64,000 bases of DNA from Seramator thermalis. Its GTDB lineage: Bacteria; Bacteroidota; Bacteroidia; Bacteroidales; Dysgonomonadaceae. Shown here piece after piece: positions 1-64,000 of this stretch. Position 1 is the first letter of the stretch, and each line of letters opens with the position of its first letter. Made by a program: the position numbers and the translations under genes. Under the pieces are notes generated by a model. That model had not been told where the DNA came from. It did not search any database and saw nothing but the letters and a program-made list of their open reading frames with translations. The stretch spans positions 62,001-126,000 of the forward strand of contig NZ_RXHS01000002.1 in assembly GCF_004138125.1 (NCBI RefSeq), read 5' to 3'.

Positions 1-1913
1 TTTGGAAGCGATTTGTAATCTGTTCGATTGTATCCATTCCTGTACTTGCCTTGTCGCACATGATACAGCAGTGGTTAGGATTTGAAGTCACTTTTGAAGG
101 CGACAAATATGTGTTAGCCCTTCTTTCCACTTTCATATTCTTATATGGCGGTTACCCTTTTCTAAAAGGGCTGTATGACGAAGTAAAAGATAAGGCCATT
201 GGTATGATGACACTGATTGGCGTTGCAATTACAGTTGCCTGGGCTTACAGTGTTGCTATCACTTTTGGTTTGCAGGGTATGGACTTTTATTGGGAAATGG
301 TGACTCTGATAGACATCATGCTCATTGGCCATTACTTTGAGATGAAGTCGGTTATGGGTGCTTCTCGCTCATTGGAATTGCTCGTAAAAATGATGCCTTC
401 CACTGCACACCATATTAAGGACGGGAACATTCACGATATGCCGGTCAGTCAATTGAAAATTGACGATATGGTACTGGTGAAGCCGGGCGAGAAAGTTCCG
501 GTAGACGGTATAGTAATAGAAGGGGAAAGTTATGTGGACGAGAGTATGCTCACAGGTGAGAGCAAACCTGTAAAGAAAGAAAAAGACAGCAAAGTAATAG
601 GTGGGGCAGTAAATAGTAATGGGTCTTTAACCATTAGAGTGGTAAGCATTGGAAAAGACAGTTACCTAAACAAAGTAGTGAAACTCGTTGAAGATGCACA
701 AAAAATAAAATCCAAGACACAAAACTTTGCCGACCGTGCCGCAAAGGTTTTGACTTTCGTTGCCCTGGGCGGTGGTGTCATTACGTTTGTTGTTTGGTTG
801 CTGTTAGGGTTTCCTTTTGTATTTGCATTGGAAAGGATGGTTACGGTAATGGTTATTTCCTGCCCGCATGCCTTAGGTTTGGCAGTGCCTTTGGTGGTTG
901 CCATTTCAACATCCATTTCTGCACAAAAAGGTTTGCTCATTCGCAACAGAACTGCTTTTGAAAATGCTCGATTGATAACAACCATTATTTTCGACAAGAC
1001 AGGAACACTTACAAAAGGTTCTCATGAATTGCAGGAAGTGAAGGTATTGGGTAATGGATTTGATAAAAACGAGTTACTCCGTTTGGCATCAGGTGTTGAA
1101 CAACATTCTGAACATTATATCGCTGCGGGTTTTTTGCGAAAAGTAAAGGAATTGAAAATCAAAATTCCAAAAGCAGAAAATTTCAATTACTTGCCTGGAA
1201 AAGGATTAGAAGGAAATGTGGAAGGAAAAGAAATAAAAGTAGTCGGACCAAATTACCTGAAAGAACAAAACATTAGCGTGACCGATACAATCAATGATTT
1301 TACAGGAACAGTTGTTTATATTCTGATTGACAAAGAAGTAGCAGGATATTTTACCTTCTCTGACAAAATTAGGGAAAGCTCTTTTGAAGCCATTCAAATA
1401 TTAAAAGAAGCAAGCATTAAAAATTTGCTTCTTACTGGGGACAATGAAAAAGTAGCCAAGAAAGTGTGTGATGAATTGAAAATGGACGGCTACATAGCCA
1501 ACGTATTACCTCACGATAAATTAGAGAAAGTAAAAGAATTACAAACCAAAGGGGAATATGTTGCCATGACAGGCGATGGAGTGAATGATGCACCTGCACT
1601 GGCACAAGCAGATGTGGGAATTGCTGTTGGTTCAGGAACAGATGTGGCAGCAGAAACAGCAGACATTATACTTGTAAACTCCGACCCAAAAGACATTGCC
1701 AACCTGATATTATTTGGTAAGGCTACGTATAATAAAATGATACAAAACCTCTGGTGGGCTGCGGGTTATAATATACTTGCAATCCCTTTAGCAGCAGGTG
1801 TATTATACAAGTGGGGATTTATGTTAAGTCCTGCAATTGGTGCTGTTTTGATGAGTTTAAGCACTATTGTAGTAGCAATAAATGCACAGCTATTAAAAAG
1901 ACGACTGACATGA
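1..1913 (+). CDS. copB: CopB-like P1B-type Cu/Ag-transporting ATPase (5' end cut by window)
   Basis: A P-type ATPase that would export copper or silver ions across the inner membrane. The reading frame is open to the first bases of the window and the residues before the first possible start (a TTG at 51) are hydrophobic like a first membrane helix, so the true start lies upstream. The ion-binding motif is Cys-Pro-His (861-869) followed by ALGLAVPL; CPH rather than CPC is typical of the CopB subgroup. The phosphorylation motif DKTGTLT is at 993-1013, TGDGVNDAP at about 1570-1596, and the last helices carry GYN and MSLST as in CopB. No N-terminal metal-binding domain is visible, but it could lie outside the window. 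It heads the + strand metal island. Family call is firm; copper against silver is inferred. Confidence 0.93.
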   Translation, partial: WKRFVICSIVSIPVLALSHMIQQWLGFEVTFEGDKYVLALLSTFIFLYGGYPFLKGLYDEVKDKAIGMMTLIGVAITVAWAYSVAITFGLQGMDFYWEMVTLIDIMLIGHYFEMKSVMGASRSLELLVKMMPSTAHHIKDGNIHDMPVSQLKIDDMVLVKPGEKVPVDGIVIEGESYVDESMLTGESKPVKKEKDSKVIGGAVNSNGSLTIRVVSIGKDSYLNKVVKLVEDAQKIKSKTQNFADRAAKVLTFVALGGGVITFVVWLLLGFPFVFALERMVTVMVISCPHALGLAVPLVVAISTSISAQKGLLIRNRTAFENARLITTIIFDKTGTLTKGSHELQEVKVLGNGFDKNELLRLASGVEQHSEHYIAAGFLRKVKELKIKIPKAENFNYLPGKGLEGNVEGKEIKVVGPNYLKEQNISVTDTINDFTGTVVYILIDKEVAGYFTFSDKIRESSFEAIQILKEASIKNLLLTGDNEKVAKKVCDELKMDGYIANVLPHDKLEKVKELQTKGEYVAMTGDGVNDAPALAQADVGIAVGSGTDVAAETADIILVNSDPKDIANLILFGKATYNKMIQNLWWAAGYNILAIPLAAGVLYKWGFMLSPAIGAVLMSLSTIVVAINAQLLKRRLT

Positions 1914-1953
1914 GAAAATCAAGTTACATAGACGCAGAAAAGAAGCACGAACC

Positions 1954-2083
1954 GCTAACAGGCGTTTGGCTCAATGGCGGGTGACGTGGTTAATTGAACA
2001 TTGTACCTCGCATCAACTTTTGTGGTGTATTGACAGTTTTGTGCTCCGAAACCCGCCACTGCGCCAAGCGCCAAAACGTTAGC
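1954..2083. repeat. 130-bp imperfect palindrome, attC-like
   Basis: The left arm (1954-1982, starting GCTAACAGGCGTTTGG) pairs imperfectly with the right arm (2051-2083, ending CAAAACGTTAGC), with about 68 bp between. The outer ends read GCTAAC and GTTAGC, resembling but not matching the RYYYAAC/GTTRRRY core sites of integron attC elements. It lies in the 450-bp gene-free stretch 1914-2366 between the CopB gene and the Fur-type regulator. A palindrome of similar design is present at 16165-16274. No convincing gene is seen in the stretch; a 24-codon frame from 1911 overlaps the palindrome and is probably not real. Confidence 0.6.
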
Positions 2084-2169
2084 AACAAGGCGAAAAAAGA
2101 GAACCTTCAAGACTGATAGGTGCAGTTTAAAACAAGCAGATTAAAATATTTAGCTCTTTGACAAGTCGG

Positions 2170-2310
2170 TGCAAATTTGATGGAATTTATTTTGTTTTTT
2201 TTCTCCCCCCGCAAAAAAAGGAAAGAAACCCCACCCCACATTGCAGCACATTTCCAAGCCCCCACAAGCCAACGCCCAAACCAAAGGCTTGTAAAAGAGC
2301 TGCAATTTTG
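2170..2310. repeat. intergenic repeat, copy A
   Basis: The stretch has a run of T and C, then a segment reading GCACATTTCCAAGCCCCC, AC, AAGCC and later CAAAGGCTTGTAAAAGAGCT. A related segment with the same order of blocks is found at 13995-14060 (GCACATTGGCAAGCCCC, CAAAGCTTGCCAAAGAGCT). Both sit just after or before unrelated genes, so they behave as a dispersed intergenic repeat. Function unknown. Confidence 0.4.
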
Positions 2311-2366
2311 CCTACACACTCGTGCTGAATTGTTACTTTTGAGCTATTAAGAAATGAACCGACAAA

Positions 2367-2780
2367 ATGAAAAAGGAAATAGACAACAAACTCAACTTAA
2401 AAAACATCAAACCAACTGCAATGCGACAATTGGTTTTGCAAGTTCTAACAGAACAAAAAACGGCTATTAGTTTGCCTGAATTAGAACAAAAATTTGAAAA
2501 AGCCGATAAAGCAACTCTTTATAGAACACTAAAAACATTTCAGGAAAACAAACTGATTCATTCGATAGAAGATGGTTCGGGTTCTTTGAGATATGCGCTT
2601 TGTCAGGACAATTGCGAGTGCGACCCCGAAGACCTGCATGTTCATTTTCTTTGCACAAATTGCAATCAAACCTTTTGTTTAAAGGACATTCCTGTTCCAA
2701 CTATAAACCTCCCCAGTAGTTTTTCCCTCGAAAGCGTAAATATGGTAGTAAAAGGAGTTTGTTCAAATTGTAAAAAATAA
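2367..2780 (+). CDS. Fur-family metal-responsive transcriptional repressor
   Basis: A 137-residue DNA-binding regulator of the Fur/Zur family, expected to sense a divalent metal and control nearby transport genes. The N-terminal winged helix includes the family signature KATLYRTLKTFQENKLIHSI (about residues 47-66). The C-terminal part has a metal-binding HVHFLCTNC motif with two CxxC pairs, CTNC near residue 93 and CSNC near the end, which form the structural zinc site. Length matches the family. It stands upstream of and in the same direction as the efflux genes from 3331, so a role in controlling this metal island is likely. Which metal it senses cannot be read from the sequence. Confidence 0.9.
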   Translation: MKKEIDNKLNLKNIKPTAMRQLVLQVLTEQKTAISLPELEQKFEKADKATLYRTLKTFQENKLIHSIEDGSGSLRYALCQDNCECDPEDLHVHFLCTNCNQTFCLKDIPVPTINLPSSFSLESVNMVVKGVCSNCKK

Positions 2781-2858
2781 CTTTGCAACCCGGTTGCATG
2801 AACTTTGGTGTATATTTGTCGTTATAACTTTGTATCAACATTTTAAAACTGTAAGAGA

Positions 2859-3257
2859 TTGAGTTTATTGGAAAAACATACGGGTAAATTTCTTGTGCTG
2901 ATTGCAGGGATAATTATTTTTGCCCATGCTGTTGTTCCTCATCATCATCATTTCGATTCCGTTGAATCACATTCGGAAAGTTCGGAGTGTAAAACATCAA
3001 AATCTGAAAAGCACGGAGAAAATCCTGAAACGCATTGCCATGCCTTAAATATTGTCGTTTCAGAAAAATCTGGCGATGTTGATGTAAAATTACCGCTTGT
3101 AACGCAACTACATTTCGACCTTTTTAGAAGTGAATCAAAGTCAGATATAGCATTAAATGTTGACGAGGTAATTGGCATTATTTATTTTTGTTTTTCTCCT
3201 CCCAAACAAATATTTCTCACCAACTATTCATTGAGGGCACCTCCCTTCGCTGTTTAA
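2859..3257 (+). CDS. His-rich membrane-anchored or exported small protein
   Basis: 132 residues from a TTG start. A stop codon lies a few codons upstream and no ATG is available, so TTG is the best choice. One hydrophobic segment (about residues 9-26) is followed directly by a PHHHHF cluster and a segment rich in His, Ser, Glu and Cys, consistent with a periplasmic metal-binding tail. It sits between the Fur-type regulator and the pump genes. Similar His-rich small proteins are common in Bacteroidetes metal operons, but I do not recognise a named family. Metal binding is inferred from composition only. Confidence 0.65.
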   Translation: MSLLEKHTGKFLVLIAGIIIFAHAVVPHHHHFDSVESHSESSECKTSKSEKHGENPETHCHALNIVVSEKSGDVDVKLPLVTQLHFDLFRSESKSDIALNVDEVIGIIYFCFSPPKQIFLTNYSLRAPPFAV

Positions 3258-3330
3258 TTTCTTTTAGATTTTCTTATAAATCCGATAGCACATTTTTTAT
3301 CGGCAATATTAATCACTTAATCTTTTAAGT

Positions 3331-3798
3331 ATGAAAAAGAAGAGATTAAGCAAGCAGGAGCTTCTTGAAAAGCAAAAGCTTGATAATAAAAAATTTAACA
3401 GGACCATGCTGATAAGTTTCAGCATCCTTCTTCTGAGTCTTATGTCAATTCTGATTTTCTATACCTATCGTTGCGAAACCAGGTTCGCATGGCGTAAAAT
3501 TGTATGGTATGGTCAGAACATGCCTGAAAACTGGATATGTATGAATGGGGATAATTTACAGATTCATGAAAGTACTAAAGCAGTTTTTGAGAATAAAGTT
3601 TACTATTTCTGTAGCCAACAATGTTTTAATCATCTCGCAAAACATTTCAAGGAAGTGGCAATGGTTGCCGATGCATTTTCGGGAGATTCAATAAACAAAG
3701 CTGACGCAATTATCGGACTTAAAACAAGGAATAAACAGGACGTGGTCTATTTCAAAAACAAAGAAAATTTCAATAGATATTATGAAACGAAATATTAA
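3331..3798 (+). CDS. membrane-anchored TRASH/YHS-like metal-binding protein
   Basis: 155 residues with a basic N-terminus and one membrane helix at about residues 27-45. The following soluble part contains WICMNGDNLQIHESTK and VYYFCSQQCFNHL, that is a spaced Cys then a CxxxC pair, as in the TRASH/YHS metal-binding fold that pairs with heavy-metal pumps. It is followed after 39 bases by the RND pump gene and probably shares its transcript. The likely role is metal sensing or delivery in the periplasm; this is inferred from the Cys pattern and the neighbours. Confidence 0.6.
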   Translation: MKKKRLSKQELLEKQKLDNKKFNRTMLISFSILLLSLMSILIFYTYRCETRFAWRKIVWYGQNMPENWICMNGDNLQIHESTKAVFENKVYYFCSQQCFNHLAKHFKEVAMVADAFSGDSINKADAIIGLKTRNKQDVVYFKNKENFNRYYETKY

Positions 3799-3837
3799 AA
3801 ATAAAATCAAGATTCAAACAAATAAATTTTAGATGAA

Positions 3838-6800
3838 ATGATAAATAGTATAATATCCTTTTCAATAAAGAATAAGGCACTTATCGGGCTGATGACAATC
3901 GGACTGATTATCGGTGGAATATATTCCATGACGAAAGTGCCACTTGACGCCACACCTGACATTACAAACAATCAGGTTTTGGTAATTACCACCGCACCCA
4001 ATTTGGGCACGGAAGACATTGAACAGTTTGTAACCTATCAGGTAGAATTGGCAGTAGCGAACCTGCCCGACGTGACCGAAATACGAAGTGTGTCACGTTT
4101 TGGGCTTTCGGTTGTAACCATTGTTTTCAAAGAAAGCGCCGGGACATATCTTCCCCGGCAGTTGGTAAGTGAAGCCTTAGCCGAAGTGAAAGAAAAAATT
4201 CCACAGGGATTTGGGGAACCGTTTATGGCGCCAATCAGCACCGGATTAGGCGAAATTTATCAATACACGCTTGAAGTGCAACCCGGTTACGATACCGTTT
4301 ATAACGACATGGAACTGCGCACCATGCAGGAATGGATTGTAAAACGACAAATGGCTATGCTGCCCGGAGTGGTAGAAGTAAACTCTTTTGGGGGCAGGGG
4401 TAAACAATACGAAGTCGCTGTTAATCCTGATAAACTCAGAAGTATGGGTTTAGCCATTTCGGATATTTTTGAAGCACTTGACGACAACAATCAGAACACA
4501 GGCGGCGCATATATCGAGAAAAATTTTCAGGCCAACTTTATCCGTGGCGAAGGGTTGATGCGTTCGTTGGATGATATTAAAAACACTTTGGTCGCAAACA
4601 TTGACGGGCAACCCATTTTCATCAGGGATGTGGCAGAAGTGAAATTCGGAAGTTTTGTCCGTTATGGTGCTTTTACCAAAGATGGAAAGGGAGAGGCCGT
4701 TGGCGGAATCGTGATGATGCTGAAAGGCGAAAACTCAAACGATGTGATTAAGGATGTAAAAGAGCGAATGGCTTTAATTCAAAAATCACTGCCTGATGGT
4801 GTTGAAATTAAACCTTTTCTTGACCGCAGTAAGCTCATTAAAAGTACCACATCTACCGTTGCCGAAAACCTGTCGTTGGGTGCGCTGATTGTTATTTTTG
4901 TGCTGGTTATCTTCCTCGGGAATTTAAGGGGCGGTTTAATTGTGGCATCAACCATTCCGCTGGCCTTGCTATTTGCATTTATCATGATGAACCTGTTTGG
5001 GGTGTGGGCTAACCTGATGAGTTTGGGGGCGCTCGATTTCGGGATATTGGTAGATGGTGCAGTAATTATTGTTGAATCCATGATATTTTACCTCCATCGT
5101 AAAAACCTTATCGGAACAAAACTTGACCAGGCGAAACGAAACGAAATTGCCTATAATTCGTCAAGCAAAATGATGAACTCAGCATTTTTTGGTCAGTTGA
5201 TTATTTTGATTGTTTTCATCCCGGTTTTAGCCTTGCAGGGTGTTGAAGGTAAAATGTTTATACCAATGGCTATGACTTTTGGATTTGCCGTTTTGGGCGT
5301 GGTAATATTGTGCCTTACCTATATTCCAATGATGGCAGCCTTATTCCTCCAACCACCTAAAACAGACAAAAAAACCTGGGGCGATAAAATAATTGGGAAA
5401 CTCGAAAATGCTTACACTCCCGTAATCGGTTGGTCATTGAAAAGAAGTTGGATTGTAATAACAATTGCTTTTGTGCTTTTGATTTCCGGCAGTTTTCTGT
5501 TTACACGGATGGGAGCCGAATTTAACCCAAAACTCGATGAAGGCGATTTTGCTTTTCAGGCATTTTTAAAGCCGGGAACTTCATTGAGCGAAGTCACAAA
5601 AACTTCTACCCGACTGGAACAAATTGTCTTGGAAAACTTTCCTGATGAAGTAGAAAGTATTCAAAGCAGGATTGGTGTGGCAGATTTACCCATGGACCCA
5701 ATGCCTTTGGACATTGCAGATATATTTGTGATTTTAAATCCTCAGAAACAATGGACAAAAGCCGCATCGAAAGAAGAATTAATTGATAAAGTTAGAGAAA
5801 AAATCAGCGTATTACCCGGTATCAATTATGAATTCAGTCAACCTGTTGAAATGCGTTTCAATGAACTGTTAACTGGTATCCGTGAAGATGTGGCCATTAA
5901 ACTGTATGGCGATGATTTGGAATTACTGGCTGATAAAGCTACGGAAATTGCTGGGCTGGTTTCTGGTATTGATGGTGTGGCTGGTGTAAAAGCAGAGGCC
6001 ACAAGAGGATTGCCACAGATTACCGTTCATTACGACCGCAACAAGCTTGGCCGCTACAACCTGAAGATTAAGGAACTCAATACCATTGTTGAGTCCGCTT
6101 TTAGTGGTGGCGTTGCCGGAAGCATTTACGAAGGCGAGCGGATGTTCGACCTTGTTGTGAGACTGGATGAGGAACACCGCACAAGTATTGACGATGTCAG
6201 GAATTTATTTGTAACCCTTCCCGATGGTAATCAAATTCCCTTAAAAGAAGTGGCCGAAATTAGTTACCAGCCAGGACCGATGCAAATTAGCCGCGACAAT
6301 ACCAACCGTAGAACCTACGTGGGGATTAATGTTGCCGACAGGGATGTGAAATCGCTTGTAGAAGAAATCCAATCTGTCTTAGATGAAAAACTAGAACTGC
6401 CAACCGGCTATTATATCCGATATGGCGGTGCGTTCGAAAACCTCGAAAGGGCTTCAAAACGCTTGTCGCTGGTTGTTCCGCTTGCTTTGGCATTAATTTT
6501 CATGTTGGTTTTCTTCGCTGTAAAGTCGTTTAAACAAACGCTAATGATTTATGTGGCTGTGCCGTTTGCCGCTGTTGGGGGTATATTTTCGCTCTATTTG
6601 CGTGATATGCCTTTTAGTATTTCGGCTGGCGTAGGTTTTATCGTCCTGTTTGGCGTTGCGGTACTTAACGGTTTAGTGTTGATTAGCGGTTTTAATGAAT
6701 TGAAAGAAGAAGGCAAACTCCATATAAACGACATTATTAAAAAAGGTTCAATCCGGCGTATCCGTCCAATTTTATTAACAGCTTCAACCGATATTCTGGG

Positions 6801-8178
6801 CTTTCTGCCTATGGCGGTTTCCACGTCGGCAGGAGCAGAAGTTCAACGCCCTTTGGCTACTGTGGTGATTGGAGGAATGTTGACATCAACCTTGTTGACG
6901 CTTATTGTGCTACCTATTCTCTATAAATTTGTTGAAAGTGGCGTTAAAAAAATAAAAATGCCAAAAACAGCTTTAGGGATGTTTACCGTTCTTGTTGTGA
7001 TTGCAGGTTTGGGAATTTCAGGAAATGCCAATGCGCAGGATTCTACGATAACATTGCCACAAGCCATTGAAAGGGCAAAAGAAAACTATCCGGCAATTAA
7101 GGCAGCCAAATTGGAAGTTGACAAACAGGAAGCATTAAAAGCTACGGCATACGAACTGGGAACGACTTCGATTTATACCGGGAAAGAAGAAGTAGGCAAC
7201 AACGCACCGGGTATTCAAAACAAAATCGGGATTGGACAAACAGACATTGACCTGTTCGGCATACCGGCTAAAAGAAAGCTTGCAAACAGCCGTACAAAAC
7301 AAGCTTTATCCGGTCAGGAACTTACCGAATATTCGTTGGCTCGTGATGTTAGTCTTGCCTGGTACAATGCAGTCCATGCCAAACAGCAATGGCAACTATT
7401 TAAAGACCTTGACACCTTGTACACCGATTTTCAGAAAGCTGCGGAGTTGCGTTACAATACACAGGCAATTTCAAAAATCGAATATCTTTCGGCATCGGCC
7501 AAATACAAAGAATTGCAGGTGAATTTAAGGAAAGCCGAAAGTAACTATTTGGCAAGCTTGCAAATCCTTAACCAATACCTGCTATATCCGGGGGCTGTTG
7601 ATGTGAATACTCAGGATTTAGGACAATATGTTTTTGAACTTGTTTCAGGAACTGATTCTTTGGGTGCAAGCCCTTTACTTGATTACTATTCAACCGGAAT
7701 TGATGTAGCAGAATCGGCGTGGAAAGCTGAAAAGGCCAATTTCCTTCCAAAGTTAAACTTGGGTTATAAATGGCAATCGGTTGACGGCAATTCAGGATTT
7801 TATGGATGGGAAGTAGGTATTTCTGTCCCGCTGGCTTTCTTTTCACAATCGGGCAAAACCAAAGCTTCAAAAATTGACTTCCAAATTGCAAACCAACAGT
7901 ACGAGCAAAAGGAACTGGAACTGAAAGCCGGGTACAACGAGCAAATCAGCCGTTACCTTACTTTGCAACAGGTTATCAACTATTATCAAAAAGAAGCATT
8001 GCCTCTGGCCGACGAACAAATTCAGGCTTCCAACCTGGCGTACCGTTTAGGCAGTATCGACTATGTCCAGTTTATTCAGAACACAGAAGCAGCCATACGG
8101 ACAAAACAAGATTTTTTAATGCAACAGGCAGAATACTTCGAATTGTCTGCCCAATTAAAATTCATAACAGGTAAATAA
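3838..8178 (+). CDS. czcA: CzcA-type heavy-metal RND pump fused to a TolC-like outer-membrane factor
   Basis: A single 1446-residue frame. Residues 1 to about 1040 form a heavy-metal efflux RND transporter: first helix, two large periplasmic loops, and the proton-relay motif DFGILVDG near residue 400, which marks the HME (CzcA/CusA) branch. After the last RND helices comes a second hydrophobic segment ending in NANAQ (about residues 1045-1066) that looks like an internal signal peptide. Residues 1067-1446 are a TolC/CzcC-type outer-membrane factor with long helical repeats. Pump and outer-membrane channel are usually separate genes; fusions of this type are known in Bacteroidetes. The adaptor gene follows at 8198. 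The substrate is probably Zn, Cd, Co or Cu; the sequence does not decide. Confidence 0.93.
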   Translation: MINSIISFSIKNKALIGLMTIGLIIGGIYSMTKVPLDATPDITNNQVLVITTAPNLGTEDIEQFVTYQVELAVANLPDVTEIRSVSRFGLSVVTIVFKESAGTYLPRQLVSEALAEVKEKIPQGFGEPFMAPISTGLGEIYQYTLEVQPGYDTVYNDMELRTMQEWIVKRQMAMLPGVVEVNSFGGRGKQYEVAVNPDKLRSMGLAISDIFEALDDNNQNTGGAYIEKNFQANFIRGEGLMRSLDDIKNTLVANIDGQPIFIRDVAEVKFGSFVRYGAFTKDGKGEAVGGIVMMLKGENSNDVIKDVKERMALIQKSLPDGVEIKPFLDRSKLIKSTTSTVAENLSLGALIVIFVLVIFLGNLRGGLIVASTIPLALLFAFIMMNLFGVWANLMSLGALDFGILVDGAVIIVESMIFYLHRKNLIGTKLDQAKRNEIAYNSSSKMMNSAFFGQLIILIVFIPVLALQGVEGKMFIPMAMTFGFAVLGVVILCLTYIPMMAALFLQPPKTDKKTWGDKIIGKLENAYTPVIGWSLKRSWIVITIAFVLLISGSFLFTRMGAEFNPKLDEGDFAFQAFLKPGTSLSEVTKTSTRLEQIVLENFPDEVESIQSRIGVADLPMDPMPLDIADIFVILNPQKQWTKAASKEELIDKVREKISVLPGINYEFSQPVEMRFNELLTGIREDVAIKLYGDDLELLADKATEIAGLVSGIDGVAGVKAEATRGLPQITVHYDRNKLGRYNLKIKELNTIVESAFSGGVAGSIYEGERMFDLVVRLDEEHRTSIDDVRNLFVTLPDGNQIPLKEVAEISYQPGPMQISRDNTNRRTYVGINVADRDVKSLVEEIQSVLDEKLELPTGYYIRYGGAFENLERASKRLSLVVPLALALIFMLVFFAVKSFKQTLMIYVAVPFAAVGGIFSLYLRDMPFSISAGVGFIVLFGVAVLNGLVLISGFNELKEEGKLHINDIIKKGSIRRIRPILLTASTDILGFLPMAVSTSAGAEVQRPLATVVIGGMLTSTLLTLIVLPILYKFVESGVKKIKMPKTALGMFTVLVVIAGLGISGNANAQDSTITLPQAIERAKENYPAIKAAKLEVDKQEALKATAYELGTTSIYTGKEEVGNNAPGIQNKIGIGQTDIDLFGIPAKRKLANSRTKQALSGQELTEYSLARDVSLAWYNAVHAKQQWQLFKDLDTLYTDFQKAAELRYNTQAISKIEYLSASAKYKELQVNLRKAESNYLASLQILNQYLLYPGAVDVNTQDLGQYVFELVSGTDSLGASPLLDYYSTGIDVAESAWKAEKANFLPKLNLGYKWQSVDGNSGFYGWEVGISVPLAFFSQSGKTKASKIDFQIANQQYEQKELELKAGYNEQISRYLTLQQVINYYQKEALPLADEQIQASNLAYRLGSIDYVQFIQNTEAAIRTKQDFLMQQAEYFELSAQLKFITGK

Positions 8179-8197
8179 TCAACAAAATATAGTAACG

Positions 8198-9490
8198 ATG
8201 AATACAAAAATAATTATAGCATTGATGGCAATCGCCACATTAATATCGTGCAACACAAAAAACAAAACAGCCGGAGAAGGCGAAGAACACGAAGAACATA
8301 GCCCCGAAGGCATTGTGATATTAAATAAAAACCAACGGGAAGCCCTGAAATTAAAATTGGGGTCTTTTCAAATGCGCAACCTAACCACGGTAGTAAAGTC
8401 AAACGGGCAACTCGAAGTACCTCCTGCAAACAGCGCCGATATTACAGCTGTTATTGGCGGGAATGTAAAAGAGATAAAAGTATTCCATGGCGACCGGGTA
8501 AGCAAGGGTCAATTATTGGCAGTACTTGAACATCCGGATTACATTGCCTTACAGGAAAGTTTTGCCGAAGTTGCCAACAGGCTTGAATTTCTGGAACAGG
8601 AATTTGAACGCCAAAAAGAATTGTTTGAAAACAATGTTGGTGCAGGCCAAGACTTCCAACAGGCAAAAGCGGAATACAATACGGCAAAAGCAAAATACGA
8701 AGGATTAAAATCACGCCTGCAATTGCTGAATCTTTCGCCCGATAAAATTATGCAGGGCAATATTTCAAATACCATAAACATTAATTCACCAATAAACGGT
8801 TTTGTAAATGAAGTTAATATAAAAGTAGGCTCTTATGTTGATGCAAAAGACATACTGCTTGAAATAACTGACAACACCGCAATTCATGCCGATTTTATGG
8901 TTTATGAAAAAGATGTGCATTTGGTAAAAGAAGGCCAGAAAGTTCATTTTACGGTTTCGAACCGCCCCGATGAAGAATTAACAGCAACCGTTTTTGCCAT
9001 TGGAAAAGAGTTTGAGGCCAATTCAAGGGCAGTTCATATCCATGCAAAAATCAATGAAAAAGTTTCTGGGCTTATACCCGGCATGTACATTTCGGGGCAT
9101 TTGCATACAGATGAAAAATATACCAGGGCTTTGCCCAACGATGCCATTGTTTCCGAAGGGACAAAATCCTTCATTTTTATTTTGGACAATGAAGCTATTG
9201 AAGAACAAGGGCACAGCGAAACCGAACATGCCGGACACGATGAGGATAAAGAAGCACAAGTTGAAGAAGGAAATCATGAGGGGCATGAACATGGCGATGC
9301 AGACGATGATGATGCAACTCAAGAAAAGATGGCTTTCAGAATGGTAGAGGTCATTCCCGGTTTAAAAGACGAAGGTTATACAGAAATACAACTGATTAAC
9401 TCCTTACCTGAAAACACACAGGTGGTTTTAAATGCGGCTTACTATCTATTGGCCGATATGAAAAAAGAAGAAACTGAACACGAACATTAA
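8198..9490 (+). CDS. czcB: CzcB-type RND periplasmic adaptor lipoprotein
   Basis: 430 residues; membrane-fusion protein linking the RND pump to the outer-membrane channel. The N-terminus is a lipoprotein signal (ATLISCNTK, lipidation Cys near residue 19) followed by a short acidic and His-containing stretch. The barrel-sandwich half-motif VKEIKVFHGDRVSKGQLLAVLEHPDY is followed by a helical hairpin (about residues 115-175) and the second half-motif INGFVNEVNIKVGSYVDA. Near residues 335-385 there is a strongly His/Asp/Glu-rich insertion (HAGHDEDKE, GHEHGDADDDD), a likely metal-binding loop. It lies 19 bases after the pump gene and 11 bases before the next ATPase gene, so the three form one operon. 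Confidence 0.92.
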   Translation: MNTKIIIALMAIATLISCNTKNKTAGEGEEHEEHSPEGIVILNKNQREALKLKLGSFQMRNLTTVVKSNGQLEVPPANSADITAVIGGNVKEIKVFHGDRVSKGQLLAVLEHPDYIALQESFAEVANRLEFLEQEFERQKELFENNVGAGQDFQQAKAEYNTAKAKYEGLKSRLQLLNLSPDKIMQGNISNTININSPINGFVNEVNIKVGSYVDAKDILLEITDNTAIHADFMVYEKDVHLVKEGQKVHFTVSNRPDEELTATVFAIGKEFEANSRAVHIHAKINEKVSGLIPGMYISGHLHTDEKYTRALPNDAIVSEGTKSFIFILDNEAIEEQGHSETEHAGHDEDKEAQVEEGNHEGHEHGDADDDDATQEKMAFRMVEVIPGLKDEGYTEIQLINSLPENTQVVLNAAYYLLADMKKEETEHEH

Positions 9491-9501
9491 AATTTTATGA
9501 G

Positions 9502-11997
9502 ATGAAAAAACTGAAATTAGAAATACCACTCATTTTACCCGAAGTGCCGGACGAAAAAGACCAATGCGTTCAGGAGCTTATCTCAATGCTTCAGGAGCAA
9601 AAAGGACTGGAAAAAGTGCACGTATCAGAAGCTGCTGATAATGGTGTACCCCAGCTTTGTTTTCATTACGACCCGGAATTGATTTCCATGGACCGCGTAC
9701 GTTCAATTGCCCGGCAAACCGGGGCATCCATTACCGAAAAAATCGGGCACAAGCTCATCGGCGTAGAAGGTATCCGCCACCCGCGCCATGCGCGCGGCAT
9801 CGAGCGTAACCTGCGCGACTTAAACGGTATGATTGAAGTATCGGTTTCTGCCTCGGGAATGGTACGGGCTGAGTTCGACACAAGCCAGATGGATGAAGCG
9901 GCAATCGTTAAAGCCTTACGAAAAGAAGACCTCGGAATAACTGATACTGCCTTAAAAGCCGGGGAATATCTTCGCGGCATCAAAGAAACAGAGAAAGCAC
10001 CGAAAGACAAGAAGCCTGAACACAAAGAAAAAGAAAGAGAAGAACATGAACATACCCATGGCGGCCTGTTTGGTAAAAATACGGAGTTGGTTTTCTCTAT
10101 CCTTTCGGGAATATTGCTGACCATTGGTTTTGGCCTTTCTTTCGTAGATGCAGTCTCTTCATGGGTAAGCCTATCGTTGTACATCGGAGCTTATTTCTTT
10201 GGCGGTTTCTACACTACCAAAGAAGCGTTCGAAGCCGTACGTAAAGGTGGATTTGAAATTGATTTTTTGATGCTGGTTGCCGCTATTGGTGCAGCTATAC
10301 TGGGTGCATGGGCCGAAGGCGCTTTGCTGCTGTTCTTATTCAGTATGGGCCATGCCCTCGAACAATATGCCATGAACAAAGCCCGTAAATCTATTGCTGC
10401 TTTGGCTGAACTTGCCCCTAAAACCGCCTTTCTAAAAAAGAACGGGAGGATTGAAGAAGTAGGTGTTGAAAAACTGTGTATAGGCGATATCATCGTGGTG
10501 AAGCCACACAGCAAAATCCCGTCAGATGGCGTCGTGGTTAGCGGCGAAGGCAGTGTGAACCAGGCCCCCATCACGGGCGAAAGTATTCCTGTGGATAAAA
10601 TACCGGTTGAAGATCCCGAAAAAGACTATTCCAACGAAAAAAACATCAGTGACGAAAACAGGGTTTATTCGGGCACAATCAATGGTAACAACACATTAGA
10701 TGTTAAGGTTATTAAGGAAGCTAAAGATTCTACCCTCTCCCGTTTGGTAAAGCTTGTAAATGAAGCTCAAACGCAGAAATCACCCACCCAGCGGTTTACC
10801 GATAAATTCGAGAAATACTTCGTTCCCGCTGTTTTGGGATTGGTGGTTGTATTGCTCGGTGCTTTTTTGGTCATAGACGAAAATTTTAGCGACAGCTTTT
10901 ACAGGGCCATGGCAGTCCTGGTAGCCGCCAGCCCTTGTGCTCTGGCCATTTCCACGCCCAGTGCGGTATTGAGCGGGGTGGCCAGGGCCGCAAAAAGCGG
11001 GGTGCTTATCAAGGGCGGGCGACCGTTGGAAGACCTGGGGGTTTTGACCGCCCTGGCTTTCGATAAAACCGGGACACTTACCGAAGGCAAACCAAAACTC
11101 ACTAAAGTAGTTCCGCTGAACAATACCGATGAGAATGAATTGCTGATAATGGCAATTGCCGTGGAAAACCTGAGCGACCACCCCTTGGCAAAGGCGGTGG
11201 TAAGGGACGGTAAAAAACGTTTGGAAGGAAATAGTATTCCCGAGGCCACAGATTTGGAAGCCGTTTTGGGTAAAGGCATAAAGGCAGCACTGGGGAATGA
11301 TAAAGTATATATAGGCAACCTGGAACTGTATGAAGCCCTCGATGATAAAAAACCTTCCAAAAACATTGTAGAAGAAGTAAAAGCCCTCGAAGCCGAAGGG
11401 AACACCACCATGCTTATTCGCCGGAATGACGATTATGTAGGCATCATCGCCTTAATGGACACCCCGAGGGCAGAAGCAAAAAGTACGCTGGTGCAATTAA
11501 AGAAAATCGGAATCAAACGGATGGTCATGCTCACGGGCGACAACCAGAAAGTGGCCGATGCCGTTGCCAAAGAAATAGGCTTGACCGATGCATGGGGCAG
11601 CCTGTTGCCAGAGGAAAAAGTAGATGCCATAAAGAAACTGCAAGAGCAGGAATCGAAGGTGGCAATGGTAGGCGATGGCGTAAACGATGCCCCCGCAATG
11701 GCCAATAGCACCGTGGGCATAGCCATGGGCGCGGCCGGTTCTGATGTGGCACTCGAAACCGCTGATATTGCCCTAATGGGCGACAAACTGGAAACCCTTC
11801 CCTTTGCTATCGGCCTGAGCAGAAAAGCAACAAGTATTATAAAACAGAACCTCTGGATTAGCCTGGGTATCGTTACTTTACTTATTCCGGCAACCATCTT
11901 TGGGCTGGCCGGCATAGGCCTTGCCGTAGTTATTCACGAAGGTTCAACCCTTGTTGTGGTATTTAATGCCTTGAGGTTGTTGGCCTACAAAAAATAA
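9502..11997 (+). CDS. P1B-4-type Co/Zn/Cd-exporting ATPase with degenerate N-terminal metal domains
   Basis: 831 residues. The transmembrane motif is Ser-Pro-Cys (residues 477-479) and the last helix carries HEGST from residue 812; SPC with HEGST is the hallmark of the P1B-4 group (CoaT/CzcP/CtpD). DKTGTLTEG begins at residue 521 and the hinge motif GDGVNDAPAMA is intact. The first 165 residues look like two ferredoxin-like heavy-metal domains, but neither has the usual CxxC pair. A His-rich linker (EEHEHTHGG) follows before the first helices. P1B-4 pumps usually lack such a long N-terminus. The gene is in the same operon as the RND system. Metal range is inferred from the subgroup. Confidence 0.9.
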   Translation: MKKLKLEIPLILPEVPDEKDQCVQELISMLQEQKGLEKVHVSEAADNGVPQLCFHYDPELISMDRVRSIARQTGASITEKIGHKLIGVEGIRHPRHARGIERNLRDLNGMIEVSVSASGMVRAEFDTSQMDEAAIVKALRKEDLGITDTALKAGEYLRGIKETEKAPKDKKPEHKEKEREEHEHTHGGLFGKNTELVFSILSGILLTIGFGLSFVDAVSSWVSLSLYIGAYFFGGFYTTKEAFEAVRKGGFEIDFLMLVAAIGAAILGAWAEGALLLFLFSMGHALEQYAMNKARKSIAALAELAPKTAFLKKNGRIEEVGVEKLCIGDIIVVKPHSKIPSDGVVVSGEGSVNQAPITGESIPVDKIPVEDPEKDYSNEKNISDENRVYSGTINGNNTLDVKVIKEAKDSTLSRLVKLVNEAQTQKSPTQRFTDKFEKYFVPAVLGLVVVLLGAFLVIDENFSDSFYRAMAVLVAASPCALAISTPSAVLSGVARAAKSGVLIKGGRPLEDLGVLTALAFDKTGTLTEGKPKLTKVVPLNNTDENELLIMAIAVENLSDHPLAKAVVRDGKKRLEGNSIPEATDLEAVLGKGIKAALGNDKVYIGNLELYEALDDKKPSKNIVEEVKALEAEGNTTMLIRRNDDYVGIIALMDTPRAEAKSTLVQLKKIGIKRMVMLTGDNQKVADAVAKEIGLTDAWGSLLPEEKVDAIKKLQEQESKVAMVGDGVNDAPAMANSTVGIAMGAAGSDVALETADIALMGDKLETLPFAIGLSRKATSIIKQNLWISLGIVTLLIPATIFGLAGIGLAVVIHEGSTLVVVFNALRLLAYKK

Positions 11998-12001
11998 CTA
12001 T

Positions 12002-12796
12002 ATGCAAAAGAGTACATTTCACATTTCCAAAATGGACTGCCCTTCCGAGGAAACCCTTATCAGGATGAAACTCGAAGGGCTTTCCATGATTAAAAGTTTG
12101 GTGTTCGATATTGAAAACCGAAAACTTACTGTCTTTCATTCTGAAGAAAGCTCTGAAATTGAGAATCACCTGAAAGAACTCAATTTAGGGTCGCAACTCC
12201 AAGAAACAATTGTTGTCCAAGCGGATGAATTCAAGGACAATTCATCGGTACAATCGAAACTCCTTTGGACGGTTTTGATTATCAACTTTGCATTTTTTAT
12301 TATTGAAATTACCACGGGTTTTATTTCTAAATCTATGGGTTTGGTTGCCGATTCGTTGGATATGCTGGCAGATGCACTTGTTTATGGTCTTAGCCTTTGG
12401 GCTGTCGGTTCAACTGTGTTCCGTAAGAAAAAAGTGGCAAAGCTGAGTGGCTATTTTCAACTGGCTTTAGCATTGATTGGGCTTATAGAAGTAATACGCA
12501 GATTTATCAGTTTCGAAGCTGTGCCGGATTTCAAAACCATGATTATTGTTTCCATATTGGCATTAATTGCCAATTCCGTTTGCCTTTATTTATTACAAAA
12601 ATCAAAAAGTGAAGAAGCACACATGAAAGCCACGATGATATTCACATCGAATGATATTATTATCAATACTGGTGTTATCGCAGCAGGAGTATTGGTTTTG
12701 TTGACCCAATCAAAGTATCCTGATTTAATCATTGGTGCAATTGTTTTTTTAATTGTGGTCAGGGGGGCTTTCAGGATATTAAAACTTGGAAAATAG
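12002..12796 (+). CDS. cation diffusion facilitator-like carrier with N-terminal metal domain
   Basis: 264 residues. Residues 1-70 resemble a heavy-metal-associated domain with only one Cys in the binding loop (KMDCPSEE). After a linker come about six membrane helices; ADSLDMLADALVYGLSL and FTSNDIIINTGVI correspond to the two metal-site helices of CDF carriers, with Asn in place of one Asp. The gene starts 4 bases after the ATPase stop codon, so translation is probably coupled. The cytoplasmic C-terminal domain of typical CDF proteins is absent, so this is a short version. Probably a zinc or cobalt exporter. Confidence 0.8.
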   Translation: MQKSTFHISKMDCPSEETLIRMKLEGLSMIKSLVFDIENRKLTVFHSEESSEIENHLKELNLGSQLQETIVVQADEFKDNSSVQSKLLWTVLIINFAFFIIEITTGFISKSMGLVADSLDMLADALVYGLSLWAVGSTVFRKKKVAKLSGYFQLALALIGLIEVIRRFISFEAVPDFKTMIIVSILALIANSVCLYLLQKSKSEEAHMKATMIFTSNDIIINTGVIAAGVLVLLTQSKYPDLIIGAIVFLIVVRGAFRILKLGK

Positions 12797-12798
12797 AT

Positions 12799-13005
12799 AT
12801 GGAAGTAATTTTAGAGTCAATAATAAGCTGTCCAAATTGTGACTTTCAGAAGAAAGAAACCATGCCCATGGATTCTTGCCAATTCTTTTATAAATGTGAA
12901 AATTGCCATACCATTCTGAAACCAAAACAGGGAGATTGCTGTGTGTATTGTTCGTATGGTTCGGCAAAATGCCCTTCCATTCAAAAGAATGAAAGTTGCT
13001 GCTGA
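12799..13005 (+). CDS. GDCCVxC-domain small Cys-rich protein
   Basis: 68 residues with ten Cys. The core GDCCVYCSYGSAKCPSIQ matches the small GDCCVxC protein family, in which some members carry selenocysteine; here every position is Cys. CPNC and CENC pairs before it could bind metal. It begins 2 bases after the carrier gene, so it is the last gene of the metal operon. The biochemical role of the family is unknown; association with metal transport genes is common. Confidence 0.8.
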   Translation: MEVILESIISCPNCDFQKKETMPMDSCQFFYKCENCHTILKPKQGDCCVYCSYGSAKCPSIQKNESCC

Positions 13006-13095
13006 TTTTTTAACAAAACGGAAATGCAACTGAGTTCCTACAAAAAGTATTTTCATTATATTTAACATTTGGTTTTACAAATACAACATCAAGTT

Positions 13096-13280
13096 GAAAA
13101 ATAGCAGTTGTAAGTTTGAAAAATGCAATAGTAGAAAGGAAAAAAAGACTGGCAAGTAGGGGAAATATTGCAGTACGGTCGGAAAAATCAATTTCAAATC
13201 CGAATAGAGAAAATGTCGGTGGGAGTAACGCAATTGTAAGACTGAAAAACAGAATTGTAAAAGGGAAAAAACCAAATGTA
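13096..13280 (+). repeat. degenerate tandem repeats upstream of the 13310 gene
   Basis: The 304-bp gap between 13005 and 13310 holds about seven imperfect copies of a 20-27 bp unit. The clearest are GCAGTTGTAAGTTTGAAAAA near 13104, GCAATTGTAAGACTGAAAAA near 13230 and GAATTGTAAAAGGGAAAAAA near 13252. They are on the same strand and stop about 35 bp before the start codon, so they fall in the promoter or 5' untranslated region. They could be an array of protein-binding sites or A-rich translation-enhancing sequence. No gene is seen in the gap. Confidence 0.5.
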
Positions 13281-13309
13281 ATTAATTATTAACCTTTAAA
13301 AATTTAATT

Positions 13310-13969
13310 ATGGCATCACGAACAAAACTTACAGACACAGCAACTTTGGAATTGTACCGGGTAGCTTTGGAAAATGCGGAGACCCAACCTGAAATTGCGG
13401 CTATTATGGCTGATTTAGGTTATGATTCAGTAGTTATCGCAGAAGGTAAAGCATTGCTTACAAAAACCCGGACTGCATACGATGCAAACAAAACCGAAGA
13501 TGATGAAACATCTGCCGCTTACGCAGATTTTTCAAGTAAAAAGGAGCAATTAGAAGACACATTTAACACCCATCGAAAAAAAGCTAAAGTTGTATTCCGA
13601 AATGATTCATTAATCGCAGATAAATTAGCCATTTCAGGCGTAATGCCACGGACATATATAAAATGGTTAGAAGCAGCAAAGAAGTTTTACAGTGTTGCAT
13701 CTGCCGATTCTGCTATTCAAGGTAAATTAGCTCGTTTAAAAATATCAGTTGACGACTTGACAGCAGCAAACACCCTAATATCTGGATTAGAAGCAGCAAG
13801 AGCAATTTATCTGAAAGAAAAAGGGGAATCACAAGATGCAACAAAAATAAAAGATGCTGCATTTGCCAAAACAGATGATTGGATGAGTGAATTCTATGCA
13901 GTAGCAAAGATTGGTTTAGAGGATAATCCGCAGTTGTTAGAAGCATTGGGTAAAACAGTGAGAAGCTGA
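13310..13969 (+). CDS. hypothetical helical protein
   Basis: 219 residues, mostly alpha-helical by composition, with no signal peptide, membrane segment or catalytic motif that I recognise. Ala, Lys, Asp and Glu dominate, and heptad-like stretches occur near residues 70-95 and 130-170. The ATG at 13310 follows an A-rich leader typical of Bacteroidetes. It stands alone between the metal operon and a repeat-rich region. I do not assign a function. Confidence 0.75.
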   Translation: MASRTKLTDTATLELYRVALENAETQPEIAAIMADLGYDSVVIAEGKALLTKTRTAYDANKTEDDETSAAYADFSSKKEQLEDTFNTHRKKAKVVFRNDSLIADKLAISGVMPRTYIKWLEAAKKFYSVASADSAIQGKLARLKISVDDLTAANTLISGLEAARAIYLKEKGESQDATKIKDAAFAKTDDWMSEFYAVAKIGLEDNPQLLEALGKTVRS

Positions 13970-13984
13970 TGGAAAAGCCCACCC

Positions 13985-14130
13985 TATTTGTAAGCACATT
14001 GGCAAGCCCCACGAGCTGCCGCACGACCAAAGCTTGCCAAAGAGCTTACAAAGCCAGCCCAAGTAACCGCCTTTAAGGGCGGTTTTAGGGTTGCCCTCCC
14101 ACAAAAAAAACAAAATAAATTTGTGCTCCG
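13985..14130. repeat. intergenic repeat, copy B
   Basis: This stretch shares blocks with 2170-2310: GCACATTGGCAAGCCCC, CAAAGCTTGCCAAAGAGCT and a C-rich/A-rich boundary. It also contains a short hairpin, AACCGCC/GGCGGTT at 14065-14084, followed by TTTT, which could act as a weak terminator for the 13310 gene. The tail (TTGTGCTCCGTTGACAGTTTCGTGC) resembles the interior of the palindrome at 1954-2083. Confidence 0.4.
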
Positions 14131-14217
14131 TTGACAGTTTCGTGCGGACAGAAAAGACAATTAACAAAACCTTAAATGACTGAAAAACAGACTGGAAGAA
14201 TCAACGCCCAGTTGCTA

Positions 14218-16162
14218 ATCGAGTAGACTGCCCCGCCAGCCTTGGCTGACGGGGAGAGCCTCTCACACCACTGTACGTACGGTTCACGTATACAGCGGTT
14301 CGTTAAGAAATGGAGCAATTTTCTGATAATAAGTAAACATAGGTTCGTAACCGCGTTGTTGCAGACGTTCCACCGTGATGGTGGTTTTCAAAATAGGGCT
14401 ACAGGCGACCGCCCATGTACCCATTCGGCTACGGCTGTGGCTGTATGCGTGTTCAAGGTCAACGCCCAAACGTATCAGGTTTTTCCGTCTTCGTTCGGAT
14501 TTCTTCCATTGTTTCCAGATACAGCAACGTAACCGGTTACGCACCCACCCATCCACATCTTTGAGTTTTTCCTGGATACTTGCCATGCGGTAGTATTGAA
14601 GCCAGCCTCGCTGTACTTCTTTCAGTTTGTGGATACGCTCATCGAAACTGGCGGGTGTGGTTTTTCGGGTGATGGCTTTGAGTTTTAGTTTCAGGTTTTT
14701 CCATCCTTTGCCGCTTACCACCAGCTGGTATTTGCCTTTTTCCCCCTTTTTGTAAGTGGGCACAAAACCATATCCTAATAGCGAAAAGTTTACGGGGCGA
14801 CGGATTCCACTTTTCTCCCGATTAATAGGCAGGTGTAGTTTACTCTTTAGAAAGAGAAAGATCTCGTTGCCTGTTTTGCGGGCTTGCCATTGGCTTTTGC
14901 AATAAATGCTAAAGTCGTCAGCATAGCGGACAGACTTTAATCCACGTCTGTCTAATTCTTTATCCAATTCATCTAACATGATATTGGAGAGAATCGGGCT
15001 CAGCGGACTGCCCTGTGGTACTCCTTTTCGGCGTTTGACTAACTTCCCGTTGATTAAAATCGGCGCTCGCAGCCATTTGCGGATAAGACGCAGCGTAAGC
15101 GGGCATTTTACCTTGCGATACAACAATTGCAGCAAAATGCAGTGGTCTACTTCGTCAAAGAAGCTCTTCAGGTCAATGTCTACTATATCCTGATAACCAT
15201 TGTTTATATACTCCAATGCTTTGAGTACCGCTTGCAGGGCATTCTTATTCGGGCGAAATCCATAACTGTAATCCTCAAATTCCATTTCGAACCGGTTGGC
15301 TAAAACTTGCCCTACGGCTTGTTGAAGCATTCGGTCAACCACGGTAGGCACACCTAAAAGACGTGTCTTCCCATTTCCCTTGGGTATCTCTACCCCCAAA
15401 ATGGGTTGTGGCAAGTAAGTGCCATTTAACAATGATTGCCCTATACTTTCCCTGTTCTTTGTCAGGTGGTCGTATAGTTCGCTTACAGGCATCCGGTCAA
15501 CTCCTGCCGAACCTTTGTTCTGCCTGACCTGTTGCAATGCACGCATCATGTTGTGACGGTTAATCACTTGCTCGATCAATTCCATTTCGTTTTTGTTTGC
15601 TCATTTAATCATCTTCTCTTGCCCTGTTTCGCTTGCTACAGGCTATTTCATTGCTGAAAATCCATGTCGCATTAAAAACTTCTTAACGTTCAGTCCTTCA
15701 TTACGTTCGTGAGACCTCCGACTCTCTGGATTTCTATCACTTGCCGGCTCGTTTTCCGTAATTACTATGACCTCGGCTGACTTCTCATTACATTTTACTG
15801 CTTAGAGATCTCCCCCGGTAAGAGCTTTTTCCTTCCTCCAATCCCTGCGGTATCTACATATCTGTCCACAAACTACCTTTTGGGCGTTACAATGATGTGG
15901 TTGCTTACCCAAGACAATTATGCCTCATATACCGTTTCTGTTCGTCAGTACCGGATTTTGCAGTCTCGCTTCCTTCACTGCTGTCGTCACCAACAACCAG
16001 CATGCGACTTGCTAATGCTTCGGGCACGACCCCGTGCATAAGGGACTTGCACCCCCTGGAAAAATACACCTGCTTAGAGCATTGTTTAACCAAAATTATT
16101 TGTAATTTTGAAATTTTACTGTTGCTTGCAGCAGGTGCGCTCTGCTCATGCAGGGCGCACAC
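14218..16162 (-). mobile_element. group II intron 1 (probably class C), minus strand
   Basis: About 1945 bp. The 5' end is placed at 16162 where the minus strand reads GTGTGCGCCC, matching the GTGYG start of group II introns. The 3' end is placed at 14218 after CTACTCGAT, preceded by a domain V/VI-like region (14220-14285) with GTGAACCGTACGTAC. The second intron in the window ends in the same CTACTCGAT. The RT gene lies inside with long structured flanks. The insertion point is directly 3' of a palindrome (16165-16274), as class C introns prefer. Boundaries are read from consensus and may be off by a few bases. Confidence 0.8.
14284..15585 (-). CDS. ltrA: group II intron reverse transcriptase/maturase
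   Basis: 433 residues. RT motifs are in order: LLGVPTVVDRMLQQAVGQVL, DYSYGFRPNKNALQA, VDIDLKSFFDEVDH, KGVPQGSPLSPILSNIML and the catalytic VRYADDFSIYC. A maturase (thumb/X) region follows, with RGWLQYYRMASIQEKLKDVDGW. There is no HNH endonuclease domain, as expected for class C introns. The protein would splice the intron RNA and copy it into new sites. It appears full length and intact. Confidence 0.95.
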   Translation of the reverse strand: MELIEQVINRHNMMRALQQVRQNKGSAGVDRMPVSELYDHLTKNRESIGQSLLNGTYLPQPILGVEIPKGNGKTRLLGVPTVVDRMLQQAVGQVLANRFEMEFEDYSYGFRPNKNALQAVLKALEYINNGYQDIVDIDLKSFFDEVDHCILLQLLYRKVKCPLTLRLIRKWLRAPILINGKLVKRRKGVPQGSPLSPILSNIMLDELDKELDRRGLKSVRYADDFSIYCKSQWQARKTGNEIFLFLKSKLHLPINREKSGIRRPVNFSLLGYGFVPTYKKGEKGKYQLVVSGKGWKNLKLKLKAITRKTTPASFDERIHKLKEVQRGWLQYYRMASIQEKLKDVDGWVRNRLRCCIWKQWKKSERRRKNLIRLGVDLEHAYSHSRSRMGTWAVACSPILKTTITVERLQQRGYEPMFTYYQKIAPFLNEPLYT

Positions 16163-16164
16163 AT

Positions 16165-16274
16165 CATGTATAAAACATTGGGGTTTAAGTGGTTATATGA
16201 AAGTTTCTGCCCCACATTAGCTTTTGCAACGGCAGACAGAGACGAAGCCCGCAATCCCCAACGTTTCATACATG
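16165..16274. repeat. 110-bp imperfect palindrome beside group II intron 1
   Basis: The left arm CATGTATAAAACATTGGGG (16165-16183) pairs with the right arm CCCCAACGTTTCATACATG (16256-16274) with two mismatches or wobbles. About 70 bp lie between, with shorter inner complementarity. It precedes the 16341 gene. In design it resembles the palindrome at 1954-2083. The intron is inserted 2 bp from its outer edge. Gene-free bases 16163-16340 hold only this element. Confidence 0.6.
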
Positions 16275-16340
16275 TGACCGTTGGCGGTCATTGTAAAAAA
16301 CGACATCCTTTCACAAAAACCAAATATATAATTTAACTTA

Positions 16341-17273
16341 ATGACACAAACGATATTAGGAGCAAACGGGGCAATTGGAATCGAACTTGCTAAAGAGTTG
16401 ACAAAATACTCAACTGAAATAAAATTAGTGAGTAGAAATCCAAAAAAAGTAAATCCAACTGACATTTTATTTCCCTCTGACTTAACTCAAAAAGAAAATG
16501 TATTCAAATCAATTGAAGGTTCATCAATCGTTTATGTAACTATTGGTTTTCCATACAAAACAAAGATTTGGAAACAAAATTGGGTACCTTTTATGCAATC
16601 AGTTATTAATGCTTGTTTGAAATACAATTCAAAACTTGTTTTTTTTGATAATATTTATGCAATTGGTGGAGACAATGTAAATCATATAACGGAATCATCA
16701 CCTTTAAGTCCAACAAGCAAAAAGGGAGAAATTAGAGCCGAAATAGATAAACAGATTTTAAAAAGTGTTAATGAAGATAATTTACAAGCAATTATTGCAA
16801 GAGCCCCCGATTTTTTTGGTGGCACTTCACGCGCAAACAGTATAATTATGAACTTGGTTTATGACAAATTTTTAAAAGCTAAAAAAGCTCAATGGTTTTG
16901 CAATGCAGAAAAAGTACACAGCTTTGGTTATGTGCCAGAACTTGCAAAAGGAACTGCAATGCTCGGTAATACAGAACAAACATACAACCAAATATGGAAC
17001 TTACCGACTGACTCGCATAAAATAACAGGAAAGGAATGGATAGAACTTTTTGCAAGAGAAATGAATTGTGAACCAAAATATAGCATTTTACCCAATTGGT
17101 TGATTAAAGGGCTTGGGATATTTGTACCAATGATGGCAGAATTAGCCGAAATGAATTACCAATATGACCGAGACTATTATTTTGACAGCTCTAAATTCAA
17201 TAAATTTTTTAATTATAAACCAATATCAAACGAAGTTGCTGTAAAACAAACAGTAGAAAAATTAAAAAAATAG
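16341..17273 (+). CDS. NAD(P)-binding SDR/epimerase-like protein
   Basis: 310 residues of the extended or atypical short-chain dehydrogenase fold. The N-terminal nucleotide loop is LGANGAIGIELAKEL (GxxGxxG, residues 6-12), with VYVTIGFPYK near residue 70 and ARAPDFFGG near residue 155 as in NmrA/epimerase-like proteins. The usual YxxxK pair is replaced by a less clear segment (SKKGEIRAEIDK), so catalysis is uncertain. Base composition is lower in GC than in the metal operon. It stands alone between a palindromic repeat and an IS91-like element, like a captured single-gene cassette. The substrate is unknown. Confidence 0.8.
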   Translation: MTQTILGANGAIGIELAKELTKYSTEIKLVSRNPKKVNPTDILFPSDLTQKENVFKSIEGSSIVYVTIGFPYKTKIWKQNWVPFMQSVINACLKYNSKLVFFDNIYAIGGDNVNHITESSPLSPTSKKGEIRAEIDKQILKSVNEDNLQAIIARAPDFFGGTSRANSIIMNLVYDKFLKAKKAQWFCNAEKVHSFGYVPELAKGTAMLGNTEQTYNQIWNLPTDSHKITGKEWIELFAREMNCEPKYSILPNWLIKGLGIFVPMMAELAEMNYQYDRDYYFDSSKFNKFFNYKPISNEVAVKQTVEKLKK

Positions 17274-17571
17274 AAGGAAATAATAAACAACGAACCGCCA
17301 ATAAATAGGACTCTGAGCGGTCGGCACGACCCAGCGATGAGTCGGTGTTGAACTACACCCACCGTTATTCAGTGCTATGTACTTAATGAAAGTTTTTGTT
17401 TTTCTGAAGGAAAAATAGACAAGCGATCTTTGAAATTTTGCAGGTTTTTGTGCTTTCCGGAATCAGTTTTTATGGATCAATCAGGATTAAGAGAAGTTTC
17501 TGTGATCGCTTATTCTTAACAAGATGACATATCCTACCCTGTGCACCTTTAGGCGCATTTGGTTTTGATAG

Positions 17572-18744
17572 TTAAAGTTGGGGATGAGTCTGTATGAAAG
17601 TGGCTCCTGGAGGAGAACGTATGGGAGGCAGCTTTCTGATTCTAATCATTTGACCCATTTTACACACCGGACAATGACAAGGATTGATACCGGTAAGTCT
17701 TTCGAAACGTTCAATGTTCGATTCAATCGTTTTCCGGGATTTTGATTTGTTATTGCCTTCGGATTCATCTTCTACCCTGAACTTGATTCCCAGATTCCGT
17801 TTTGCCGTGTGGTTGTAGATACCGTAACGTCGGATTTTTACAAATCTGCGTGGGAGGATGTGCTGGGCAAATCTGCGCAGGAACTCCACATCACCGAGAG
17901 TGATGTACTTTTTAGCCGCTCCTTGTCGGTAATCCCTGGCAATAAAGGTTACTTTTTCATCAGTGATATTCACGATACGCTGGTTAGTGATGGCAACCCG
18001 ATGGGTATATTGCCCCAGGTATCTCACCACATGTTCAGCACTTGCCATCGAGGGCTGACAATGGACCACCCAGGGAGTGCTATATGCACGCTGAATCTGG
18101 TCATTGAAGAGCATCAACTGGTTTTGTTCGCGCAAAGCACGTTTGAGGCTGTCCAGGAACTTGGATTTAAACGCACTGCTCATCTGATGAACAGGATAAA
18201 GGAACTTCCCTCCATGACCGATATTTTTCCACCGTCCATCCAGGGAGTATCCGGTAGCCGGGACGAGACAATGGATATGCGGATGAAGTGTGAGGTTCTG
18301 ACCCCATGTGTGAAGCACGGCTATTGCTCCGGTCCCGACACCATAGTGCGAGTATCCAGAGCTGTTCAGGGTGTGCCATACGGCCGAAAATAGCAGGTTG
18401 TAAAACATCCTTCCATTATGCAGGCAAAGGACATTTAAATGGTCGGGCACAGTGAAAACGACATGATAATGCCTCACGGGCAGTGTGCTTTGCACCAACT
18501 CGTCAACCCAGAAGGCTTGTTTGGCTGCCTGGCATTTGGGACAATGCCTGTCGCCACAACTGTTATAGCTATAACGAATCGTGCCGCAGTTGTCACACAC
18601 CTCCTCGTGTCCGCCAAGAGCAGCGGTTCTACAGAGTGCAATTTTAGCAAACACCTTTTCTTGAAGGGGAGTAAGCTTTCCGCGGTCATGCAGCGAAGGA
18701 GCAAACCGATGAACCACATCGGCCAGTTCAAACCTTGTTCTCAT
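17572..18744 (-). CDS. IS91-family rolling-circle-type transposase
   Basis: 390 residues. The N-terminal zinc-binding domain has CDNCGTIRYSYNSCGDRHCPKC. It is followed by the conserved block VRHYHVVFTVPDHLN, the HUH-type segment LTLHPHIHCLVPATG (two His separated by one residue) and the transposase core YLGQYTHRVAITNQRI with the catalytic Tyr region. The C-terminus contains CHCPVCKMGQM. The start codon overlaps the end of the tyrosine recombinase by 4 bases, indicating coupled translation. Length and motif order match intact IS91/ISCR-related transposases. Confidence 0.92.
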   Translation of the reverse strand: MRTRFELADVVHRFAPSLHDRGKLTPLQEKVFAKIALCRTAALGGHEEVCDNCGTIRYSYNSCGDRHCPKCQAAKQAFWVDELVQSTLPVRHYHVVFTVPDHLNVLCLHNGRMFYNLLFSAVWHTLNSSGYSHYGVGTGAIAVLHTWGQNLTLHPHIHCLVPATGYSLDGRWKNIGHGGKFLYPVHQMSSAFKSKFLDSLKRALREQNQLMLFNDQIQRAYSTPWVVHCQPSMASAEHVVRYLGQYTHRVAITNQRIVNITDEKVTFIARDYRQGAAKKYITLGDVEFLRRFAQHILPRRFVKIRRYGIYNHTAKRNLGIKFRVEDESEGNNKSKSRKTIESNIERFERLTGINPCHCPVCKMGQMIRIRKLPPIRSPPGATFIQTHPQL

Positions 18745-19646
18745 TTTTTGGTGAAGTTGTACAAGGAATCGAGCGGACTGTGTGGTTTAATAAGCGGACA
18801 TTGAGCTACGTGAAGGTAAATCATGGTGGTGGTGATATCGGCATGACCGAGCAACTCTTTCAGGGTAACAATGTTCAGCCCCTGTTCAAGCAGGTGGGTG
18901 GCATACGAGTGTCGTAGTGAATGAAGGTTTACCTCTTTTGCGATGGATGTCTTTTTGAGGTTCTCACGCATCACCCAGGAGAGCCCGCGCACGCTGTATC
19001 GACCGTCAGGTTCTTTACCGTTGAACAACCAGAGATGAGGGTTTTCGGCTTTAAGGTATTTTCTCAATCCCATAGCCATGCTGTCAGCCAATGGAACAAC
19101 GCGATCTTTCTTGTACTTGCTCTGGCGGATATGAATGGTTCTACGCTCAAAGTCGATATCGGAGATCTTCAGGTTAATCACCTCCTGGCCTCTCAATCCG
19201 GCCGAATAAATCAATGTGAGCACTATTCGTTGTTTGAGCAGTGTAGGGGCAGCGAACAACTCTTTCAGTTCTTGCCGGTTCAGTATCACGGGCAGCTTCG
19301 AATCTTTTTTAAGTGATGGCAAAGCGATGGCTTCACGATTCATACCCAACAAGCGATAATAATAGCGCAGCCCGTACACCATATGTTTAAAACTGCTTCG
19401 CGAGGGAGATCGGGGATCACGCGCCAATGCGGCCAGGTATTCATTGATCTCTTCGGGATCAATCTTCTCGGGAAGCTTGCCAAAATGAATGACAAAAAGG
19501 GCAATTCTGCGGATGTAGTTTTGTAAAGTACTCCGACTCTGCCCCCGTAACGTAACCTGTTGTTCCAGTTTGTGGACAACCATTTCAAACTCAGGAACAA
19601 GCACAATAGCCTGCTCGACAAAAGTAAAACCTGATTTCTTTCTCAT
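18741..19646 (-). CDS. tyrosine recombinase of the IS91-like element
   Basis: 301 residues. An N-terminal SAM-like core-binding domain (about residues 20-110) precedes the catalytic domain, which holds the complete set: Arg in YSAGLRGQEVINL, Lys in the beta-hairpin (RQSKYKKDR), HSLRHSYATHLLEQG (HxxR), and LLGHADITTTMIYLHV with the nucleophilic Tyr. It is translationally coupled to the transposase. IS91-like elements with such a partner occur in Bacteroidetes. It could resolve or guide insertion of the element; that is inference. Confidence 0.9.
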   Translation of the reverse strand: MRKKSGFTFVEQAIVLVPEFEMVVHKLEQQVTLRGQSRSTLQNYIRRIALFVIHFGKLPEKIDPEEINEYLAALARDPRSPSRSSFKHMVYGLRYYYRLLGMNREAIALPSLKKDSKLPVILNRQELKELFAAPTLLKQRIVLTLIYSAGLRGQEVINLKISDIDFERRTIHIRQSKYKKDRVVPLADSMAMGLRKYLKAENPHLWLFNGKEPDGRYSVRGLSWVMRENLKKTSIAKEVNLHSLRHSYATHLLEQGLNIVTLKELLGHADITTTMIYLHVAQCPLIKPHSPLDSLYNFTKK

Positions 19647-19773
19647 ATTCGGGAATTTTTGTGATGAATAATCTTCGAATATATAAAGAATCAGGTACTT
19701 TTGTCAAATGCTACCCGCGTATGCGGGTTTAGTTCAACAAGCGGTAAACATAATGTGGCTGAAAAGAGTAAAA

Positions 19774-19800
19774 GGCACTGGGGTATCCCTCCCCAGTGCC
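19774..19800. terminator. hairpin downstream of topB
   Basis: A 10-bp perfect stem GGCACTGGGG/CCCCAGTGCC with a 7-base loop. On the minus strand it is followed by CTTTTACTCTTTT and lies 90 bp after the topB stop, so it can end the topB operon. On the + strand it is joined directly to a copy of the CCACTAAAAAAATYCAATAG motif. Confidence 0.65.
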
Positions 19801-19821
19801 ACCACTAAAAAAATTCAATAG
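19801..19821 (+). promoter_or_regulatory. recurrent A-tract motif, copy 1
   Basis: ACCACTAAAAAAATTCAATAG directly after the hairpin at 19774-19800. Four other copies in the window lie in 5' untranslated regions. This copy faces away from topB and has no clear gene after it before the topB 3' end, so it may be left over from a displaced gene or drive an antisense transcript. Confidence 0.5.
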
Positions 19822-19889
19822 CACCTGATTTAACAATTACTCATCAAACCTGTGACGTATGAACTTTCTTAGTGGCAAAGATAGCGATT

Positions 19890-21992
19890 TTATTTGCGTT
19901 TTTTATTGAAGCCTTTCTTCGGAAGAAACTCAAATACCGTTTTATACTCCGCATCAAAAGCTACCGCAGCATCAAAAGGTTTGTTTTCTTTGCTCTTAAA
20001 GCCTTTGATAGTACCTGTTTTGCCTTTGGTAAGCAAGTCTTTCAGTTGACCATCGGTCAAGTCTTTGCTTGACTTGTTCCGGAATACGGTCAATCCGCAG
20101 GCTTCGTTCTGACACTTGGCGACTTTCTGATAGAAAACAACCTGACCGTTTTTACATTTGGGACACGGACAGCATTCACGTTGACTACCGCCGCCTTCGA
20201 TTTTAATATCCAACAATTCGGAAGTAATCTGTGTGGCATACACTTCAATTCCCCTGTGGAACGTATCGGCATCCATTTCGCCTTTTTCAATGCTGTTCAA
20301 GGCTCTTTCCCATTCGCCCGTCATCGAAACGTCCGCAATTTTTTTACTCTGAACAGCCAAATAGACGACCAACCCTTTATTGGTCGGAACGAGGGATTTT
20401 TTCTCACGTACAATATATTCACGGGAGAACAGCGTTTCTATAATACTCGCACGGGTAGCAGGTGTTCCGATACCTGATTCTTTGATTGCTTCCCGTTCTT
20501 CCTCGTTAGTAAGGTCTTTACCGCAGGTTTCCATTGAAGAAAGCAGACTACTTTCTGTGTGTAACGGTCGGGGCTTGGTTTGTTTCTCCAATAAGTCCGT
20601 TCCGTTAATGGAAAGGACATCGCCATTAGATAAAGACGGAAGTGCCGGAGCATCGTCTTCGCCTTTTTCTTCATCGGGTGCGTTCAATACGGCACGCCAA
20701 CCGGGAGTAAGGATAACACTACCTTTGACCGAAAACAAAATGCCCGAAGCATCCAAAGAAACGCTTGTGTTTTCTTTGGTACATTTATCAGAAAAGGCTT
20801 CCAACAGACGGGCGGCAATCATATCGTATATAATACGTTGGTCGGCTAAAATATCTTTCGGCGTGTTTTCCGTGATTATCAGTGCGTGGTGGTCGGTAAC
20901 TTTTTTGTCGTTTACCGAACGCCTGTTCAGACTTGCTCCCGATAACGTTTTTGCATAATTGCCGAATGAAGCATGATTGGATAGCTGACCGATAAGGGTA
21001 GGTATCTCGGCAAACACATCATCGGAAATATAACGGCTTCCCGTTCTCGGATAGGAAATGAGCTTCGCTTCATAAAGCGATTGTGCAACCGACAGGGTTT
21101 TATCTGCTGAAAAACTATGGCGGCTGTTTGCTTCTTTCTGCAAGGTGGTCAGGTCGTAGAGCAATGGCGGTTCCTGACTTCCTTGCTTTGTTTCTACGTT
21201 TACGACGCTGACGGATTCTGACGAGCGGATACGCTCTAAGATTGTGTCTGCGTCCTGTTTCGTATTGTATCGTTCTGTGGAAATAGCGGCGAACTGTGTT
21301 GCATCTTTTGCCGTGTGTAACTTTACCTGAAAATAGGTTTGCGGCTTGAACTCTTTGTTTTCGAGGTATCGGTTGCAAATCATGGCGAGTGTGGGTGTTT
21401 GTACACGACCTAACGACCATACCCCGTAGCCTGCCGATACCGAAAGGGCTTGTGAAGCGTTTATTCCGACAACCCAATCGGCTTGGCTCCGGGCTTTTGC
21501 TGAAGCGTACAGGTTGTCGTACTCTTTTCCCGGACGTAGGTTCTCCAATCCTTTGCGGATAGCCGAATCGGTAAGCGAACTTATCCAAAGGCGGTCGAAA
21601 GGCTTACGGCATTCCAGATAATTATATATGTAGCGGAAAATGGCTTCGCCCTCTCGACCTGCATCACAGCAATTTATAATGAGGTCGGATTTATTAAACA
21701 ACTCTCTGATAACTTTAAGTTGCTTTAATGCACCCGCATCGGGTTTGTATTCTTTGCCGTCCTTAACCTGACGGGGCAGCAACTTAAATTCTGTGGGGAG
21801 TATCGGCAGGTTTTCAGCCTGAAATCCTGTGATACCATAATCCTGCGGCATTGCCAACCCTACGAGGTGGCCGAATGCCCATGTAACAGCATATCCGTTA
21901 CCTTCCAAATAACCGTCTTTGCGGTTACTTGCACCAACGATAGCCGCTATATCACGGGCTACGCTTGGTTTTTCTGCAATTATTACTTTCAT
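19890..21992 (-). CDS. topB: DNA topoisomerase III (type IA)
   Basis: 700 residues. The TOPRIM domain opens with MKVIIAEKPSVARDIAAIVG and continues to CDAGREGEAIFRYIYN, where the acidic cluster binds Mg2+. The active-site region is AKLISYPRTGSRYIS, with Tyr of SYPRTGS as nucleophile. The C-terminal part has a four-Cys zinc ribbon (CPCPKCKNGQ, CQNEACG) and a basic tail. TopB genes are standard passengers of Bacteroides conjugative elements and would act in DNA processing during transfer. It follows the DUF3945 gene by 29 bases and shares its promoter. Confidence 0.96.
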   Translation of the reverse strand: MKVIIAEKPSVARDIAAIVGASNRKDGYLEGNGYAVTWAFGHLVGLAMPQDYGITGFQAENLPILPTEFKLLPRQVKDGKEYKPDAGALKQLKVIRELFNKSDLIINCCDAGREGEAIFRYIYNYLECRKPFDRLWISSLTDSAIRKGLENLRPGKEYDNLYASAKARSQADWVVGINASQALSVSAGYGVWSLGRVQTPTLAMICNRYLENKEFKPQTYFQVKLHTAKDATQFAAISTERYNTKQDADTILERIRSSESVSVVNVETKQGSQEPPLLYDLTTLQKEANSRHSFSADKTLSVAQSLYEAKLISYPRTGSRYISDDVFAEIPTLIGQLSNHASFGNYAKTLSGASLNRRSVNDKKVTDHHALIITENTPKDILADQRIIYDMIAARLLEAFSDKCTKENTSVSLDASGILFSVKGSVILTPGWRAVLNAPDEEKGEDDAPALPSLSNGDVLSINGTDLLEKQTKPRPLHTESSLLSSMETCGKDLTNEEEREAIKESGIGTPATRASIIETLFSREYIVREKKSLVPTNKGLVVYLAVQSKKIADVSMTGEWERALNSIEKGEMDADTFHRGIEVYATQITSELLDIKIEGGGSQRECCPCPKCKNGQVVFYQKVAKCQNEACGLTVFRNKSSKDLTDGQLKDLLTKGKTGTIKGFKSKENKPFDAAVAFDAEYKTVFEFLPKKGFNKKRK

Positions 21993-21995
21993 TTA

Positions 21996-22016
21996 CTATT
22001 GGATTTTTTTAGTGGT
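21996..22016 (-). promoter_or_regulatory. recurrent A-tract motif, copy 2, just before topB
   Basis: On the minus strand ACCACTAAAAAAATCCAATAG ends 3 bases before the topB start codon. The position, immediately 5' of the start in an intercistronic gap, suggests a role in translation rather than transcription. Confidence 0.55.
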
Positions 22017-22021
22017 TGATA

Positions 22022-23512
22022 TTACATTTTATGTCCTGTGGATTTTTTTACAGGCTTTTTAACTCCTTGCTGTTGCTTTTGTTCTTTGTTCTGATTCTCG
22101 GTAGGCTTTTGCTGACCTTGTTTCAATGGTTCGTTGGAATGCTTGGTAGCTTCGTTGGTTTTGCCCTGCGAATTGACTGCTACCTGCGTTTTGCTTGCTT
22201 CGGCAGGTTTTACTTCCGCACCCTGTTTCTTCGCTCGGTCGGGATTCCATTTGAAAAAGTCGAGTTTGCCTTTTTCGGTATTGACCTTTACATAAGCGTT
22301 GAAAGGCTCGCCCTTTCCGTCTTTTACCATGCCTTGAACATAAGTTGCTTTTCCCTCACGAAGCGTATTCTGCTGCTTCTCGCTCAAATCAACTCCTAAT
22401 AGATTTTTAGGAATACGGACTTTATTTTGCTGTTCTCCGTTTTGGTTCTGCTCCTGCTTGTTGTTTTGCTGATACTTATTGCGGTTTAATCCGTCGTAGG
22501 AAAAATCATAACCGCCTTTGGCAGCATTGAACTGAACATAAGCATCGAATTTTCGGAGATTGTCCGTACCGATTGTATTTTTAGAGGTCATGCCCTCGAT
22601 TAATACTTTCTTTCCCTCTTTGAGCGACTGTTGTTGTTCAGGAGATAGTTCCGCACCTTTCAGGTTTTGAGAAACGGTAAGTTTATCAAGCGGTACAGCT
22701 TCCAAACGGTTGGTTAGTTTGTCAATAGATACAAGCGACGGAACTTTTTCGCCTGGTCTTGGTTCCAGTTCGACTACACGACCACTATTACCCGTTGCCA
22801 GTAAGTTTTCCTTTACATCGTTCGGTAGCATAATTCCCTGAAACGGCTTTTCCAAATCAACTTGTTGTTGCTGTGGATGCGGAACGAATTTCAGGCTGCC
22901 GTCGGGTTGTTCTTCCAATGACAGGCGGGCTTTCATCGGATAATCCACGCCCTCGATTTTGGGATTGATATCCACCAAGTGCGGGGACTTATACCCATAA
23001 CTCATGGCTTTGAGTTCGCTCTCTAAACCTTCGGGCTTAATGCCGTACTTCTGATATTCGCTTTCAGGAATACGGTTGGTGTCGAATTGCTTAAATTCGG
23101 CTTTCTGTTCGGTTGCTGTGTCCATTTTTTCTTCTTTCTTTTCGGGTTGAACTTGTTTTTCACTCTCTTTGGTCGATTGCTCCTGCTGATTCATATAATC
23201 TTTCGGATTGATACGATACTTTTGCAAGTCTTCTTCGTTGATATGCAGGATTTTGTCAAGCATATCGACAGTTACGGCATAAAATCCCGTATGTGAGGGA
23301 TTTTTAGCCTGATTAAAGAAGTTCTTGAAAAAGTTTTCGATAGGGTCGGCGTGTTTATCGATTTTGAGAAAATCGGTTTCTTTCGCCTTCATGGGGTCAA
23401 TGGCATCAATTTTTCCTTTCTTATCAATGCCTTTCACTACTTTGAGTTTGTTGCCTTCTCCTTCATCTCGCATCAGGAGAACTTTGTCTTTTGGATTTAA
23501 TTTTTCATCCAT
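22022..23512 (-). CDS. DUF3945/DUF4099-type ICE protein
   Basis: 496 residues, hydrophilic, no signal peptide. The N-terminal part (about 1-120) is followed by a Glu/Lys/Gln linker. Two or three related segments follow that contain the family pattern GxxLSxEQQxxLxEGKxxxVxGM (near residues 290-310 and 375-395) and xxFxAYVxxNxxKGGxDF (DUF3945-type repeats). The C-terminus is a low-complexity Gln/Asn/Lys tail. Proteins of this type lie next to topB in Bacteroides conjugative elements; their biochemical role is not known. It is the first gene of the topB operon. Confidence 0.85.
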   Translation of the reverse strand: MDEKLNPKDKVLLMRDEGEGNKLKVVKGIDKKGKIDAIDPMKAKETDFLKIDKHADPIENFFKNFFNQAKNPSHTGFYAVTVDMLDKILHINEEDLQKYRINPKDYMNQQEQSTKESEKQVQPEKKEEKMDTATEQKAEFKQFDTNRIPESEYQKYGIKPEGLESELKAMSYGYKSPHLVDINPKIEGVDYPMKARLSLEEQPDGSLKFVPHPQQQQVDLEKPFQGIMLPNDVKENLLATGNSGRVVELEPRPGEKVPSLVSIDKLTNRLEAVPLDKLTVSQNLKGAELSPEQQQSLKEGKKVLIEGMTSKNTIGTDNLRKFDAYVQFNAAKGGYDFSYDGLNRNKYQQNNKQEQNQNGEQQNKVRIPKNLLGVDLSEKQQNTLREGKATYVQGMVKDGKGEPFNAYVKVNTEKGKLDFFKWNPDRAKKQGAEVKPAEASKTQVAVNSQGKTNEATKHSNEPLKQGQQKPTENQNKEQKQQQGVKKPVKKSTGHKM

Positions 23513-23530
23513 GATTAAACTGTTTTTTTG

Positions 23531-23640
23531 TTCTGCATCACTATTAATGCAGAATAAAAGTAGGCTTAATCAGCGTGTTAGCGGTTGGTTTTTTGTGAGG
23601 TGGCAGTGTGTGGCTTCGATTTGGCAGCGTGTGGCGTTGG
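23531..23640 (-). promoter_or_regulatory. topB-operon promoter with 45-bp activator-type box
   Basis: On the minus strand, a box of two 21-bp direct repeats (23640-23596, each containing GCCACNNNCTGCCA) lies 33 bp upstream of a -7-like element TACTTTTA (23562-23555). A perfect 8-bp inverted repeat TTCTGCAT/ATGCAGAA (23531-23554) lies between it and the start codon at 23512 and may be an operator. The same box with the same spacing occurs before mobC, before the tra operon and in traD. Confidence 0.7.
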
Positions 23641-23669
23641 GAATTGATAATTCACCAAAATGGAAGATA

Positions 23670-25583
23670 ATCGAGTAGGTAGGGGGATTACTCCCCCGCC
23701 CTCTCACACCACCCGGCTTGCTCTCGCACCGGGCGGTTTCTTTTAATTGTTTAATCTCTCGTAATTTAATGTGAGGTTGTATAGACCTACTGATTCAAAC
23801 CATTTATTGCTAAGAGCCTGATGTGTTTGGGGGCAACCTGACTTGCGCCAGTGTCCTTTACCCGAGAGAGCTAATATCCAGCTTTGCCAGCTATCAACTC
23901 CCCGACTTTCAAGGAAACGTTGCAAGGTGATTACCCTTTTGCACTGCTTTAACCTGTAGCACCGAAGTTTTCTGCGTATCCATGAATCGAGATTCTTTAA
24001 TAAGCCTTTACATCGGGCATAACGGAAGTAGTTCAGCCAGCCTCGCATAAGGGGTTGCAATTCGGCAATTATTTGCTCAAACTTCACGCCTCTGTTACGT
24101 TTGGTTATACTGCGTACTTTGTCCTTAAAGCGTTCAATGCTTTGCTTTGCTATGGTTAGATAACCATCGATTTGGATGGTGTGACCTAAGAATTTGGTTT
24201 GAAACACTTCGCAAACCTGACTCTTGTCTCTGTTGACAAGTAGTTTTAGTTTGCTATCGATAAAGTTACTTACCGATTCCATTACTCTCTCGCCTGCCAT
24301 TTGGCTGCGTACGTAGATGTTGCAATCGTCAGCATATCGAACAAATTTGTGTCCTCGTTTCTCTAACTCTTTATCCAGTTCATCAAGAACTATGTTGGAT
24401 AATAAGGGGGAGAGAGGACTGCCTTGGGGCGTCCCTTCGATGCGTTGGCTGACAATACCCCCTGTCATGATTCCGCTCTGAAGGTATTTGCGTATCAGCT
24501 TCAAAAGGGTTTTATCCCCAATTTTCTGTGATAACATATACATCAGACGGTCATGATTGACAACGTCAAAGAATGTCTTTAAGTCGATATCCACAACTAT
24601 CATCCTGCCTGTCTGTACGTATTCGCAACCTTTCTTTAGTGCATCATGTGCACTTCGCTGAGGACGGAATCCGTAACTATAGTCAGAAAAATCTCTTTCA
24701 TAGAGAGGGCTTAAGACTTGGGAAATGGCTTGCTGGATAACCCTGTCGGTTACCGTAGGAATGCCCAGCCTGCGTTTACCGCCGTTAGGCTTGGGAATCT
24801 CAACCTGCTTAACGCCTTGGGGAATATATGTTCCCTCACGGAGTTGTGATAGTAAGGATTCGCCATGAGTATGATACCACGTGGCAAATTCATCTACTTT
24901 CATCTGGTCTATTCCTGCTACACCTTTGTTGCGCTTTACCTGTTTGTAGGCTTGGGTGATATTGCTGTGACACAATACCGCTCCCATTAAATCAAGGGTT
25001 AAGGCTCGTTCTTGTTCGCCTGCTTCTTCTACTTGCAACGCCTTTGATGTATTAGCTCGGCTTACGGCTTCACTATCTACACAAGGGCATACAGAATCCT
25101 TGACTGCTAATGTGAACAGGTCTGACTGGTATGCTGTAACTTGCTGTCGCTTCATAGAACAAATTTTGAACTAACTGCTCCTTAAATTAAAAGATTCAGA
25201 CCTTCTTTTATGAGTGTGCACTTCATAAAATACTATGTCTTCTGCTGACTTCTTATAAGACTTAGAATTACATCGCTATAAGTCCTGCACTGTTGGTGCC
25301 TCTTATAAGACCTCTCGGGATAAGATATTAAACTTTCACTGCGTTCTGCCTGATTTACTCATAAGAGTTACGGTTGAAGTTTGGGCGTTCCCAATCCATT
25401 GCTCGGTTGCCCTCCCAAATGAGCCTTATATCAGATTTCTGTGCGTCAGAACCTCAGTTTTGCTGATGGCTTCTTTCAGATTTGCAGTTGCCCGCAACAC
25501 CCTTGCCAGTCGCTAATGTTTCCTATCAACTCGGCACATACAGGAACTTACATCCTGCAAGCTTAATACCATGCCCGACATAC
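23670..25583 (-). mobile_element. group II intron 2 (probably class C), minus strand
   Basis: About 1914 bp. On the minus strand it starts GTATGTCGGGC directly after the TTTTTT of an intrinsic terminator (25584-25616) and ends CTACTCGAT at 23670, the same end as intron 1. The domain V/VI region lies at 23672-23742. Insertion right after a terminator T-run is the known habit of class C introns. The 5' part (25156-25583) is non-coding structured RNA. Confidence 0.82.
23743..25155 (-). CDS. ltrA: group II intron reverse transcriptase/maturase
   Basis: 470 residues with the RT motif series: LGIPTVTDRVIQQAISQVLSP, SYGFRPQRSAHDALKKG, VDIDLKTFFDVVNHDR, EGTPQGSPLSPLLSNIVL and the catalytic VRYADDCNIYV. 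A maturase segment follows (MRGWLNYFRYARCKGLLKNLD). No endonuclease domain is seen. The N-terminal 45 residues extend beyond those of the intron 1 protein. Only moderate identity to the intron 1 protein, so the two introns arrived independently rather than by local duplication. Confidence 0.95.
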   Translation of the reverse strand: MKRQQVTAYQSDLFTLAVKDSVCPCVDSEAVSRANTSKALQVEEAGEQERALTLDLMGAVLCHSNITQAYKQVKRNKGVAGIDQMKVDEFATWYHTHGESLLSQLREGTYIPQGVKQVEIPKPNGGKRRLGIPTVTDRVIQQAISQVLSPLYERDFSDYSYGFRPQRSAHDALKKGCEYVQTGRMIVVDIDLKTFFDVVNHDRLMYMLSQKIGDKTLLKLIRKYLQSGIMTGGIVSQRIEGTPQGSPLSPLLSNIVLDELDKELEKRGHKFVRYADDCNIYVRSQMAGERVMESVSNFIDSKLKLLVNRDKSQVCEVFQTKFLGHTIQIDGYLTIAKQSIERFKDKVRSITKRNRGVKFEQIIAELQPLMRGWLNYFRYARCKGLLKNLDSWIRRKLRCYRLKQCKRVITLQRFLESRGVDSWQSWILALSGKGHWRKSGCPQTHQALSNKWFESVGLYNLTLNYERLNN

Positions 25584-25616
25584 AAAAAACTGCCACCCTT
25601 TGAGGAAAGGTGGCAG
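25584..25616 (-). terminator. intrinsic terminator of the sigma/IrrE operon
   Basis: The stem CTGCCACC/GGTGGCAG (25590-25616) is followed on the minus strand by six T (25589-25584). It lies 33 bases after the stop of the IrrE-like gene. Intron 2 begins at the very next base. Confidence 0.85.
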
Positions 25617-25648
25617 CAAATGTTTTGAAGTGGCTTTAGATATTTATA

Positions 25649-26446
25649 TTATTGCCAAATAATACTTATAGCGATTTTGCCATAATTTGGGAAAATGCAC
25701 TTTTCAAAGAGTTTAATTCCTCTTATGTCATCATATGAGCTAAACCATTCGGAAGCTTCTACAATTTCAGTATCATCACATTTGAGTCCATTATTAAAAT
25801 AATCTCCAGCAACAGTAAGAGGAGGAGTCTTTTTTGACGAATGCTCAATGAAATACTTATATGGGAAATCATTTGATTTCCAACTATATTCAATCATATT
25901 ATCTCTTGAAAAAACTACCATAATAGGGTATGCGTCAATTTCTATATATTTAAGTAATGTCGCAGAAAGACTTGTTCCAAATTCCTTTGTCAACGATTCT
26001 ATCAAAGAAAAATCAAATTTTCGTGTTTGAACAGCTTGTTTAAAACGAGATGTTGGCATTAGTAAGTTTGAAGCGAAATGATCAGCCTCCATTTCTACGA
26101 TATTTTTCCTCTGGAATCTGTAATATGATTTATGCAAAGACTTCCCTTTTTTTAGAGCATTACGATGTTCATCAATAAAAAAATGTCCTAATTCATGAGC
26201 AAATGAAAATCGAAGTCGTGCATTGTCTGTCGATTGAATATTTTGTGTATTCAAATAAACATGAAAATCTTTAGAATCATGTTCTAAAAGACCATCAAAA
26301 CAATCTCCATATTCTCCATAATTATACGTTACACCAGATTTTTCGGCAATGAGTTCTGGCAACACCATACTATGTGGACAATAATCAATAGATATAAATT
26401 CAGCTAATTCAGCTAATTCTTTTTTTCGAGCATTATCTATTGTCAT
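25649..26446 (-). CDS. ImmA/IrrE-family metallopeptidase
   Basis: 265 residues. The zinc-protease signature RFSFAHELGHFFIDEH holds HExxH at residues 84-88, followed by a further acidic segment (MEADHFASNLLMP, about 116-128) with the third metal ligand Glu, the standard ImmA/IrrE arrangement. Family members cleave a regulator and so switch on genes on mobile elements or stress genes. Its start overlaps the preceding small gene by 14 bases and a sigma factor gene lies upstream, so a protease/partner/sigma cascade is plausible but inferred. No helix-turn-helix domain is fused to it. Confidence 0.88.
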   Translation of the reverse strand: MTIDNARKKELAELAEFISIDYCPHSMVLPELIAEKSGVTYNYGEYGDCFDGLLEHDSKDFHVYLNTQNIQSTDNARLRFSFAHELGHFFIDEHRNALKKGKSLHKSYYRFQRKNIVEMEADHFASNLLMPTSRFKQAVQTRKFDFSLIESLTKEFGTSLSATLLKYIEIDAYPIMVVFSRDNMIEYSWKSNDFPYKYFIEHSSKKTPPLTVAGDYFNNGLKCDDTEIVEASEWFSSYDDIRGIKLFEKCIFPNYGKIAISIIWQ

Positions 26447-26774
26447 TCTTCTTTTTCTTAGCTTCTTCTTTATCTCTTTTCATTTTCGCAAGCATATCTT
26501 CTGGGATATCTTTCCCTTCTCTTGCAGCTAATGCCCAATTCCTTTCTCCCTCTGAATTGTCTATTGCAATTACTCTTTTCTTTAGTGTCTGCTTTTTGTC
26601 CTCAAATACAAAATCAGGAGATCCTAATTCTTTGGGCAAAGGAATATAGTCTATATTTTCTTCAAAAACGGACATCTGTTCATCTGTTGTAGGGAATAGG
26701 TACCCATGTGATTTCAGTGCATTTTCAAGATATGCTTCAAAATCCGCATCCTGTATTTTTATTTTTTTTGTCAT
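26433..26774 (-). CDS. small charged protein between sigma factor and IrrE peptidase
   Basis: 113 residues, acidic first half, strongly basic and Lys-rich C-terminus. No recognised domain. The frame overlaps the peptidase start by 14 bases and begins 5 bases after the sigma gene stop, so the three genes are co-translated. By position it could be an anti-sigma or repressor that the peptidase cleaves. Nothing in the sequence proves that. Confidence 0.7.
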   Translation of the reverse strand: MTKKIKIQDADFEAYLENALKSHGYLFPTTDEQMSVFEENIDYIPLPKELGSPDFVFEDKKQTLKKRVIAIDNSEGERNWALAAREGKDIPEDMLAKMKRDKEEAKKKKNDNR

Positions 26775-26779
26775 TGTTG

Positions 26780-27442
26780 TTATGATTTAATCGTTTGACA
26801 AGTGGAGTTTTGGATAATATGCGCTTTAATTTTATCCAAAGCTCTTTTTTTGATTTGCCTAATATTAGCAGGTGTAGTCGAGTATCTATTGCTTAACTCA
26901 CTTAAAACTTCATCCGGCAAATGTTTATTTTCTTCCTGATATAGAAAACAGGTAAGTAAAATTTCTCGGTCTCTTTCAGATAACAAACTCAATGCATCAT
27001 TTAAAATTTTCTTTTGAGGTGTCTCGTAATCAACAATATCATCTTCAATATCAGAAGTAGAAGTTATTACATCCTCTTTCAAGGGGATATTTTTTCTGTC
27101 ATTCAGATTATATTCTTTGATTAAATCAAGAGTCTCGTTATAGGCTATTTTTGACATCCATGTTGACAACTTACTTTTCTTAGAATCATATGTTGGATGC
27201 GCATAAATAGTCATCATAGTGTTACTAAAGACATCTTGTGCCAACTCCGCTCCGTTCTCAATATCTAACTTCGCGCAAACGCCATAGCATAAAGACCATA
27301 GCAAGTTCTTGTATCGCTTATAAAAAATACGAAAAGCGTCCTTTGCCTCAGCCTCATTTTCTTCCTTATAAGACATTAAAACAAAGAGATCTTCATCTGT
27401 GTATGAAATATCTAATTGTTTCTTGTTTTGCATAACATCCAT
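26780..27442 (-). CDS. sigma-70 family RNA polymerase sigma factor
   Basis: 220 residues. A region 2-like part (KRYKNLLWSLCYGVC to STWMSKIAYNETLDLIKEY, about residues 28-115) is followed by an acidic linker and a region 4-like part (ALSLLSERDREILLTCFLYQ to NRYSTTPANIRQIKKRALDKIKAHI, about 150-210) with a helix-turn-helix. Region 3 is missing, so this is an ECF-like or otherwise short sigma. It heads the minus-strand operon with the small protein and the IrrE peptidase and faces the ubiquitin-like operon across a shared promoter region. Confidence 0.88.
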   Translation of the reverse strand: MDVMQNKKQLDISYTDEDLFVLMSYKEENEAEAKDAFRIFYKRYKNLLWSLCYGVCAKLDIENGAELAQDVFSNTMMTIYAHPTYDSKKSKLSTWMSKIAYNETLDLIKEYNLNDRKNIPLKEDVITSTSDIEDDIVDYETPQKKILNDALSLLSERDREILLTCFLYQEENKHLPDEVLSELSNRYSTTPANIRQIKKRALDKIKAHIIQNSTCQTIKS

Positions 27443-27462
27443 ATTTTGACAATCTATATTAA

Positions 27463-27541
27463 TATACTCGTAAGCGTGACCAATTACGATAAACTGCTAA
27501 TTTTCTGCAAAGTTAGCAAAAATGTCACGCTTATGAGTATA
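27463..27541. promoter_or_regulatory. divergent promoter region with 18-bp inverted repeat
   Basis: Arms at 27463-27480 and 27524-27541, each reading outward as GTCACGCTTAYGAGTAT plus one base, with a single mismatch, 43 bp apart. Between them, on the minus strand, is TAACTTTG (27515-27508), matching the Bacteroidetes -7 consensus TAnnTTTG, for the sigma gene at 27442. The symmetric arms could be operators for one regulator or identical promoters read by the local sigma factor in both directions. No gene is clear in 27443-27794. Confidence 0.6.
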
Positions 27542-27794
27542 ATGGTTAAACTAATGCAGAGAATAGATAATGACCGATATGATAACTTATAGCAAGACTT
27601 CATTAAAAGACAAAAGCTCCTGCAAAGCTTTCGATTGGAGTGATAAGAGCGAGTTATGGTTTTATAGAGGTTTCAAGTTTAACATATACAGAGTAAAAGC
27701 AGAGATAATATATTATGGTCATCAGTCGCAACCAACCTTCAATGGGAATAGTCGGCTTAATAGCTAAAATACAAATTAATTAAATAAATTGAGT

Positions 27795-28490
27795 ATGAAT
27801 GTACATGACGGGGCGCCGGATACGCAAAAAGAAAAAATCCCCTTGAAGTTTGTTATTGAGGGAAAAGAGTATGAAACCTGTGAGCAATACCTGACAGGTG
27901 CAGAGTTGAAGCAATTAGCGGGCATTCCTTTGGAAACCGAATTGTTTCTATCTATTAGTAAGCCGTATAATGACGAACTGATAGAAAACGATACGCGAGT
28001 AAATATAGCAAGACCGGAAACGGAGTATTTTTTTGTGAAAAAGAAATTGCACTTCACTATCAATGGAGTTCCTTTTGTTTGGTACAAGCAATATATCCGT
28101 GGCGTACAAATTCGAGAGTTAGGAGGGATTTCGCATAATGATGAACTATATCTTGATATTCCTGATGGTTGGAACGATGATTTCATTGAAGACGATGAAA
28201 TTGTTGATTTAGCTCGTCCGGGTGCAGAACACTTCATTTCTAAAACCAAACAAAAGGAGTTTAAAATCATAGTAAATGCTCGTGAAAAGGCTTGGTCGCA
28301 GGCTACCATATCTTTTGAACAAGTCATTGTATTGGCATTCGGTTCCTACGACAATAATCCGAATAAGGGTTATACCGTTACTTATAGTAAGGGGCCTAAG
28401 CCTAACAGGGAAGGTTCTATGGTGAAAGGATCAGTTGTTGATGTTAAAAATAATATGATATTCGATGTCACAGCAACTGATAAATCATAG
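27795..28490 (+). CDS. tandem ubiquitin-like (multiubiquitin) protein
   Basis: 231 residues from ATG 27795 (a TTG lies two codons earlier). It has three related beta-grasp units. Residues 16-84 and 85-152 are clear repeats with the same pattern: FxIxGxxxxxxxQYxxGxxxxxLxGI, ELxLxI, ND, xVxxARPxxExF. The third unit (about 155-231) ends MIFDVTATDKS, the usual C-terminal form in the bacterial multiubiquitin family. Such proteins are substrates for bacterial E1-type enzymes, and the ThiF-like gene follows with a 26-base overlap. It is the first gene of the operon. Confidence 0.88.
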   Translation: MNVHDGAPDTQKEKIPLKFVIEGKEYETCEQYLTGAELKQLAGIPLETELFLSISKPYNDELIENDTRVNIARPETEYFFVKKKLHFTINGVPFVWYKQYIRGVQIRELGGISHNDELYLDIPDGWNDDFIEDDEIVDLARPGAEHFISKTKQKEFKIIVNAREKAWSQATISFEQVIVLAFGSYDNNPNKGYTVTYSKGPKPNREGSMVKGSVVDVKNNMIFDVTATDKS

Positions 28491-29637
28491 TCAAGACCTT
28501 AAGCGTCTTAGAGACGAAGGTTACGAAATAGAGGTTCGTGGTGGACATTTACTTGTCCACCATATTCCCTATGTAAGAAGCGATAAGACTATACAGTACG
28601 GAATACTAGTGAGCACGCTTACTTTGAAGAATGGAACCACTACTGCCACTCCTGATAATCATGTTATTTATTTTATTGGAGACAACCCTTGTAATGACGA
28701 CGGGACGATAATAACTGCAATACAACACGATAATTCAGCCAAGAATTTTGGAGGCATAGCAATAAATCGCTCTTTCTCGAATAAGCCTCAGCAAGGCTAT
28801 CCTAATTACTACGAAAAGGTGAAACGGTATGCAGATATTATTTCAGCTCCCGCTAAGTACTCGGATAGTACAGTAACTGAAAAAACGTTCAAAGTCATAC
28901 CTGACAATGCAAATGAAACGGTTTTTCAGTACATTGACACTAACTCAAGTAGAGCAAATATAGACTTGATTAACTCTAAATTTAATGGGCAAAAAATCGC
29001 TATTATCGGGCTGGGCGGAACTGGTGCTTATGTATTGGATTTGATAGCCAAAACTCCTGTTTCCGAAATTCACATTTTCGATGGAGACGACTTCGATCAA
29101 CATAATGCGTTTCGCTCTCCGGGAGCTGCTTCAATTGATGATTTAAATAAGAATCAAAGGAAGGCTGAATATCTTTCCGGTATTTACGCTAATATGCACA
29201 AGCATATAATCCCTCACAGTTATTATGTACTGAAAGACAATATCCAAGAGCTCGACCAAATGTCTTTTGTTTTTATTTGCGTTGATAAAAACAGTGTTCG
29301 TAACATGATAGTTAAGTACTTAATTCACGCAGGCATACCTTGTATTGACGTTGGTTTGGGTGTAGAAACCGTAGATGATAAGTTGCGTGGAGCTACAAGG
29401 GTAACGACTGTAACTAAAGCAAAAAACGACCATTTTTCCACAAGAGTATTTGCAGAAGACAGTGAGAATAACGATTATGTAACAAACATTCAAATAGCCG
29501 AACTCAATTCGCTAAATGCGTGTTTCGCTGTAATCAAGTGGAAAAAATTAATTGGCTTTTATGTTGATCAAGAATGTGAGCACAATAGCATTTTTACGAT
29601 AGGGACTTCAAAAATAATCAACGATGATGCAACATAG
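28465..29637 (+). CDS. ThiF/E1-type adenylating enzyme for ubiquitin-like proteins
   Basis: 390 residues. The C-terminal E1 fold begins near residue 178 with IAIIGLGGTGAYVLDLIAK (nucleotide loop), then HIFDGDDFDQHNAFRSPGA, where Asp binds Mg-ATP and Asn/Arg contact phosphate. Further on is FVFICVDKNSVRNMIVKYL. The first 165 residues form a separate domain (VHHIPYVRSDKTIQYGILVSTL, HVIYFIGDNPCNDDG) that accompanies this E1 subgroup; I believe Pfam calls it DUF6791, and an E2-like role has been suggested for such domains, but I cannot confirm it. It would adenylate the C-terminus of the multiubiquitin protein. It overlaps both neighbours. Confidence 0.87.
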   Translation: MSQQLINHSQDLKRLRDEGYEIEVRGGHLLVHHIPYVRSDKTIQYGILVSTLTLKNGTTTATPDNHVIYFIGDNPCNDDGTIITAIQHDNSAKNFGGIAINRSFSNKPQQGYPNYYEKVKRYADIISAPAKYSDSTVTEKTFKVIPDNANETVFQYIDTNSSRANIDLINSKFNGQKIAIIGLGGTGAYVLDLIAKTPVSEIHIFDGDDFDQHNAFRSPGAASIDDLNKNQRKAEYLSGIYANMHKHIIPHSYYVLKDNIQELDQMSFVFICVDKNSVRNMIVKYLIHAGIPCIDVGLGVETVDDKLRGATRVTTVTKAKNDHFSTRVFAEDSENNDYVTNIQIAELNSLNACFAVIKWKKLIGFYVDQECEHNSIFTIGTSKIINDDAT

Positions 29638-30040
29638 GTTTGTCGAGATTATTCCCGATGCTGTCGAAGATGATGTGTTGTATATTTCTCTGAAATACTG
29701 CACAGCCATACACAAGTGCGTGTGTGGCTGTGGAAATGAAGTGGTTACGCCTATTTCTCCTACGGATTGGAAGTTGATATTCGATGGAAAAACGGTTTCT
29801 TTATCTCCTTCTATAGGCAATTGGAACTTTAATTGTCAATCTCATTACTGGATTAAAAGGAACGAAATCGTTTATGCCAGAGAATGGGATAAAGAAGAAA
29901 TTCAATTCGGCAGGGCAAATGATGAAAAGCGAAAAGCAAAGTATTACAATAAAGAAAATGAGAGCGTTAGTTCTGTTACAAAAAGACCTAAAAAGAAAAA
30001 GAGATGGAAGAAGTTCTTAAAATCAATCTTTTCTTTTTGA
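29624..30040 (+). CDS. DUF6527-type zinc-binding protein of the ubiquitin-like operon
   Basis: 138 residues. The conserved core CVCGCGNEVVTPISPTDW is followed by SLSPSIGNWNFNCQSHYWIKRNEIVYA. This gives CxCGC and C-x-x-H positions that could bind zinc, perhaps as a ribbon. The gene overlaps the E1 gene by 14 bases. This family is repeatedly found next to multiubiquitin and ThiF genes, so it belongs to the same conjugation pathway, maybe as a target, ligase-like or peptidase partner. The basic C-terminus (KRPKKKKRWKKF) could contact nucleic acid or membrane. No JAB deubiquitinase motif is present here or nearby. Confidence 0.8.
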   Translation: MMQHRFVEIIPDAVEDDVLYISLKYCTAIHKCVCGCGNEVVTPISPTDWKLIFDGKTVSLSPSIGNWNFNCQSHYWIKRNEIVYAREWDKEEIQFGRANDEKRKAKYYNKENESVSSVTKRPKKKKRWKKFLKSIFSF

Positions 30041-30136
30041 AGTAATCATTTATAAGGTTGAGTACGACAGAAAAATAACTTTAAGCAGGAATCAATCCAC
30101 CTGCATTGTTCGGATTGAAAGCTAAATTTTACAGGT

Positions 30137-30274
30137 ATGGCTAAAAAAGTTACCAGTAAATCCGCTGCCACAGCCGCTTCTAAAGTTTTGAGAGATGGGC
30201 GAACAAGTGCTACAAGCAAGACCGCTGCAGGAAGTGCTCTCTCTCAAAGAGAAAAAAGCGGAAAACGAAAATGA
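30137..30274 (+). CDS. 45-residue basic Ala/Ser-rich protein
   Basis: Reads MAKKVTSKSAATAASK, VLRDGRTSATSKTAAGSALSQ, then a short basic tail. The pattern SKxAAxxASKVLRDGRTSxxSKxAAGSALSQ is seen in small proteins of many bacteria, often in two copies; here there is one. It lies 96 bases after the DUF6527 gene in the same direction and before a strong terminator, so it can be the last gene of the operon. No function known to me. Confidence 0.75.
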   Translation: MAKKVTSKSAATAASKVLRDGRTSATSKTAAGSALSQREKSGKRK

Positions 30275-30285
30275 GCAGCATGATT

Positions 30286-30323
30286 AAAAGAGCGTAGAAG
30301 ATTAAAAAACTACGCTCTTTTTT
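30286..30323. terminator. bidirectional terminator
   Basis: The stem AAAAGAGCGTAG/CTACGCTCTTTT encloses a 12-base A-rich loop. A T-run follows on the + strand and the complementary A-run gives Ts on the minus strand. It separates the ubiquitin-like operon (+) from the convergent mobC gene (-). Confidence 0.88.
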
Positions 30324-30334
30324 ACATTTTACAT

Positions 30335-32344
30335 TTATTCCCCTTGCTGTAACAAATGAGCCAACGCAGGGTCATTTTTTATTCGTTCCAATTCTTCGGC
30401 AACAATCTGTTTCGTTTCCTCCTTGATACGGTTATAGTTGAGTTGTATCTGCTCTTTCATCTTATTCTCTCCGTTTTCGTCTGTGAAATCAGTAATTACA
30501 GGAATGGATTGATACGCCTTTGTTTCGGCAGCAACTTTCGCATTATCCACAACGATTTCACAATGGAAAATCTTCTGCTCGATACGTTCATCAAAGTTGT
30601 CAGAAATCGCACCGACAAACATACCTTGTGTAAGATTGGATATTTTGGACGGAGGTATCAGGCTGTCCATTTGGGTACTGATAGAAGTTGATTTATCATT
30701 ACGATTGATGGTCATAGACTGACGTTTTTGTAATACTTTTCCAAAGCGATCAGAAAGCGTTTTGGCTGTTTCGCCTACTACCTGACCGGAGAAAATATTA
30801 CCAACCGTATTCATCACTACTTTCGCTTCCTTGTCGCCGTAATCCCTTGTTAATTGGCTGAAATCTTGAAACCCTAAAAGCACTGCAACTTTATTACTTC
30901 TGGCGGTTGCTATCAGGTTGTCCAATCCTTTGAAGTAAATTGTTGGCAGCTCGTCAATGACTACCGAACTTTTCAGTTGTCCCTTTTTGTTGATTAATTT
31001 CACGATACGAGAGTTGTAAAGTCCCAATGCCGCACCGTAGATGTTCTGCCTATCGGGATTGTTACCGACAACCAACACTTTCGGATCATCAGGATTGTTT
31101 ATATCAAGCGTAAACTCATCGCCACTCATAACCCAGTACAACTGGGGTGAAATCATACGGGATAGTGGGATTTTTGCACTGGCTATCTGTCCCATTAATT
31201 GGTCGGCAGCACCTCCCAACCATGCGTCCATAAAAGGACTAAGATAGTTTTCTAGTTCAGGATATGAGGTGAGAATTGGGAAAATATTTTCATAACGTTT
31301 ATTCAGGAACTCAATTGCATGAGGGAACGTACAATATTTTCCGTTCTGATAAATGCGTAAATACCAAATTATAGAAGCAAACAGAATTATCGGGGATTCC
31401 ACAAAAAAATCGCCTTGTTTTTGCACCCATGTTTTATTGAGATTGAGCATGATTGTGTAGGCACTTTCATAAGCATCGGATATATCCGTCATAAAATCGG
31501 GATTGATCGGATTACAACGGTGTGAACGTGCCGGATCGTCAAAGTTTATCACATAAAAGGTAGGGACTTTAGTATAGCCCATTTGATTGTTCAATAAATG
31601 GTTATAGGCGATTGTAGAGAGATCGGGGAATTTAAAGTCATACACATACATCGAGAATCCTTTCTCAATTTGCTGTTTAATGTACTGATTAACAACGGCG
31701 TATGATTTTCCACTACCCGGAGTACCTAACACAATACTGGCACGAAAAGGATTTACTACGTTTATCCAACCCCGCCATTCCTTTTTCTTGTACCAAAACT
31801 TTGTAGGTAAGTTCACAGAATATTCACTCTGTAATAACCGAGTTTCCTGCATAAAACTCTCGTTCTCTGTGTTGAAAACGTCGTCGAACATATTGTTCTT
31901 GAGCAAACGGCTGATCCATAATCCGCCAACCAATAGGAACAGATAACCTGCTACCATTGTCAGGATATAAAAACCTGTTGTCGCCGATGCGGTTAACGGC
32001 AGGTCGAGTATCCACCAGTTCATAAAGAACAGGATAAAACCTATTGTCAGAAAAACATAGATTTTCGACCAAGTGATTTTTTCCTCTTTAACGCCCTTTA
32101 TCCCCAAACAGGAAAGAGCAAGGAAAACAACGGCAAATAATTTCGTGTAGAGAATATTGCCGAATAATCCGGCAGTCCGATCAAAGTTCAGTAGAATCTT
32201 ATCTACTACTCCGATGTTGATTCCCCATTCTCGAATGGCATAATAGCAAAACCAGTATATGTTCATAACCACGAACAAAATACTGATTGCCCGCATAAAC
32301 TCCATGACTTTAGCAAGTCCTCTTAAATCGTCTTCTTGTTGCAT
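30335..32344 (-). CDS. mobC: MobC, TraG/VirD4-type coupling ATPase
   Basis: 669 residues. Four or five N-terminal membrane helices (about residues 10-165) anchor a cytoplasmic motor. Walker A is LGTPGSGKSYAVVNQ (about 206-213), followed by MYVYDFKFPDLST; Walker B and the sensor region are in KSSVVIDELPTIYFKGLDNLIATARSNKV and LLGFQDFSQLTRDYG. The C-terminus binds no obvious motif. In Bacteroides elements MobC brings the relaxase-DNA complex to the mating pore. Here it is separated from mobB/mobA by 4.6 kb of defence cargo on the opposite strand, although these three are normally adjacent. Confidence 0.94.
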   Translation of the reverse strand: MQQEDDLRGLAKVMEFMRAISILFVVMNIYWFCYYAIREWGINIGVVDKILLNFDRTAGLFGNILYTKLFAVVFLALSCLGIKGVKEEKITWSKIYVFLTIGFILFFMNWWILDLPLTASATTGFYILTMVAGYLFLLVGGLWISRLLKNNMFDDVFNTENESFMQETRLLQSEYSVNLPTKFWYKKKEWRGWINVVNPFRASIVLGTPGSGKSYAVVNQYIKQQIEKGFSMYVYDFKFPDLSTIAYNHLLNNQMGYTKVPTFYVINFDDPARSHRCNPINPDFMTDISDAYESAYTIMLNLNKTWVQKQGDFFVESPIILFASIIWYLRIYQNGKYCTFPHAIEFLNKRYENIFPILTSYPELENYLSPFMDAWLGGAADQLMGQIASAKIPLSRMISPQLYWVMSGDEFTLDINNPDDPKVLVVGNNPDRQNIYGAALGLYNSRIVKLINKKGQLKSSVVIDELPTIYFKGLDNLIATARSNKVAVLLGFQDFSQLTRDYGDKEAKVVMNTVGNIFSGQVVGETAKTLSDRFGKVLQKRQSMTINRNDKSTSISTQMDSLIPPSKISNLTQGMFVGAISDNFDERIEQKIFHCEIVVDNAKVAAETKAYQSIPVITDFTDENGENKMKEQIQLNYNRIKEETKQIVAEELERIKNDPALAHLLQQGE

Positions 32345-32345
32345 T

Positions 32346-32458
32346 TTCTTAAAAATTAAATTGTTTAAGAAGCGAAAGTATAGGGGATATGTGAGGTTTT
32401 ATGCAGTTTTGCTTTAGGTGGCAGTATGTGGCTTCGGTTTGGCTGCTTGTGGCACTTG
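32346..32458 (-). promoter_or_regulatory. mobC promoter with 45-bp activator-type box
   Basis: On the minus strand, the box (32458-32414) with GCCACAAGCAGCCA and GCCACATACTGCCA spaced 21 bp lies 33 bp upstream of TACTTTCG (32380-32373), a near match to TAnnTTTG. An inverted repeat TTCTTAAA/TTTAAGAA (32346-32371) lies next to the start codon at 32344. The architecture is the same as before the DUF3945/topB operon, including an inverted repeat at the start. Confidence 0.72.
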
Positions 32459-32496
32459 TCTATATGAAAATTAACCCCGAATACTATAAAATACCT

Positions 32497-32504
32497 TATC
32501 TTTG
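32497..32504 (+). promoter_or_regulatory. -7 element of the Gabija-like operon
   Basis: TATCTTTG matches TAnnTTTG and is followed by C, as in strong Bacteroides promoters. It lies 55 bp upstream of the start at 32559. No copy of the 45-bp box faces this direction, so the defence operon is probably controlled separately from transfer. Confidence 0.65.
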
Positions 32505-32558
32505 CAGATGTGTTAAAGTTTAACGAATAATCAACAACTTATAAGCATCAATAAAACT

Positions 32559-34331
32559 ATGTATATAGAAAAGTTCATTATAAAAAACTTTAGGGGAATT
32601 GCCGATTTAGCTCTTCACTTTAGCAAAGGGCTAAACGTACTTATCGGAGAAAACAACTCCAGTAAAACGGCGATTATTGACGCTTTACGCATCTGTTTAA
32701 GTTACGGTAATCAGAAAAGGGACATTTATATCTCGTATCCTGACTTTCATATAGAAAAAACCGAAATAAGTGATACCCTAAACGATATAGAATTTCACTT
32801 GCATTTTAAAATAGAAGACCCAGCTGAAGCGGGTTGGTTCAACGATTTATTGAGTGTTCAAGAAGACGGAACACAGGATTTGCAATTACATTTCCGCTAT
32901 TATCTTGATGAAGAGGAAAGAATCAGGTATAAGGTATGGGGAGGAACAAATGAAGGACAGGCAATCGCTCCAGAGATCTTAATTCTTTTGTATCATGTTC
33001 ATTTGGACGCATTACGAGATGCAGAAAATCATTTGCGCCCAATCAGGGGAAACCGTTTAGGGCAATTATATGCCAATATTCAAATTGATCCGAACGCTGA
33101 AACCGATAAAGAAAAGAAAAAAGAGATTGCAAAAAAGGTTCGTGAAGCAGTTGATAGTGATACTGATTGGACACAACACATTGGCAAAGGGAAAGAAAAA
33201 ATAAACGAACATTTGAGAGAAACGAGCTTTGCGAGCAAACAACAGCAAGTTGAAATTTTGTTTCTCCCATTTGATTTTAACCGATTAGTAGATAATCTAA
33301 AAATTCAAATGCCTATCTACACTGATGAATTGCTTGAAGGCGATTCATCAAAGCAGAAGCATTTCGAACTATATCAAAACGGACTTGGATATAACAACCT
33401 AATTTATACAGCTACTGTTTTAGGGGATTTGAAACAACGAAAAGAACTCAACAAGGAAAGTTATGCAGCCCTACTTATAGAAGAACCCGAAGCCCATCTA
33501 CACCCGCAACTACAAAATCTTTTCTTTAAATACCTGAATAAACTTGATACGGAGCAAGGATTTCAAATATTCATATCATCACACTCTCCGACAATCACAG
33601 CAAAGTCAGATTTGAAGTCCGTTGTGGTTTTGCAGAATCAGGATAATAAAGTGTCTGCCTTATCTCTTGACAAATCAGGCTTGTCAGGAGATAACCGAAA
33701 ATACTTGCATAAATTCTTAGATGTAACAAAGTCGCAACTATTCTTTTCTAATGGGGTGATTTTAGTTGAGGGTATTTCGGAATCATTACTTCTACCGATT
33801 TTTAGCAAAATTATGGAAGAGAATGGAAAGTACGATATCGAAAGTGCTGGAGTTGAATTAGTCAATTTAAATGGTGTCGCATTCTCTCATTTTGCTAATT
33901 TGTTTAACAATGATGATAATGACAAAAATTTGAAAACAAGATGCTCTTTGATTACCGATGATGATAGAGATAAAGAAACGGACGAAATTGCTTCAAGAGC
34001 AAAGGTAGCCAGTGAACTTGAAAGAAAGAATCTAAAAGTGTTTTTGGCAGAACAAACATTTGAATTTGAACTTTTCATTGCAGGAAACAAAGATATTCTC
34101 ATAGAAATATTCAAGGAAATGCATCCTGTCGCAGCGGGTAGAATTATTGAAAATGCTGACGTAAAAATTCATGCGACAAATTTCTTAGAGAAAGTTATTT
34201 CAAATAAGGCAAAATCAGAATTAGCACATAGATTGGCTGTGAAATTGGCTTCGGACGAAAATGCGAGAAATGCGTTTGTTGTGCCTACATATCTCCAAAA
34301 TGCTATAAAATACGCTACGAAAGGAGAATAA
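32559..34331 (+). CDS. gajA: OLD-family ATPase/TOPRIM nuclease, GajA-like
   Basis: 590 residues. The ABC/SMC-type ATPase has Walker A LIGENNSSKTAI (residues 30-37), Walker B LLIEEPEAHLHPQLQ (about 304-318) and FISSHSPTI. A TOPRIM domain follows: VILVEGISESLLLP (about 401), with Glu for metal binding, and LITDDDRDKE (about 465) with the DxD. This OLD layout with a UvrD-type helicase directly downstream defines Gabija, an anti-phage system whose GajA cuts DNA when nucleotides are depleted. The length is close to the GajA norm. The gene ends 4 bases before the helicase gene. The pair is cargo inserted between mobC and mobB. Confidence 0.87.
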   Translation: MYIEKFIIKNFRGIADLALHFSKGLNVLIGENNSSKTAIIDALRICLSYGNQKRDIYISYPDFHIEKTEISDTLNDIEFHLHFKIEDPAEAGWFNDLLSVQEDGTQDLQLHFRYYLDEEERIRYKVWGGTNEGQAIAPEILILLYHVHLDALRDAENHLRPIRGNRLGQLYANIQIDPNAETDKEKKKEIAKKVREAVDSDTDWTQHIGKGKEKINEHLRETSFASKQQQVEILFLPFDFNRLVDNLKIQMPIYTDELLEGDSSKQKHFELYQNGLGYNNLIYTATVLGDLKQRKELNKESYAALLIEEPEAHLHPQLQNLFFKYLNKLDTEQGFQIFISSHSPTITAKSDLKSVVVLQNQDNKVSALSLDKSGLSGDNRKYLHKFLDVTKSQLFFSNGVILVEGISESLLLPIFSKIMEENGKYDIESAGVELVNLNGVAFSHFANLFNNDDNDKNLKTRCSLITDDDRDKETDEIASRAKVASELERKNLKVFLAEQTFEFELFIAGNKDILIEIFKEMHPVAAGRIIENADVKIHATNFLEKVISNKAKSELAHRLAVKLASDENARNAFVVPTYLQNAIKYATKGE

Positions 34332-34335
34332 TCGA

Positions 34336-36021
34336 ATGTTTAGAACGCTATCAGATAGTCAACGAGAAATTGTATTCAACAAATCAGGAAAATTTGTTGT
34401 GAGAGCCTGTCCGGGTAGTGGAAAAACTTATTGTGTAGGTGCAAGATTAGCTCGATTAATCCATGATTGGAAAAAGAGACATGAGGGAATAGCCGTGCTT
34501 TCTTTTACAAATGTTGCATGGCAAGAAATAGAGAAAAAGTGCAACGAGAAATTTAGTATTAGTAAAATCGCATATCCCCATTTTCTTGGGACTATCGACA
34601 GCTTTGTAAACAAATACATTTTCCTTCCCTTTGGGCATTTAATCTTAGGATGTAAAGGAAGGCCTATTTTAGTTGGTGAACCTCATGGGACTTGGAGTGG
34701 AAAAGACTTTAGTAGCACTCTATTTGACAATATAAGTTACGCTATTGATGGTAGTATGTATGCCATTCAAGCAACAAAAATGAATGCTAATTGGCAGCAA
34801 AACAAATATATTACAGGAGCAAAGAAGCGCTATAATAAAGCGGGGTATGCCACACAAAATGATGCAAACTTTTTTGCGATGAAAATCCTTGAAAAATATC
34901 CTCAAATCGCCAAAGCTATTGCCGTCAGATTTCCTTATTTGATAGTAGATGAAGCCCAAGACACATCTGATATTCAGATGAAAATAATTGATATACTCAT
35001 TGAAAACGGATTGAGTGAAATAATGCTTGTCGGCGATCCAGACCAAGCTATTTTTGAATGGAATGACGCAAGACCGGAATTACTCACTCAAAAATATGAC
35101 GAATGGGAAAACTCCATTATACTGAATGAAAACCGAAGAAGTTCGCAAAATATCTGTGGTTTCACTTTTGGAATTTCTTCTTTGAGTGATGCTTCTGTTT
35201 CTGTAAACGAGCAAGTCCGGGAATTTGCTCATCGACCTAAAGTAATTACATATAACAGCAATTTGCCTCAGATAGTATCTGACTTTATTGATGAATGCCA
35301 GCAACAGGGAATCAATGTGTCTAAAGAATCTACCGCGATAATTTATCGAAGTAAAAGCATCGTTAATGAAATTCTTGGCATTCCTGAAATTACTTTTGGT
35401 ACTAATGTATGGGTAGATAGTCATACGCGAGAATTTGCAAGAGGAAAATTCCTATATGATAACGGGCGTTTCAAAGACGGCTTTAAAATATTGGAGCGAA
35501 TCTTATTGAAAACCTTGAGCAATTTATCTTATTGTTCAGAGGATGATATTAATGATGCAATTGCTCAAATGGGATTTGTTACCTTTAAAAGCCAAATCCA
35601 TGCTTTTATAAATCTGCTTCCTCGAACAAATATTTCTATTGGAGAGTGGGTTGATGCAGCAAACAAGGCTCTAAAAGAAAATAATTGTGGTTTTGAATTA
35701 CGTGTTCATAAAGACGGCTTACGCCTTTCGTTTCCCCAATTATTTTTAAATGAAGACAAACAGATTATTGAGAAAAATTACAGATATGGCACGGTGCATA
35801 GTGTGAAAGGAGAAACATTTGAAGCTGTTCTTTTAATATTGAAGACTAAAGGCATTGGTAGTGCATATAAAACACTACTCAATAAAAATATATCCATTTC
35901 GGCAAGCGAAGAATTAAGAATCGCATACGTTGGAATGACACGACCAAGCAAAATCTTAGTTATTGCAGTTCCCAATGATGATAACAAAAATGCTTGGGAA
36001 AATAAGTTGGTTCGTAATTGA
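34336..36021 (+). CDS. gajB: UvrD-like helicase, GajB-like
   Basis: 561 residues, superfamily 1 helicase. Motif I is VVRACPGSGKTYCV (about 22-35); motif II is LIVDEAQDTSDIQ (from about 202); motif III/IV are LVGDPDQAIFEW and LNENRRSSQNIC; motif V is GTVHSVKGETFEAVLL; motif VI is LRIAYVGMTRPSKIL. The order is complete. It would sense or unwind DNA and activate the partner nuclease. Slightly longer than typical GajB. It starts 4 bases after gajA, so the two are translated together. Confidence 0.87.
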   Translation: MFRTLSDSQREIVFNKSGKFVVRACPGSGKTYCVGARLARLIHDWKKRHEGIAVLSFTNVAWQEIEKKCNEKFSISKIAYPHFLGTIDSFVNKYIFLPFGHLILGCKGRPILVGEPHGTWSGKDFSSTLFDNISYAIDGSMYAIQATKMNANWQQNKYITGAKKRYNKAGYATQNDANFFAMKILEKYPQIAKAIAVRFPYLIVDEAQDTSDIQMKIIDILIENGLSEIMLVGDPDQAIFEWNDARPELLTQKYDEWENSIILNENRRSSQNICGFTFGISSLSDASVSVNEQVREFAHRPKVITYNSNLPQIVSDFIDECQQQGINVSKESTAIIYRSKSIVNEILGIPEITFGTNVWVDSHTREFARGKFLYDNGRFKDGFKILERILLKTLSNLSYCSEDDINDAIAQMGFVTFKSQIHAFINLLPRTNISIGEWVDAANKALKENNCGFELRVHKDGLRLSFPQLFLNEDKQIIEKNYRYGTVHSVKGETFEAVLLILKTKGIGSAYKTLLNKNISISASEELRIAYVGMTRPSKILVIAVPNDDNKNAWENKLVRN

Positions 36022-36040
36022 AATATAAATAAAAACAAAT

Positions 36041-36874
36041 ATGGTAGCGCAAAAACCAAAGGTAGTCAATTTCCACGAAAGCGAATGGGAATTTGTATTT
36101 CCGCCCTCCATTGACAATGAGGAAACGTATAATGAATATTATGAGGGTGTTGAGTTGTTAGACTATAATGATGTGGAGGCAGAGCAGATTTTCAAGAAAA
36201 TTATCAAGAAGCACCCATATCATATCGACGCTTACAATCATTTAAGCATTGCATTCAAGAATCAGAAAAAGTCTTTTGAAAGTTTCTTGACAGCAGAAAA
36301 ATCATACCTTATCGGAAAATCGTGTTTTCCAAAAGAATTGAAGCAATCCAAACATAAGCTACGTTGGAGTAACTTGGATAATCGTCCATTTTTACGGTCT
36401 TGCCACATTTTAGGAATGGAGCATCAGGACAGAAAACAATATGAGGAAGCAATACTGCTCTATTCCGAAATACTTGGTTATAATGAAGATGACCATCAAG
36501 GCGTGAGATATTTGTTATTGGAATGTTATTTCGCTCTGAAAGACTATGAAACAGCTGCCAAATTATTGAGAAAGCATAAGGATGATTGGGGTATTGAATT
36601 TGTTTATGGAAGATTACTGCTTGCAATCATAAACAATGAGAATGGCAAATTGAAATCTCTTTTGGCGGAAGCAATAAAGCGAAATAAGTTCGTTCCCGAA
36701 GAAATCACAAAGAGTAAACACGTTGCTCCTCTTCCTTTCAGGATTCCCGGCGAGCCGTATTTTGACGCAGGCATTCCTATGGGTTCCATTCAAGAGGCAT
36801 ATGAATATTGGAAAAACAATAAGTCTTTATTAACAGACAAACGAGTTAAAGCCTTTTTCAGTTCTATAAAATAA
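36041..36874 (+). CDS. TPR-repeat protein attached to the Gabija-like operon
   Basis: 277 residues. Tetratricopeptide-like helices include DYNDVEAEQIFKKIIKKHPYHIDAYNHLSIAF and KQYEEAILLYSEILGYNEDDHQGVRYLLLECYFALKDYETAAKLL. The C-terminus has GIPMGSIQEAYEYWKNNKSLL, seen in ST7/SEC-C-associated TPR proteins. It begins 19 bases after gajB on the same strand and ends before a shared terminator, so it is probably co-transcribed. A third TPR gene is not part of canonical two-gene Gabija. It may be an accessory sensor or regulator, or an unrelated passenger. Confidence 0.8.
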   Translation: MVAQKPKVVNFHESEWEFVFPPSIDNEETYNEYYEGVELLDYNDVEAEQIFKKIIKKHPYHIDAYNHLSIAFKNQKKSFESFLTAEKSYLIGKSCFPKELKQSKHKLRWSNLDNRPFLRSCHILGMEHQDRKQYEEAILLYSEILGYNEDDHQGVRYLLLECYFALKDYETAAKLLRKHKDDWGIEFVYGRLLLAIINNENGKLKSLLAEAIKRNKFVPEEITKSKHVAPLPFRIPGEPYFDAGIPMGSIQEAYEYWKNNKSLLTDKRVKAFFSSIK

Positions 36875-36889
36875 GAAAGAACCATAGTT

Positions 36890-36931
36890 TTGCCCTGATA
36901 ATTCCACATGAACTTTCGGGGCAATTTTAAT
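36890..36931. terminator. terminator between TPR gene and mobB
   Basis: TTGCCCTG pairs with CGGGGCAA across a 19-base loop (36890-36924), followed by TTTTAATTTT. It lies between convergent genes and could serve the + strand operon. Confidence 0.55.
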
Positions 36932-36937
36932 TTTCGA

Positions 36938-38188
36938 CTACATCTGCCGCCCATACCTGCGCTTTTTCTTTTTCCTGCGTCGTGGTAACGGCTGTTCATC
37001 TTTCGGATGATTCTCCGGTTCGGGAGAAAGGATTGAGAAAATACCACCCAGTCCACTATCAGGACTTTGTGTGTTGTCCTGTTGATTATTAGTTTTGTAC
37101 ACATCAGAAAGGTTGGAAGTTTGCATCGGTTCCTGTACCTGCTCTTGCTTACCGCCGTACAAGTCATTGAAAACATTAGCCGAATAATCCTTACCCAAAC
37201 GTGAGCCGTTCAAAACGGTACGGGTAGTATGGTCTATGAATGTCGCCCCATAAATACGCCCTTCATCGTTCCGCCTGAATAGTACATCAATACCCTGCTG
37301 TCTTAGCTTCGCTCGGAACTCGCTTTCACTGGGGCTACTTTGTTTAGCTTCCGATACAGCTTTCAAGGTATGTATTTTCAGATTCTTAGTTTTTATACGT
37401 TCAGTGGATTTTGCCATGCGCTTTTCCAGTCCGTCATAACCGACCGACTTTCCGAAAATGGAAGACTTCAACGGATTGCCGACTTTGTTTCTCTCGCTGT
37501 CCGTTGCCGAATACAGTAAACCTCGATAGGGTTTTCCTTTCACTTCGCCTTTGAGTTCCTCTACATTAATATTATATAAAGAAAGGACAGCTTTGTATTC
37601 TCCCATTGACTGGAAGTGATACATGGAAGCCAACGGTTTAATAACGGCTGCAATCTGTTTTTTCAAATCGCCTTTGGAAGCATCGACAGGCGTAAGTTCC
37701 CATTGCTCGCTGCGCTTTTGCCCCTCTGCGGGATTGAGGTTGTATTTGCGTTCCAAATGCTCGGTTATCTCCTTGCTACGTTCGTGTTCTTTGTAGTCGT
37801 CAATCTTCTTTCCGTTGCTATCCACCCGAAGCGACACGATATGTATATGCTCCCGCCCAATGTCCTCATGTTTGAAAATAAGGTAAGGTTGGTTGCCATA
37901 TCCTAACTGTTCCATGTATTCCCGTCCGATGTCCGTCAGTTGCTCATCGGTTAGCCGGTCATCGGGGTGCGGATTGATAGATACATGGAATACAGGCTTT
38001 TCAGTACGGAAATGAGCCGGAACAAACTGCATAAAATCATCCATACACTCCGAAACATTGAACTTTCCGTCGGTCGGTTCAAAGACAAGATTGGCTCCGA
38101 GAATCTTTCCCAGACCTTCATCCACCTTCTCCTGATTGTATGCCAACGCACCGTACAGGTTGCTTCCGATGTTTATTTTCGCAACCAT
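36938..38188 (-). CDS. mobB: MobB relaxase
   Basis: 416 residues. The relaxase domain occupies about residues 1-260: VFHVSINPHPDD and LIFKHEDIGREHIHIVSLRVD, with the HxH metal ligands (HIHIV). The nucleophilic Tyr is probably near the N-terminus (YGALAYNQEK). The C-terminus is basic and ends in a run of Arg and Lys. It nicks at oriT and leads the strand into the recipient. It starts 7 bases before the mobA stop on the same strand, so mobA and mobB are coupled. The family is the Bacteroides MobB-type relaxase. Confidence 0.93.
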   Translation of the reverse strand: MVAKINIGSNLYGALAYNQEKVDEGLGKILGANLVFEPTDGKFNVSECMDDFMQFVPAHFRTEKPVFHVSINPHPDDRLTDEQLTDIGREYMEQLGYGNQPYLIFKHEDIGREHIHIVSLRVDSNGKKIDDYKEHERSKEITEHLERKYNLNPAEGQKRSEQWELTPVDASKGDLKKQIAAVIKPLASMYHFQSMGEYKAVLSLYNINVEELKGEVKGKPYRGLLYSATDSERNKVGNPLKSSIFGKSVGYDGLEKRMAKSTERIKTKNLKIHTLKAVSEAKQSSPSESEFRAKLRQQGIDVLFRRNDEGRIYGATFIDHTTRTVLNGSRLGKDYSANVFNDLYGGKQEQVQEPMQTSNLSDVYKTNNQQDNTQSPDSGLGGIFSILSPEPENHPKDEQPLPRRRKKKKRRYGRQM

Positions 38189-38195
38189 TTCGTTG

Positions 38196-38633
38196 TTATT
38201 TTGCTAAATAATTAGCCTTAAAATCTTCTGATAACTCCTGAATTTTCTTCCCTATTTCGACCAAATCAACGGTAGCTTTTTCTAATTTATAGAGCAAAGC
38301 CAATGCTTTTTTCTCCGAAAAATTGCTGTGCAACTCCTTTACAACTTGGTTGTAATTCACTCCGACGGAGCGGAACTGTGCAAAAAAAGAAGTGAGTTTG
38401 GTAACGTATTCCATAGTGGAACGGTCGATTTTTACAACTCGGAACTCATCGCCAAAGACACGGGCAGCGATAAAACGAGCTTTCGATTGCAATCCTGATT
38501 GCTCAAACATCGTGAGAAATCGGGCGTGTTCTACGGCTGTAAAATTTACCGAGTATCGGTAATTAGCCGGATCATTCTTCGGGGCTCGCCCCCCTTTACC
38601 CCGTTTCGGGGTGTTACTTGCATTTTCATTCAT
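38196..38633 (-). CDS. mobA: MobA mobilisation accessory protein
   Basis: 145 residues. A basic N-terminus (GKGGRAPKNDPANYRYSVNFTAVEHARF) leads into a ribbon-helix-helix-like DNA-binding part. The C-terminal half is helical with the usual motif GVNYNQVVKEL of small relaxosome proteins. It would bind oriT and help MobB. A copy of the CCACTAAAAAA motif sits 5 bases upstream of the start codon. Confidence 0.88.
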   Translation of the reverse strand: MNENASNTPKRGKGGRAPKNDPANYRYSVNFTAVEHARFLTMFEQSGLQSKARFIAARVFGDEFRVVKIDRSTMEYVTKLTSFFAQFRSVGVNYNQVVKELHSNFSEKKALALLYKLEKATVDLVEIGKKIQELSEDFKANYLAK

Positions 38634-38638
38634 ACGTC

Positions 38639-38652
38639 GGATTTTTTAGTGG
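38639..38652 (-). promoter_or_regulatory. recurrent A-tract motif, copy 3, before mobA
   Basis: On the minus strand CCACTAAAAAATCC ends 5 bases before the mobA ATG. It is a shorter copy (six A, tail not conserved) of the motif at 21996, 41862 and 49331. Confidence 0.45.
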
Positions 38653-38725
38653 TACAATCCGTCGTTGCGGTATCCTGCCGCCCATTCAATCATCACTCAA
38701 ATAATTGCCAAAAGCAACCGACTTC

Positions 38726-38802
38726 GGAGGGTGCGCCCTCCCTTGTGGGGCAAGCATTTTTTGCAGCAAAACGGTTTCCGTGCAGCAAAAAATACAGCTT
38801 GC
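38726..38802. other. candidate oriT: nested inverted repeats upstream of mobA
   Basis: GGAGGG/CCCTCC with loop TGCG (38726-38741) is followed by a long imperfect inverted repeat: GCAAGC + ATTTTTTGC (38750-38764) against GCAAAAAAT + GCTTGC (38785-38802). An inner ACGG/CCGT pair lies between the arms. The location between mobA and the first tra gene is where oriT is expected in these elements. No nick site can be identified from sequence alone. Confidence 0.45.
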
Positions 38803-38945
38803 TATTTGCCATGTCGCAAATAAAATCTGCCCTGAACAGGGGCAGATATGAATGCGAGCCGGGCGAGCTAAAATGGCGGTCGATTACCTCCCGACGTTTC
38901 ATGCTGCAAAGTTACAGGCTAAAGTAACGTGCTGTATTCCAGTGA

Positions 38946-39031
38946 GCGAAGCCACTTGCTGCCAAATCGACGCCACTTGCTGCCACCTCGTGAAAAAGTA
39001 GTGTGCAGGAGAAATTTTAGGCGTTTATTTG
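38946..39031 (+). promoter_or_regulatory. tra-operon promoter with 45-bp activator-type box
   Basis: The box (38946-38990) consists of two 21-bp repeats, each with GCCACTTGCTGCCA. A -7-like element TTTATTTG (39024-39031) lies 33 bp downstream. The start of parA/traA is at 39351, leaving a 300-base AT-rich leader. This is the best-conserved copy of the box. Confidence 0.72.
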
Positions 39032-39039
39032 CCCTCGAT

Positions 39040-39345
39040 TTATTACTCGACAGCGTAATTAAACGATGAAGCGATTATAGAATTAATGATTTGAATAATC
39101 GGAAAATCGAATGATTTATAAACAGATTGAGTGATTTTTCAATAGACTGATTTCGTAATGAATTAAATGGGCTGTCGATTAACGAATTAATAAATTGATA
39201 AACTGATAAAGAAATTAATTGATTTAGCAGCAAACCAATCAAGTAAGCAATGCTTCAATCTATTGTCCGACAAAGCAAGCGTTTGATTAACAGACCGACA
39301 GGTCAAGCGATTAATAAAAAAATAAGTTCAACAATTAAAATGTAA
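39040..39345 (+). other. AT-rich leader with repeated GATTnAT words
   Basis: A gene-free, AT-rich stretch in which GATTGA, GATTTA, GATTAA and AATTAATTGATT recur about every 10-15 bp, in both orientations. It lies between the tra promoter and the ParA-type gene. It could be a centromere-like or single-strand-prone region, or simply an unstructured leader. I see no small gene in it. Confidence 0.4.
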
Positions 39346-39350
39346 AGACA

Positions 39351-40103
39351 ATGAAAAAGAAAATTTTGAATGTGGCTTTCTCAACCCAAAAGGGCGGAGC
39401 CGGAAAAACAACTCTTACGGTGTTGGTAGCTTCCTACCTGCACTATGTGAAAGGTTACAACGTAGCCGTGATTGACTGCGACTTTCCGCAACACTCGATT
39501 GCGGATATGCGAAAACGGGATTTGCAAATGACAATGGAAGACGACCATTACAAGCTCATGGCTTACGAGCAATTTTCCTCGCTCGGCAAAAAAGCATACG
39601 TCATTGTAGAGAGTAGTCCCGAAAACGCAATGGAAGATGCCAAAGCAGTGATTGAAGAAATGAATCCTGATTTCGTGTTCTTCGACCTGCCGGGAACAAT
39701 CAATAATCCGGAAGTAGTCAAAACCTTATCGTTTATGGACTATATCATAGCTCCGATCAGCGCCGACCAATTAGTGTTGGAAAGTACCCTGCAATATGTG
39801 GTAACGATTAACGATGCCCTGATTACGCCGGGCAAAGCCAAAATCAAAGGATTGTACCTGCTTTGGAATCTTGTTGATGGGCGGGAAAAGACGGAATTAT
39901 ATGAAGTGTATGAAGATGTGATTGACAAACTGGGTTTTCCGCTTTTCAAAACATTCCTGCCCGACAGTAAACGATTCCGCAAAGAGCAATCGGTCAGCCA
40001 TAAAGCATTGTTCCGTTCAACGCTGTTCCCTGCGGACAAGGTACTGGTAAAAGGCAGTAACCTTGATATTCTGATTGATGAAATGTTGGACACTCTAAAA
40101 TAA
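39351..40103 (+). CDS. traA: TraA, ParA-family ATPase
   Basis: 250 residues. The deviant Walker A FSTQKGGAGKTTLTVLVASYL starts near residue 10, followed by VAVIDCDFPQHSI (Walker A' region) and FVFFDLPGTINNP (Walker B). It is a MinD/ParA-type ATPase and the first gene of the tra operon, as in CTnDOT-type elements. It may position or stabilise the element or the transfer machinery. No ParB gene follows; the small DUF3408 proteins take that place. Confidence 0.92.
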   Translation: MKKKILNVAFSTQKGGAGKTTLTVLVASYLHYVKGYNVAVIDCDFPQHSIADMRKRDLQMTMEDDHYKLMAYEQFSSLGKKAYVIVESSPENAMEDAKAVIEEMNPDFVFFDLPGTINNPEVVKTLSFMDYIIAPISADQLVLESTLQYVVTINDALITPGKAKIKGLYLLWNLVDGREKTELYEVYEDVIDKLGFPLFKTFLPDSKRFRKEQSVSHKALFRSTLFPADKVLVKGSNLDILIDEMLDTLK

Positions 40104-40110
40104 TCAGGCT

Positions 40111-40587
40111 ATGGCAAAGAAGAAAGAAGAAGTGAACTTGAGTGATATTGACGCAAATTTCGTCATTGCTTCATTCAAGAACAAAGACAGGCTGAACAAT
40201 CCGAGTTCCATTCCCAGAGCATTAGTTCCTGAACATGAGAAAAATCAGGAACAGGAAGCAGAACCCGAAGCAACGGTACAACCTGTTGCTATTGTTCAGG
40301 AAGAAACTTCCCGTGAAGAACCAAAGCGTAAGCGAGCCAAATCGCCCGATTACGAAAGCCTGTTTCTTACAGTTGCAGATATACCCACACGAAATGGGAA
40401 ACTGGTCAGTATCCGTGAAAAATACCACAAACGGATAGCAAAGGTTGTGAAAGCACTGGATAAAAAGGATGTTTCCATATTCAGCTATATCGACAATATT
40501 CTGTCGCACCATTTCGACACCTATCAGGACGAAATAAAAGAGATTTATAATAAAGACAAAGAAGACGATGATTATTTAACGCCCTAA
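40111..40587 (+). CDS. traB: TraB, DUF3408-type protein
   Basis: 158 residues. The first 75 are low-complexity and Glu-rich. The second half is a small helical domain (VSIREKYHKRIAKVVKALDKKDVSIFSYIDNILSHHFDTY) typical of the DUF3408 family and suggestive of a ribbon-helix-helix DNA-binding fold. It is 7 bases after traA. Confidence 0.85.
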   Translation: MAKKKEEVNLSDIDANFVIASFKNKDRLNNPSSIPRALVPEHEKNQEQEAEPEATVQPVAIVQEETSREEPKRKRAKSPDYESLFLTVADIPTRNGKLVSIREKYHKRIAKVVKALDKKDVSIFSYIDNILSHHFDTYQDEIKEIYNKDKEDDDYLTP

Positions 40588-40598
40588 AAAACAAATGT

Positions 40599-41018
40599 AT
40601 GATACCCAATCCGATTATTTACAACGATACCACGATAACGATAGGTCTTATCGTGTGTTGCCTCGTGATGCTTGCTGCGGTAATGATACCCAAAGCAATA
40701 AAGTACAGAAAACAAGTGAAGCAAAATGAGAGTGAGAAAGCTGTTCAAGATGAACAGGAAGTAGAAATAACAATAATATCCGAAGAAAAAATGAAAAAGA
40801 AAGAACAAACATTGGATTACCGTAAGACATTTCTTACCGCTCCGAAATTGGAAGACAGAAAGCCTGTATTCATAAGCACGGAAACAAGGGACAGCCTTGA
40901 TAAAATAGCCCGTCGTTTAGGCGACCGGAAAATGAGTGTATCAGGTTTCCTTGAAAACATGGCGAAACACCATTTGGCAGAATACAAAGATGAGGTAAAC
41001 AGGTTATACGAAGAATAA
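40599..41018 (+). CDS. traC: TraC, DUF3408-type membrane-anchored protein
   Basis: 139 residues. One N-terminal membrane helix (IGLIVCCLVMLAAVMIPKAI, about 11-31) precedes a charged linker and a C-terminal helical domain (FISTETRDSLDKIARRLGDRKMSVSGFLENMAKHHLAEY) related to that of the preceding gene. The stop overlaps the traD start by one base. The role in transfer is not known. Confidence 0.82.
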   Translation: MIPNPIIYNDTTITIGLIVCCLVMLAAVMIPKAIKYRKQVKQNESEKAVQDEQEVEITIISEEKMKKKEQTLDYRKTFLTAPKLEDRKPVFISTETRDSLDKIARRLGDRKMSVSGFLENMAKHHLAEYKDEVNRLYEE

Positions 41019-41764
41019 TGGAAAAGATATTCATAACCGTAGTTGTGCTGTATGCCCTTTTCGTTGCAATCTATCTTCTGCGACTGAAAATAGGCAAAAG
41101 GCGAAGAAAGAACATAATCGGCGAAGGCTCGACAATCCAAGAAACGGGGCGGTTGAAGTCGGATATTGTCGGCAAAAGCCAATTCGATTTAAGTGCAGCG
41201 AAGCCACTTACTGCCAAATCGGAGCCACTTGCTGCCAGCTCGCCAAAAATGGAAAATCAGCAAGAAATTCCCGATACATTTGTTCCGCCTAACGAGGTAA
41301 AATCGTCGCCGGAAGTGCCGCAGGAGGAACTGGACGAAGCGTTTTCCGACACTCCGCCTGATGAAGATAACGAGCCGATGGACATAGATTACTCGCTCGA
41401 ATACGAAGCGGACGAAAACGAAGATGAGCCGGAGGATGAGGACGAAGAAGTCGAAGGAACGGCACAAGCCGCACTCGCTTCAGGAGTTCAGTTCGATGAT
41501 TTGGGAAATATGGTTCGCACGGTAAACCGTAAGGATGAAGCCACTCCCGAACAAAAGAAAAAGGCAGGTGATACCCTGTTGGAGATACGGCAGACCGATA
41601 TGTTTGAGCAGGTGGTTTCAGGTAAACCCGATGCAAAGCGAATCGTTACCGACCTGATGGCGGAGAGCCTTTCAGCTTTCTATGAGCGGAAAGATAAGGA
41701 AGCCGGAACAATGGGAAGCGAGAAGAAGGCTCCCGACACTTTTAATATCAGAGATTTCGCATAG
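41018..41764 (+). CDS. traD: TraD, conjugal transfer protein
   Basis: 248 residues. One N-terminal membrane helix (IFITVVVLYALFVAIYLL) is followed by a long acidic linker (DEDNEPMDIDYSLEYEADENEDEPEDEDEE) and a conserved C-terminal part from ASGVQFDDLGNMVRTVN, as in Bacteroides TraD. The coding sequence contains the fourth copy of the 45-bp box (41198-41242), read here as AAKPLTAKSEPLAASS, and a perfect TAnnTTTG after it. Confidence 0.85.
   Translation: MEKIFITVVVLYALFVAIYLLRLKIGKRRRKNIIGEGSTIQETGRLKSDIVGKSQFDLSAAKPLTAKSEPLAASSPKMENQQEIPDTFVPPNEVKSSPEVPQEELDEAFSDTPPDEDNEPMDIDYSLEYEADENEDEPEDEDEEVEGTAQAALASGVQFDDLGNMVRTVNRKDEATPEQKKKAGDTLLEIRQTDMFEQVVSGKPDAKRIVTDLMAESLSAFYERKDKEAGTMGSEKKAPDTFNIRDFA
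41198..41282 (+). promoter_or_regulatory. internal promoter in traD with 45-bp activator-type box
   Basis: The box (41198-41242) has GCCACTTACTGCCA and GCCACTTGCTGCCA 21 bp apart. TACATTTG (41275-41282) is an exact TAnnTTTG match 32 bp downstream. A transcript from here would begin inside traD and carry traE onward. The box is conserved although it lies within coding sequence. Confidence 0.65.
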
Positions 41765-41847
41765 AGCGAACAGTATTAATAATGTAAAACAAAAAAGAGA
41801 TGAAAGAAAGAGATTACGGTTAGCGTCGAATAAGCCGACAACAAAAG

Positions 41848-41881
41848 GGTCTTATGACCTACCACTAAAAAAATTCAATAG
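41848..41881 (+). promoter_or_regulatory. hairpin plus recurrent A-tract motif, copy 4, before traE
   Basis: GGTC-TTAT-GACC (41848-41859) is followed by ACCACTAAAAAAATTCAATAG (41861-41881), then by a second hairpin AAGTGGG/CCCACTT (41894-41916) and the traE start at 41939. The gap 41765-41938 holds no gene. Confidence 0.55.
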
Positions 41882-41938
41882 TAACAACCCGGTAAGTGGG
41901 ACTATCCACCCCACTTGCCATTTTAACAATTTCTCAAT

Positions 41939-42241
41939 ATGACAAAGAAAAAAGTTCTTATGTCGGCAGCCTTTATTCTGGCTGCTGTTTCAAGTGCATT
42001 CGCACAAGGTAACGGTGTCGGTGGTATTACCGAAGCTACCAACATGGTGACCAGTTATTTCGATCCGGGAACAAAATTGATATACGCAATCGGAGCCGTT
42101 GTCGGCTTGATTGGCGGGGTAAAGGTGTATGGGAAGTTCAGTTCGGGCGATCCCGACACGAGCAAAACTGCCGCCAGTTGGTTCGGTGCGTGTATCTTCC
42201 TGATAGTAGCTGCCACCATTCTGCGCTCCTTTTTCCTTTAA
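41939..42241 (+). CDS. traE: TraE, DUF4134 pilin-like membrane protein
   Basis: 100 residues with an N-terminal signal-like helix (LMSAAFILAAVSSAFAQ) and two later hydrophobic segments (LIYAIGAVVGLIGGVKVYGKF and ASWFGACIFLIVAATILRSFF). This is the VirB2-like layout of the small TraE family. It probably forms part of the pilus or pore. It starts a set of tightly packed structural tra genes. Confidence 0.9.
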   Translation: MTKKKVLMSAAFILAAVSSAFAQGNGVGGITEATNMVTSYFDPGTKLIYAIGAVVGLIGGVKVYGKFSSGDPDTSKTAASWFGACIFLIVAATILRSFFL

Positions 42242-42264
42242 TCGACTTCATACCCAAAAGAGTT

Positions 42265-42597
42265 ATGGAGTTTAATATCAATAAAGGAATAGGCAAAAGT
42301 GTGGAGTTCAAAGGTTTGAAATCCCAATACCTTTTCATATTCGCCGGAGGCTTGCTCGCTGTATTTGTCGTGTTTGTCATTATATATATAATTGGCATTG
42401 ATCAGTGGATCTGCATAGGCTTCGGTGTAATCGCTGCTTCGGTATTGGTTTGGCTTACCTTTAACCTGAATGAAAAATACGGGGAACATGGCTTGATGAA
42501 ACTCATGGCTATAAAACAACATCCCCGCTATTTGATTAACAGGAAAACTCCGCACCGCCTTTTCAAACGGAAAAGAAAGGAGGTAGCGTATGCGTAA
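42265..42597 (+). CDS. traF: TraF, DUF4133 inner-membrane protein
   Basis: 110 residues from ATG 42265. Two membrane helices (QYLFIFAGGLLAVFVVFVIIYIIGI and WICIGFGVIAASVLVWLTFNL) and a basic C-terminus fit the VirB3-like DUF4133 family. The stop overlaps the traG start by 8 bases, as VirB3 and VirB4 genes often do. Confidence 0.9.
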   Translation: MEFNINKGIGKSVEFKGLKSQYLFIFAGGLLAVFVVFVIIYIIGIDQWICIGFGVIAASVLVWLTFNLNEKYGEHGLMKLMAIKQHPRYLINRKTPHRLFKRKRKEVAYA

Positions 42598-45088
42598 CAT
42601 TATGAAAGCGGCGACTATCGAAAGTAAGTTTCCGCTGTTGGCTGTCGAACATGACTGCATCATATCAAAGGATGCAGATATTACGGTTGCCTACCGTGTG
42701 GAACTGCCCGAACTGTTTACCGTAACCAATACCGAATACGAAGCAATTCATTCGTCTTGGGCGAAAGCGGTAAAAGTCCTACCCGAATACTGTGTGGTGC
42801 ATAAGCAGGATTGGTTTGTGCGTGAAACCTACAAACCCGCTACCGATAAGGACGATATGAGTTTCTTATCCCGCAATTTTGAAAAGCACTTCAACGAACG
42901 CCCGTTCCTGAATCACTCATGCTTCCTGTTCCTTACCAAAACAACCAAAGAGCGAATGAGAATGCAGAGCAATTTTTCGTCGCTTTGTCGTGGGAATATT
43001 ATCCCAAAGGAAGTGAACAAGGATACAAGCGTGAAGTTCTTGGAAGCCGTCGGACAGTTTGAACGGATAATGAACGATAGCGGATTTATACGCCTTACCC
43101 GTATCAGTTCCGATGAAATTACAGGAACAGACACTTCTGCCGGACTTATCGAAAAGTATTTCGCCCTGTCATTGGACGATACTACTTGTTTGGAAGATTT
43201 GGAACTGGGAGCGGATGGGCTTCGGGTAGGAAGTAAACACGTCTGCCTGCATACGCTTTCGGATGCGGAAGATCTGCCCGGACGTATCGGAACGGATATG
43301 CGATATGAAAAACTATCGACCGACCGGAGCGACTGCCGTTTGTCTTTCGCTTCGCCCGTCGGTTTGCTCTTGTCGTGCGACCATATCTACAACCAATATC
43401 TGTTTATCGAAGATAGTGCGGAAAACCTACGAAAATTCGAGAAAAGTGCAAGGAATATGCAGTCGCTTTCAAGGTATAGTCTTGGAAACCAAATCAATAA
43501 GGAGTGGATCGACCAATACCTGAACGAAGCACATTCATTTGGACTGACTTCTATTCGGGCGCACTTCAACGTATTGGCATGGAGTGATGACGTGGAAGAA
43601 CTCAAACATATCCGCAACGACGTGGGTAGCCAGTTGGCTCTTATGGAGTGTAAGCCACGACATAATACGGTGGATGCCGCTACTTTGTACTGGGCAGGTA
43701 TGCCGGGCAACGGTGGTGATTTTCCTGCGGAAGAATCGTTCTACACGTTTATCGAACCTGCTCTTTGTTTCTTTACTGAAGAAACAAACTACCGCAGTTC
43801 GCCCAGTCCGTTCGGTATCAAAATGGCGGACAGGGTTTCGGGAAAACCTCTCCATGTAGATATTTCCGATCTGCCCATGAAGAAAGGAATTATTACGAAC
43901 CGTAATAAATTCATTCTTGGGCCGAGCGGAAGCGGTAAGTCATTTTTTACCAACCACATGTGCCGCCAGTATTACGAACAGGGAACGCATATCGTGTTAG
44001 TGGACACGGGTAACTCCTATCAGGGATTATGCAACCTGATTAACCGTAAGACCAACGGTCAGGATGGGGTGTACTTCACTTATACCGAAGAAAATCCGAT
44101 TTCATTTAATCCATTTTTCACGGATGATAATGTCTTCGATATTGAAAAGCGTGAGAGTATAAAAACGCTAATTCTTACCCTGTGGAAAAGGGATAACGAG
44201 CCGCCTTCACGGGCGGAGGAAGTTGCCCTCTCCAATGCAGTCAGCCAGTATATAGACAAACTGAAAACCGACAGGAAGCTGATACCGTCTTTCAATACAT
44301 TCTATGAGTTCGTCCGGGACGATTACAAAAAGGTACTGGAAGAAAAGAAAGTGCGTGAAAAGGATTTTGACATTGCCAATTTCCTGAACGTGCTTGAGCC
44401 GTACTATCGTGGGGGCGAATATGATTTCCTGTTGAACTCGGATAAGCAACTGGATTTGTTGTCTAAACGCTTCATTGTCTTTGAAATTGATGCGATAAAA
44501 GACCACAAAATCCTCTTTCCCGTCGTCACGATTATAATCATGGAAGTTTTTATAAACAAAATGAGGCGGTTACAGGGTATTCGCAAGATGATATTAATCG
44601 AAGAAGCATGGAAAGCGATTGCTAAAGAAGGTATGGCAGAGTACATTAAGTATCTCTTTAAGACCGTCCGTAAGTTCTTCGGCGAAGCCATTGTCGTAAC
44701 GCAGGAAGTCGATGATATTATCGCTTCTCCTATCGTGAAAGAGAGTATTATCAATAACAGCGATTGCAAAATCCTATTAGACCAACGCAAATACATGAAC
44801 AAGTTCGACAGTATTCAGGCGTTGCTCGGATTGACCGAAAAGGAAAAGTCGCAGGTACTCTCAATTAATATGTCGAATGCTCCAAGCCGAAAATACAAAG
44901 AAGTTTGGTTCGGACTGGGCGGTGTGCAGTCGGCGGTCTATGCCACAGAAGTCAGTTTAGAAGAATACTACACGTACACAACGGAAGAATCCGAAAAACT
45001 GGAACTGCTGCAACTGACCGAAAAACTGGACGGCAATATCGAACTGGCGATTAAACAACTTGCCGAAAGCAAACGACAGGAGCAATAG
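42590..45088 (+). CDS. traG: TraG, VirB4-type conjugation ATPase
   Basis: 832 residues. An N-terminal CagE/VirB4-like part is followed by the motor domain with Walker A FILGPSGSGKSFFTNHM (from about residue 442) and Walker B KMILIEEAWKAIAKEGMAEYIKYLFKTVRKF; TQEVDDIIASPIVKESIINNSDCKILL contains the sensor region. It powers assembly of the mating channel. Length agrees with the usual Bacteroides TraG. An alternative start lies four codons downstream (MKAATIESK). Confidence 0.95.
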   Translation: MRNIMKAATIESKFPLLAVEHDCIISKDADITVAYRVELPELFTVTNTEYEAIHSSWAKAVKVLPEYCVVHKQDWFVRETYKPATDKDDMSFLSRNFEKHFNERPFLNHSCFLFLTKTTKERMRMQSNFSSLCRGNIIPKEVNKDTSVKFLEAVGQFERIMNDSGFIRLTRISSDEITGTDTSAGLIEKYFALSLDDTTCLEDLELGADGLRVGSKHVCLHTLSDAEDLPGRIGTDMRYEKLSTDRSDCRLSFASPVGLLLSCDHIYNQYLFIEDSAENLRKFEKSARNMQSLSRYSLGNQINKEWIDQYLNEAHSFGLTSIRAHFNVLAWSDDVEELKHIRNDVGSQLALMECKPRHNTVDAATLYWAGMPGNGGDFPAEESFYTFIEPALCFFTEETNYRSSPSPFGIKMADRVSGKPLHVDISDLPMKKGIITNRNKFILGPSGSGKSFFTNHMCRQYYEQGTHIVLVDTGNSYQGLCNLINRKTNGQDGVYFTYTEENPISFNPFFTDDNVFDIEKRESIKTLILTLWKRDNEPPSRAEEVALSNAVSQYIDKLKTDRKLIPSFNTFYEFVRDDYKKVLEEKKVREKDFDIANFLNVLEPYYRGGEYDFLLNSDKQLDLLSKRFIVFEIDAIKDHKILFPVVTIIIMEVFINKMRRLQGIRKMILIEEAWKAIAKEGMAEYIKYLFKTVRKFFGEAIVVTQEVDDIIASPIVKESIINNSDCKILLDQRKYMNKFDSIQALLGLTEKEKSQVLSINMSNAPSRKYKEVWFGLGGVQSAVYATEVSLEEYYTYTTEESEKLELLQLTEKLDGNIELAIKQLAESKRQEQ

Positions 45089-45090
45089 CC

Positions 45091-45393
45091 ATGAAAAGAA
45101 AAAGATATATGTCAGCTACGGCTCTGCAAGTGCTAACCTCTTTTCCGCTTCGTGATATTTGCGGGACATGGGAAAGTCTTTGCGGTTCCCCAAGCATCAG
45201 GATTTACCATGACGGTAGTCGATTCCGGTTGCAGTTTATTTACAAACACGATACGGCGTTTACCGTCCCTTTATTCCAATGTTGGGGATATACCTTTTTC
45301 AATTTCTATGGCATGATACGCATTGCCTACGATAGTGAGCGGGATATGCTCCTGCTTGCTACTGAAGGCGATTACAAACGGGTGTACGATTAA
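45091..45393 (+). CDS. TraH-position protein, DUF3876
   Basis: 100 residues, soluble, beta-rich by composition, with FPLRDICGTWESLCGSPSIRIYHDGSRFRLQFIY as core. The pattern (WxS..G...IRIYxxG..YRL...Y) belongs to small DUF3876 proteins found between traG and traI in these operons. Function unknown. It starts 2 bases after traG. Confidence 0.78.
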   Translation: MKRKRYMSATALQVLTSFPLRDICGTWESLCGSPSIRIYHDGSRFRLQFIYKHDTAFTVPLFQCWGYTFFNFYGMIRIAYDSERDMLLLATEGDYKRVYD

Positions 45394-45438
45394 CGTACAG
45401 TCGAAATTCAATCAGTAATAATTTAAAAAGTAAAAGTT

Positions 45439-46059
45439 ATGAAACGAATATTTATGTGCCTTGCAGTGGCACTAAGCATGTTCTCCTTTCAGGCAAAAGC
45501 GCAGTGGGTTGTTGCCGACCCGACCAATCTGGTACAAAATATCATCAGTGCGGTACAAGGTACTTCGACGGCATCCAACATGATAAACAACCTGAACGAG
45601 AGCATCAAAATTTACAAACAAGGTAAGGAATACTACGATGCACTCAAATCAGTCCACAACCTGATTAAAGATGCACGTAAGGTTCAGAAGACTATCGAAA
45701 TGGTAAGTGAGATTACGGACATGTATGTTACCGGATTTAATAAAATGGTAAGCGACCCTAATTTCTCTGCAAATGAGTTAGCAGCTATTTCAACGGGCTA
45801 TGCCAAGCTGTTGGAAGAAGGGGGAGCGTTGGTAACGGATTTGAGAAACATTGTTACCGGAAGTAACGGGCTTTCCCTTTCCGACAAAGAGCGCATGGAT
45901 GTAATCGACCAGATTCACAGTAAGATGTTGGAATATCGTAATCTGACGAAGTATTTCACACAAAAGAGTATATCCGTATCCTATATCCGTGCAAAGGAAA
46001 AAAATGATATGGACAGGGTATTGGCTCTGTATGGTAGTCCTTCCGAAAGGTATTGGTAA
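45439..46059 (+). CDS. traI: TraI, DUF4141 periplasmic transfer protein
   Basis: 206 residues with a clear signal peptide (MCLAVALSMFSFQAKAQW) and a helical mature part (VVADPTNLVQNIISAVQGTSTASNMINNLNESIKIYKQG) resembling VirB5-like coiled proteins. It lies before traJ, as in related elements. Probably a periplasmic or pilus-tip component. Confidence 0.88.
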   Translation: MKRIFMCLAVALSMFSFQAKAQWVVADPTNLVQNIISAVQGTSTASNMINNLNESIKIYKQGKEYYDALKSVHNLIKDARKVQKTIEMVSEITDMYVTGFNKMVSDPNFSANELAAISTGYAKLLEEGGALVTDLRNIVTGSNGLSLSDKERMDVIDQIHSKMLEYRNLTKYFTQKSISVSYIRAKEKNDMDRVLALYGSPSERYW

Positions 46060-46079
46060 TAAGATAAATGTAGTCAGTT

Positions 46080-47066
46080 ATGAATTTTGACAATCTACAT
46101 CAGATTTTACAGAATCTGTACCAAAGCATGATACCTCTTTGCAGCGACATGATTGGTGTTGCAAAGGGGGTAGCGGGACTGGGCGCACTGTTCTATGTGG
46201 CGTACAGGGTATGGCAGGCGTTAAGTCGTGCCGAGCCTATCGACGTGTTTCCTTTGCTTCGTCCGTTTGCGATTGGGCTGTGCATCATGTTTTTCCCCAC
46301 AATCGTGTTGGGAACTATCAATGCGGTTATGTCACCTGTTGTAAAGGGTGCGCATACCATTATGGAAAACCAAATGGTTAATGTGGAAGCATTACAGCAA
46401 CAAAAAGACAATTTGGAATATGAAGCCCGTTTGCGTGAGGGCAAAGCATGGCTTGTCGATGATGAAGTGTATGACCAGAAAATGAAAGAACTCGGCATTA
46501 CCGATGCTGCCGAAATTGTCAGTATGTGGGGCGAACGGCTTTGGTATGATATCAAAGCATGGTTCAGGGAGGTAATTCGGGATTTCTTTGAGTTATTGTT
46601 CAATGCTGCCGCCCTGACCATTGATACGCTCAGGACATTCTTCCTTGTCGTGTTGGCCATATTGGGACCTATTGCGTTTGCCTTTTCCATATATGACGGA
46701 TTTCAGGCAACGCTGTCCCAATGGCTTACACGCTATATAAGCATCTATCTCTGGCTGCCTGTCGCTGATATTTTTTCCGCCGTATTATCGAAGATACAGG
46801 AATTAATGCTTCAACAGGATATTGCCCTCCTGCAAGACCCGAACTATATCCCCGACGGCTCAAACGGTGTGTATATCGTGTTCCTGATCATCGGAATTAT
46901 CGGATACTTCACGATCCCGACAGTTGCAGGATGGATAATCCAATCGGGCGGTGCAGGTGCTTATGGAAGCGCAGTAAATAAAACAGCAAGCAAAGCAGGC
47001 GGTATTGCCGGAGGCGTTGCCGGATCGGTAGCGGGTAATGTTGGCGGTCGTTTGCTCGGTAAATAA
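46080..47066 (+). CDS. traJ: TraJ, polytopic inner-membrane transfer protein
   Basis: 328 residues with at least six hydrophobic segments, including LFYVAYRVWQAL, FAIGLCIMFFPTIVLGTI, TFFLVVLAILGPIAFAFSI and VYIVFLIIGIIGYFTIPTVAGWII. The C-terminus is Gly/Ala-rich. The topology is that of a VirB6-like channel subunit. A soluble loop of about 80 residues lies between helices 3 and 4. Confidence 0.9.
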   Translation: MNFDNLHQILQNLYQSMIPLCSDMIGVAKGVAGLGALFYVAYRVWQALSRAEPIDVFPLLRPFAIGLCIMFFPTIVLGTINAVMSPVVKGAHTIMENQMVNVEALQQQKDNLEYEARLREGKAWLVDDEVYDQKMKELGITDAAEIVSMWGERLWYDIKAWFREVIRDFFELLFNAAALTIDTLRTFFLVVLAILGPIAFAFSIYDGFQATLSQWLTRYISIYLWLPVADIFSAVLSKIQELMLQQDIALLQDPNYIPDGSNGVYIVFLIIGIIGYFTIPTVAGWIIQSGGAGAYGSAVNKTASKAGGIAGGVAGSVAGNVGGRLLGK

Positions 47067-47087
47067 TCAATTAATGGATTTAAAAAC

Positions 47088-47711
47088 ATGGAGTTCAAAA
47101 GTTTAAAAAATATTGAAACAAGTTTCAAGCAGATAAGGATTATCGCCATTGTGTTTGTAGTATTGTGTGCAGGGATAACAGGCTATTCGGTTTGGAGTTC
47201 CTATGTATTCGCCGAAGAACAAAGGCAGAAAATCTATGTATTGGACGAGGGCAAATCGCTTATGTTGGCTCTTTCGCAGGACTTATCGCAAAACCGTCCT
47301 GTGGAAGCGCGAGAACACGTGAAAAGATTTCACGAACTGTTCTTCACGCTCTCGCCCGATAAAAGCGCCATTGAATCGAATATCAACAGGGCATTGTTCC
47401 TTGTCGATAAAAGCGCATTCAAATATTATCAGGATATGCAGGAAAAAGGCTATTACAACCGCATTGTGTCGGGGAATATCAATCAGATTATTCAGGTTGA
47501 TTCCGTAGCCTGCAATCTCGATGCGTATCCTTATAAAACTACTGTATATGCAAAGCAAATGATAATCCGGGCAAGCAATGTAACCGAACGGAGTTTGGTA
47601 ACACGTTGCGACCTTAGAAACTCCGTCAGGAGCGACAATAACCCGCACGGATTTATCATGGAACGCTTTGAAATAATAGAAAACAGAGATTTACGAACAA
47701 TAGACCGATAA
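47088..47711 (+). CDS. traK: TraK, VirB8-like protein
   Basis: 207 residues. A short cytoplasmic tail (EFKSLKNIETSFKQIR) and one membrane helix (IIAIVFVVLCAGITGYSVW) precede a periplasmic domain ending in NPHGFIMERFEIIENRDL. This bitopic layout is that of VirB8-type assembly factors in Bacteroides elements. It is 2 bases before traL. Confidence 0.9.
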   Translation: MEFKSLKNIETSFKQIRIIAIVFVVLCAGITGYSVWSSYVFAEEQRQKIYVLDEGKSLMLALSQDLSQNRPVEAREHVKRFHELFFTLSPDKSAIESNINRALFLVDKSAFKYYQDMQEKGYYNRIVSGNINQIIQVDSVACNLDAYPYKTTVYAKQMIIRASNVTERSLVTRCDLRNSVRSDNNPHGFIMERFEIIENRDLRTIDR

Positions 47712-47713
47712 CC

Positions 47714-47992
47714 ATGATACGGAAATTAATCAATCAGGTAAATGAGTGGTTGGAAGACAAACTCCGCAGCATTGTCAGACCATTAAGCCCTGACGCACGG
47801 GTAATCGTAATCCTTACCATGTTGCTATTGTTCGGCAGCTTGTCTATCTACATGACGGTTTCTTCCATATATAATATGGGCAAAAAAAGCGGTCAGCAGC
47901 AAATGCAGATAGAACATATCAAACGCTTGGAACTGGAACACAAACAGGAAGCGGATAGTGTAAAACAATTAAACGATTTCAATTATGAGTAA
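47714..47992 (+). CDS. traL: TraL, DUF3989 membrane protein
   Basis: 92 residues with one membrane helix (VIVILTMLLLFGSLSIYMTVSSIY) and a charged C-terminus (QMQIEHIKRLELEHKQEADSVKQL). This fits the small DUF3989/TraL family. It overlaps traM by 8 bases. Confidence 0.87.
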   Translation: MIRKLINQVNEWLEDKLRSIVRPLSPDARVIVILTMLLLFGSLSIYMTVSSIYNMGKKSGQQQMQIEHIKRLELEHKQEADSVKQLNDFNYE

Positions 47993-49304
47993 AGAAAATG
48001 AAAGTAACGAACGGAAACCGGACGTTACAGAAAAAAAGAAAGAGGAAAAGCCGAAAAAGGAACTTACCCCGCAGGAGATTCAGAAGCGGAAAAAGATGCT
48101 TGTCTATCCCTTGTTCTTCCTGATTTTCGCAGGGGTTATGTGGATCATTTTTGCTCCTTCAGGAGATAAGAATGACGAACAGCCCGATGGCTTCAACTCC
48201 GAACTACCTATTCCCAAAGATGAAGCAATTGTAGGAGATAAGCGGACGGCTTACGAGCAGGAAGCCATGCAAAACAAGCAAAATGAAAAGATGCGGAGTT
48301 TGCAGGATTTCGCTTTCATGCTCGGAGAGGAAGAAAGTAGAAAGGCACAGGAAGTAAACACTTCCATTCCGTCCGATAATCAGGAAGTACCGACAAACAA
48401 TCGCACTCCACAAACCGGAATCCAATCTTCGGCAAGTGCCTATCAGGATGTAAACCGACAGTTGAATGACTGGTACGAACAACCTGCAACGCAAGCGGAC
48501 AACCAAGCACAACTTGAAATGGAATCCCGCATTCAGGAATTGGAACGGCAACTGGCTGAAAAATCGGCTGCCGACGGGCAGTTGGAACTTATTGAAAAAT
48601 CCTATGCGATTGCAGCGAAATATATGCCCAACGGACAGCCTGAACAGGTGCAACCAGTGGATAACACAATCAATCTGAAAGAAAAGGTTATCCCGAAACC
48701 TGTTTCGCAAGTCCACCAAAGCGTGGTTTCGTTGTTGGCTGCTCCAATGGAAAACGATGATTTTTTGGAGCAATACAGTAAGCCTCGTAATATGGGATTT
48801 ATCACGGCTGCCGGGAACGAAACGGTAACGGATAAAAACAGTATCAGGGCTGCGGTGTACCAAACCGTAACGATTTCTAACGGAAAGGAATTACAACTCC
48901 GCCTGTTGGAGCCAATGAGAGCCGGACATATCCTGATACCTGCAAATTCTATCCTTACCGGAAGTGCAAAGATTGGCGGGGAACGCCTGCATATTACCAT
49001 TACTTCAATCCAGTATGCGGACAATGTGATACCCGTTGAAATGGAAGTGTACGATATGGACGGTATGCAAGGCATATTCGTTCCGAACTCGGACGAGGTA
49101 ACTGCCATGAAAGAGATTGCAGCCAATATGGGTACGTCAATGGGGAGTAGTATTACGATAACAGATGACGCAGGCTCACAGCTTGCAGCCGATTTGGGAC
49201 GAAGCCTGATTCAAGGTACATCGCAATTCTTCAGTAAGAAAATGCGTGAGGTAAAAGTTACGCTGAAGGCAGGCTACAAAGTTTTATTACTCCCCAAAGC
49301 ATAA
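47985..49304 (+). CDS. traM: TraM, VirB10-like transfer protein
   Basis: 439 residues. A charged cytoplasmic N-terminus (KKKEEKPKKELTPQEIQKRKKMLVY) and one helix (PLFFLIFAGVMWIIFAP) are followed by a long Gln/Glu-rich periplasmic linker. The conserved C-terminal beta domain contains LRLLEPMRAGHILIPANSILTGSAKIGGERL and EMEVYDMDGMQGIFVPNS. This is the VirB10-type bridge across the envelope. Confidence 0.92.
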   Translation: MSKENESNERKPDVTEKKKEEKPKKELTPQEIQKRKKMLVYPLFFLIFAGVMWIIFAPSGDKNDEQPDGFNSELPIPKDEAIVGDKRTAYEQEAMQNKQNEKMRSLQDFAFMLGEEESRKAQEVNTSIPSDNQEVPTNNRTPQTGIQSSASAYQDVNRQLNDWYEQPATQADNQAQLEMESRIQELERQLAEKSAADGQLELIEKSYAIAAKYMPNGQPEQVQPVDNTINLKEKVIPKPVSQVHQSVVSLLAAPMENDDFLEQYSKPRNMGFITAAGNETVTDKNSIRAAVYQTVTISNGKELQLRLLEPMRAGHILIPANSILTGSAKIGGERLHITITSIQYADNVIPVEMEVYDMDGMQGIFVPNSDEVTAMKEIAANMGTSMGSSITITDDAGSQLAADLGRSLIQGTSQFFSKKMREVKVTLKAGYKVLLLPKA

Positions 49305-49317
49305 ATAATAATAATCA

Positions 49318-49350
49318 GGACGAAAGTCCGCCACTAAAAAAATCCAATAG
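49318..49350 (+). promoter_or_regulatory. hairpin plus recurrent A-tract motif, copy 5, before traN
   Basis: GGAC-GAAA-GTCC (49318-49329, a GNRA-type tetraloop) is followed by one base and CCACTAAAAAAATCCAATAG (49331-49350). The traN start is at 49377. Same order of parts as before traE and at 19774-19821. Confidence 0.55.
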
Positions 49351-49376
49351 TAATTAACAATTAAAACAAATTTTGT

Positions 49377-50321
49377 ATGAAACGATTTCTTTTTGCACTC
49401 GCTATTATCGGGTGCGTATTCACAGCAAATGCACAAGAGTTGGAAACACAGGAGCGCATTTCTTCGCCCTCTAAAGGGGACTATTTTGATGGTTTGACAC
49501 GACCACTAACCTTTAACCGCATGATACCGCCGTATGCCTTAGAAGTTACTTTCAATAAGACGGTACATATCATTTTCCCTGCGGCAATCCGTTATGTGGA
49601 CTTGGGGTCTGCCGACCTGTTGGCAGCCAAAGCGGACGGAGCGGAAAACGTTCTCCGTGTGAAAGCTGCCTTGCGTGATTTCTCCCGTGAAAGCAATCTG
49701 GCGGTTATTACCGAAGACGGTGCGTACTACACTTTTAATGTGAAATATGCTGATGAACCCGTAAAACTGTCAGTAGAAATGACCGACTTTATCCACGACG
49801 GGGAAGCGGTAAATCGCCCGAACAATGCAATGGAGATTTACATGAGGGAACTCGGCAGCGAATCGCCTTTGCTTGTCAAACTGATTATGAAGTCCATTTA
49901 TAAGAATGACAATCGGGAAATAAAGCATATTGGCAGTAAACGATTTGGTATTCAGTACACACTCAAAGGAATTTACACGCATAACGGATTGCTTTATTTC
50001 CACATGCAACTGAAGAATAGTTCCAATGTGCCGTTCGATGTGGATTATATCACGTTCAAAATCGTCGATAAGAAAGTCGCCAAACGTACTGCCATTCAGG
50101 AACAGGTTGTCGTGCCATTGAGGGCACACAACAACCTCACATTGATAGGTGGCAAGAGAACGGAACGTGTAGTATTTACCCTGCCGAAATTCACTATTCC
50201 GGATGATAAGCACCTTATCATTGAACTGAACGAAAAAGAGGGCGGGCGACACCAATCGTTCATTGTCGAAAATGCTAACCTCGTGAGAGCCAAAGTTATT
50301 AACGAACTCAAAGTGAAATAA
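49377..50321 (+). CDS. traN: TraN, DUF4138 VirB9-like outer-envelope protein
   Basis: 314 residues with signal peptide (FLFALAIIGCVFTANAQ). The mature part starts with a beta-rich domain (LEVTFNKTVHIIFPAAIRYVDLGSADLLAAKADGAENVLRVKAA) typical of TraN, the VirB9 counterpart, and ends with a second beta domain (QYTLKGIYTHNGLLYFHMQLKNSSNVPFDVDYITF). It would assemble with TraM and TraO at the outer membrane. Confidence 0.92.
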   Translation: MKRFLFALAIIGCVFTANAQELETQERISSPSKGDYFDGLTRPLTFNRMIPPYALEVTFNKTVHIIFPAAIRYVDLGSADLLAAKADGAENVLRVKAALRDFSRESNLAVITEDGAYYTFNVKYADEPVKLSVEMTDFIHDGEAVNRPNNAMEIYMRELGSESPLLVKLIMKSIYKNDNREIKHIGSKRFGIQYTLKGIYTHNGLLYFHMQLKNSSNVPFDVDYITFKIVDKKVAKRTAIQEQVVVPLRAHNNLTLIGGKRTERVVFTLPKFTIPDDKHLIIELNEKEGGRHQSFIVENANLVRAKVINELKVK

Positions 50322-50323
50322 CC

Positions 50324-50908
50324 ATGAAAAGGTTATCAATTATATTAACGTTTGCGTTGTGCCTGGTCTTTATAGACCAAGTACACGCACAGCGTTGTTT
50401 GCCGGGAATGCAAGGCATTCAGGTAACTGGTGGAATGGTGGACGGATTTCATTCGTTGGACAAAAAGAATGAACTGGGCTATTACTTCGGGTTGTCGATG
50501 GCAACCTATACCAAACACGCCAATAAATGGGTGTTCGGTGCGGAGTTTCTCAATAAATACTATCCATATAAGGAAGACAGAATACCTGTCAACCAGTTCA
50601 CGGCAGAGGGCGGTTATTACCTGAAATTTCTTTCCGACCGCAACAAAGTAGTCCTGTTTTCTTTGGGCGGATCTGCACTCGCCGGATACGAAACAAGCAA
50701 CTGGGGAGAAAAGACACTCTTTGACGGTTCTACGCTTCGGAATGAAGACGCATTTATCTACGGCGGTGCGATTACGTTGGAAATGGAAACCTATCTGTCC
50801 GACCGTGTTGTCCTTCTCCTGACCGCCCGTGAGCGGATTTTGTGGGGAACTTCGACAGGTCATTTCCATTTCACATTTGGAGCAGGCTTAAAGTTTATAA
50901 TCAATTAA
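50324..50908 (+). CDS. traO: TraO outer-membrane beta-barrel-like transfer protein
   Basis: 194 residues with signal peptide (ILTFALCLVFIDQVHAQRC). Mature sequence has alternating polar and hydrophobic strands (ELGYYFGLSMATYTKHANKWVFGAEFLNKYY; FHFTFGAGLKFIIN at the C-terminus) and ends in an aromatic-containing strand, fitting a small barrel. It begins 2 bases after traN. Confidence 0.9.
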   Translation: MKRLSIILTFALCLVFIDQVHAQRCLPGMQGIQVTGGMVDGFHSLDKKNELGYYFGLSMATYTKHANKWVFGAEFLNKYYPYKEDRIPVNQFTAEGGYYLKFLSDRNKVVLFSLGGSALAGYETSNWGEKTLFDGSTLRNEDAFIYGGAITLEMETYLSDRVVLLLTARERILWGTSTGHFHFTFGAGLKFIIN

Positions 50909-50920
50909 AATAGAAACACA

Positions 50921-51361
50921 ATGAAAAAAACATTAGCATATTTCTTATACACGCTATTGCTCGGCGCAATAGTCTGTGCCTGTAGCGACGATTTGGATAT
51001 TAATCAGGTTTACACATTTGATTTGGTATGTATGCCAGTTCAGAAAAAAATCGTTCAGGGAGAAACTGCGGAAATCAGGTGTCAGTTGGTAAAAGAGGGT
51101 AACTACGACCAAGCAAAGTTCTTCATTCGGATGTTCCAAACAGATGGCAAAGGAGAATTGAGAATGGATGACGGAACGGTGTTCCTGCCGAATGACCTCT
51201 ATCCGTTGGATAGAACGACGTTCCGACTTTACTATACTTCGCACTCAACCGACCAACAGGTTATCGACGTGTATATCGAAGATAACTTCGGGCAGGTAGT
51301 ACAAAAGAACTTTAGTTGGCAGAACGACAGCGGGGATAGCGAGGAACAGGAAGATGAATAA
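50921..51361 (+). CDS. traQ: TraQ, DUF3872 lipoprotein
   Basis: 146 residues. Lipoprotein signal LYTLLLGAIVCACSDDLD, then an immunoglobulin-like beta domain (YTFDLVCMPVQKKIVQGETAEIRCQLVKEG) and an acidic tail. This is the DUF3872/TraQ family. No traP primase gene lies between traO and this gene, unlike in CTnDOT. The stop overlaps the next gene by 8 bases. Confidence 0.88.
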   Translation: MKKTLAYFLYTLLLGAIVCACSDDLDINQVYTFDLVCMPVQKKIVQGETAEIRCQLVKEGNYDQAKFFIRMFQTDGKGELRMDDGTVFLPNDLYPLDRTTFRLYYTSHSTDQQVIDVYIEDNFGQVVQKNFSWQNDSGDSEEQEDE

Positions 51362-51893
51362 TTATGCCAAATTCCTAAGTCCGAGCAAGTACGATGAGAA
51401 GTACACTCCCCGTTACGCCGTTTTGCCGATTGTCAAGTATCTGCCGAAAGGGAAAATCATTTGGTGTCCGTTCGATACGAAGAACAGCGAATTTGTATTT
51501 GCCCTGAAAGAAGCAGGGTTTGACGTGGTTTACTCCCACATTGCCACAGGGCAGGATTTCTTCAGCTATGAGCCTGAACGATGGGATATAATCATATCAA
51601 ATCCGCCATTCAGCAACAAAATAGAGGTATTCGGACGTTGCTTGGAACTGGGTAAACCGTTCGGATTGCTAATGTCCAACTTTTGGCTAAACGATGCTTC
51701 TCCCAGTCGGCTATTCAAAGACAGGGAACTGCAACTATTATTGTTCAACAAACGTGTCCAGTACAACGACCTGAATCGTGTTCCTTTCGGTTCAAGTTAC
51801 TTCTGCCACAAGCTGCTCCCGAAACAAATCATATTTGACGAGTTGGGGTTGGTAAAAGGGCAATACAGTCAAATGTATCAGGACTTTGAATAA
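51354..51893 (+). CDS. N6-adenine methyltransferase-like protein
   Basis: 179 residues. IIWCPFDTKNSEFVFALKEAGFDVVYSHIATGQDFFSY resembles the SAM-binding part and DIIISNPPFSNKIEVFGRCLELGKPFGLLM holds the catalytic NPPF motif of N6-adenine methyltransferases. There is no target-recognition domain. It is coupled to traQ by overlap. It could protect transferred DNA from restriction or modify RNA. Comparable genes are often annotated as sugar-phosphate or tRNA adenine methyltransferase in ICEs; the substrate is not known. Confidence 0.8.
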   Translation: MNNYAKFLSPSKYDEKYTPRYAVLPIVKYLPKGKIIWCPFDTKNSEFVFALKEAGFDVVYSHIATGQDFFSYEPERWDIIISNPPFSNKIEVFGRCLELGKPFGLLMSNFWLNDASPSRLFKDRELQLLLFNKRVQYNDLNRVPFGSSYFCHKLLPKQIIFDELGLVKGQYSQMYQDFE

Positions 51894-51951
51894 ACCGATG
51901 CGGTAAGTGCCTGAATTACTTCGGGTATTTACCGCATTTATTAATTTGATT

Positions 51952-52554
51952 ATGAAATATTCTGTAATAATCTTCATTCTTCTGACGTATGTACCTGCAT
52001 GGGGACAACCGACCAGAAAATCGGAGATAGAAAAATGCACGGAACTGGCTTATTCGGCAACAGAGTTCAGACGGATTGTCGACTCCATGCAAATGACCAT
52101 TGACGAACTATGCGATTATCCCGTTATTTTTCCGATAAAGAAGCCTTTGCGTATTTCGTCAGGCTTCGGAATGCGCTACCACCCAATTTACAAGGTGCAG
52201 AAATTCCATACAGGGATTGATATACCCAAAACGAAAGGAACTCCCGTGTATGCTACTGGTAACGGTGAAGTGATTCGTAAGGGTTATTGTTCAGGCTATG
52301 GCTACTTTATTGAGATTGAACACGCAGGGAATTTCCGTTCGTTTTACGCACATTTAAGTAAGACAACAGTAAATATAGGAGATACGGTAAGTATCGCCAC
52401 GCAAATTGCCTGTGTTGGCAATTCGGGAATATCAACAGGTAGCCATTTGCATTATGAGATAAGGAAAGGCAAACGCTATCTGAATCCTGCTGAATGGTGC
52501 TACTGTCTGATTGCAATAATGAATAAACAAACATTAAACGAAGAAACAGCATGA
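51952..52554 (+). CDS. M23-family peptidoglycan endopeptidase
   Basis: 200 residues from ATG 51952; a GTG at 51907 is possible but the ATG is directly followed by a signal peptide (YSVIIFILLTYVPAWGQ). The LytM domain has GFGMRYHPIYKVQKFHTGIDIP (HxxxD zinc ligands) and the second half SHLHYEI (HxH). It would open the cell wall for the mating pore, replacing the lysozyme-like TraR of other elements. It overlaps the next gene by 4 bases. Confidence 0.9.
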   Translation: MKYSVIIFILLTYVPAWGQPTRKSEIEKCTELAYSATEFRRIVDSMQMTIDELCDYPVIFPIKKPLRISSGFGMRYHPIYKVQKFHTGIDIPKTKGTPVYATGNGEVIRKGYCSGYGYFIEIEHAGNFRSFYAHLSKTTVNIGDTVSIATQIACVGNSGISTGSHLHYEIRKGKRYLNPAEWCYCLIAIMNKQTLNEETA

Positions 52555-53006
52555 AATTTCTTACTACATATTTACAGCACGGAGAGGAAATCCGATACAG
52601 GGCAAGGATACATATATTTCTGTTCCTGCAACCTGCCATATTGTTGGCTATCGGATTCATGTGCTATTGTGATGAAGTCAAAATAACACACTATTTAGGG
52701 CTTACGTTGCTGTTCTTGGGATTGGTTTCCCTCGTTCAGCGTGTATTTGTGAAAGTCGGCTCAATCTATGCCGTAACCAACAAACGTGTGATTATCAAAA
52801 CAGGGGTTATTAGCCGCAGGATGGTTGAACTGGTGCTTGCCAAATGCGAGGGTATTCAGGTGGTACAAAGTATTGCTGGGCGTATCTTCGGCTATGGCTC
52901 TATCGTGGTTACGACTGGTGGTGCTACCAACTGCTACTATTATGTCGTCAAACCGTATCGGTTTAAGAAAGCGTTAAATGAGCAGATTGCCCTGTATCGC
53001 ATGTAA
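52551..53006 (+). CDS. bacterial PH-domain membrane protein
   Basis: 151 residues. Two membrane helices (IFLFLQPAILLAIGFMCY and HYLGLTLLFLGLVSLVQRVFV) precede a PH-like domain (YAVTNKRVIIKTGVISRRMVELVLAKCEGIQVVQSIAGRIFGYGSIVVTTGG), as in the YdbT/bPH2 family. It is the last gene before the tra terminator. Its role in transfer is unknown. Confidence 0.87.
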   Translation: MKFLTTYLQHGEEIRYRARIHIFLFLQPAILLAIGFMCYCDEVKITHYLGLTLLFLGLVSLVQRVFVKVGSIYAVTNKRVIIKTGVISRRMVELVLAKCEGIQVVQSIAGRIFGYGSIVVTTGGATNCYYYVVKPYRFKKALNEQIALYRM

Positions 53007-53036
53007 ACAAACGACTTCCGCCAACTTGTTGAAAAA

Positions 53037-53069
53037 CACCTGTCAAGCAATTTTGTCAGGTGCTTTTTT
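53037..53069 (+). terminator. tra-operon terminator
   Basis: The stem CACCTG-T-CAA/TTG-T-CAGGTG with one mismatch and a short loop (53037-53062) is followed by CTTTTTT. It lies 30 bases after the PH-domain gene. Confidence 0.8.
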
Positions 53070-53074
53070 ATGGG

Positions 53075-53082
53075 TAATTTTG
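53075..53082 (+). promoter_or_regulatory. -7 element of the nuclease/caspase module
   Basis: TAATTTTG followed by C matches the Bacteroidetes -7 consensus. It lies 24 bp upstream of the start at 53106 and just after the tra terminator, so the two-gene module has its own promoter. Confidence 0.65.
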
Positions 53083-53105
53083 CAGGAATAATTATAGATT
53101 GATGT

Positions 53106-53936
53106 ATGGAAAATCCGACAAAAGAAGAAATATTAAAAGCAGTAAATGATTCAGGATATTTATTTGAGCAGGAAATAGGAACGATATTAGAAAGAAACAA
53201 CTTCTATATCCAACCGAATGTTGCTTTTATTGATATAGATGAAGAAAAGTCGAGAGAAATAGACGTTATGGGTTATAAACGTTTCTTTTATGACGAAGAA
53301 AAGAAAATATCCATAGGTGTTAGAATTTTATGTGAATGTAAAAACAACACTAATCCATTTGTTTTTATTTGTCGGAATAAAAATGATGTAGATAAGAATT
53401 ACTCTCCACCCAATTTTTTATTCCCGCACAAAGAATATAAAAAACCTATTGAAGGAAAGCCTAATTCATTTTACACATTCACTGGGTTTAAATATTTTAA
53501 CATTGAAACGATTTACCCTTATTCAACTGAAAATGCAAAAGCTACTCAGTTCTGCAAAATAATAAGAAAAGGGAAAGATTGGTCTGCTCTTCATGATGGC
53601 ATTTATGACAATCTTCTTATTCCAATGATTAAATGCTTAGATTTTTATAAAAAAGAGGATTCTTCGATGATTAGAAATACAGAATGGAAAAACTACGTTG
53701 TATATTACCCTATTATCGTTTTAAACTCTGATTTATACTCAATAAATGCCAATGTAGATACAGAAACTATAAATAAAATAGACTTCGTTCATTTTACAAG
53801 AGAAATAAATTCCAAGAAATTGAAAGATAGATATTTAGTTGATTTTGTAACAAAAGAAGGTTTGCAAAATTATATCGAAAATAATATTTCCTACTTCATG
53901 GATATGTTTGTTAAAAAAATGACAGAGTCTGTATAG
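53106..53936 (+). CDS. PD-(D/E)XK nuclease-like protein
   Basis: 276 residues, no signal or membrane segment. The first 80 residues show the pattern of the PD-(D/E)XK fold: helix GYLFEQEIGTILERNNF, strand with Asp (REIDVMGY, D53), then RILCECKNNTNPFVFI with E77-C-K79 as the ExK motif. The remaining 195 residues are not recognised; they contain FYTFTGFKYFNIETIYPYS and a Tyr/Asn-rich helical end. AT-rich compared with the tra genes, so it was acquired separately. A caspase-like gene follows after 27 bases. It could be a DNA- or RNA-cleaving effector. The catalytic reading is from motif only. Confidence 0.7.
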   Translation: MENPTKEEILKAVNDSGYLFEQEIGTILERNNFYIQPNVAFIDIDEEKSREIDVMGYKRFFYDEEKKISIGVRILCECKNNTNPFVFICRNKNDVDKNYSPPNFLFPHKEYKKPIEGKPNSFYTFTGFKYFNIETIYPYSTENAKATQFCKIIRKGKDWSALHDGIYDNLLIPMIKCLDFYKKEDSSMIRNTEWKNYVVYYPIIVLNSDLYSINANVDTETINKIDFVHFTREINSKKLKDRYLVDFVTKEGLQNYIENNISYFMDMFVKKMTESV

Positions 53937-53963
53937 TTTAATTTTTAATTCATTACATGATCA

Positions 53964-55406
53964 ATGAAAACACTCGCATTAATCATAGGAAACAACGAAT
54001 ATCACGAGGGAGCAAAATTAGCGAATGCGATTAATGATGCGACCTCAATTAATCAGGTTTTTGAAAGACTTGGATTTGATGTAATTTCAAAGTACGATTG
54101 CACAGCAAGTGATTGTTCTGATTTACTTGCAGATTTTGAAAATAAAATAGCAAACTACGATGCTTCTATTTTCTATTTTGCAGGACATGGATATGAGTTA
54201 GATGGAGAAAATTATTTAGCTTCGATTGATTGTCAAATTCCCCCTTCCGATAAATATCATGCTGGGCGAAACAGTATTAGATTAAGTGAAATTTTAGATA
54301 TATACAAGAAAAATACTAATAAAATTAACATTGCAATAATTGATGCATGCAGAAGGGCTTTTGATAGAGGCGGAAATGCTACTTTAGCTCCAATGTTTGC
54401 ACCAAAAGGTACTCTTCTCGCTTTTTCCACATCTCCTAATGAGGGAGCAAGCGATGAGGGTTTTGAGGGGCATAGCGTTTATACAGGTGCACTCTTAAAA
54501 TATATTGGGAGAGAACATCTTTCTGTAGAAGAATTATTCAAAAAAGTCCGCAAAACTGTTTATGCGTTAAGTGAAGGAAAGCGGACAACATGGGAACATA
54601 CTTCGTTGATTAATGATTACTATTTCAATACAGGACAATTAGTTCATTCTATTGCAATTCCATATGATGATAAGGTTGTTAAAGATATTGATTATGGAGA
54701 AACTGATGAGTTTGGCAATCTTATAATGGATGTAAGGTCACAGAATTGGAACAAACAAAACCCAGCATTAGACAAACTATTATCAATACCTGCCAGTCAA
54801 TTAAACAAAAATCAATTATTTATATTAGGGAGAAATATTCTTCAAGCAAGTGGTGCTGCTCGCAGTGCGGTTAATTTTATGGAATCAATAAGCACAAACA
54901 TATCAAAATACTCTATAGCTGGGGAAAATCATCTTTTAAATGGAATTCTTTTTGAGATATATTTTAATGCACATGGCGAATTTAGAAAGGAGAAAACAAA
55001 GAATTATTTTTTGCAAAAGATATTGGCATTAAGAAAAAGCGTAAATTTAAAATCATCGTTTGATTTTATTTCCAAGTTATTAGAAAATACGAATTACAAA
55101 TTGATATACATACCTAAATCATCAGATGAATATATAGACATTAATGTTGTTTCATCAACACACAACACCACAAATGTAATAGGCGAAGATATTGCGTATC
55201 AGGTAATAAGTAGCATTACCTATGACGGATTAGATATTACAAAAAAAATAGAGAATTATAATGTTACTGGACTTAACGAAAATGGATTAAAGCAGGCACT
55301 TGCTAATTTTTTTACAGCACCAGAAGGATTAATCCAAATTCACAGCAATTTAGAATTAAAAAAAATAGCCTTTATAAAGGCTATAACAGAAGAAATAGAT
55401 TGGTAG
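53964..55406 (+). CDS. caspase-like (peptidase C14) protein with unknown C-terminal domain
   Basis: 480 residues. The caspase p20-like part (1 to about 220) starts LALIIGNNEYHEGAKLANAINDATSINQVFERLGFDV, carries the catalytic His in YFAGHGYELDG (H75) and the Cys in IAIIDACRRAF (C129), and continues through LLAFSTSPNEGASD and HSVYTGALLKYI. The last 250 residues form an unrecognised domain with helical and beta parts (DINVVSSTHNTTNVIGEDIAYQVISSITYDG). Bacterial caspase-like proteases often act in abortive infection. Its promoter-sharing partner is the nuclease-like gene, so a protease-nuclease pair is likely. AT-rich. Confidence 0.87.
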   Translation: MKTLALIIGNNEYHEGAKLANAINDATSINQVFERLGFDVISKYDCTASDCSDLLADFENKIANYDASIFYFAGHGYELDGENYLASIDCQIPPSDKYHAGRNSIRLSEILDIYKKNTNKINIAIIDACRRAFDRGGNATLAPMFAPKGTLLAFSTSPNEGASDEGFEGHSVYTGALLKYIGREHLSVEELFKKVRKTVYALSEGKRTTWEHTSLINDYYFNTGQLVHSIAIPYDDKVVKDIDYGETDEFGNLIMDVRSQNWNKQNPALDKLLSIPASQLNKNQLFILGRNILQASGAARSAVNFMESISTNISKYSIAGENHLLNGILFEIYFNAHGEFRKEKTKNYFLQKILALRKSVNLKSSFDFISKLLENTNYKLIYIPKSSDEYIDINVVSSTHNTTNVIGEDIAYQVISSITYDGLDITKKIENYNVTGLNENGLKQALANFFTAPEGLIQIHSNLELKKIAFIKAITEEIDW

Positions 55407-55473
55407 AAAACACAATCTATATTTCGGTTTTTTGCTTCTTTTTCGACCGCTCAGGCTCACTGTAAAAAGAAGT

Positions 55474-55492
55474 CGGGCGGAAAAACCGCCCG
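55474..55492. terminator. terminator between convergent operons
   Basis: CGGGCGG-AAAAA-CCGCCCG, a perfect 7-bp stem. On the minus strand it lies 6 bases after the DUF3873 gene stop and is followed by ACTTCTTTTT. It also separates the caspase gene from the minus-strand genes. Confidence 0.75.
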
Positions 55493-55498
55493 TCCTTG

Positions 55499-55711
55499 TT
55501 ACTCTTGTTTTTTAGAAAGCCATTCATCCCGTTCTTTCCGGCATTGCCCCAATGATTTGGCGACCGTTGAGAAAAGTTTCCCATCCGTGTGTCGGTAATC
55601 GTATTGGTAGTATTCCGCCCCTCTGAATGCTCCTGCAATAAAGGTGGTGTAGTTCTCTTTTCCCTGCTCACAAACGGAGCAACCATTCTTGTTAATTGAA
55701 TTTGTTTTCAT
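55499..55711 (-). CDS. DUF3873-type small ICE protein
   Basis: 70 residues from ATG 55711 (an earlier ATG gives 11 more, less likely residues). The conserved segment YTTFIAGAFRGAEYYQYDYRHTDGKLFSTVAKSLGQCRKERDEWL with a CSVCEQGKE start fits DUF3873, small proteins of Bacteroides conjugative elements. Function unknown. It is the last gene of a minus-strand group. Confidence 0.78.
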   Translation of the reverse strand: MKTNSINKNGCSVCEQGKENYTTFIAGAFRGAEYYQYDYRHTDGKLFSTVAKSLGQCRKERDEWLSKKQE

Positions 55712-55754
55712 TTTTATGTCGTTTTGTAGGGCGGATTGCTCCACCCTATGGTTA

Positions 55755-55961
55755 TTATCGTTCTACAATCTCTAAGTTTTCGTTTTTCAAGAATTTCCTG
55801 CCACATTCGCAAATGACGTGAGTATCAGTTATGCGAGTAATAACTCTTGTGATACTTTCAATGCAGATATAGGGCTTTCCGTTAAAAAAGCCATTTTCTA
55901 AGTCGCCCGAAATGTGGCAATACTTGCCGATTAAATTTTCGTTTATTTCTTTTGTTTTCAT
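55755..55961 (-). CDS. hypothetical small protein
   Basis: 68 residues, soluble: IGKYCHISGDLENGFFNGKPYICIESITRVITRITDTHVICECGRKFLKNENLEIV. The CECG pair is the only notable motif. It lies between two genes of the same direction with gaps of 12 and 43 bases, which supports a real gene. No family recognised. Confidence 0.6.
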   Translation of the reverse strand: MKTKEINENLIGKYCHISGDLENGFFNGKPYICIESITRVITRITDTHVICECGRKFLKNENLEIVER

Positions 55962-55973
55962 ATCTATTGCTGA

Positions 55974-56561
55974 TTAAAAAAATGATAATTGTATTGCCTT
56001 ACGTCCTGTGATTTCATCAAACAGGTTCTTCGCTTGTTTCAAAACGGATAAGGTGTATTTGTCGGTCTTACTGCTGTCCCGATTAAGCCCTATCATCATT
56101 TCATTGAGGGCAGAGGTAAGGCAGTCTTTCCGATTGTCGAAAATTTTACCCCATACGCCCAAGCCGTAACCTGCTCCGCCTGTGCTGTAAGAATAACTCA
56201 TTCCGTATGTCCATTTGCCGTTTAAGCCCTTGCCCAGTGTGATATAATTGCTAATTGCCCAACCGTCCCTATGTGGAAATTTTATTTCTTCACGCTCCAA
56301 AAAATCGGGTCTTTCCAACCAACCGTATTCGTTAAACGCCTTTTTGGTAAAACCGAACAGCAAATGTCGTTCGTACTCCCGTTTGTTCATCAATAACTGG
56401 CGTGGGCTATCTCCAAAACTCTCGTATTCCTTGATTATAGCCCTGTCGTTCCGTCTTAATGCGTTCAGATATACGGCTGCATTGTGGCGTTCTGCTCGGC
56501 AGAAATTGACTTCCTGCATTTGTTTCAGTTTTTCGTATGCTGATAAATCTTTGTATTCCAT
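55974..56561 (-). CDS. hypothetical ICE accessory protein
   Basis: 195 residues from ATG 56561; the longer frame upstream overlaps the next gene and is unlikely. It has a helical N-terminus (YEKLKQMQEVNFCRAERHNAAVYLNALRRNDRAIIKEYESFG) and a central Gly/Tyr-rich part (KWTYGMSYSYSTGGAGYGLGVWG). No catalytic motif recognised. Related genes are common near the integrase end of Bacteroides ICEs. Confidence 0.7.
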   Translation of the reverse strand: MEYKDLSAYEKLKQMQEVNFCRAERHNAAVYLNALRRNDRAIIKEYESFGDSPRQLLMNKREYERHLLFGFTKKAFNEYGWLERPDFLEREEIKFPHRDGWAISNYITLGKGLNGKWTYGMSYSYSTGGAGYGLGVWGKIFDNRKDCLTSALNEMMIGLNRDSSKTDKYTLSVLKQAKNLFDEITGRKAIQLSFF

Positions 56562-56608
56562 AACTTTTGATTTTGTGGGGCAGAAAAAGCTCTGCCCCTT
56601 GTTATTAC

Positions 56609-57622
56609 TTAATCCAATCCGAAGTAACAGGCTAAACGTTGTTCCTGTGATTTTGAAAAAATCCAACCTGCCAAATTCTTACCGTTGAATGTCAATCGGC
56701 TGTTGAAGCGTCCGCCCATTGCCTTGAGTTCGTCTTTTATGGCTCTTGTTTCCCCGAATACCGCTACCGCTTTGGCTGAATACTCTACCAATGTGCAACC
56801 GCCTTTGCTTTCTGTCGTTGGTTGATTTGTTTGCGGCTCTTCCTCTTTGTTTGGTGTTGCTGTTGGTTTACCGATATGGATATTTTCTTCGCTCCCTGCT
56901 GTGTATGCAAAATCCTCAATCGTGCGTTCACGGTTATATACTGGTACTTTCTCGATTATCCAACCGCTGTACTTGCTTTCGCCCAAATAGTAACCGTTGC
57001 CCATGCTGTATTTCTCACGGTGTTCGTAATCCTCGTTAAACTCGGCTAAATAGGCGGTTTCTTCTAAATTGGGTGCGTGTTTACGCATTTCGGAAAACAA
57101 GTCCCTTTTGTGCTTGGAAAAGCCTATGATAACCGTCCGTTGTGTGCTGTGTGCGTAATAGTCGGTCATTCTATCGCTATCGTCCTGTTGGAGACGTGCC
57201 ACAATAACCGCCTGTGCATCTTCGGGAAATATCTCGGCAAAGCGTTTCCGTCCGATTTCCCGTACTTCTTCCACTCGTTTGCGTTCCTGTTCGGCTTCGG
57301 CGTTCTCTGCTTTTTTCTGTTGTTCTGCTTCCTGAAGAAGTATTGCCACCTCAAAACTGTCCATAAATTGAGGGTTCTCGCTGTCGTAATAATAACCGAT
57401 ACCGAATTTTTCTTTCAAGGGTCGGATAATGTCGGCAGTCTGAAACTCCTTTGTCCGCAGGTTTACCAATTTGTAGGCAATGCCCCATTGATTTTTTGTA
57501 ATGTCATACACTACATACCTGTCGTAGCTGTAACCCTCCATTTGGATAATCTGCCCCACCTCTACCACTTGTTTGGCTCGGTCGATTTCCTTGTTTGCTT
57601 CTAATAAAAATACTTTGCTCAT
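56609..57622 (-). CDS. ICE protein with C-terminal plasmid/helicase-type small domain
   Basis: 337 residues. The N-terminal part is soluble with a coiled-coil segment (LLQEAEQQKKAENAEAEQERKRVEEVREIGRKRFAEIF). The middle contains QAVIVARLQQDDSDRMTDYYAHSTQRTVIIGFSKHKRDLFSEM. The last 60 residues (YSAKAVAVFGETRAIKDELKAMGGRFNSRLTFNGKNLAGWIFSKSQE) form a small domain seen at the end of many plasmid and ICE proteins. Function unknown. Confidence 0.75.
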   Translation of the reverse strand: MSKVFLLEANKEIDRAKQVVEVGQIIQMEGYSYDRYVVYDITKNQWGIAYKLVNLRTKEFQTADIIRPLKEKFGIGYYYDSENPQFMDSFEVAILLQEAEQQKKAENAEAEQERKRVEEVREIGRKRFAEIFPEDAQAVIVARLQQDDSDRMTDYYAHSTQRTVIIGFSKHKRDLFSEMRKHAPNLEETAYLAEFNEDYEHREKYSMGNGYYLGESKYSGWIIEKVPVYNRERTIEDFAYTAGSEENIHIGKPTATPNKEEEPQTNQPTTESKGGCTLVEYSAKAVAVFGETRAIKDELKAMGGRFNSRLTFNGKNLAGWIFSKSQEQRLACYFGLD

Positions 57623-57641
57623 AACTTTGAATTTTAATGAT

Positions 57642-57872
57642 TTACAAAAACGAGAAAAGAAAGAGAATAAAGAGAATTATAGCCCCTAAACCCACGAAGA
57701 AGGAGAGGATACCCCGAATAACAGGAAGAAAGAGATACAAGCCCACCAACGCCCAAATAAACCCTGTTCCCCACACGGAAAACCCCAAAGCCACTAATGC
57801 GATTTTTACCACCAATTTTATGCTAATTGGAAGGTTACTACCTTGTTTCCTATTTTTTACTATACTTCTCAT
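57642..57872 (-). CDS. small two-helix membrane protein
   Basis: 76 residues. A short basic start is followed by ISIKLVVKIALVALGFSVWGTGFIWALVGLYLFLPVIRGILSFFVGLGAIILFILFLFSFL, which is two or three membrane helices. It begins the minus-strand group. An overlapping + strand frame exists but is highly basic and lacks family features, so the minus strand was chosen. Function unknown. Confidence 0.55.
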   Translation of the reverse strand: MRSIVKNRKQGSNLPISIKLVVKIALVALGFSVWGTGFIWALVGLYLFLPVIRGILSFFVGLGAIILFILFLFSFL

Positions 57873-58216
57873 AATTTCTGACTTTTTTTTTATGCCGTAT
57901 CGGTGAGGTGTACTGACCTATGTTTCGGGATACTTAAAAGGTCGGCTAAAATCCGCCGAAGACAAATTTGGGGGGAATAAATACGCTCGCCCGAAGAATG
58001 AGGGAAAGAGGAAGATTTTTTCAACAACAATTTGGCGACAGGATTGCCGAAATACCTTTGTATCCTGAACATGGGGCAAAAAGTAACCTCTTAGATACTC
58101 GCTAATGAGGAAGAAATTATACCCAAGAGAAGTGTAGTAAAAAGAAATTTGGTCGGATACTTTGCGTTTATCATTGTAAAACGCAGATTTCCTTTGCCTG
58201 AAAAGGAATACAATTA

Positions 58217-58234
58217 AGGACTTGCAGAAGTCCT
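58217..58234 (+). other. short perfect hairpin in the 57873-58565 gap
   Basis: AGGACTT-GCAG-AAGTCCT, 7-bp stem, upstream of the leader promoter at 58279. The preceding TTCCTTT/AAAAGGAA pair (58190-58209) is another small hairpin. No gene is seen in 57873-58412. Role unknown. Confidence 0.35.
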
Positions 58235-58278
58235 CAATACTTAAACATTAAAAATGATGATATATCTTACAAAATCAG

Positions 58279-58513
58279 TATCTTTGCGAAGTAAAACATG
58301 ATAGTATAATTGTAGAAATCAAGATTCTACAATTCATATATATAACATAACGTTCGCTGAACGTCTCGATATAGAAAACTGGTAATTTTCAATCGGAAGA
58401 GGCTGATGCGCAATGTTCATGCTATACATTGTATAGCGTGGACTTGCCTGTTTCTTCCAAGGGCGTACCAGTGCCTCTATGTCGGAATGGTGTGAGTTCC
58501 ACGCTTCTTTTTT
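58279..58513 (+). promoter_or_regulatory. promoter and attenuator-like leader of the 58566 gene
   Basis: TATCTTTG (58279-58286) is a good -7 element. The roughly 270-base leader contains alternative pairings. GGAAGAGGC (58395-58403) can pair with the segment ending TTCTTCC (58446-58458), enclosing CATGCTATAC/GTATAGCGTG (58419-58440). Alternatively GCGTGGA (58436-58442) pairs with TCCACGC (58498-58504), which is followed by TTCTTTTTT as in an intrinsic terminator. The two structures share bases and exclude each other. A 7-codon frame lies in the first hairpin. The direction of control is not clear from the sequence. Confidence 0.6.
58413..58436 (+). CDS. candidate leader peptide MFMLYIV
   Basis: ATG TTC ATG CTA TAC ATT GTA TAG. 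The stop codon lies at the junction of the two competing hairpins, so a ribosome here would block one of them. This is the usual layout of leader peptides that control resistance genes such as erm or tetQ by attenuation. Only position and structure support it. Confidence 0.45.
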   Translation: MFMLYIV

Positions 58514-58565
58514 GTCTGGCGAATGTTCTTAAAAGGAGAATCATTAAATAGAAAGGATTAAGGAC

Positions 58566-59099
58566 ATGAGAAAATTGAAATTGTACATCACGGCATCCTA
58601 TGATGGTTTTATCGCTCCGCCTGACGGCGATTTAGATTGGTTAATCGGCTATCCCGTTCCCTCAAAAGAGAATCATAAAAATTTTGTAGATTCGGTCGAT
58701 ACCGTTATAATTGGCGGTAGAACTTACTGCAATATGCGCATAATGGACATTCTCTGGCCATACGGGGATAAAAGTGTCCATGTTGTTACCCGCAATCCGA
58801 TGATGGAAAAGGAAGGCGTGAATTTTATCACGGAAAATGTCATTAAAGCCATTTCTAAATTAAAAAAAGAAAACGGAAAGGACATTTGGCTCGTTGGCGG
58901 TGCGGAACTGACAGCAATGCTGCTTGATGGCGACTTGATTGATGAAATGATAATTACGTATATTCCCGAAACGCTTGAACAGGGAATATCTTTATTTACC
59001 GATAAACCCGAAGAAATGGGCTGGGCGTTGAAAGAGGAAATTCCATACGAAAATAATGCCGTTAGAAAAACGTATCAAAAGACGCTGCAATACGCTTGA
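58566..59099 (+). CDS. RibD C-terminal/dihydrofolate reductase-like protein
   Basis: 177 residues. The N-terminus LKLYITASYDGFIAPPDGDLDWL, VDTVIIGGRTYCNM in the middle and IWLVGGAELTAMLLDGDLIDEMIITYIPETLEQGISLF near the end are the NADPH-binding and fold signatures of the RibD_C/DHFR-like family, usual length about 175. It is probably an NADPH-dependent reductase. The substrate is unknown, and true trimethoprim-resistant DHFR function is not implied. Expression probably depends on the leader described above. Confidence 0.87.
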   Translation: MRKLKLYITASYDGFIAPPDGDLDWLIGYPVPSKENHKNFVDSVDTVIIGGRTYCNMRIMDILWPYGDKSVHVVTRNPMMEKEGVNFITENVIKAISKLKKENGKDIWLVGGAELTAMLLDGDLIDEMIITYIPETLEQGISLFTDKPEEMGWALKEEIPYENNAVRKTYQKTLQYA

Positions 59100-59159
59100 T
59101 AACAGAAAAAGCCTGCTTCATTTCAGAAACAGGCTTTGTTGCATTAAAATTGGATTCGA

Positions 59160-59693
59160 TTATTTGGCTCTTGTTTTTCCGTAACATTTACTTCCGTCGG
59201 GAGATAAATAGAAATCAAATGTTTCTTCAACGAGAGTACCCGCAAGTTGGATTGAATACTTACACCGTACTATTTTCGCAAGTACATCACTCGCATTCCG
59301 GTTGTCGTATCCCCGCAGGTTATCCGGCGCAAGGTTTTTAAGCGAATCTATACGGACATTCATCACGGCAATATCAGCATTATACTTGTCAATATCGCTC
59401 TGTTTTTTGGTTTTAGCCAATAGTTCTTCACTCATTTTCTTGGCAAGTGAAACACGGTCAATGATAAGCTGCTTATCTTTCCTAAATTCATCGGTAAGAT
59501 AAGTAATACTGTCGGCAACTATAACAGTACCATGTTCGTTCATCTCAACAATTTTAAAATTGAGATTTTCTTTTGTGTCGCTGCCTTTCAGTAGATAATC
59601 AGTAATGGGTTTTTCATAGTTGCTCTTTGACGAATTAGAACCACCGCAGGAAACCATTAAAACCGCAATGAATAAATAGATTGTATTTTTCAT
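59160..59693 (-). CDS. hypothetical lipoprotein
   Basis: 177 residues. Lipobox LFIAVLMVSCGGS with the lipid Cys at residue 16. The mature part is helical and charged (DEFRKDKQLIIDRVSLAKKMSEELLAKTKKQSDIDKYNADIAVMNVRIDSLKNLA), ending FYLSPDGSKCYGK. No family recognised. It lies alone between the reductase gene and the RhuM-like gene. Confidence 0.75.
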   Translation of the reverse strand: MKNTIYLFIAVLMVSCGGSNSSKSNYEKPITDYLLKGSDTKENLNFKIVEMNEHGTVIVADSITYLTDEFRKDKQLIIDRVSLAKKMSEELLAKTKKQSDIDKYNADIAVMNVRIDSLKNLAPDNLRGYDNRNASDVLAKIVRCKYSIQLAGTLVEETFDFYLSPDGSKCYGKTRAK

Positions 59694-59718
59694 AACTGAA
59701 TGTATATTACTGTTTGAC

Positions 59719-60168
59719 TTAATTTAATGTAATGGCAGGGAGTTTTGATGAGAGATTATACACAATCAAAACATCTGCTTCTCTTTTGGGTTTCGTTCGG
59801 GTAAATTCGCTTAAAGCCGTCATTACCCATTCTCTGAACGCTCGTGCTTCAAATGACGCTATGCGATAACTGACAAAAATTAATGCTTCCAGATTGTATA
59901 ATGTCATTTCGCACTGGCGACCGTTGTGCTCGTATTTGTGTATTCGGGTTACATTTTCTTCCCGCAATAGTCCTGATTTGAATATAGACCGCAGGTTATT
60001 ACCGACCGAACTAACAAACACATTGAATAAATCAGCTATCTCGTGCTTTGTCATCCAAAGGGTGCAATTTACGAGTTTTGCTTCAACAATAAGCTGATTT
60101 TCACTATTTTCTTTGATTTTGATATATCCGTGTTCCATAATCTCATTATTCTTCATCTTGTTGTACAT
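59719..60168 (-). CDS. RhuM-like protein
   Basis: 149 residues; internal ATGs at codons 5 and 11 are also possible starts. The segment LWMTKHEIADLFNVFVSSVGNNLRSIFKSGLL is a helix-turn-helix-like start as in the RhuM/KilA-N-associated family. It is followed by ALIFVSYRIASFEARAFREWVMTALSEF. Such proteins are frequent on prophages and ICEs and probably act as regulators. The start overlaps the end of the ORF6N gene by 23 bases. Confidence 0.75.
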   Translation of the reverse strand: MYNKMKNNEIMEHGYIKIKENSENQLIVEAKLVNCTLWMTKHEIADLFNVFVSSVGNNLRSIFKSGLLREENVTRIHKYEHNGRQCEMTLYNLEALIFVSYRIASFEARAFREWVMTALSEFTRTKPKREADVLIVYNLSSKLPAITLN

Positions 60169-60658
60169 TAAAACCTATACGTTTTCGGGGCTTGTTTTCA
60201 AGTTCCTTTTGCGAAGCCAGTTCGGTAAGAGCCTGATAAATGTCGCTGAACTGCATATTGGTTTCTATCATAAAATCCTCCAACTTTCGGTTTAACTCCG
60301 CATAACCGAGTGCGTATTGACGCAAAGTTACGAAAGCTCTGATAATTGAGATATTTACTTGAATAGCCAAAGGGCTGTTCAGCACACTCGAAAGTTGGGC
60401 AACCCCTTGTTCGCTAAATGCGAATGGGGGATAGCGGCTACCGCCCCAACTTGAGGTGCCAAAATTGCACCTCAAGTCTTCGTTCTCACTTTCCGTCAGT
60501 TCAAACATAAAGTCTTCGGGGAAGCGTTCTATATTACGCCTTACAGCACGTTTCAGATTTTTTGTTTCTACCTGATACATGTCTGCCAGATCAAAATCCA
60601 AGAGGACACGAATCCCTCTGATTTCATAAATCTTGCTTTGAATGATTTGTAATTCCAT
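60146..60658 (-). CDS. ORF6N-domain protein
   Basis: 170 residues. The first 90 residues are the ORF6N domain: IYEIRGIRVLLDFDLADMYQVETKNLKRAVRRNIERFPEDFMFEL, then RYPPFAFSEQGVAQLSSVLNS. This is a DNA-binding fold of phages and mobile elements. The rest is helical. It lies 11 bases before the integrase stop on the same strand and may regulate excision or the neighbouring RhuM-like gene. Confidence 0.88.
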   Translation of the reverse strand: MELQIIQSKIYEIRGIRVLLDFDLADMYQVETKNLKRAVRRNIERFPEDFMFELTESENEDLRCNFGTSSWGGSRYPPFAFSEQGVAQLSSVLNSPLAIQVNISIIRAFVTLRQYALGYAELNRKLEDFMIETNMQFSDIYQALTELASQKELENKPRKRIGFNVQQDEE

Positions 60659-60669
60659 GATATTGTGCT

Positions 60670-62118
60670 TTATTGATTAACAGCTAACTTTTGTACTTTC
60701 ATCATCGGTTTGAATGAGAATGCTTCTTCTTTTTCAAACGTATTAGCCCAAAGAGAAGATTTTTCTTCTTCTGAAAGGCTTTGCCACATAAAGGAAATAC
60801 GTTTCACTCTTTCAGGGTCATTTGAAAGGGTAGTAGGGAGATTGAATAACGCCATTTTTTCGCCCAAAGAAAGGCACTCGAAATGTTTATCCAAATTAGA
60901 TTTGGACTTAACCTTTTTTTCTTCCATTTTTTCAGCAAATGAAGCCATATCATTGCTGACCTTAACATCTGTAATTCTTGCGTAGATTTGGGTCGTTTTG
61001 ATATTCGTATGCCCCAACATTTTTGATACGCTTTCGATAGATACGCCTTTGGTCAGCGTAAGGGTCGCAAACGTATGTCTTGCAAGGTGATAGCTTAAAT
61101 TTTTATCAATTCCACAGACTGTTCCGATTTCTTTCAGGTATTCATTCATTTTTTGGTTGCTCATGACAGGAAGTACCTTTTCGTCCGGCAATTTGCCTGA
61201 ATATTTTTCTATAATTTGTTTTGGGGTATCAAGTAGGGGGACATTATAATTAACACCCGTTTTTTCCCGTTTTCCCATAACCCACAATCCGTCATCGAAA
61301 GAAGTACGGATGTTGGATTGGCGCAAGTTCTTTACATCTATATAAGCAAGTCCCGTGAAGCAACTGAAAATAAATATGTCTCTTACCCTTTCAAGGCGTT
61401 CGGAAGCGAATTTCTTTTGCATGATAATATCTATCTCCTGCTGTGTTAGGTAGCCACGATCTGTTTTCTTGAAACGTATCTTGAAGTTGGCAAATGGGTC
61501 AATATGAATCCAACCGTTGTTTTTTGCCATGATAATGATAGTACGGAAACGCTGAAGGAACTTTGCGGTGGTATTTTCCTTGCAGTTGCAGGTGGTCATC
61601 AAGTAAATCTCAAAATTGTGCAGGAACATATGATTTACCTCTTTTAAGGAAATGTCCGATACATGATAATACTCCTTAATGAAGCCTTCCATACGTTTAT
61701 AAGCGACTTCATATTTTTGGAGCGTTTCTTTGGATTTGCTTATGCCGACCAATTTAGCAACATCGTCATTGTGGCGTTGGAATAATTCAAGGACAGTTTG
61801 GTGCTTTACTTCAATGCCCAAAAAGATATTCTTAACTCTTTCGGCATTGACGTTATTTTCCTTCGTCTGCAATTCGTGATATACATTATGAATACTTGTT
61901 TTTATGGTATTCAGTAAGGTATTGACTTCAACGGCTTCGTTAGATTTGCCGATTGCGACACCTGCTTTTGCATCCCAAATATCGGGATTGACATTTACTT
62001 TCGTGTTAAAGCGGCACGGTTCTCCGTCGATGGTAATGCGACACATAACAGGATAAGTGCCGTCTGCTCTCTTTTTGTCTTTCTTTACATAGAAAAGAAT
62101 GCGAAATGTACTTTTCAT
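60670..62118 (-). CDS. int: IntDOT-like tyrosine integrase of the ICE
   Basis: 482 residues from ATG 62118; an upstream ATG would add 20 residues. It has an N-terminal arm-binding domain (STFRILFYVKKDKKRADGTYPVMCRITIDG), a SAM-like core-binding domain and the catalytic domain. HxxR is in YHLARHTFATLTL (about residue 343) and the Tyr in MLGHTNIKTTQIYARI (about 378). The first catalytic Arg is missing: the segment reads FTGLAYIDVKNL near residue 258. IntDOT of CTnDOT also lacks this Arg, so it is a family trait rather than damage. The gene lies at the junction next to tRNA-Asp. Confidence 0.93.
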   Translation of the reverse strand: MKSTFRILFYVKKDKKRADGTYPVMCRITIDGEPCRFNTKVNVNPDIWDAKAGVAIGKSNEAVEVNTLLNTIKTSIHNVYHELQTKENNVNAERVKNIFLGIEVKHQTVLELFQRHNDDVAKLVGISKSKETLQKYEVAYKRMEGFIKEYYHVSDISLKEVNHMFLHNFEIYLMTTCNCKENTTAKFLQRFRTIIIMAKNNGWIHIDPFANFKIRFKKTDRGYLTQQEIDIIMQKKFASERLERVRDIFIFSCFTGLAYIDVKNLRQSNIRTSFDDGLWVMGKREKTGVNYNVPLLDTPKQIIEKYSGKLPDEKVLPVMSNQKMNEYLKEIGTVCGIDKNLSYHLARHTFATLTLTKGVSIESVSKMLGHTNIKTTQIYARITDVKVSNDMASFAEKMEEKKVKSKSNLDKHFECLSLGEKMALFNLPTTLSNDPERVKRISFMWQSLSEEEKSSLWANTFEKEEAFSFKPMMKVQKLAVNQ

Positions 62119-62138
62119 AAACTCATTTTTTAATGTTA

Positions 62139-62146
62139 CAAAATTA
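62139..62146 (-). promoter_or_regulatory. -7 element of the integrase gene
   Basis: On the minus strand TAATTTTG (62146-62139) matches TAnnTTTG, 20 bp upstream of the integrase start at 62118. Confidence 0.55.
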
Positions 62147-62180
62147 CTGATAACTATCTCAAAATGAATTTTATGCACTG

Positions 62181-62283
62181 TGCCAAATCAGGACAACTCC
62201 CTGCCAATTCTGGACAAACTGTACCCCCTTCGCTTCGATTAACTGTACCCCCTTGCGTTTTTTCGGAAAGGGGGTACAGTTTA
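62181..62283. repeat. repeat cluster at the ICE end: candidate integrase arm/att region
   Basis: Two direct repeats TGCCAAATCAGGACAA (62181-62196) and TGCCAATTCTGGACAA (62202-62217) lie 21 bp apart. They are followed by AACTGTACCCCCTT at 62218 and 62241 (23 bp apart) and the inverted copy AAGGGGGTACAGTT (62268-62281). The cluster lies between the integrase and the tRNA-Asp gene, where arm-type integrase or excisionase sites and the crossover are expected. A remnant of an IS end is an alternative. The exact crossover cannot be seen. Confidence 0.5.
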
Positions 62284-62347
62284 GGTTAGCTGCTTTGTCG
62301 TATTTTGTCTTTTTCTTGGCTTTCGACTAAGACAAAATAAATAGAAA

Positions 62348-62380
62348 AAGCCCCTCATATTCACTGAATATGAGGGGCTT
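62348..62380. terminator. bidirectional terminator after tRNA-Asp
   Basis: AAGCCCCTCATATTCA pairs perfectly with TGAATATGAGGGGCTT, with T-rich flanks on both strands (TTTTTCTATTT on the minus strand). It lies 37 bp after the tRNA 3' end. Confidence 0.9.
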
Positions 62381-62416
62381 GTCTTACTTTTGGCTGCTCT
62401 TGTCTTAGAGCCTCTG

Positions 62417-62490
62417 CGGTATGGACGGGACTCGAACCCGCGACCCCCTGCGTGACAGGCAGGTATTCTAACCAGCTGAACTACCACACC
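62417..62490 (-). tRNA. tRNA-Asp (GTC)
   Basis: 74 bases folding as a complete cloverleaf: acceptor GGTGTGG/CCATACC, anticodon arm CCTGC-CTGTCAC-GCAGG with anticodon GTC, T arm CGGGTTCGAGTCCCG, discriminator G. CCA is not encoded. Its 3' end points to the ICE integrase, which makes its downstream region the likely insertion site. Confidence 0.96.
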
Positions 62491-62618
62491 ATTGGCTATC
62501 ATTCCCGGATAGCGAGCGCAAAGGTAAGGAAATTTTTGTATAGACAAAAATTTTATCTATATTTTTTTCTGTAAAAAATTATTTGCTTCCGCCATTTGGA
62601 AAGCATTTGTTTCTTTAT

Positions 62619-64000
62619 TTAGTCGGAGTTGTTTTCTGAAGAAGGCATCAGCCATTCATCGAACCATCTTTTGAATTCACGTTGAAACAAGATTCCGTTT
62701 TGAGGTTTCGAAATCCAATGATTTTCGTCAGGGAAAATCAACATTCGTGAAGGGATATTGCGCATTTGTGCCGCATTGAATGCCATCATCCCTTGCGAAG
62801 CAAGTATGCGATAATCGAGCTCGCCATGACTGATCATAATTGGGGTATCCCATTTATCAACGAAAAGGTGAGGAGAATTTGCATACGTACGCTGCGCTAT
62901 CGCATTCGATTTATCCCAATAAGGGCCACCCATGTCCCAATTGGCAAACCACATCTCTTCGGTTTCGAGATATTGGGCTTCGAGATTGAAAATGCCGGCA
63001 TGGGCCCAAAATGCTTTAAATCGTTTGTTATGATGTCCGGCGAGCCAATAGACAGAAAAGCCCCCATAACTTGCTCCGGTACATCCCAAATGATTTTTGT
63101 CCACATAAGGTTCTTTGGCAAGCGCATCGATGGCAGAAAAATAATCTTTCATATTCTGCCCTCCATAATCGCCACTAATTTGTTCGAGCCATTCTTGGCC
63201 AAAACCGGGTAATCCTCTTCGATTGGGAGCTACTATGATATATCCGTCAGAGGCCATCATCTGCATGTTCCATCGATACGACCAGAACTGACTGACCGTG
63301 TTTTGAGGTCCGCCCTGACAGTATAATAAAGCCGGATAAACCTTAGTTGAATCAAAATCGGGTGGGAAAATTACCCAGGTAAGCATTTTTTTACCATCAG
63401 TAGTCGGAATCCAACGCTCTTCCACACGCCCCATCTTGAGTTGATCGAGAATATCTTTATTTTCGAACGACAATTCTGTGGCTTTGCCCGAAATAATATC
63501 CACGGAATAAATCTCGTCGGGTTTGGACATCGATTGCCGTTTGGCAATCAATTTGCCTTGCCCACCCAATGCTACGGAAAGATAGTCGTGCTGCCCCTGT
63601 GTTACAGGCTTCACTTCTTTCGTTAAAAAGTCGGCAACAAAAATTTGTGTTTTAGCTTCGACACAAGCTATCAGATAAATATGCCGGCTATCATCAGCCC
63701 ATTGAATAGCATCGGTGTTATAGTCGAAATTTTCGGTAACGTATGTTTTCTGCCTTGTTGCCAAATCCATTACCATTAACCGATTTTTATCGGCTTCATA
63801 GCCATCACGTTCCATGCTTTGCCAAGCAAGATATTTCCCATCGGGTGAAAATCGCGGATTTGTGTCGTAACCCATCATCCCTTGAGTCATATTGGTTGTT
63901 TTGCCGGTTGCTAAATCATAAAAATAGATATCGGAATTAGTAGAAATGGCGTATTCCTTACCCGTTTTTTTTCGACAAGTATAAGCGATAATTTTTCCGT
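62619..64000 (-). CDS. S9-family (dipeptidyl-peptidase-like) serine peptidase (5' end cut by window)
   Basis: The frame is open to the window edge: upstream of the ATG at 63890 it still reads IIAYTCRKKTGKEYAIST, so 423 residues from that ATG are only the C-terminal part. Beta-propeller repeats (YDTNPRFSPDGKYLAWQSMERDGYEAD) are followed by the alpha/beta-hydrolase domain with Ser in CTGASYGGFS, Asp in SHGELDYRI and His in PDENHWI. This gives a complete triad of the prolyl oligopeptidase/DPP family, probably periplasmic. It is host chromosome, beyond the ICE. Confidence 0.92.
   Translation of the reverse strand, partial: GKIIAYTCRKKTGKEYAISTNSDIYFYDLATGKTTNMTQGMMGYDTNPRFSPDGKYLAWQSMERDGYEADKNRLMVMDLATRQKTYVTENFDYNTDAIQWADDSRHIYLIACVEAKTQIFVADFLTKEVKPVTQGQHDYLSVALGGQGKLIAKRQSMSKPDEIYSVDIISGKATELSFENKDILDQLKMGRVEERWIPTTDGKKMLTWVIFPPDFDSTKVYPALLYCQGGPQNTVSQFWSYRWNMQMMASDGYIIVAPNRRGLPGFGQEWLEQISGDYGGQNMKDYFSAIDALAKEPYVDKNHLGCTGASYGGFSVYWLAGHHNKRFKAFWAHAGIFNLEAQYLETEEMWFANWDMGGPYWDKSNAIAQRTYANSPHLFVDKWDTPIMISHGELDYRILASQGMMAFNAAQMRNIPSRMLIFPDENHWISKPQNGILFQREFKRWFDEWLMPSSENNSD

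What the first reader, a model, noticed from the sequence alone, without database searches (positions are those of the whole stretch)
23555..41282. A 45-bp direct-repeat box lies 32-33 bp upstream of a -7 element at four sites: an ICE transfer regulon
The box consists of two 21-bp repeats with the core GCCACNNNCTGCCA. Copies are at 23640-23596 (-), 32458-32414 (-), 38946-38990 (+) and 41198-41242 (+). The distance to the -7-like element (TACTTTTA, TACTTTCG, TTTATTTG, TACATTTG) is 33, 33, 33 and 32 bp. Two copies also share an 8-bp inverted repeat beside the start codon. The 21-bp period puts both repeats on one DNA face. This fits a dimeric activator that switches on topB, mob and tra together. 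The regulator is not identified in the window.
Basis: seen in the sequence. Interest (0 to 1): 0.75.

Follow-up and report, generated by a model that had tools for sequence, protein, structure and literature searches.

The report
Shared switch for element transfer genes
A mobile DNA element of gut-type bacteria carries the same four-part docking site in front of its transfer operons and beside its integrase gene, which suggests that one small excision protein both frees the element and switches on its transfer machinery.

Summary
All four boxes and their -7-like elements are where stated; 100 shuffles of the window gave none. A fifth copy lies 2.7 kb left of the window, before DUF1896/BmhA. 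Related Bacteroidales ICEs keep the box at the same promoters: in 54 of 54 non-redundant promoters TTT starts 42 or 43 bp after the box, and no -33 TTTG is seen. The box is really four G(C/A)CA half-sites at 1, 11, 22 and 32. A sixth array with this spacing (GCCA/GACA/GCCA/GACA) lies beside the integrase start, 200 bp from the tRNA-Asp attachment end; with at most one mismatch these six are the only matches in the 2.98-Mb genome. Other ICE families use other half-site words at the same tra positions, some with the -7 exactly 10 bp nearer. Best explanation: the sites are read by the ICE's own excisionase-like winged-helix proteins (an HTH_17 pair beside an RteC-like gene, 14-17 kb left of the window), resembling BldC, RdfS and Xis in fold, coupling excision to transfer. 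The principle (excisionase as activator) is known from CTnDOT.

The parts
23601..23635 (-). Box 1 (four GCCA half-sites at 1/11/22/32) upstream of the DUF3945-TopB operon
   Evidence: this class has 13 non-redundant representatives, the window's own included
23555..23562 (-). -7-like element TACTTTTA of box 1 promoter
   Evidence: TTT at +42 in 13 of 13 representatives of this class
23531..23554 (-). 8-bp inverted repeat TTCTGCAT-N8-ATGCAGAA just downstream of the -7
   Evidence: arms change together in some relatives (TTACGCAT..ATGCGTAA)
22022..23512 (-). DUF3945/DUF4099 protein, first gene behind box 1
19890..21992 (-). TopB, topoisomerase III (Exc-like)
32419..32453 (-). Box 2 upstream of MobC
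32373..32380 (-). -7-like element TACTTTCG of box 2 promoter
   Evidence: class TTT at +42 in 15 of 16, the sixteenth at +43 (54 of 54 at 42 or 43)
30335..32344 (-). MobC, coupling protein
   Evidence: NF041326
38951..38985 (+). Box 3 in the mobA-traA intergenic region
39024..39031 (+). -7-like element TTTATTTG of box 3 promoter
   Evidence: class TTT at +43 in 8 of 8
39351..40103 (+). TraA, ParA-like ATPase
40111..41018 (+). Two DUF3408 proteins that look like ribbon-helix-helix proteins (read by eye); rival box readers
41203..41237 (+). Box 4, inside the DUF4122 reading frame
41275..41282 (+). -7-like element TACATTTG of box 4 promoter, also in coding sequence
   Evidence: class TTT at +42 in 9 of 9
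41018..41764 (+). DUF4122 gene; downstream lie TraE, TraG and the rest of the tra operon to about 51.4 kb
62182..62216 (+). Integrase/att-side array GCCA/GACA/GCCA/GACA with the same 1/11/22/32 spacing
60670..62178 (-). Tyrosine integrase of the ICE
62416..62490 (-). tRNA-Asp whose 3' end marks the likely right end of the ICE (the left end was not located)

Best explanation
The box is a promoter-activating array of four direct half-sites G(C/A)CA, one helical turn apart, for a small winged-helix excisionase-like protein encoded by the ICE itself (HTH102, HTH119, or both). The protein binds head to tail along one DNA face, ending some 38 bp upstream of a -7 element that lacks a -33, and recruits RNA polymerase to the DUF1896-BmhA, DUF3945-TopB, MobC, TraA and DUF4122/tra transcripts. 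The same protein binds the matching array beside the integrase gene and attachment end to direct excision, so that excision and transfer start together. Shown: sites, geometry, conservation, spacing, co-occurrence of the proteins in most elements read, predicted fold. Inferred: which protein binds, that binding activates, and that it directs excision.
For: 54 of 54 non-redundant boxed promoters have TTT at +42/+43; other adjacent position pairs average 2.2, maximum 10. TTTG at -33-like positions (10-25 after the box): 0 of 54. The degenerate four-half-site pattern (at most 1 mismatch) hits 6 places in the 2.98-Mb genome, all in this ICE; the reversed control hits 0. An integrase-side array with the same 10/11/10 spacing is exact in 11 of the 30 integrase loci fetched (7 distinct sequences) at a fixed 2-4 bp from the predicted start; of 216 spacings tried the next best was exact in 1 of 30, or 8 of 30 with one mismatch against 15 of 30. 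The HTH_17 pair was found in 14 of the 19 regions read. In two families the order is HTH119-HTH102-DUF3945-TopB, which matches the CTnDOT excision operon (recalled). Foldseek for HTH102: BldC-DNA, RdfS, RacA and Pukovnik Xis fill most of the first twelve ranks, rmsd 1.3-2.7 A. BldC binds direct repeats head to tail and RdfS oligomerises and links excision with transcription (PMC5859096, PMC11963761; passages read). Where spacing is 10/10/10 instead of 10/11/10, the -7 of the tra promoters is 10 bp nearer with one exception, keeping helical phase, and both HTH_17 proteins are of a distinct sequence type. Box 4 is held at the DNA level: synonymous differences 0.115 in the box against 0.28-0.35 upstream and 0.17-0.22 downstream.
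Against: No binding or expression data. Sequence similarity to BldC is weak (E 0.0084 and 0.048) and no Foldseek E-value reaches 0.001; the top-ranked hit of HTH119 is HlyU. In 5 of 19 regions read no HTH pair was found, among them G022 and G026 with 60 kb each, and in G012 the pair lies with a neighbouring element, not with the A-type copy. The Prevotella-type element G020 keeps the A-type box although HTH119 is only 36% and HTH102 43% identical. Xis2d of CTnDOT binds a dyad, not direct repeats (recalled). GACAA words also recur in the att region, so the GACA half of the integrase-side array could be integrase arm sites. No array was found upstream of the HTH genes themselves. 15 of 30 integrase loci, all with integrases at most 61% identical, lack the integrase-side array at that place.
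Confidence: 0.6

Rival explanations
1. DUF3408 proteins (ribbon-helix-helix-like, encoded next to the ParA-like TraA between box 3 and box 4) bind the box, as ParG/omega-type proteins bind direct repeats (recalled), for autoregulation and possibly partition of the excised circle.
For: They lie between two boxes, next to a ParA; the C-terminal sequence looks like strand-helix-helix (read by eye); four sites about 10 bp apart would suit RHH dimers. DUF3408 was found in 24 of 25 boxed genomes searched.
Against: Among elements with the same box the RHH half is swapped or diverged (DUF3408b 28-48% identical; DUF3408a strand KLVSI against KSVYI) while TraG is 95-96%. It does not explain the array beside the integrase.
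Confidence: 0.1
2. One reading: the RteC-like protein, a protein of the element not examined here, or a host factor.
For: An RteC-like gene lies next to the HTH pair. RteC controls CTnDOT excision and transfer genes (PMC1976400, passages read). The HTH pair was not found in 5 of 19 regions.
Against: RteC-like homologues were detected in only 4 of 19 regions (own, G018, weakly G005 and G016; the query is a short protein). The pattern occurs only inside the ICE in the window's genome, against a general host regulon. Different ICEs in one genome carry different dialects (G012, G273, G302), which does not suit one host factor.
Confidence: 0.16
3. The same protein binds but represses or silences these promoters (a lock that is released on induction).
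For: RdfS represses its own promoter while activating intS (PMC11963761, passages read). The integrase-side array starts 4 bp upstream of the integrase start codon.
Against: Boxes sit upstream of the -33 region at fixed helical phase and the promoters lack a -33, the layout of activation, not of blocking the core promoter.
Confidence: 0.08
4. The arrays are not promoter elements but structural sites (oriT accessory, partition or recombination sites).
For: One array lies beside the attachment end, and box 3 is in the mob-tra region where oriT is expected (recalled).
Against: Five of six are in one orientation relative to a downstream gene and fixed to a -7 element.
Confidence: 0.06

Closest known systems
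CTnDOT excision/transfer control (RteC -> Xis2c, Xis2d, Exc -> mob and tra; details recalled)
   Same: RteC-like gene next to two HTH_17 excisionase-like genes; topoisomerase III (Exc-like) and a DUF3945 gene in the regulon; in two relatives the order HTH119-HTH102-DUF3945-TopB; array in the mob-tra region. PMC9956884 (passage read) states that CTnDOT excisionases moonlight as transcription factors.
   Different: The site is a direct-repeat array, whereas the Xis2d site is a dyad (recalled from Hopp 2015; paper not held). Here topB, mobC and DUF1896-BmhA have box promoters of their own. In the window's element the HTH genes flank a Toprim/AAA protein and are not in the topB operon.
RdfS of ICEMlSymR7A (8DGL)
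   Same: Winged-helix RDF of an ICE that binds att and promoters, activates and represses transcription, oligomerises (PMC11963761 abstract and passages); close in fold to HTH102.
   Different: The authors found no consensus motif for RdfS; here the site is a sharp, readable motif shared by five promoters and one att-side site.
BldC of Streptomyces (6AMA, 6AMK)
   Same: MerR-like winged helix that binds direct repeats head to tail (PMC5859096 passages); best profile match of both proteins and best fold match of HTH102. Its whiI-opt site CAATTCGGACAATTCGGACA resembles the GCCAATTTCGGACAA of some integrase-side arrays.
   Different: 9-bp repeats, developmental regulator, not on a mobile element.
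Bacteroides housekeeping-sigma promoters (-7 TAnnTTTG, -33 TTTG; motif recalled)
   Same: -7-like element present.
   Different: No -33; activator array instead.

Membership tests
CTnDOT-type excision/transfer regulatory module | paired small HTH_17 excisionase-like genes | tested here: met
   window's element; 14 of 19 regions read
CTnDOT-type excision/transfer regulatory module | xis2c-xis2d-orf3-exc gene order (recalled) | tested here: inconclusive
   met in relatives G338 and G020; in the window's own element the HTH genes are far from DUF3945-TopB
CTnDOT-type excision/transfer regulatory module | RteC | tested here: inconclusive
   PF09357 E 2.4e-7, over cut-off, but over the C-terminal third of the model only
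CTnDOT-type excision/transfer regulatory module | rteA/rteB two-component pair, tetQ (recalled) | not tested
   not searched for
CTnDOT-type excision/transfer regulatory module | Xis2d site of dyad symmetry between mob and tra (recalled) | tested here: not met
   the site here is a direct-repeat array
BldC/RdfS/Xis direct-repeat winged-helix proteins | MerR-like winged-helix fold | tested here: met
   models with core pLDDT 84-89; Foldseek probability 0.98-1.00 to BldC and RdfS
BldC/RdfS/Xis direct-repeat winged-helix proteins | significant sequence homology | tested here: inconclusive
   E 0.0084 (HTH102) and 0.048 (HTH119) to BldC
BldC/RdfS/Xis direct-repeat winged-helix proteins | cooperative head-to-tail binding of direct repeats | not testable with these tools
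   needs EMSA/footprint
Bacteroides housekeeping promoter (recalled motif) | -7 element | tested here: met
   TTT at the fixed place in 54 of 54; full TAnnTTTG only in part of them
Bacteroides housekeeping promoter (recalled motif) | -33 TTTG | tested here: not met
   0 of 54 at positions 10-25 after the box
ParA with RHH partition system (DUF3408) | RHH DNA-reading strand constant where the site is constant | tested here: not met

The most novel reading that the evidence does not exclude
Bacteroidales ICEs use a two-letter code of GCCA and GACA half-sites read by a mixed filament of two excisionase paralogues: uniform arrays (GCCA x4 or GACA x4) fire promoters, alternating arrays (GCCA/GACA) mark the attachment end for excision. 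Each ICE family has its own dialect and spacing, so several ICEs can live in one genome without cross-activating each other. (Some families already have mixed promoter arrays, which a strict form of the code would not allow.)
Probability: 0.18. Interest if true: 0.78.

Novelty: new variant of a known kind. Interest (0 to 1): 0.62.

Why it matters
A 2025 review (PMC12632263, passages read) says that numerous Bacteroidales ICEs lack regulators like those of CTnDOT and that their control is open. Here is a sharp sequence motif that lets one read off, from sequence alone, the transfer regulon of a widespread ICE family, names the likely regulator, ties excision and transfer to one protein, and offers a natural series (dialects, one-turn shifts, an intragenic promoter) for testing how the protein contacts RNA polymerase.

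Tried and rejected
DUF3408 as reader was my first idea and was given up after the RHH halves proved swapped among elements with the same box. A test of whether HTH119 or HTH102 alone tracks the dialect was not decisive: element G005 (GCCA arrays) has HTH119 at 77% against 55% in the 10/10/10 families while HTH102 (61 against 57-64), primase (70 against 68-71) and TraA (61 against 56-58) are nearly level, but the Prevotella-type element goes against it. An unbiased search for repeats at every lag from 12 to 35 in 39 loci gave no clean peak at 20/21; lags 12, 16, 24 and 32 also scored, from AT-rich iteron-like repeats nearer to traA and from coding sequence, so the dialects rest on pattern and position, not on that scan. 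A lone box in L101 has no ICE gene behind it and was left as a probable remnant. Genome-contig hits in GC-rich Actinobacteria, Proteobacteria and others were taken as chance or coding repeats and dropped: one search printed only loci under 52% GC, and the counts use only boxes with a recognised downstream ICE gene and full flanks. The 8 viral-contig hits were dropped because none had a recognised ICE gene behind the box. Searches for a published box in the paper library found none in their listings; the library lacks most subscription papers, and the CTnDOT papers PMC3809561 and PMC4600444 are not held.
Full report
Observation. The two-repeat pattern with up to 3 mismatches has 4 matches in the window and none in 100 shuffles. 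In the whole genome (2.98 Mb, 39 contigs; the window is contig 22, 62001-126000) a fifth copy lies 2.7 kb left of the window.

Genes. Pfam and NCBIfam give: box 1, DUF3945 protein and TopB; box 2, MobC coupling protein; box 3, TraA (ParA) and two DUF3408 proteins; box 4, DUF4122 and the tra operon; box 5, DUF1896 and a 1902-residue protein that I call BmhA (name recalled; its family was not searched). The element ends on the right most likely at tRNA-Asp, 62416-62490; its left end was not located (one search found no second copy of the tRNA end in the 114 kb read).

Features outside the window, in coordinates counted from it: box 5 at -2737..-2703 (-) (G000:C22:59263-59297); RteC-like protein at -17156..-16737 (+) (L129:18844-19263); HTH119 at -16616..-16257 (+) (L129:19384-19743); a 680-residue Toprim/AAA protein at -16294..-14252 (+); HTH102 at -14239..-13931 (+) (L130:1761-2069).

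Conservation. A scan of one genome per species found 115 stretches. Those from Bacteroidales ICEs place the box before the same genes: 101 boxes with a recognised gene and full flanks, the window's own included, 70 distinct, 54 after removing those at least 90% identical. TraA behind them goes down to about 50% identity and DUF4122 to 26%. In all 54 the TTT of the -7 starts 42 or 43 bp after the box; other pairs of positions average 2.2 and reach 10. TTTG at -33-like positions: none of 54. In the window's family 19 of 101 genomes, its own included, have the looser pattern with at most one mismatch; the reversed control scored one hit in 101.

Intragenic box. Box 4 is inside an open DUF4122 frame in 29 of 29 loci (several loci are duplicates, and four frames run off the end of the locus). 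In 12 distinct close sequences synonymous differences among identical residues are 0.115 in the box, 0.28-0.35 upstream and 0.17-0.22 downstream, although the protein is less conserved in the box (0.72) than upstream (0.77-0.84). The DNA itself is under constraint.

Geometry. Written as G(C/A)CA at 1, 11, 22 and 32, the pattern with at most one mismatch occurs six times in the genome: five promoters and one site at 62182-62216, directly upstream of the integrase start. Of the integrase matches in the family, 30 loci were fetched. In these the 10/11/10 spacing is exact in 11 (7 distinct sequences), with one mismatch in 3 more and two in 1 more at the same place. The other 15, all with integrases at most 61% identical, show nothing at that place; one of them (L315) has a one-mismatch hit elsewhere. 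All 216 spacings from 8 to 13 were tried; the next best was exact in 1 of 30, and with one mismatch 8 of 30 against 15 of 30.

Dialects. Around other TraA homologues (39 loci, identity 31-84%) the same positions carry other arrays: GGACA at 10/10/10; mixed GACA/GCCA at 10/10/10; GCCAACCAGTGCCA twice; GCCACAAATACGCA twice; and degenerate forms. By my count over these of 39 loci had an array by at least one criterion and 16 had none or only a two-mismatch candidate (L231-L233). With 10/10/10 arrays read in register, the TTTG of the tra promoters is at 32, one turn nearer, in every locus printed except L236, which has it at 43. The DUF3945 promoters of such elements keep it at 43 (G282, G250, L290) or have TTT at 42 (G273). 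Some genomes hold elements of different dialects (G012, G273, G302).

Who reads it. Among the ORFs of this element that are conserved in other boxed elements and that I checked against Pfam, the proteins with a transcription-factor-like domain are two HTH_17 proteins and, by eye, the RHH-like DUF3408 proteins. The HTH pair was found in 14 of 19 regions read, 84-100% identical among the A-type elements compared. It was not found in G013 and G014 (20-40 kb pieces), G021 (cut at DUF3945), or G022 and G026 (60 kb each, in which TopB and BmhA were not found either); in G012 it belongs to a neighbouring element. DUF3408 domains are swapped among elements with the same box. AlphaFold models (mean pLDDT 74 and 76) have a well-defined winged helix. 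Foldseek ranks BldC, RdfS, RacA and Pukovnik Xis high for HTH102; for HTH119 BldC is fourth and RdfS eighteenth, while HlyU is first. The profile of HTH102 finds BldC at E 0.0084. BldC binds direct repeats head to tail; RdfS oligomerises, binds att and promoters and both activates and represses transcription (PMC5859096, passages; PMC11963761, abstract and passages). PMC9956884 (passage) says that CTnDOT excisionases moonlight as transcription factors.

Verdict. A real, conserved cis-regulatory system. The most likely reader is the ICE's excisionase pair; which of the two, and whether both, is open. The principle is known from CTnDOT and RdfS; the motif, its five-promoter regulon, the matching integrase-side array, the intragenic promoter and the dialects were not met in the searches listed in Tried and rejected.

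Noticed in passing
window 32559-36021: OLD-type ATPase/TOPRIM protein plus UvrD-like helicase, a Gabija-like defence pair (label recalled), inserted between mobB and mobC.
   Followed up: no
window 40599-41018: DUF3408b has an N-terminal transmembrane-like helix (by eye) fused to an RHH-like domain; the RHH half is exchanged between otherwise similar elements.
   Followed up: partly
window 28465-30040: DUF6791/ThiF (E1-like) protein with DUF6527 neighbour, a possible ubiquitin-like cargo or defence pair.
   Followed up: no
window 17572-19646 and L130:13481-15502: Two IS91-type transposase plus tyrosine recombinase pairs in opposite orientation flank a cargo block (P-type ATPase, Fur-like and other genes) between box 5 and box 1.
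   Followed up: no
window 14284-15996 and 23743-25497: Two group II introns with reverse transcriptases; the second lies directly upstream of box 1.
   Followed up: no
window 52551-55406: Bacterial PH-domain protein, weak Sec7-like protein and a caspase-family peptidase in a row.
   Followed up: no
L041, L045, L092: Tra-region proteins 97-100% identical to the window's in other assemblies (Proteiniphilum OKU4, Bacteroidales 45-6), which suggests recent transfer.
   Followed up: no
window 23531-23554 and L130:13193-13216: Hairpin/palindrome at the expected transcript start of the DUF3945 and DUF1896 promoters; arms covary in some relatives, so a second operator or a 5' RNA hairpin.
   Followed up: partly
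L255, L257-L261 upstream of traA: Recurring GGGCAAG..CTTGC structure with inner 19-bp repeats about 430-670 bp upstream of traA, a likely oriT.
   Followed up: no

Follow-up and report, generated by a model that had tools for sequence, protein, structure and literature searches.

A leader RNA upstream of a RibD_C/DHFR-like reductase gene in Seramator thermalis, probably one copy of a Bacteroidota-wide family of transcription attenuators

To our knowledge, few classes of cis-regulatory RNA are known in Bacteroidota. Among described systems, trp-type attenuators come with four segments whose 1:2, 2:3 and 3:4 pairings exclude one another, with a U-run after the 3:4 helix, and with a cis-acting leader that has its own promoter; the leader family presented here has all these traits in common with them. 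It departs from the trp type in having no conserved leader peptide, in carrying an extra conserved helix (P1) that crosses 1:2 and 3:4, and in preceding genes that are not tied to one pathway. The leaders of tetQ (CTnDOT) and of the erm type also form alternative structures in Bacteroides mobile elements, as is the case here, but they work via a stalled leader peptide, in tetQ with an effect on translation (PMC5418344); our family, in contrast, keeps a U-run and not a peptide, and the gene that it precedes in our window is no known resistance gene. Transcription-terminating riboswitches, including the candidate “orphan” classes, share with it a conserved aptamer-like core with pseudoknot potential, an expression platform, covarying helices and a place upstream of genes; the genes behind this family are too mixed to point to a ligand.

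Conserved RNAs have been described in Bacteroidota before. A transcriptome study of F. psychrophilum reports 64 structured 5′ regions and Flavo-1 (PMC9723704), and a screen of the human microbiome lists thousands of unnamed RNA candidates (PMC8040213), among which our leader family could be. The Flavo-1 (RF01705), Bacteroidales-1 and Bacteroid-trp motifs are likewise conserved Bacteroidota RNAs, and none of them matched any scanned copy of our leader. More generally, no family of Rfam 15 matches the leader copy of the window or the scanned homologous copies at gathering or relaxed thresholds, the low-score rows being chance, and no description of this leader family was found in the main texts of the searchable open-access literature; the family is apparently undescribed so far. 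As a multi-copy family in gut, soil and aquatic members of the phylum, with a switch backed by covariation, it offers a testable way into what Bacteroidota sense.

The window, i.e., the whole stretch of 64,000 nucleotides that we analysed, contains one leader at 58337-58513, which is the single copy in the Seramator thermalis genome; the start codon of the 177-aa ORF that follows is at 58566, giving a leader of about 270 nt. The initial annotation had reported this length, the frame MFMLYIV and a T-run, and we read all three likewise, the T-run extending to 58513. The parts of the leader are as follows:

58279-58286, + strand, -7 promoter box TATCTTTG, read from the sequence
58340-58368, + strand, segment 1 (5′ segment), pairs with segment 2
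58350-58364, small hairpin ACGUUCGCUGAACGU in segment 1
58363-58367, GUCUC in segment 1
58368-58384, + strand, P1 5′ strand, pairs with 58466-58483; made up of GAUAUAG (58368-58374), a conserved AAA(A) loop and ACUGGUA (58378-58384)
58393-58403, + strand, P2 5′ strand, ends in GAGGC (58399-58403)
58408-58424, + strand, P3 5′ strand GCGCAAUGUUCAUGCUA, makes up segment 2 together with the P2 5′ strand
58408-58447, hairpin, read from the sequence
58413-58436, + strand, frame MFMLYIV-stop (ATG TTC ATG CTA TAC ATT GTA TAG), inside the P3 hairpin
58434-58447, + strand, P3 3′ strand, which is segment 3, common to the putative antiterminator P3 and to the terminator-like helix
58450-58460, + strand, P2 3′ strand
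58466-58483, + strand, P1 3′ strand UACCAGU-GCCU-CUAUGUC, carries a conserved UACCAGUACCUC-type core
58496-58505, + strand, segment 4 GUUCCACGCU, partner of segment 3 in the terminator-like helix
58505-58513, + strand, U-run (T-run) TTCTTTTTT after segment 4
58566-59099, + strand, RibD_C/DHFR-like reductase gene, 177 aa

Our main reading, to which we give a probability of about 0.72, is that this leader acts as a cis-acting transcription attenuator and belongs to an apparently undescribed RNA family that spans the Bacteroidota. It is built on what was computed across the copies: conservation, covariation of the helices, co-evolution of the 1:2, 2:3 and 3:4 pairings, the promoter box, the U-run and the orientation to the gene. 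In the window itself, the predicted RNA fold of 58300-58570 is far more stable than that of dinucleotide shuffles (z = -5.48, 0/200 as low), and the strand AGCGUGGAC (58435-58443) is common to two exclusive pairings, with either the upstream GUUCAUGCU (P3) or the downstream GUUCCACGCU, just before the T-run. The GAGGC that closes the P2 5′ strand has an alternative partner as well, the GUCUC of segment 1, and GUCUC:GAGGC is 94.3% paired. The -7 consensus of Bacteroidota is TAnnTTTG. The good promoter announced by the initial annotation holds for the -7 box TATCTTTG, with no clear -33 box beside it; from this -7 box, transcription would start at about 58292.

The same annotation had taken the seven-codon frame for a drug-sensing leader peptide. 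Such ribosome-mediated attenuation, in which an antibiotic-stalled ribosome on MFMLYIV would shift the pairing and free the gene, has some appeal, as the frame lies across the P3 5′ strand, so that a ribosome on it would release the shared strand, and as the ATG is kept in 32/38 close copies with a similar N-terminal MFMLY. The rest of the frame does not follow, however: only the window and one other copy (L016) combine an ATG with a codon-7 stop, a further copy (L003) has that stop but no ATG, and 17 of the 38 close copies have no stop before the leader end. Distant copies have GCUCACGC at the AUG site, the AUG being absent, and a family-wide search found no reading frame conserved across the leader copies. 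In flavobacterial copies, the promoter box lies 4-17 nt ahead of the model start, so close that segment 1 would be at the extreme 5′ end of the transcript, with no space for an upstream frame. As for the MFMLY similarity in close copies, it is accounted for by the pairing of the P3 5′ strand with the P3 3′ strand. The conserved short translated frame by which a leader-peptide attenuator is recognised was thus not found in this leader, and we rejected the peptide as the control since neither its start, nor its stop, nor its frame is conserved; the peptide is, in our reading, incidental, and a ribosome-mediated mechanism looks highly improbable. One has to be cautious with short AUG frames in conserved hairpins, which should not be taken as drug-sensing leader peptides.

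Conservation of the RNA structure was assessed on a MAFFT alignment of 38 close copies, in which RNAalifold found 41 pairs, 23 of them with compensatory changes. Once the 5′ hairpin is added, the structure has 46 pairs, with 94.8% of cells paired and double-sided changes in 23/46 pairs vs 14.9 in shuffles; its covariation beats 500/500 shuffles and all slid controls. Among 81 copies found by pattern, 39 pairs show double-sided changes. Each helix has its own profile: the outer part of P1 is variable and its inner part is ACUGG:CCAGU, with double-sided changes in 6/7 of the variable pairs; P2 is variable, with double-sided changes in 9/10 pairs; P3 is conserved and 96.5% paired over the 38 copies. 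The internal loops of P1 are unpaired and strongly conserved (GAAAA opposite ACCUC, AAUUU opposite GGGU), so that a conserved unpaired core is combined with an expression platform ahead of genes, as in riboswitches. Past the T-run, in the region of 58514-58560, GGCGAAC/GCGAGC occurs in many copies and complements the loop sequence GUUCGC of the 5′ hairpin, and GUGAA pairs with UUCAC in copies; a further contact is possible there.

The initial annotation had also described two mutually exclusive hairpins, one of them followed by a T-run. The exclusive pairings are indeed conserved far beyond chance; the local hairpin beside the T-run, GUGUG/CACGC, is not, falling to 1/5 pairs in some relatives, and we rejected it as the conserved terminator. 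Unlike this local hairpin, the long-range 3:4 pairing is conserved, with 98.3% of cells paired over the 38 copies and C-G to U-A double changes in 6. Distant copies show complementarity between their 5′ segment and the P2/P3 5′ strand, which extends over some 12-18 pairs.

In order to compare the alternative pairings without any need for alignment columns, we calculated, in 104 non-redundant copies, the duplex energy of each copy's own segments vs foreign segments. Own duplexes were far better for 1:2 (z -18.9), 2:3 (z -16.1) and 3:4 (z -17.9), while the control pairs showed no co-evolution (1:4, z -0.7; 2:4, +2.1; 1:3, +2.8). The result was the same when the comparison was limited to the 8 nearest relatives, with p-values of 4.6e-12 for 1:2, 6.2e-10 for 2:3 and 2.9e-12 for 3:4, against 0.8 to 0.98 for 1:4, 2:4 and 1:3. 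In the window, the duplexes reach -17.9 kcal/mol for 1:2 (29/1000 shuffles as low), -25.2 kcal/mol for 2:3 and -19.1 kcal/mol for 3:4 (2/1000 shuffles as low). As 1:2, 2:3 and 3:4 co-evolve while the controls stay flat, the logic is that of an attenuator, with 1:2 and 3:4 set against 2:3; these mutually exclusive pairings are kept by co-evolution and the U-run comes directly after the 3:4 helix, two traits expected of a four-segment transcription attenuator.

The mechanism that we propose would run along an RNA ordered as segment 1, P1 5′ strand, segment 2, segment 3, P1 3′ strand, segment 4, U-run and gene. Read-through would correspond to a state with segments 2 and 3 paired (P2, P3) inside P1 and segment 4 left free, in which RNA polymerase would proceed; in the stop state, 1:2 pairing would release segment 3 for a 3:4 helix abutting the U-run, a putative intrinsic terminator by which transcription would end. 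No translated leader peptide would take part. P1 could last through both states, be it nested or in a pseudoknot or kissing contact, and would be the likeliest site where a small ligand, an ion or a protein tips the balance, i.e., the presumed sensor. In a nested-only comparison, which gives pseudoknots no credit and from which the default state was not chosen, the window leader folds 16 kcal/mol better into the nested P1-P2-P3 structure than with the terminator forced. With such a gap, the stop state requires kinetic control, unless P1 persists through a pseudoknot or kissing contact; a P1 kept in this form would be expected to shrink the gap. The terminator loop, of about 50 nt, is unusually long.

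The surroundings of the leader copies speak for an action in cis. A TAnnTTTG box is present within 130 nt upstream in 110/142 copies vs 9.8% of shuffles, the exact box being absent from about a quarter of copies, and a U-run (six or more U within 8 nt) ends 138/144 copies. With genes taken from ORF calls and not from curated annotation, the downstream gene is codirectional at 139/145 places, a count that includes some loci fetched twice (binomial p 3e-34), and the orientation of the upstream gene is random (35/74). The median distance from leader to gene is 52 nt, most genes lying within 130 nt, and the range goes from about 0 to hundreds of nt. At loci L172, L188, L189, L197, L200 and other flavobacterial ones, a small gene for an HTH-type DNA-binding protein starts about 105-120 nt upstream on the opposite strand; it was seen at many copies preceding SusC/TonB receptors or ECF sigma factors.

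As nearly every copy has a promoter and a U-run of its own, and as a genome can contain up to 18 copies (in the scan that scored 64 candidates for each genome), the leader might also be thought of as an independent trans-acting small RNA that merely tends to precede genes, all the more so as the next ORF begins 200-400 nt or more past the U-run in part of the flavobacterial copies. We regard this as improbable: the 139 codirectional places, mostly at 130 nt or less, would go unexplained, a co-evolving 1:2/2:3/3:4 switch would be superfluous in a plain small RNA, and homologous RibD_C/DHFR-like ORFs stand behind 47 of the 58 close copies examined. Slightly more improbable still is that the structures govern translation rather than transcription, with an incidental U-run. 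Bacteroides tetQ is controlled in this way (PMC5418344, citing Wang 2005) and the window gene starts only about 50 nt past the U-run; against it, segment 4 is followed by a U-run in 138/144 copies, and the wide range of distances to the gene leaves no fixed link to a ribosome-binding site. Transcription attenuation remains the preferred reading.

The reductase-like nature of the downstream gene, already proposed in the initial annotation, is supported. The window protein matches RibD_C in Pfam (E 2.7e-10) and 3jtw in a sequence search of the PDB (E 2e-22), and its AlphaFold model (pTM 0.76) also has 3jtw as best PDB match (E 3e-13), so that Pfam, PDB sequence and fold all place it in the RibD_C/DHFR-like superfamily; with the reductases 3jtw, YyaP (2gd9) and SacH/SfcH (7xh2), it has both fold and family match in common. 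A dN/dS of 0.11-0.16 indicates that the reductase is under purifying selection. It is far from the trimethoprim-resistance Dfr proteins, scoring 19-21 bits with the NCBIfam exception models vs cut-offs of 325-360. Its structural neighbour SacH/SfcH is, going by the title of the entry, a DHFR-like protein that belongs to safracin biosynthesis and is complexed with safracin A; by analogy, a drug-modifying role for the window reductase is conceivable. Behind the divergent leader copies L093-L096, shortened RibD_C-like proteins of about 140 aa were observed.

The recurrence of the RibD_C/DHFR-like gene behind close copies indicates that the pairing of leader and gene is long-standing. The remaining close copies are broken, or stand ahead of a DJ-1/PfpI-like protein (labelled by inspection of the sequence) or of a 79-aa ORF with a lipoprotein similar to that at 59160-59693 of the window. 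Neither of the alternatives in the initial annotation, an unrecognised resistance or stress gene or a leader once attached to another gene, is a simple fit: the link with the reductase is old, yet across the whole family the RNA stands before many genes that are unrelated to one another. As the initial annotation had advised, we looked for the leader ahead of other genes, and found it before TonB receptors, lipoproteins, ECF sigma factors and response regulators. The Pfam tally of 80 downstream proteins, which deliberately omits most RibD_C copies, gives TonB plug 5, LRR_5 3, response regulator 3, RibD_C 3, ECF sigma 3, PKD 3 and others. These 80 proteins have no obvious common theme, so no shared ligand is evident, and no known resistance gene is among the 25 Pfam families listed for the other downstream genes. 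A move of the leader from a known resistance gene was considered, and the downstream genes give it no support.

Such a device would link mobile-element cargo (the RibD_C reductase) with TonB receptors, lipoproteins and ECF sigma factors. One step further, the family may be a new phylum-wide class of riboswitch-like attenuators, with trp-type switching around a sensor helix P1, that reads one global cellular signal to set the expression of surface, regulatory and mobile-element genes, the reductase included; we propose this tentatively, at a little less than even odds. Unrelated downstream genes would also suit a global regulator, and the strongly conserved internal loops of P1 could be bound by a protein: in the same four-segment attenuator, the sensor would then be a trans-acting RNA-binding protein (e.g., NusG-type or another antiterminator) instead of a small ligand. 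This variant is less likely than not in our opinion, as a non-systematic inspection of loci showed no candidate protein that co-occurs with the leader.

The attenuator family is broadly distributed. A DNA search finds the leader at 70-91% identity in many genomes; within the same family (Dysgonomonadaceae), it is present in 27/101 genomes by DNA, with up to 7 copies. The covariance model R1 has matches in 123/393 Bacteroidales genomes and, across the phylum, in 52/395 genomes, and a pattern scan names Flavobacterium, Chryseobacterium, Elizabethkingia, Sphingobacterium, Mucilaginibacter, Bacteroides, Parabacteroides, Dysgonomonas and, among others, Ignavibacteria. One Bacillota MAG matches, with a Bacteroides-like leader and a RibD gene on a 3.1-kb contig that is probably mis-binned; as a negative control, 0/198 further Bacillota genomes had a model match. 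Plasmid records contain the leader only in few Bacteroidales elements, ahead of a “dihydrofolate reductase family protein”. In phages, only chance 25-nt matches to the leader were found, and spread by phage was rejected on this ground.

Some copies have an unusual arrangement. Tandem leaders are seen at L201 (2082-2264 and 2330-2503, minus strand), about 66 nt apart and ahead of a response-regulator gene, and at L059 (969-1149 and 1478-1654, minus strand), about 330 nt apart. The leaders of L042, L048, L054 and L057 are interrupted inside the RNA by unrelated sequence; in L057, the 3′ part of the leader stands alone, fused behind an integrase-like coding sequence and still ahead of a RibD_C gene.

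In the window, leader and reductase look like cargo of an integrated mobile element: an integrase is encoded at 60670-62178 beside a tRNA-Asp, and this tyrosine integrase and tRNA-Asp (60670-62490) are likely the attachment end of the element. Elsewhere in the window, we observed two group II intron D1-D4 matches (15693-15996 and 25199-25497, minus strand) and, at 53106-55406, a caspase-fold (Peptidase_C14) gene behind an ORF that matches Sec7 marginally.
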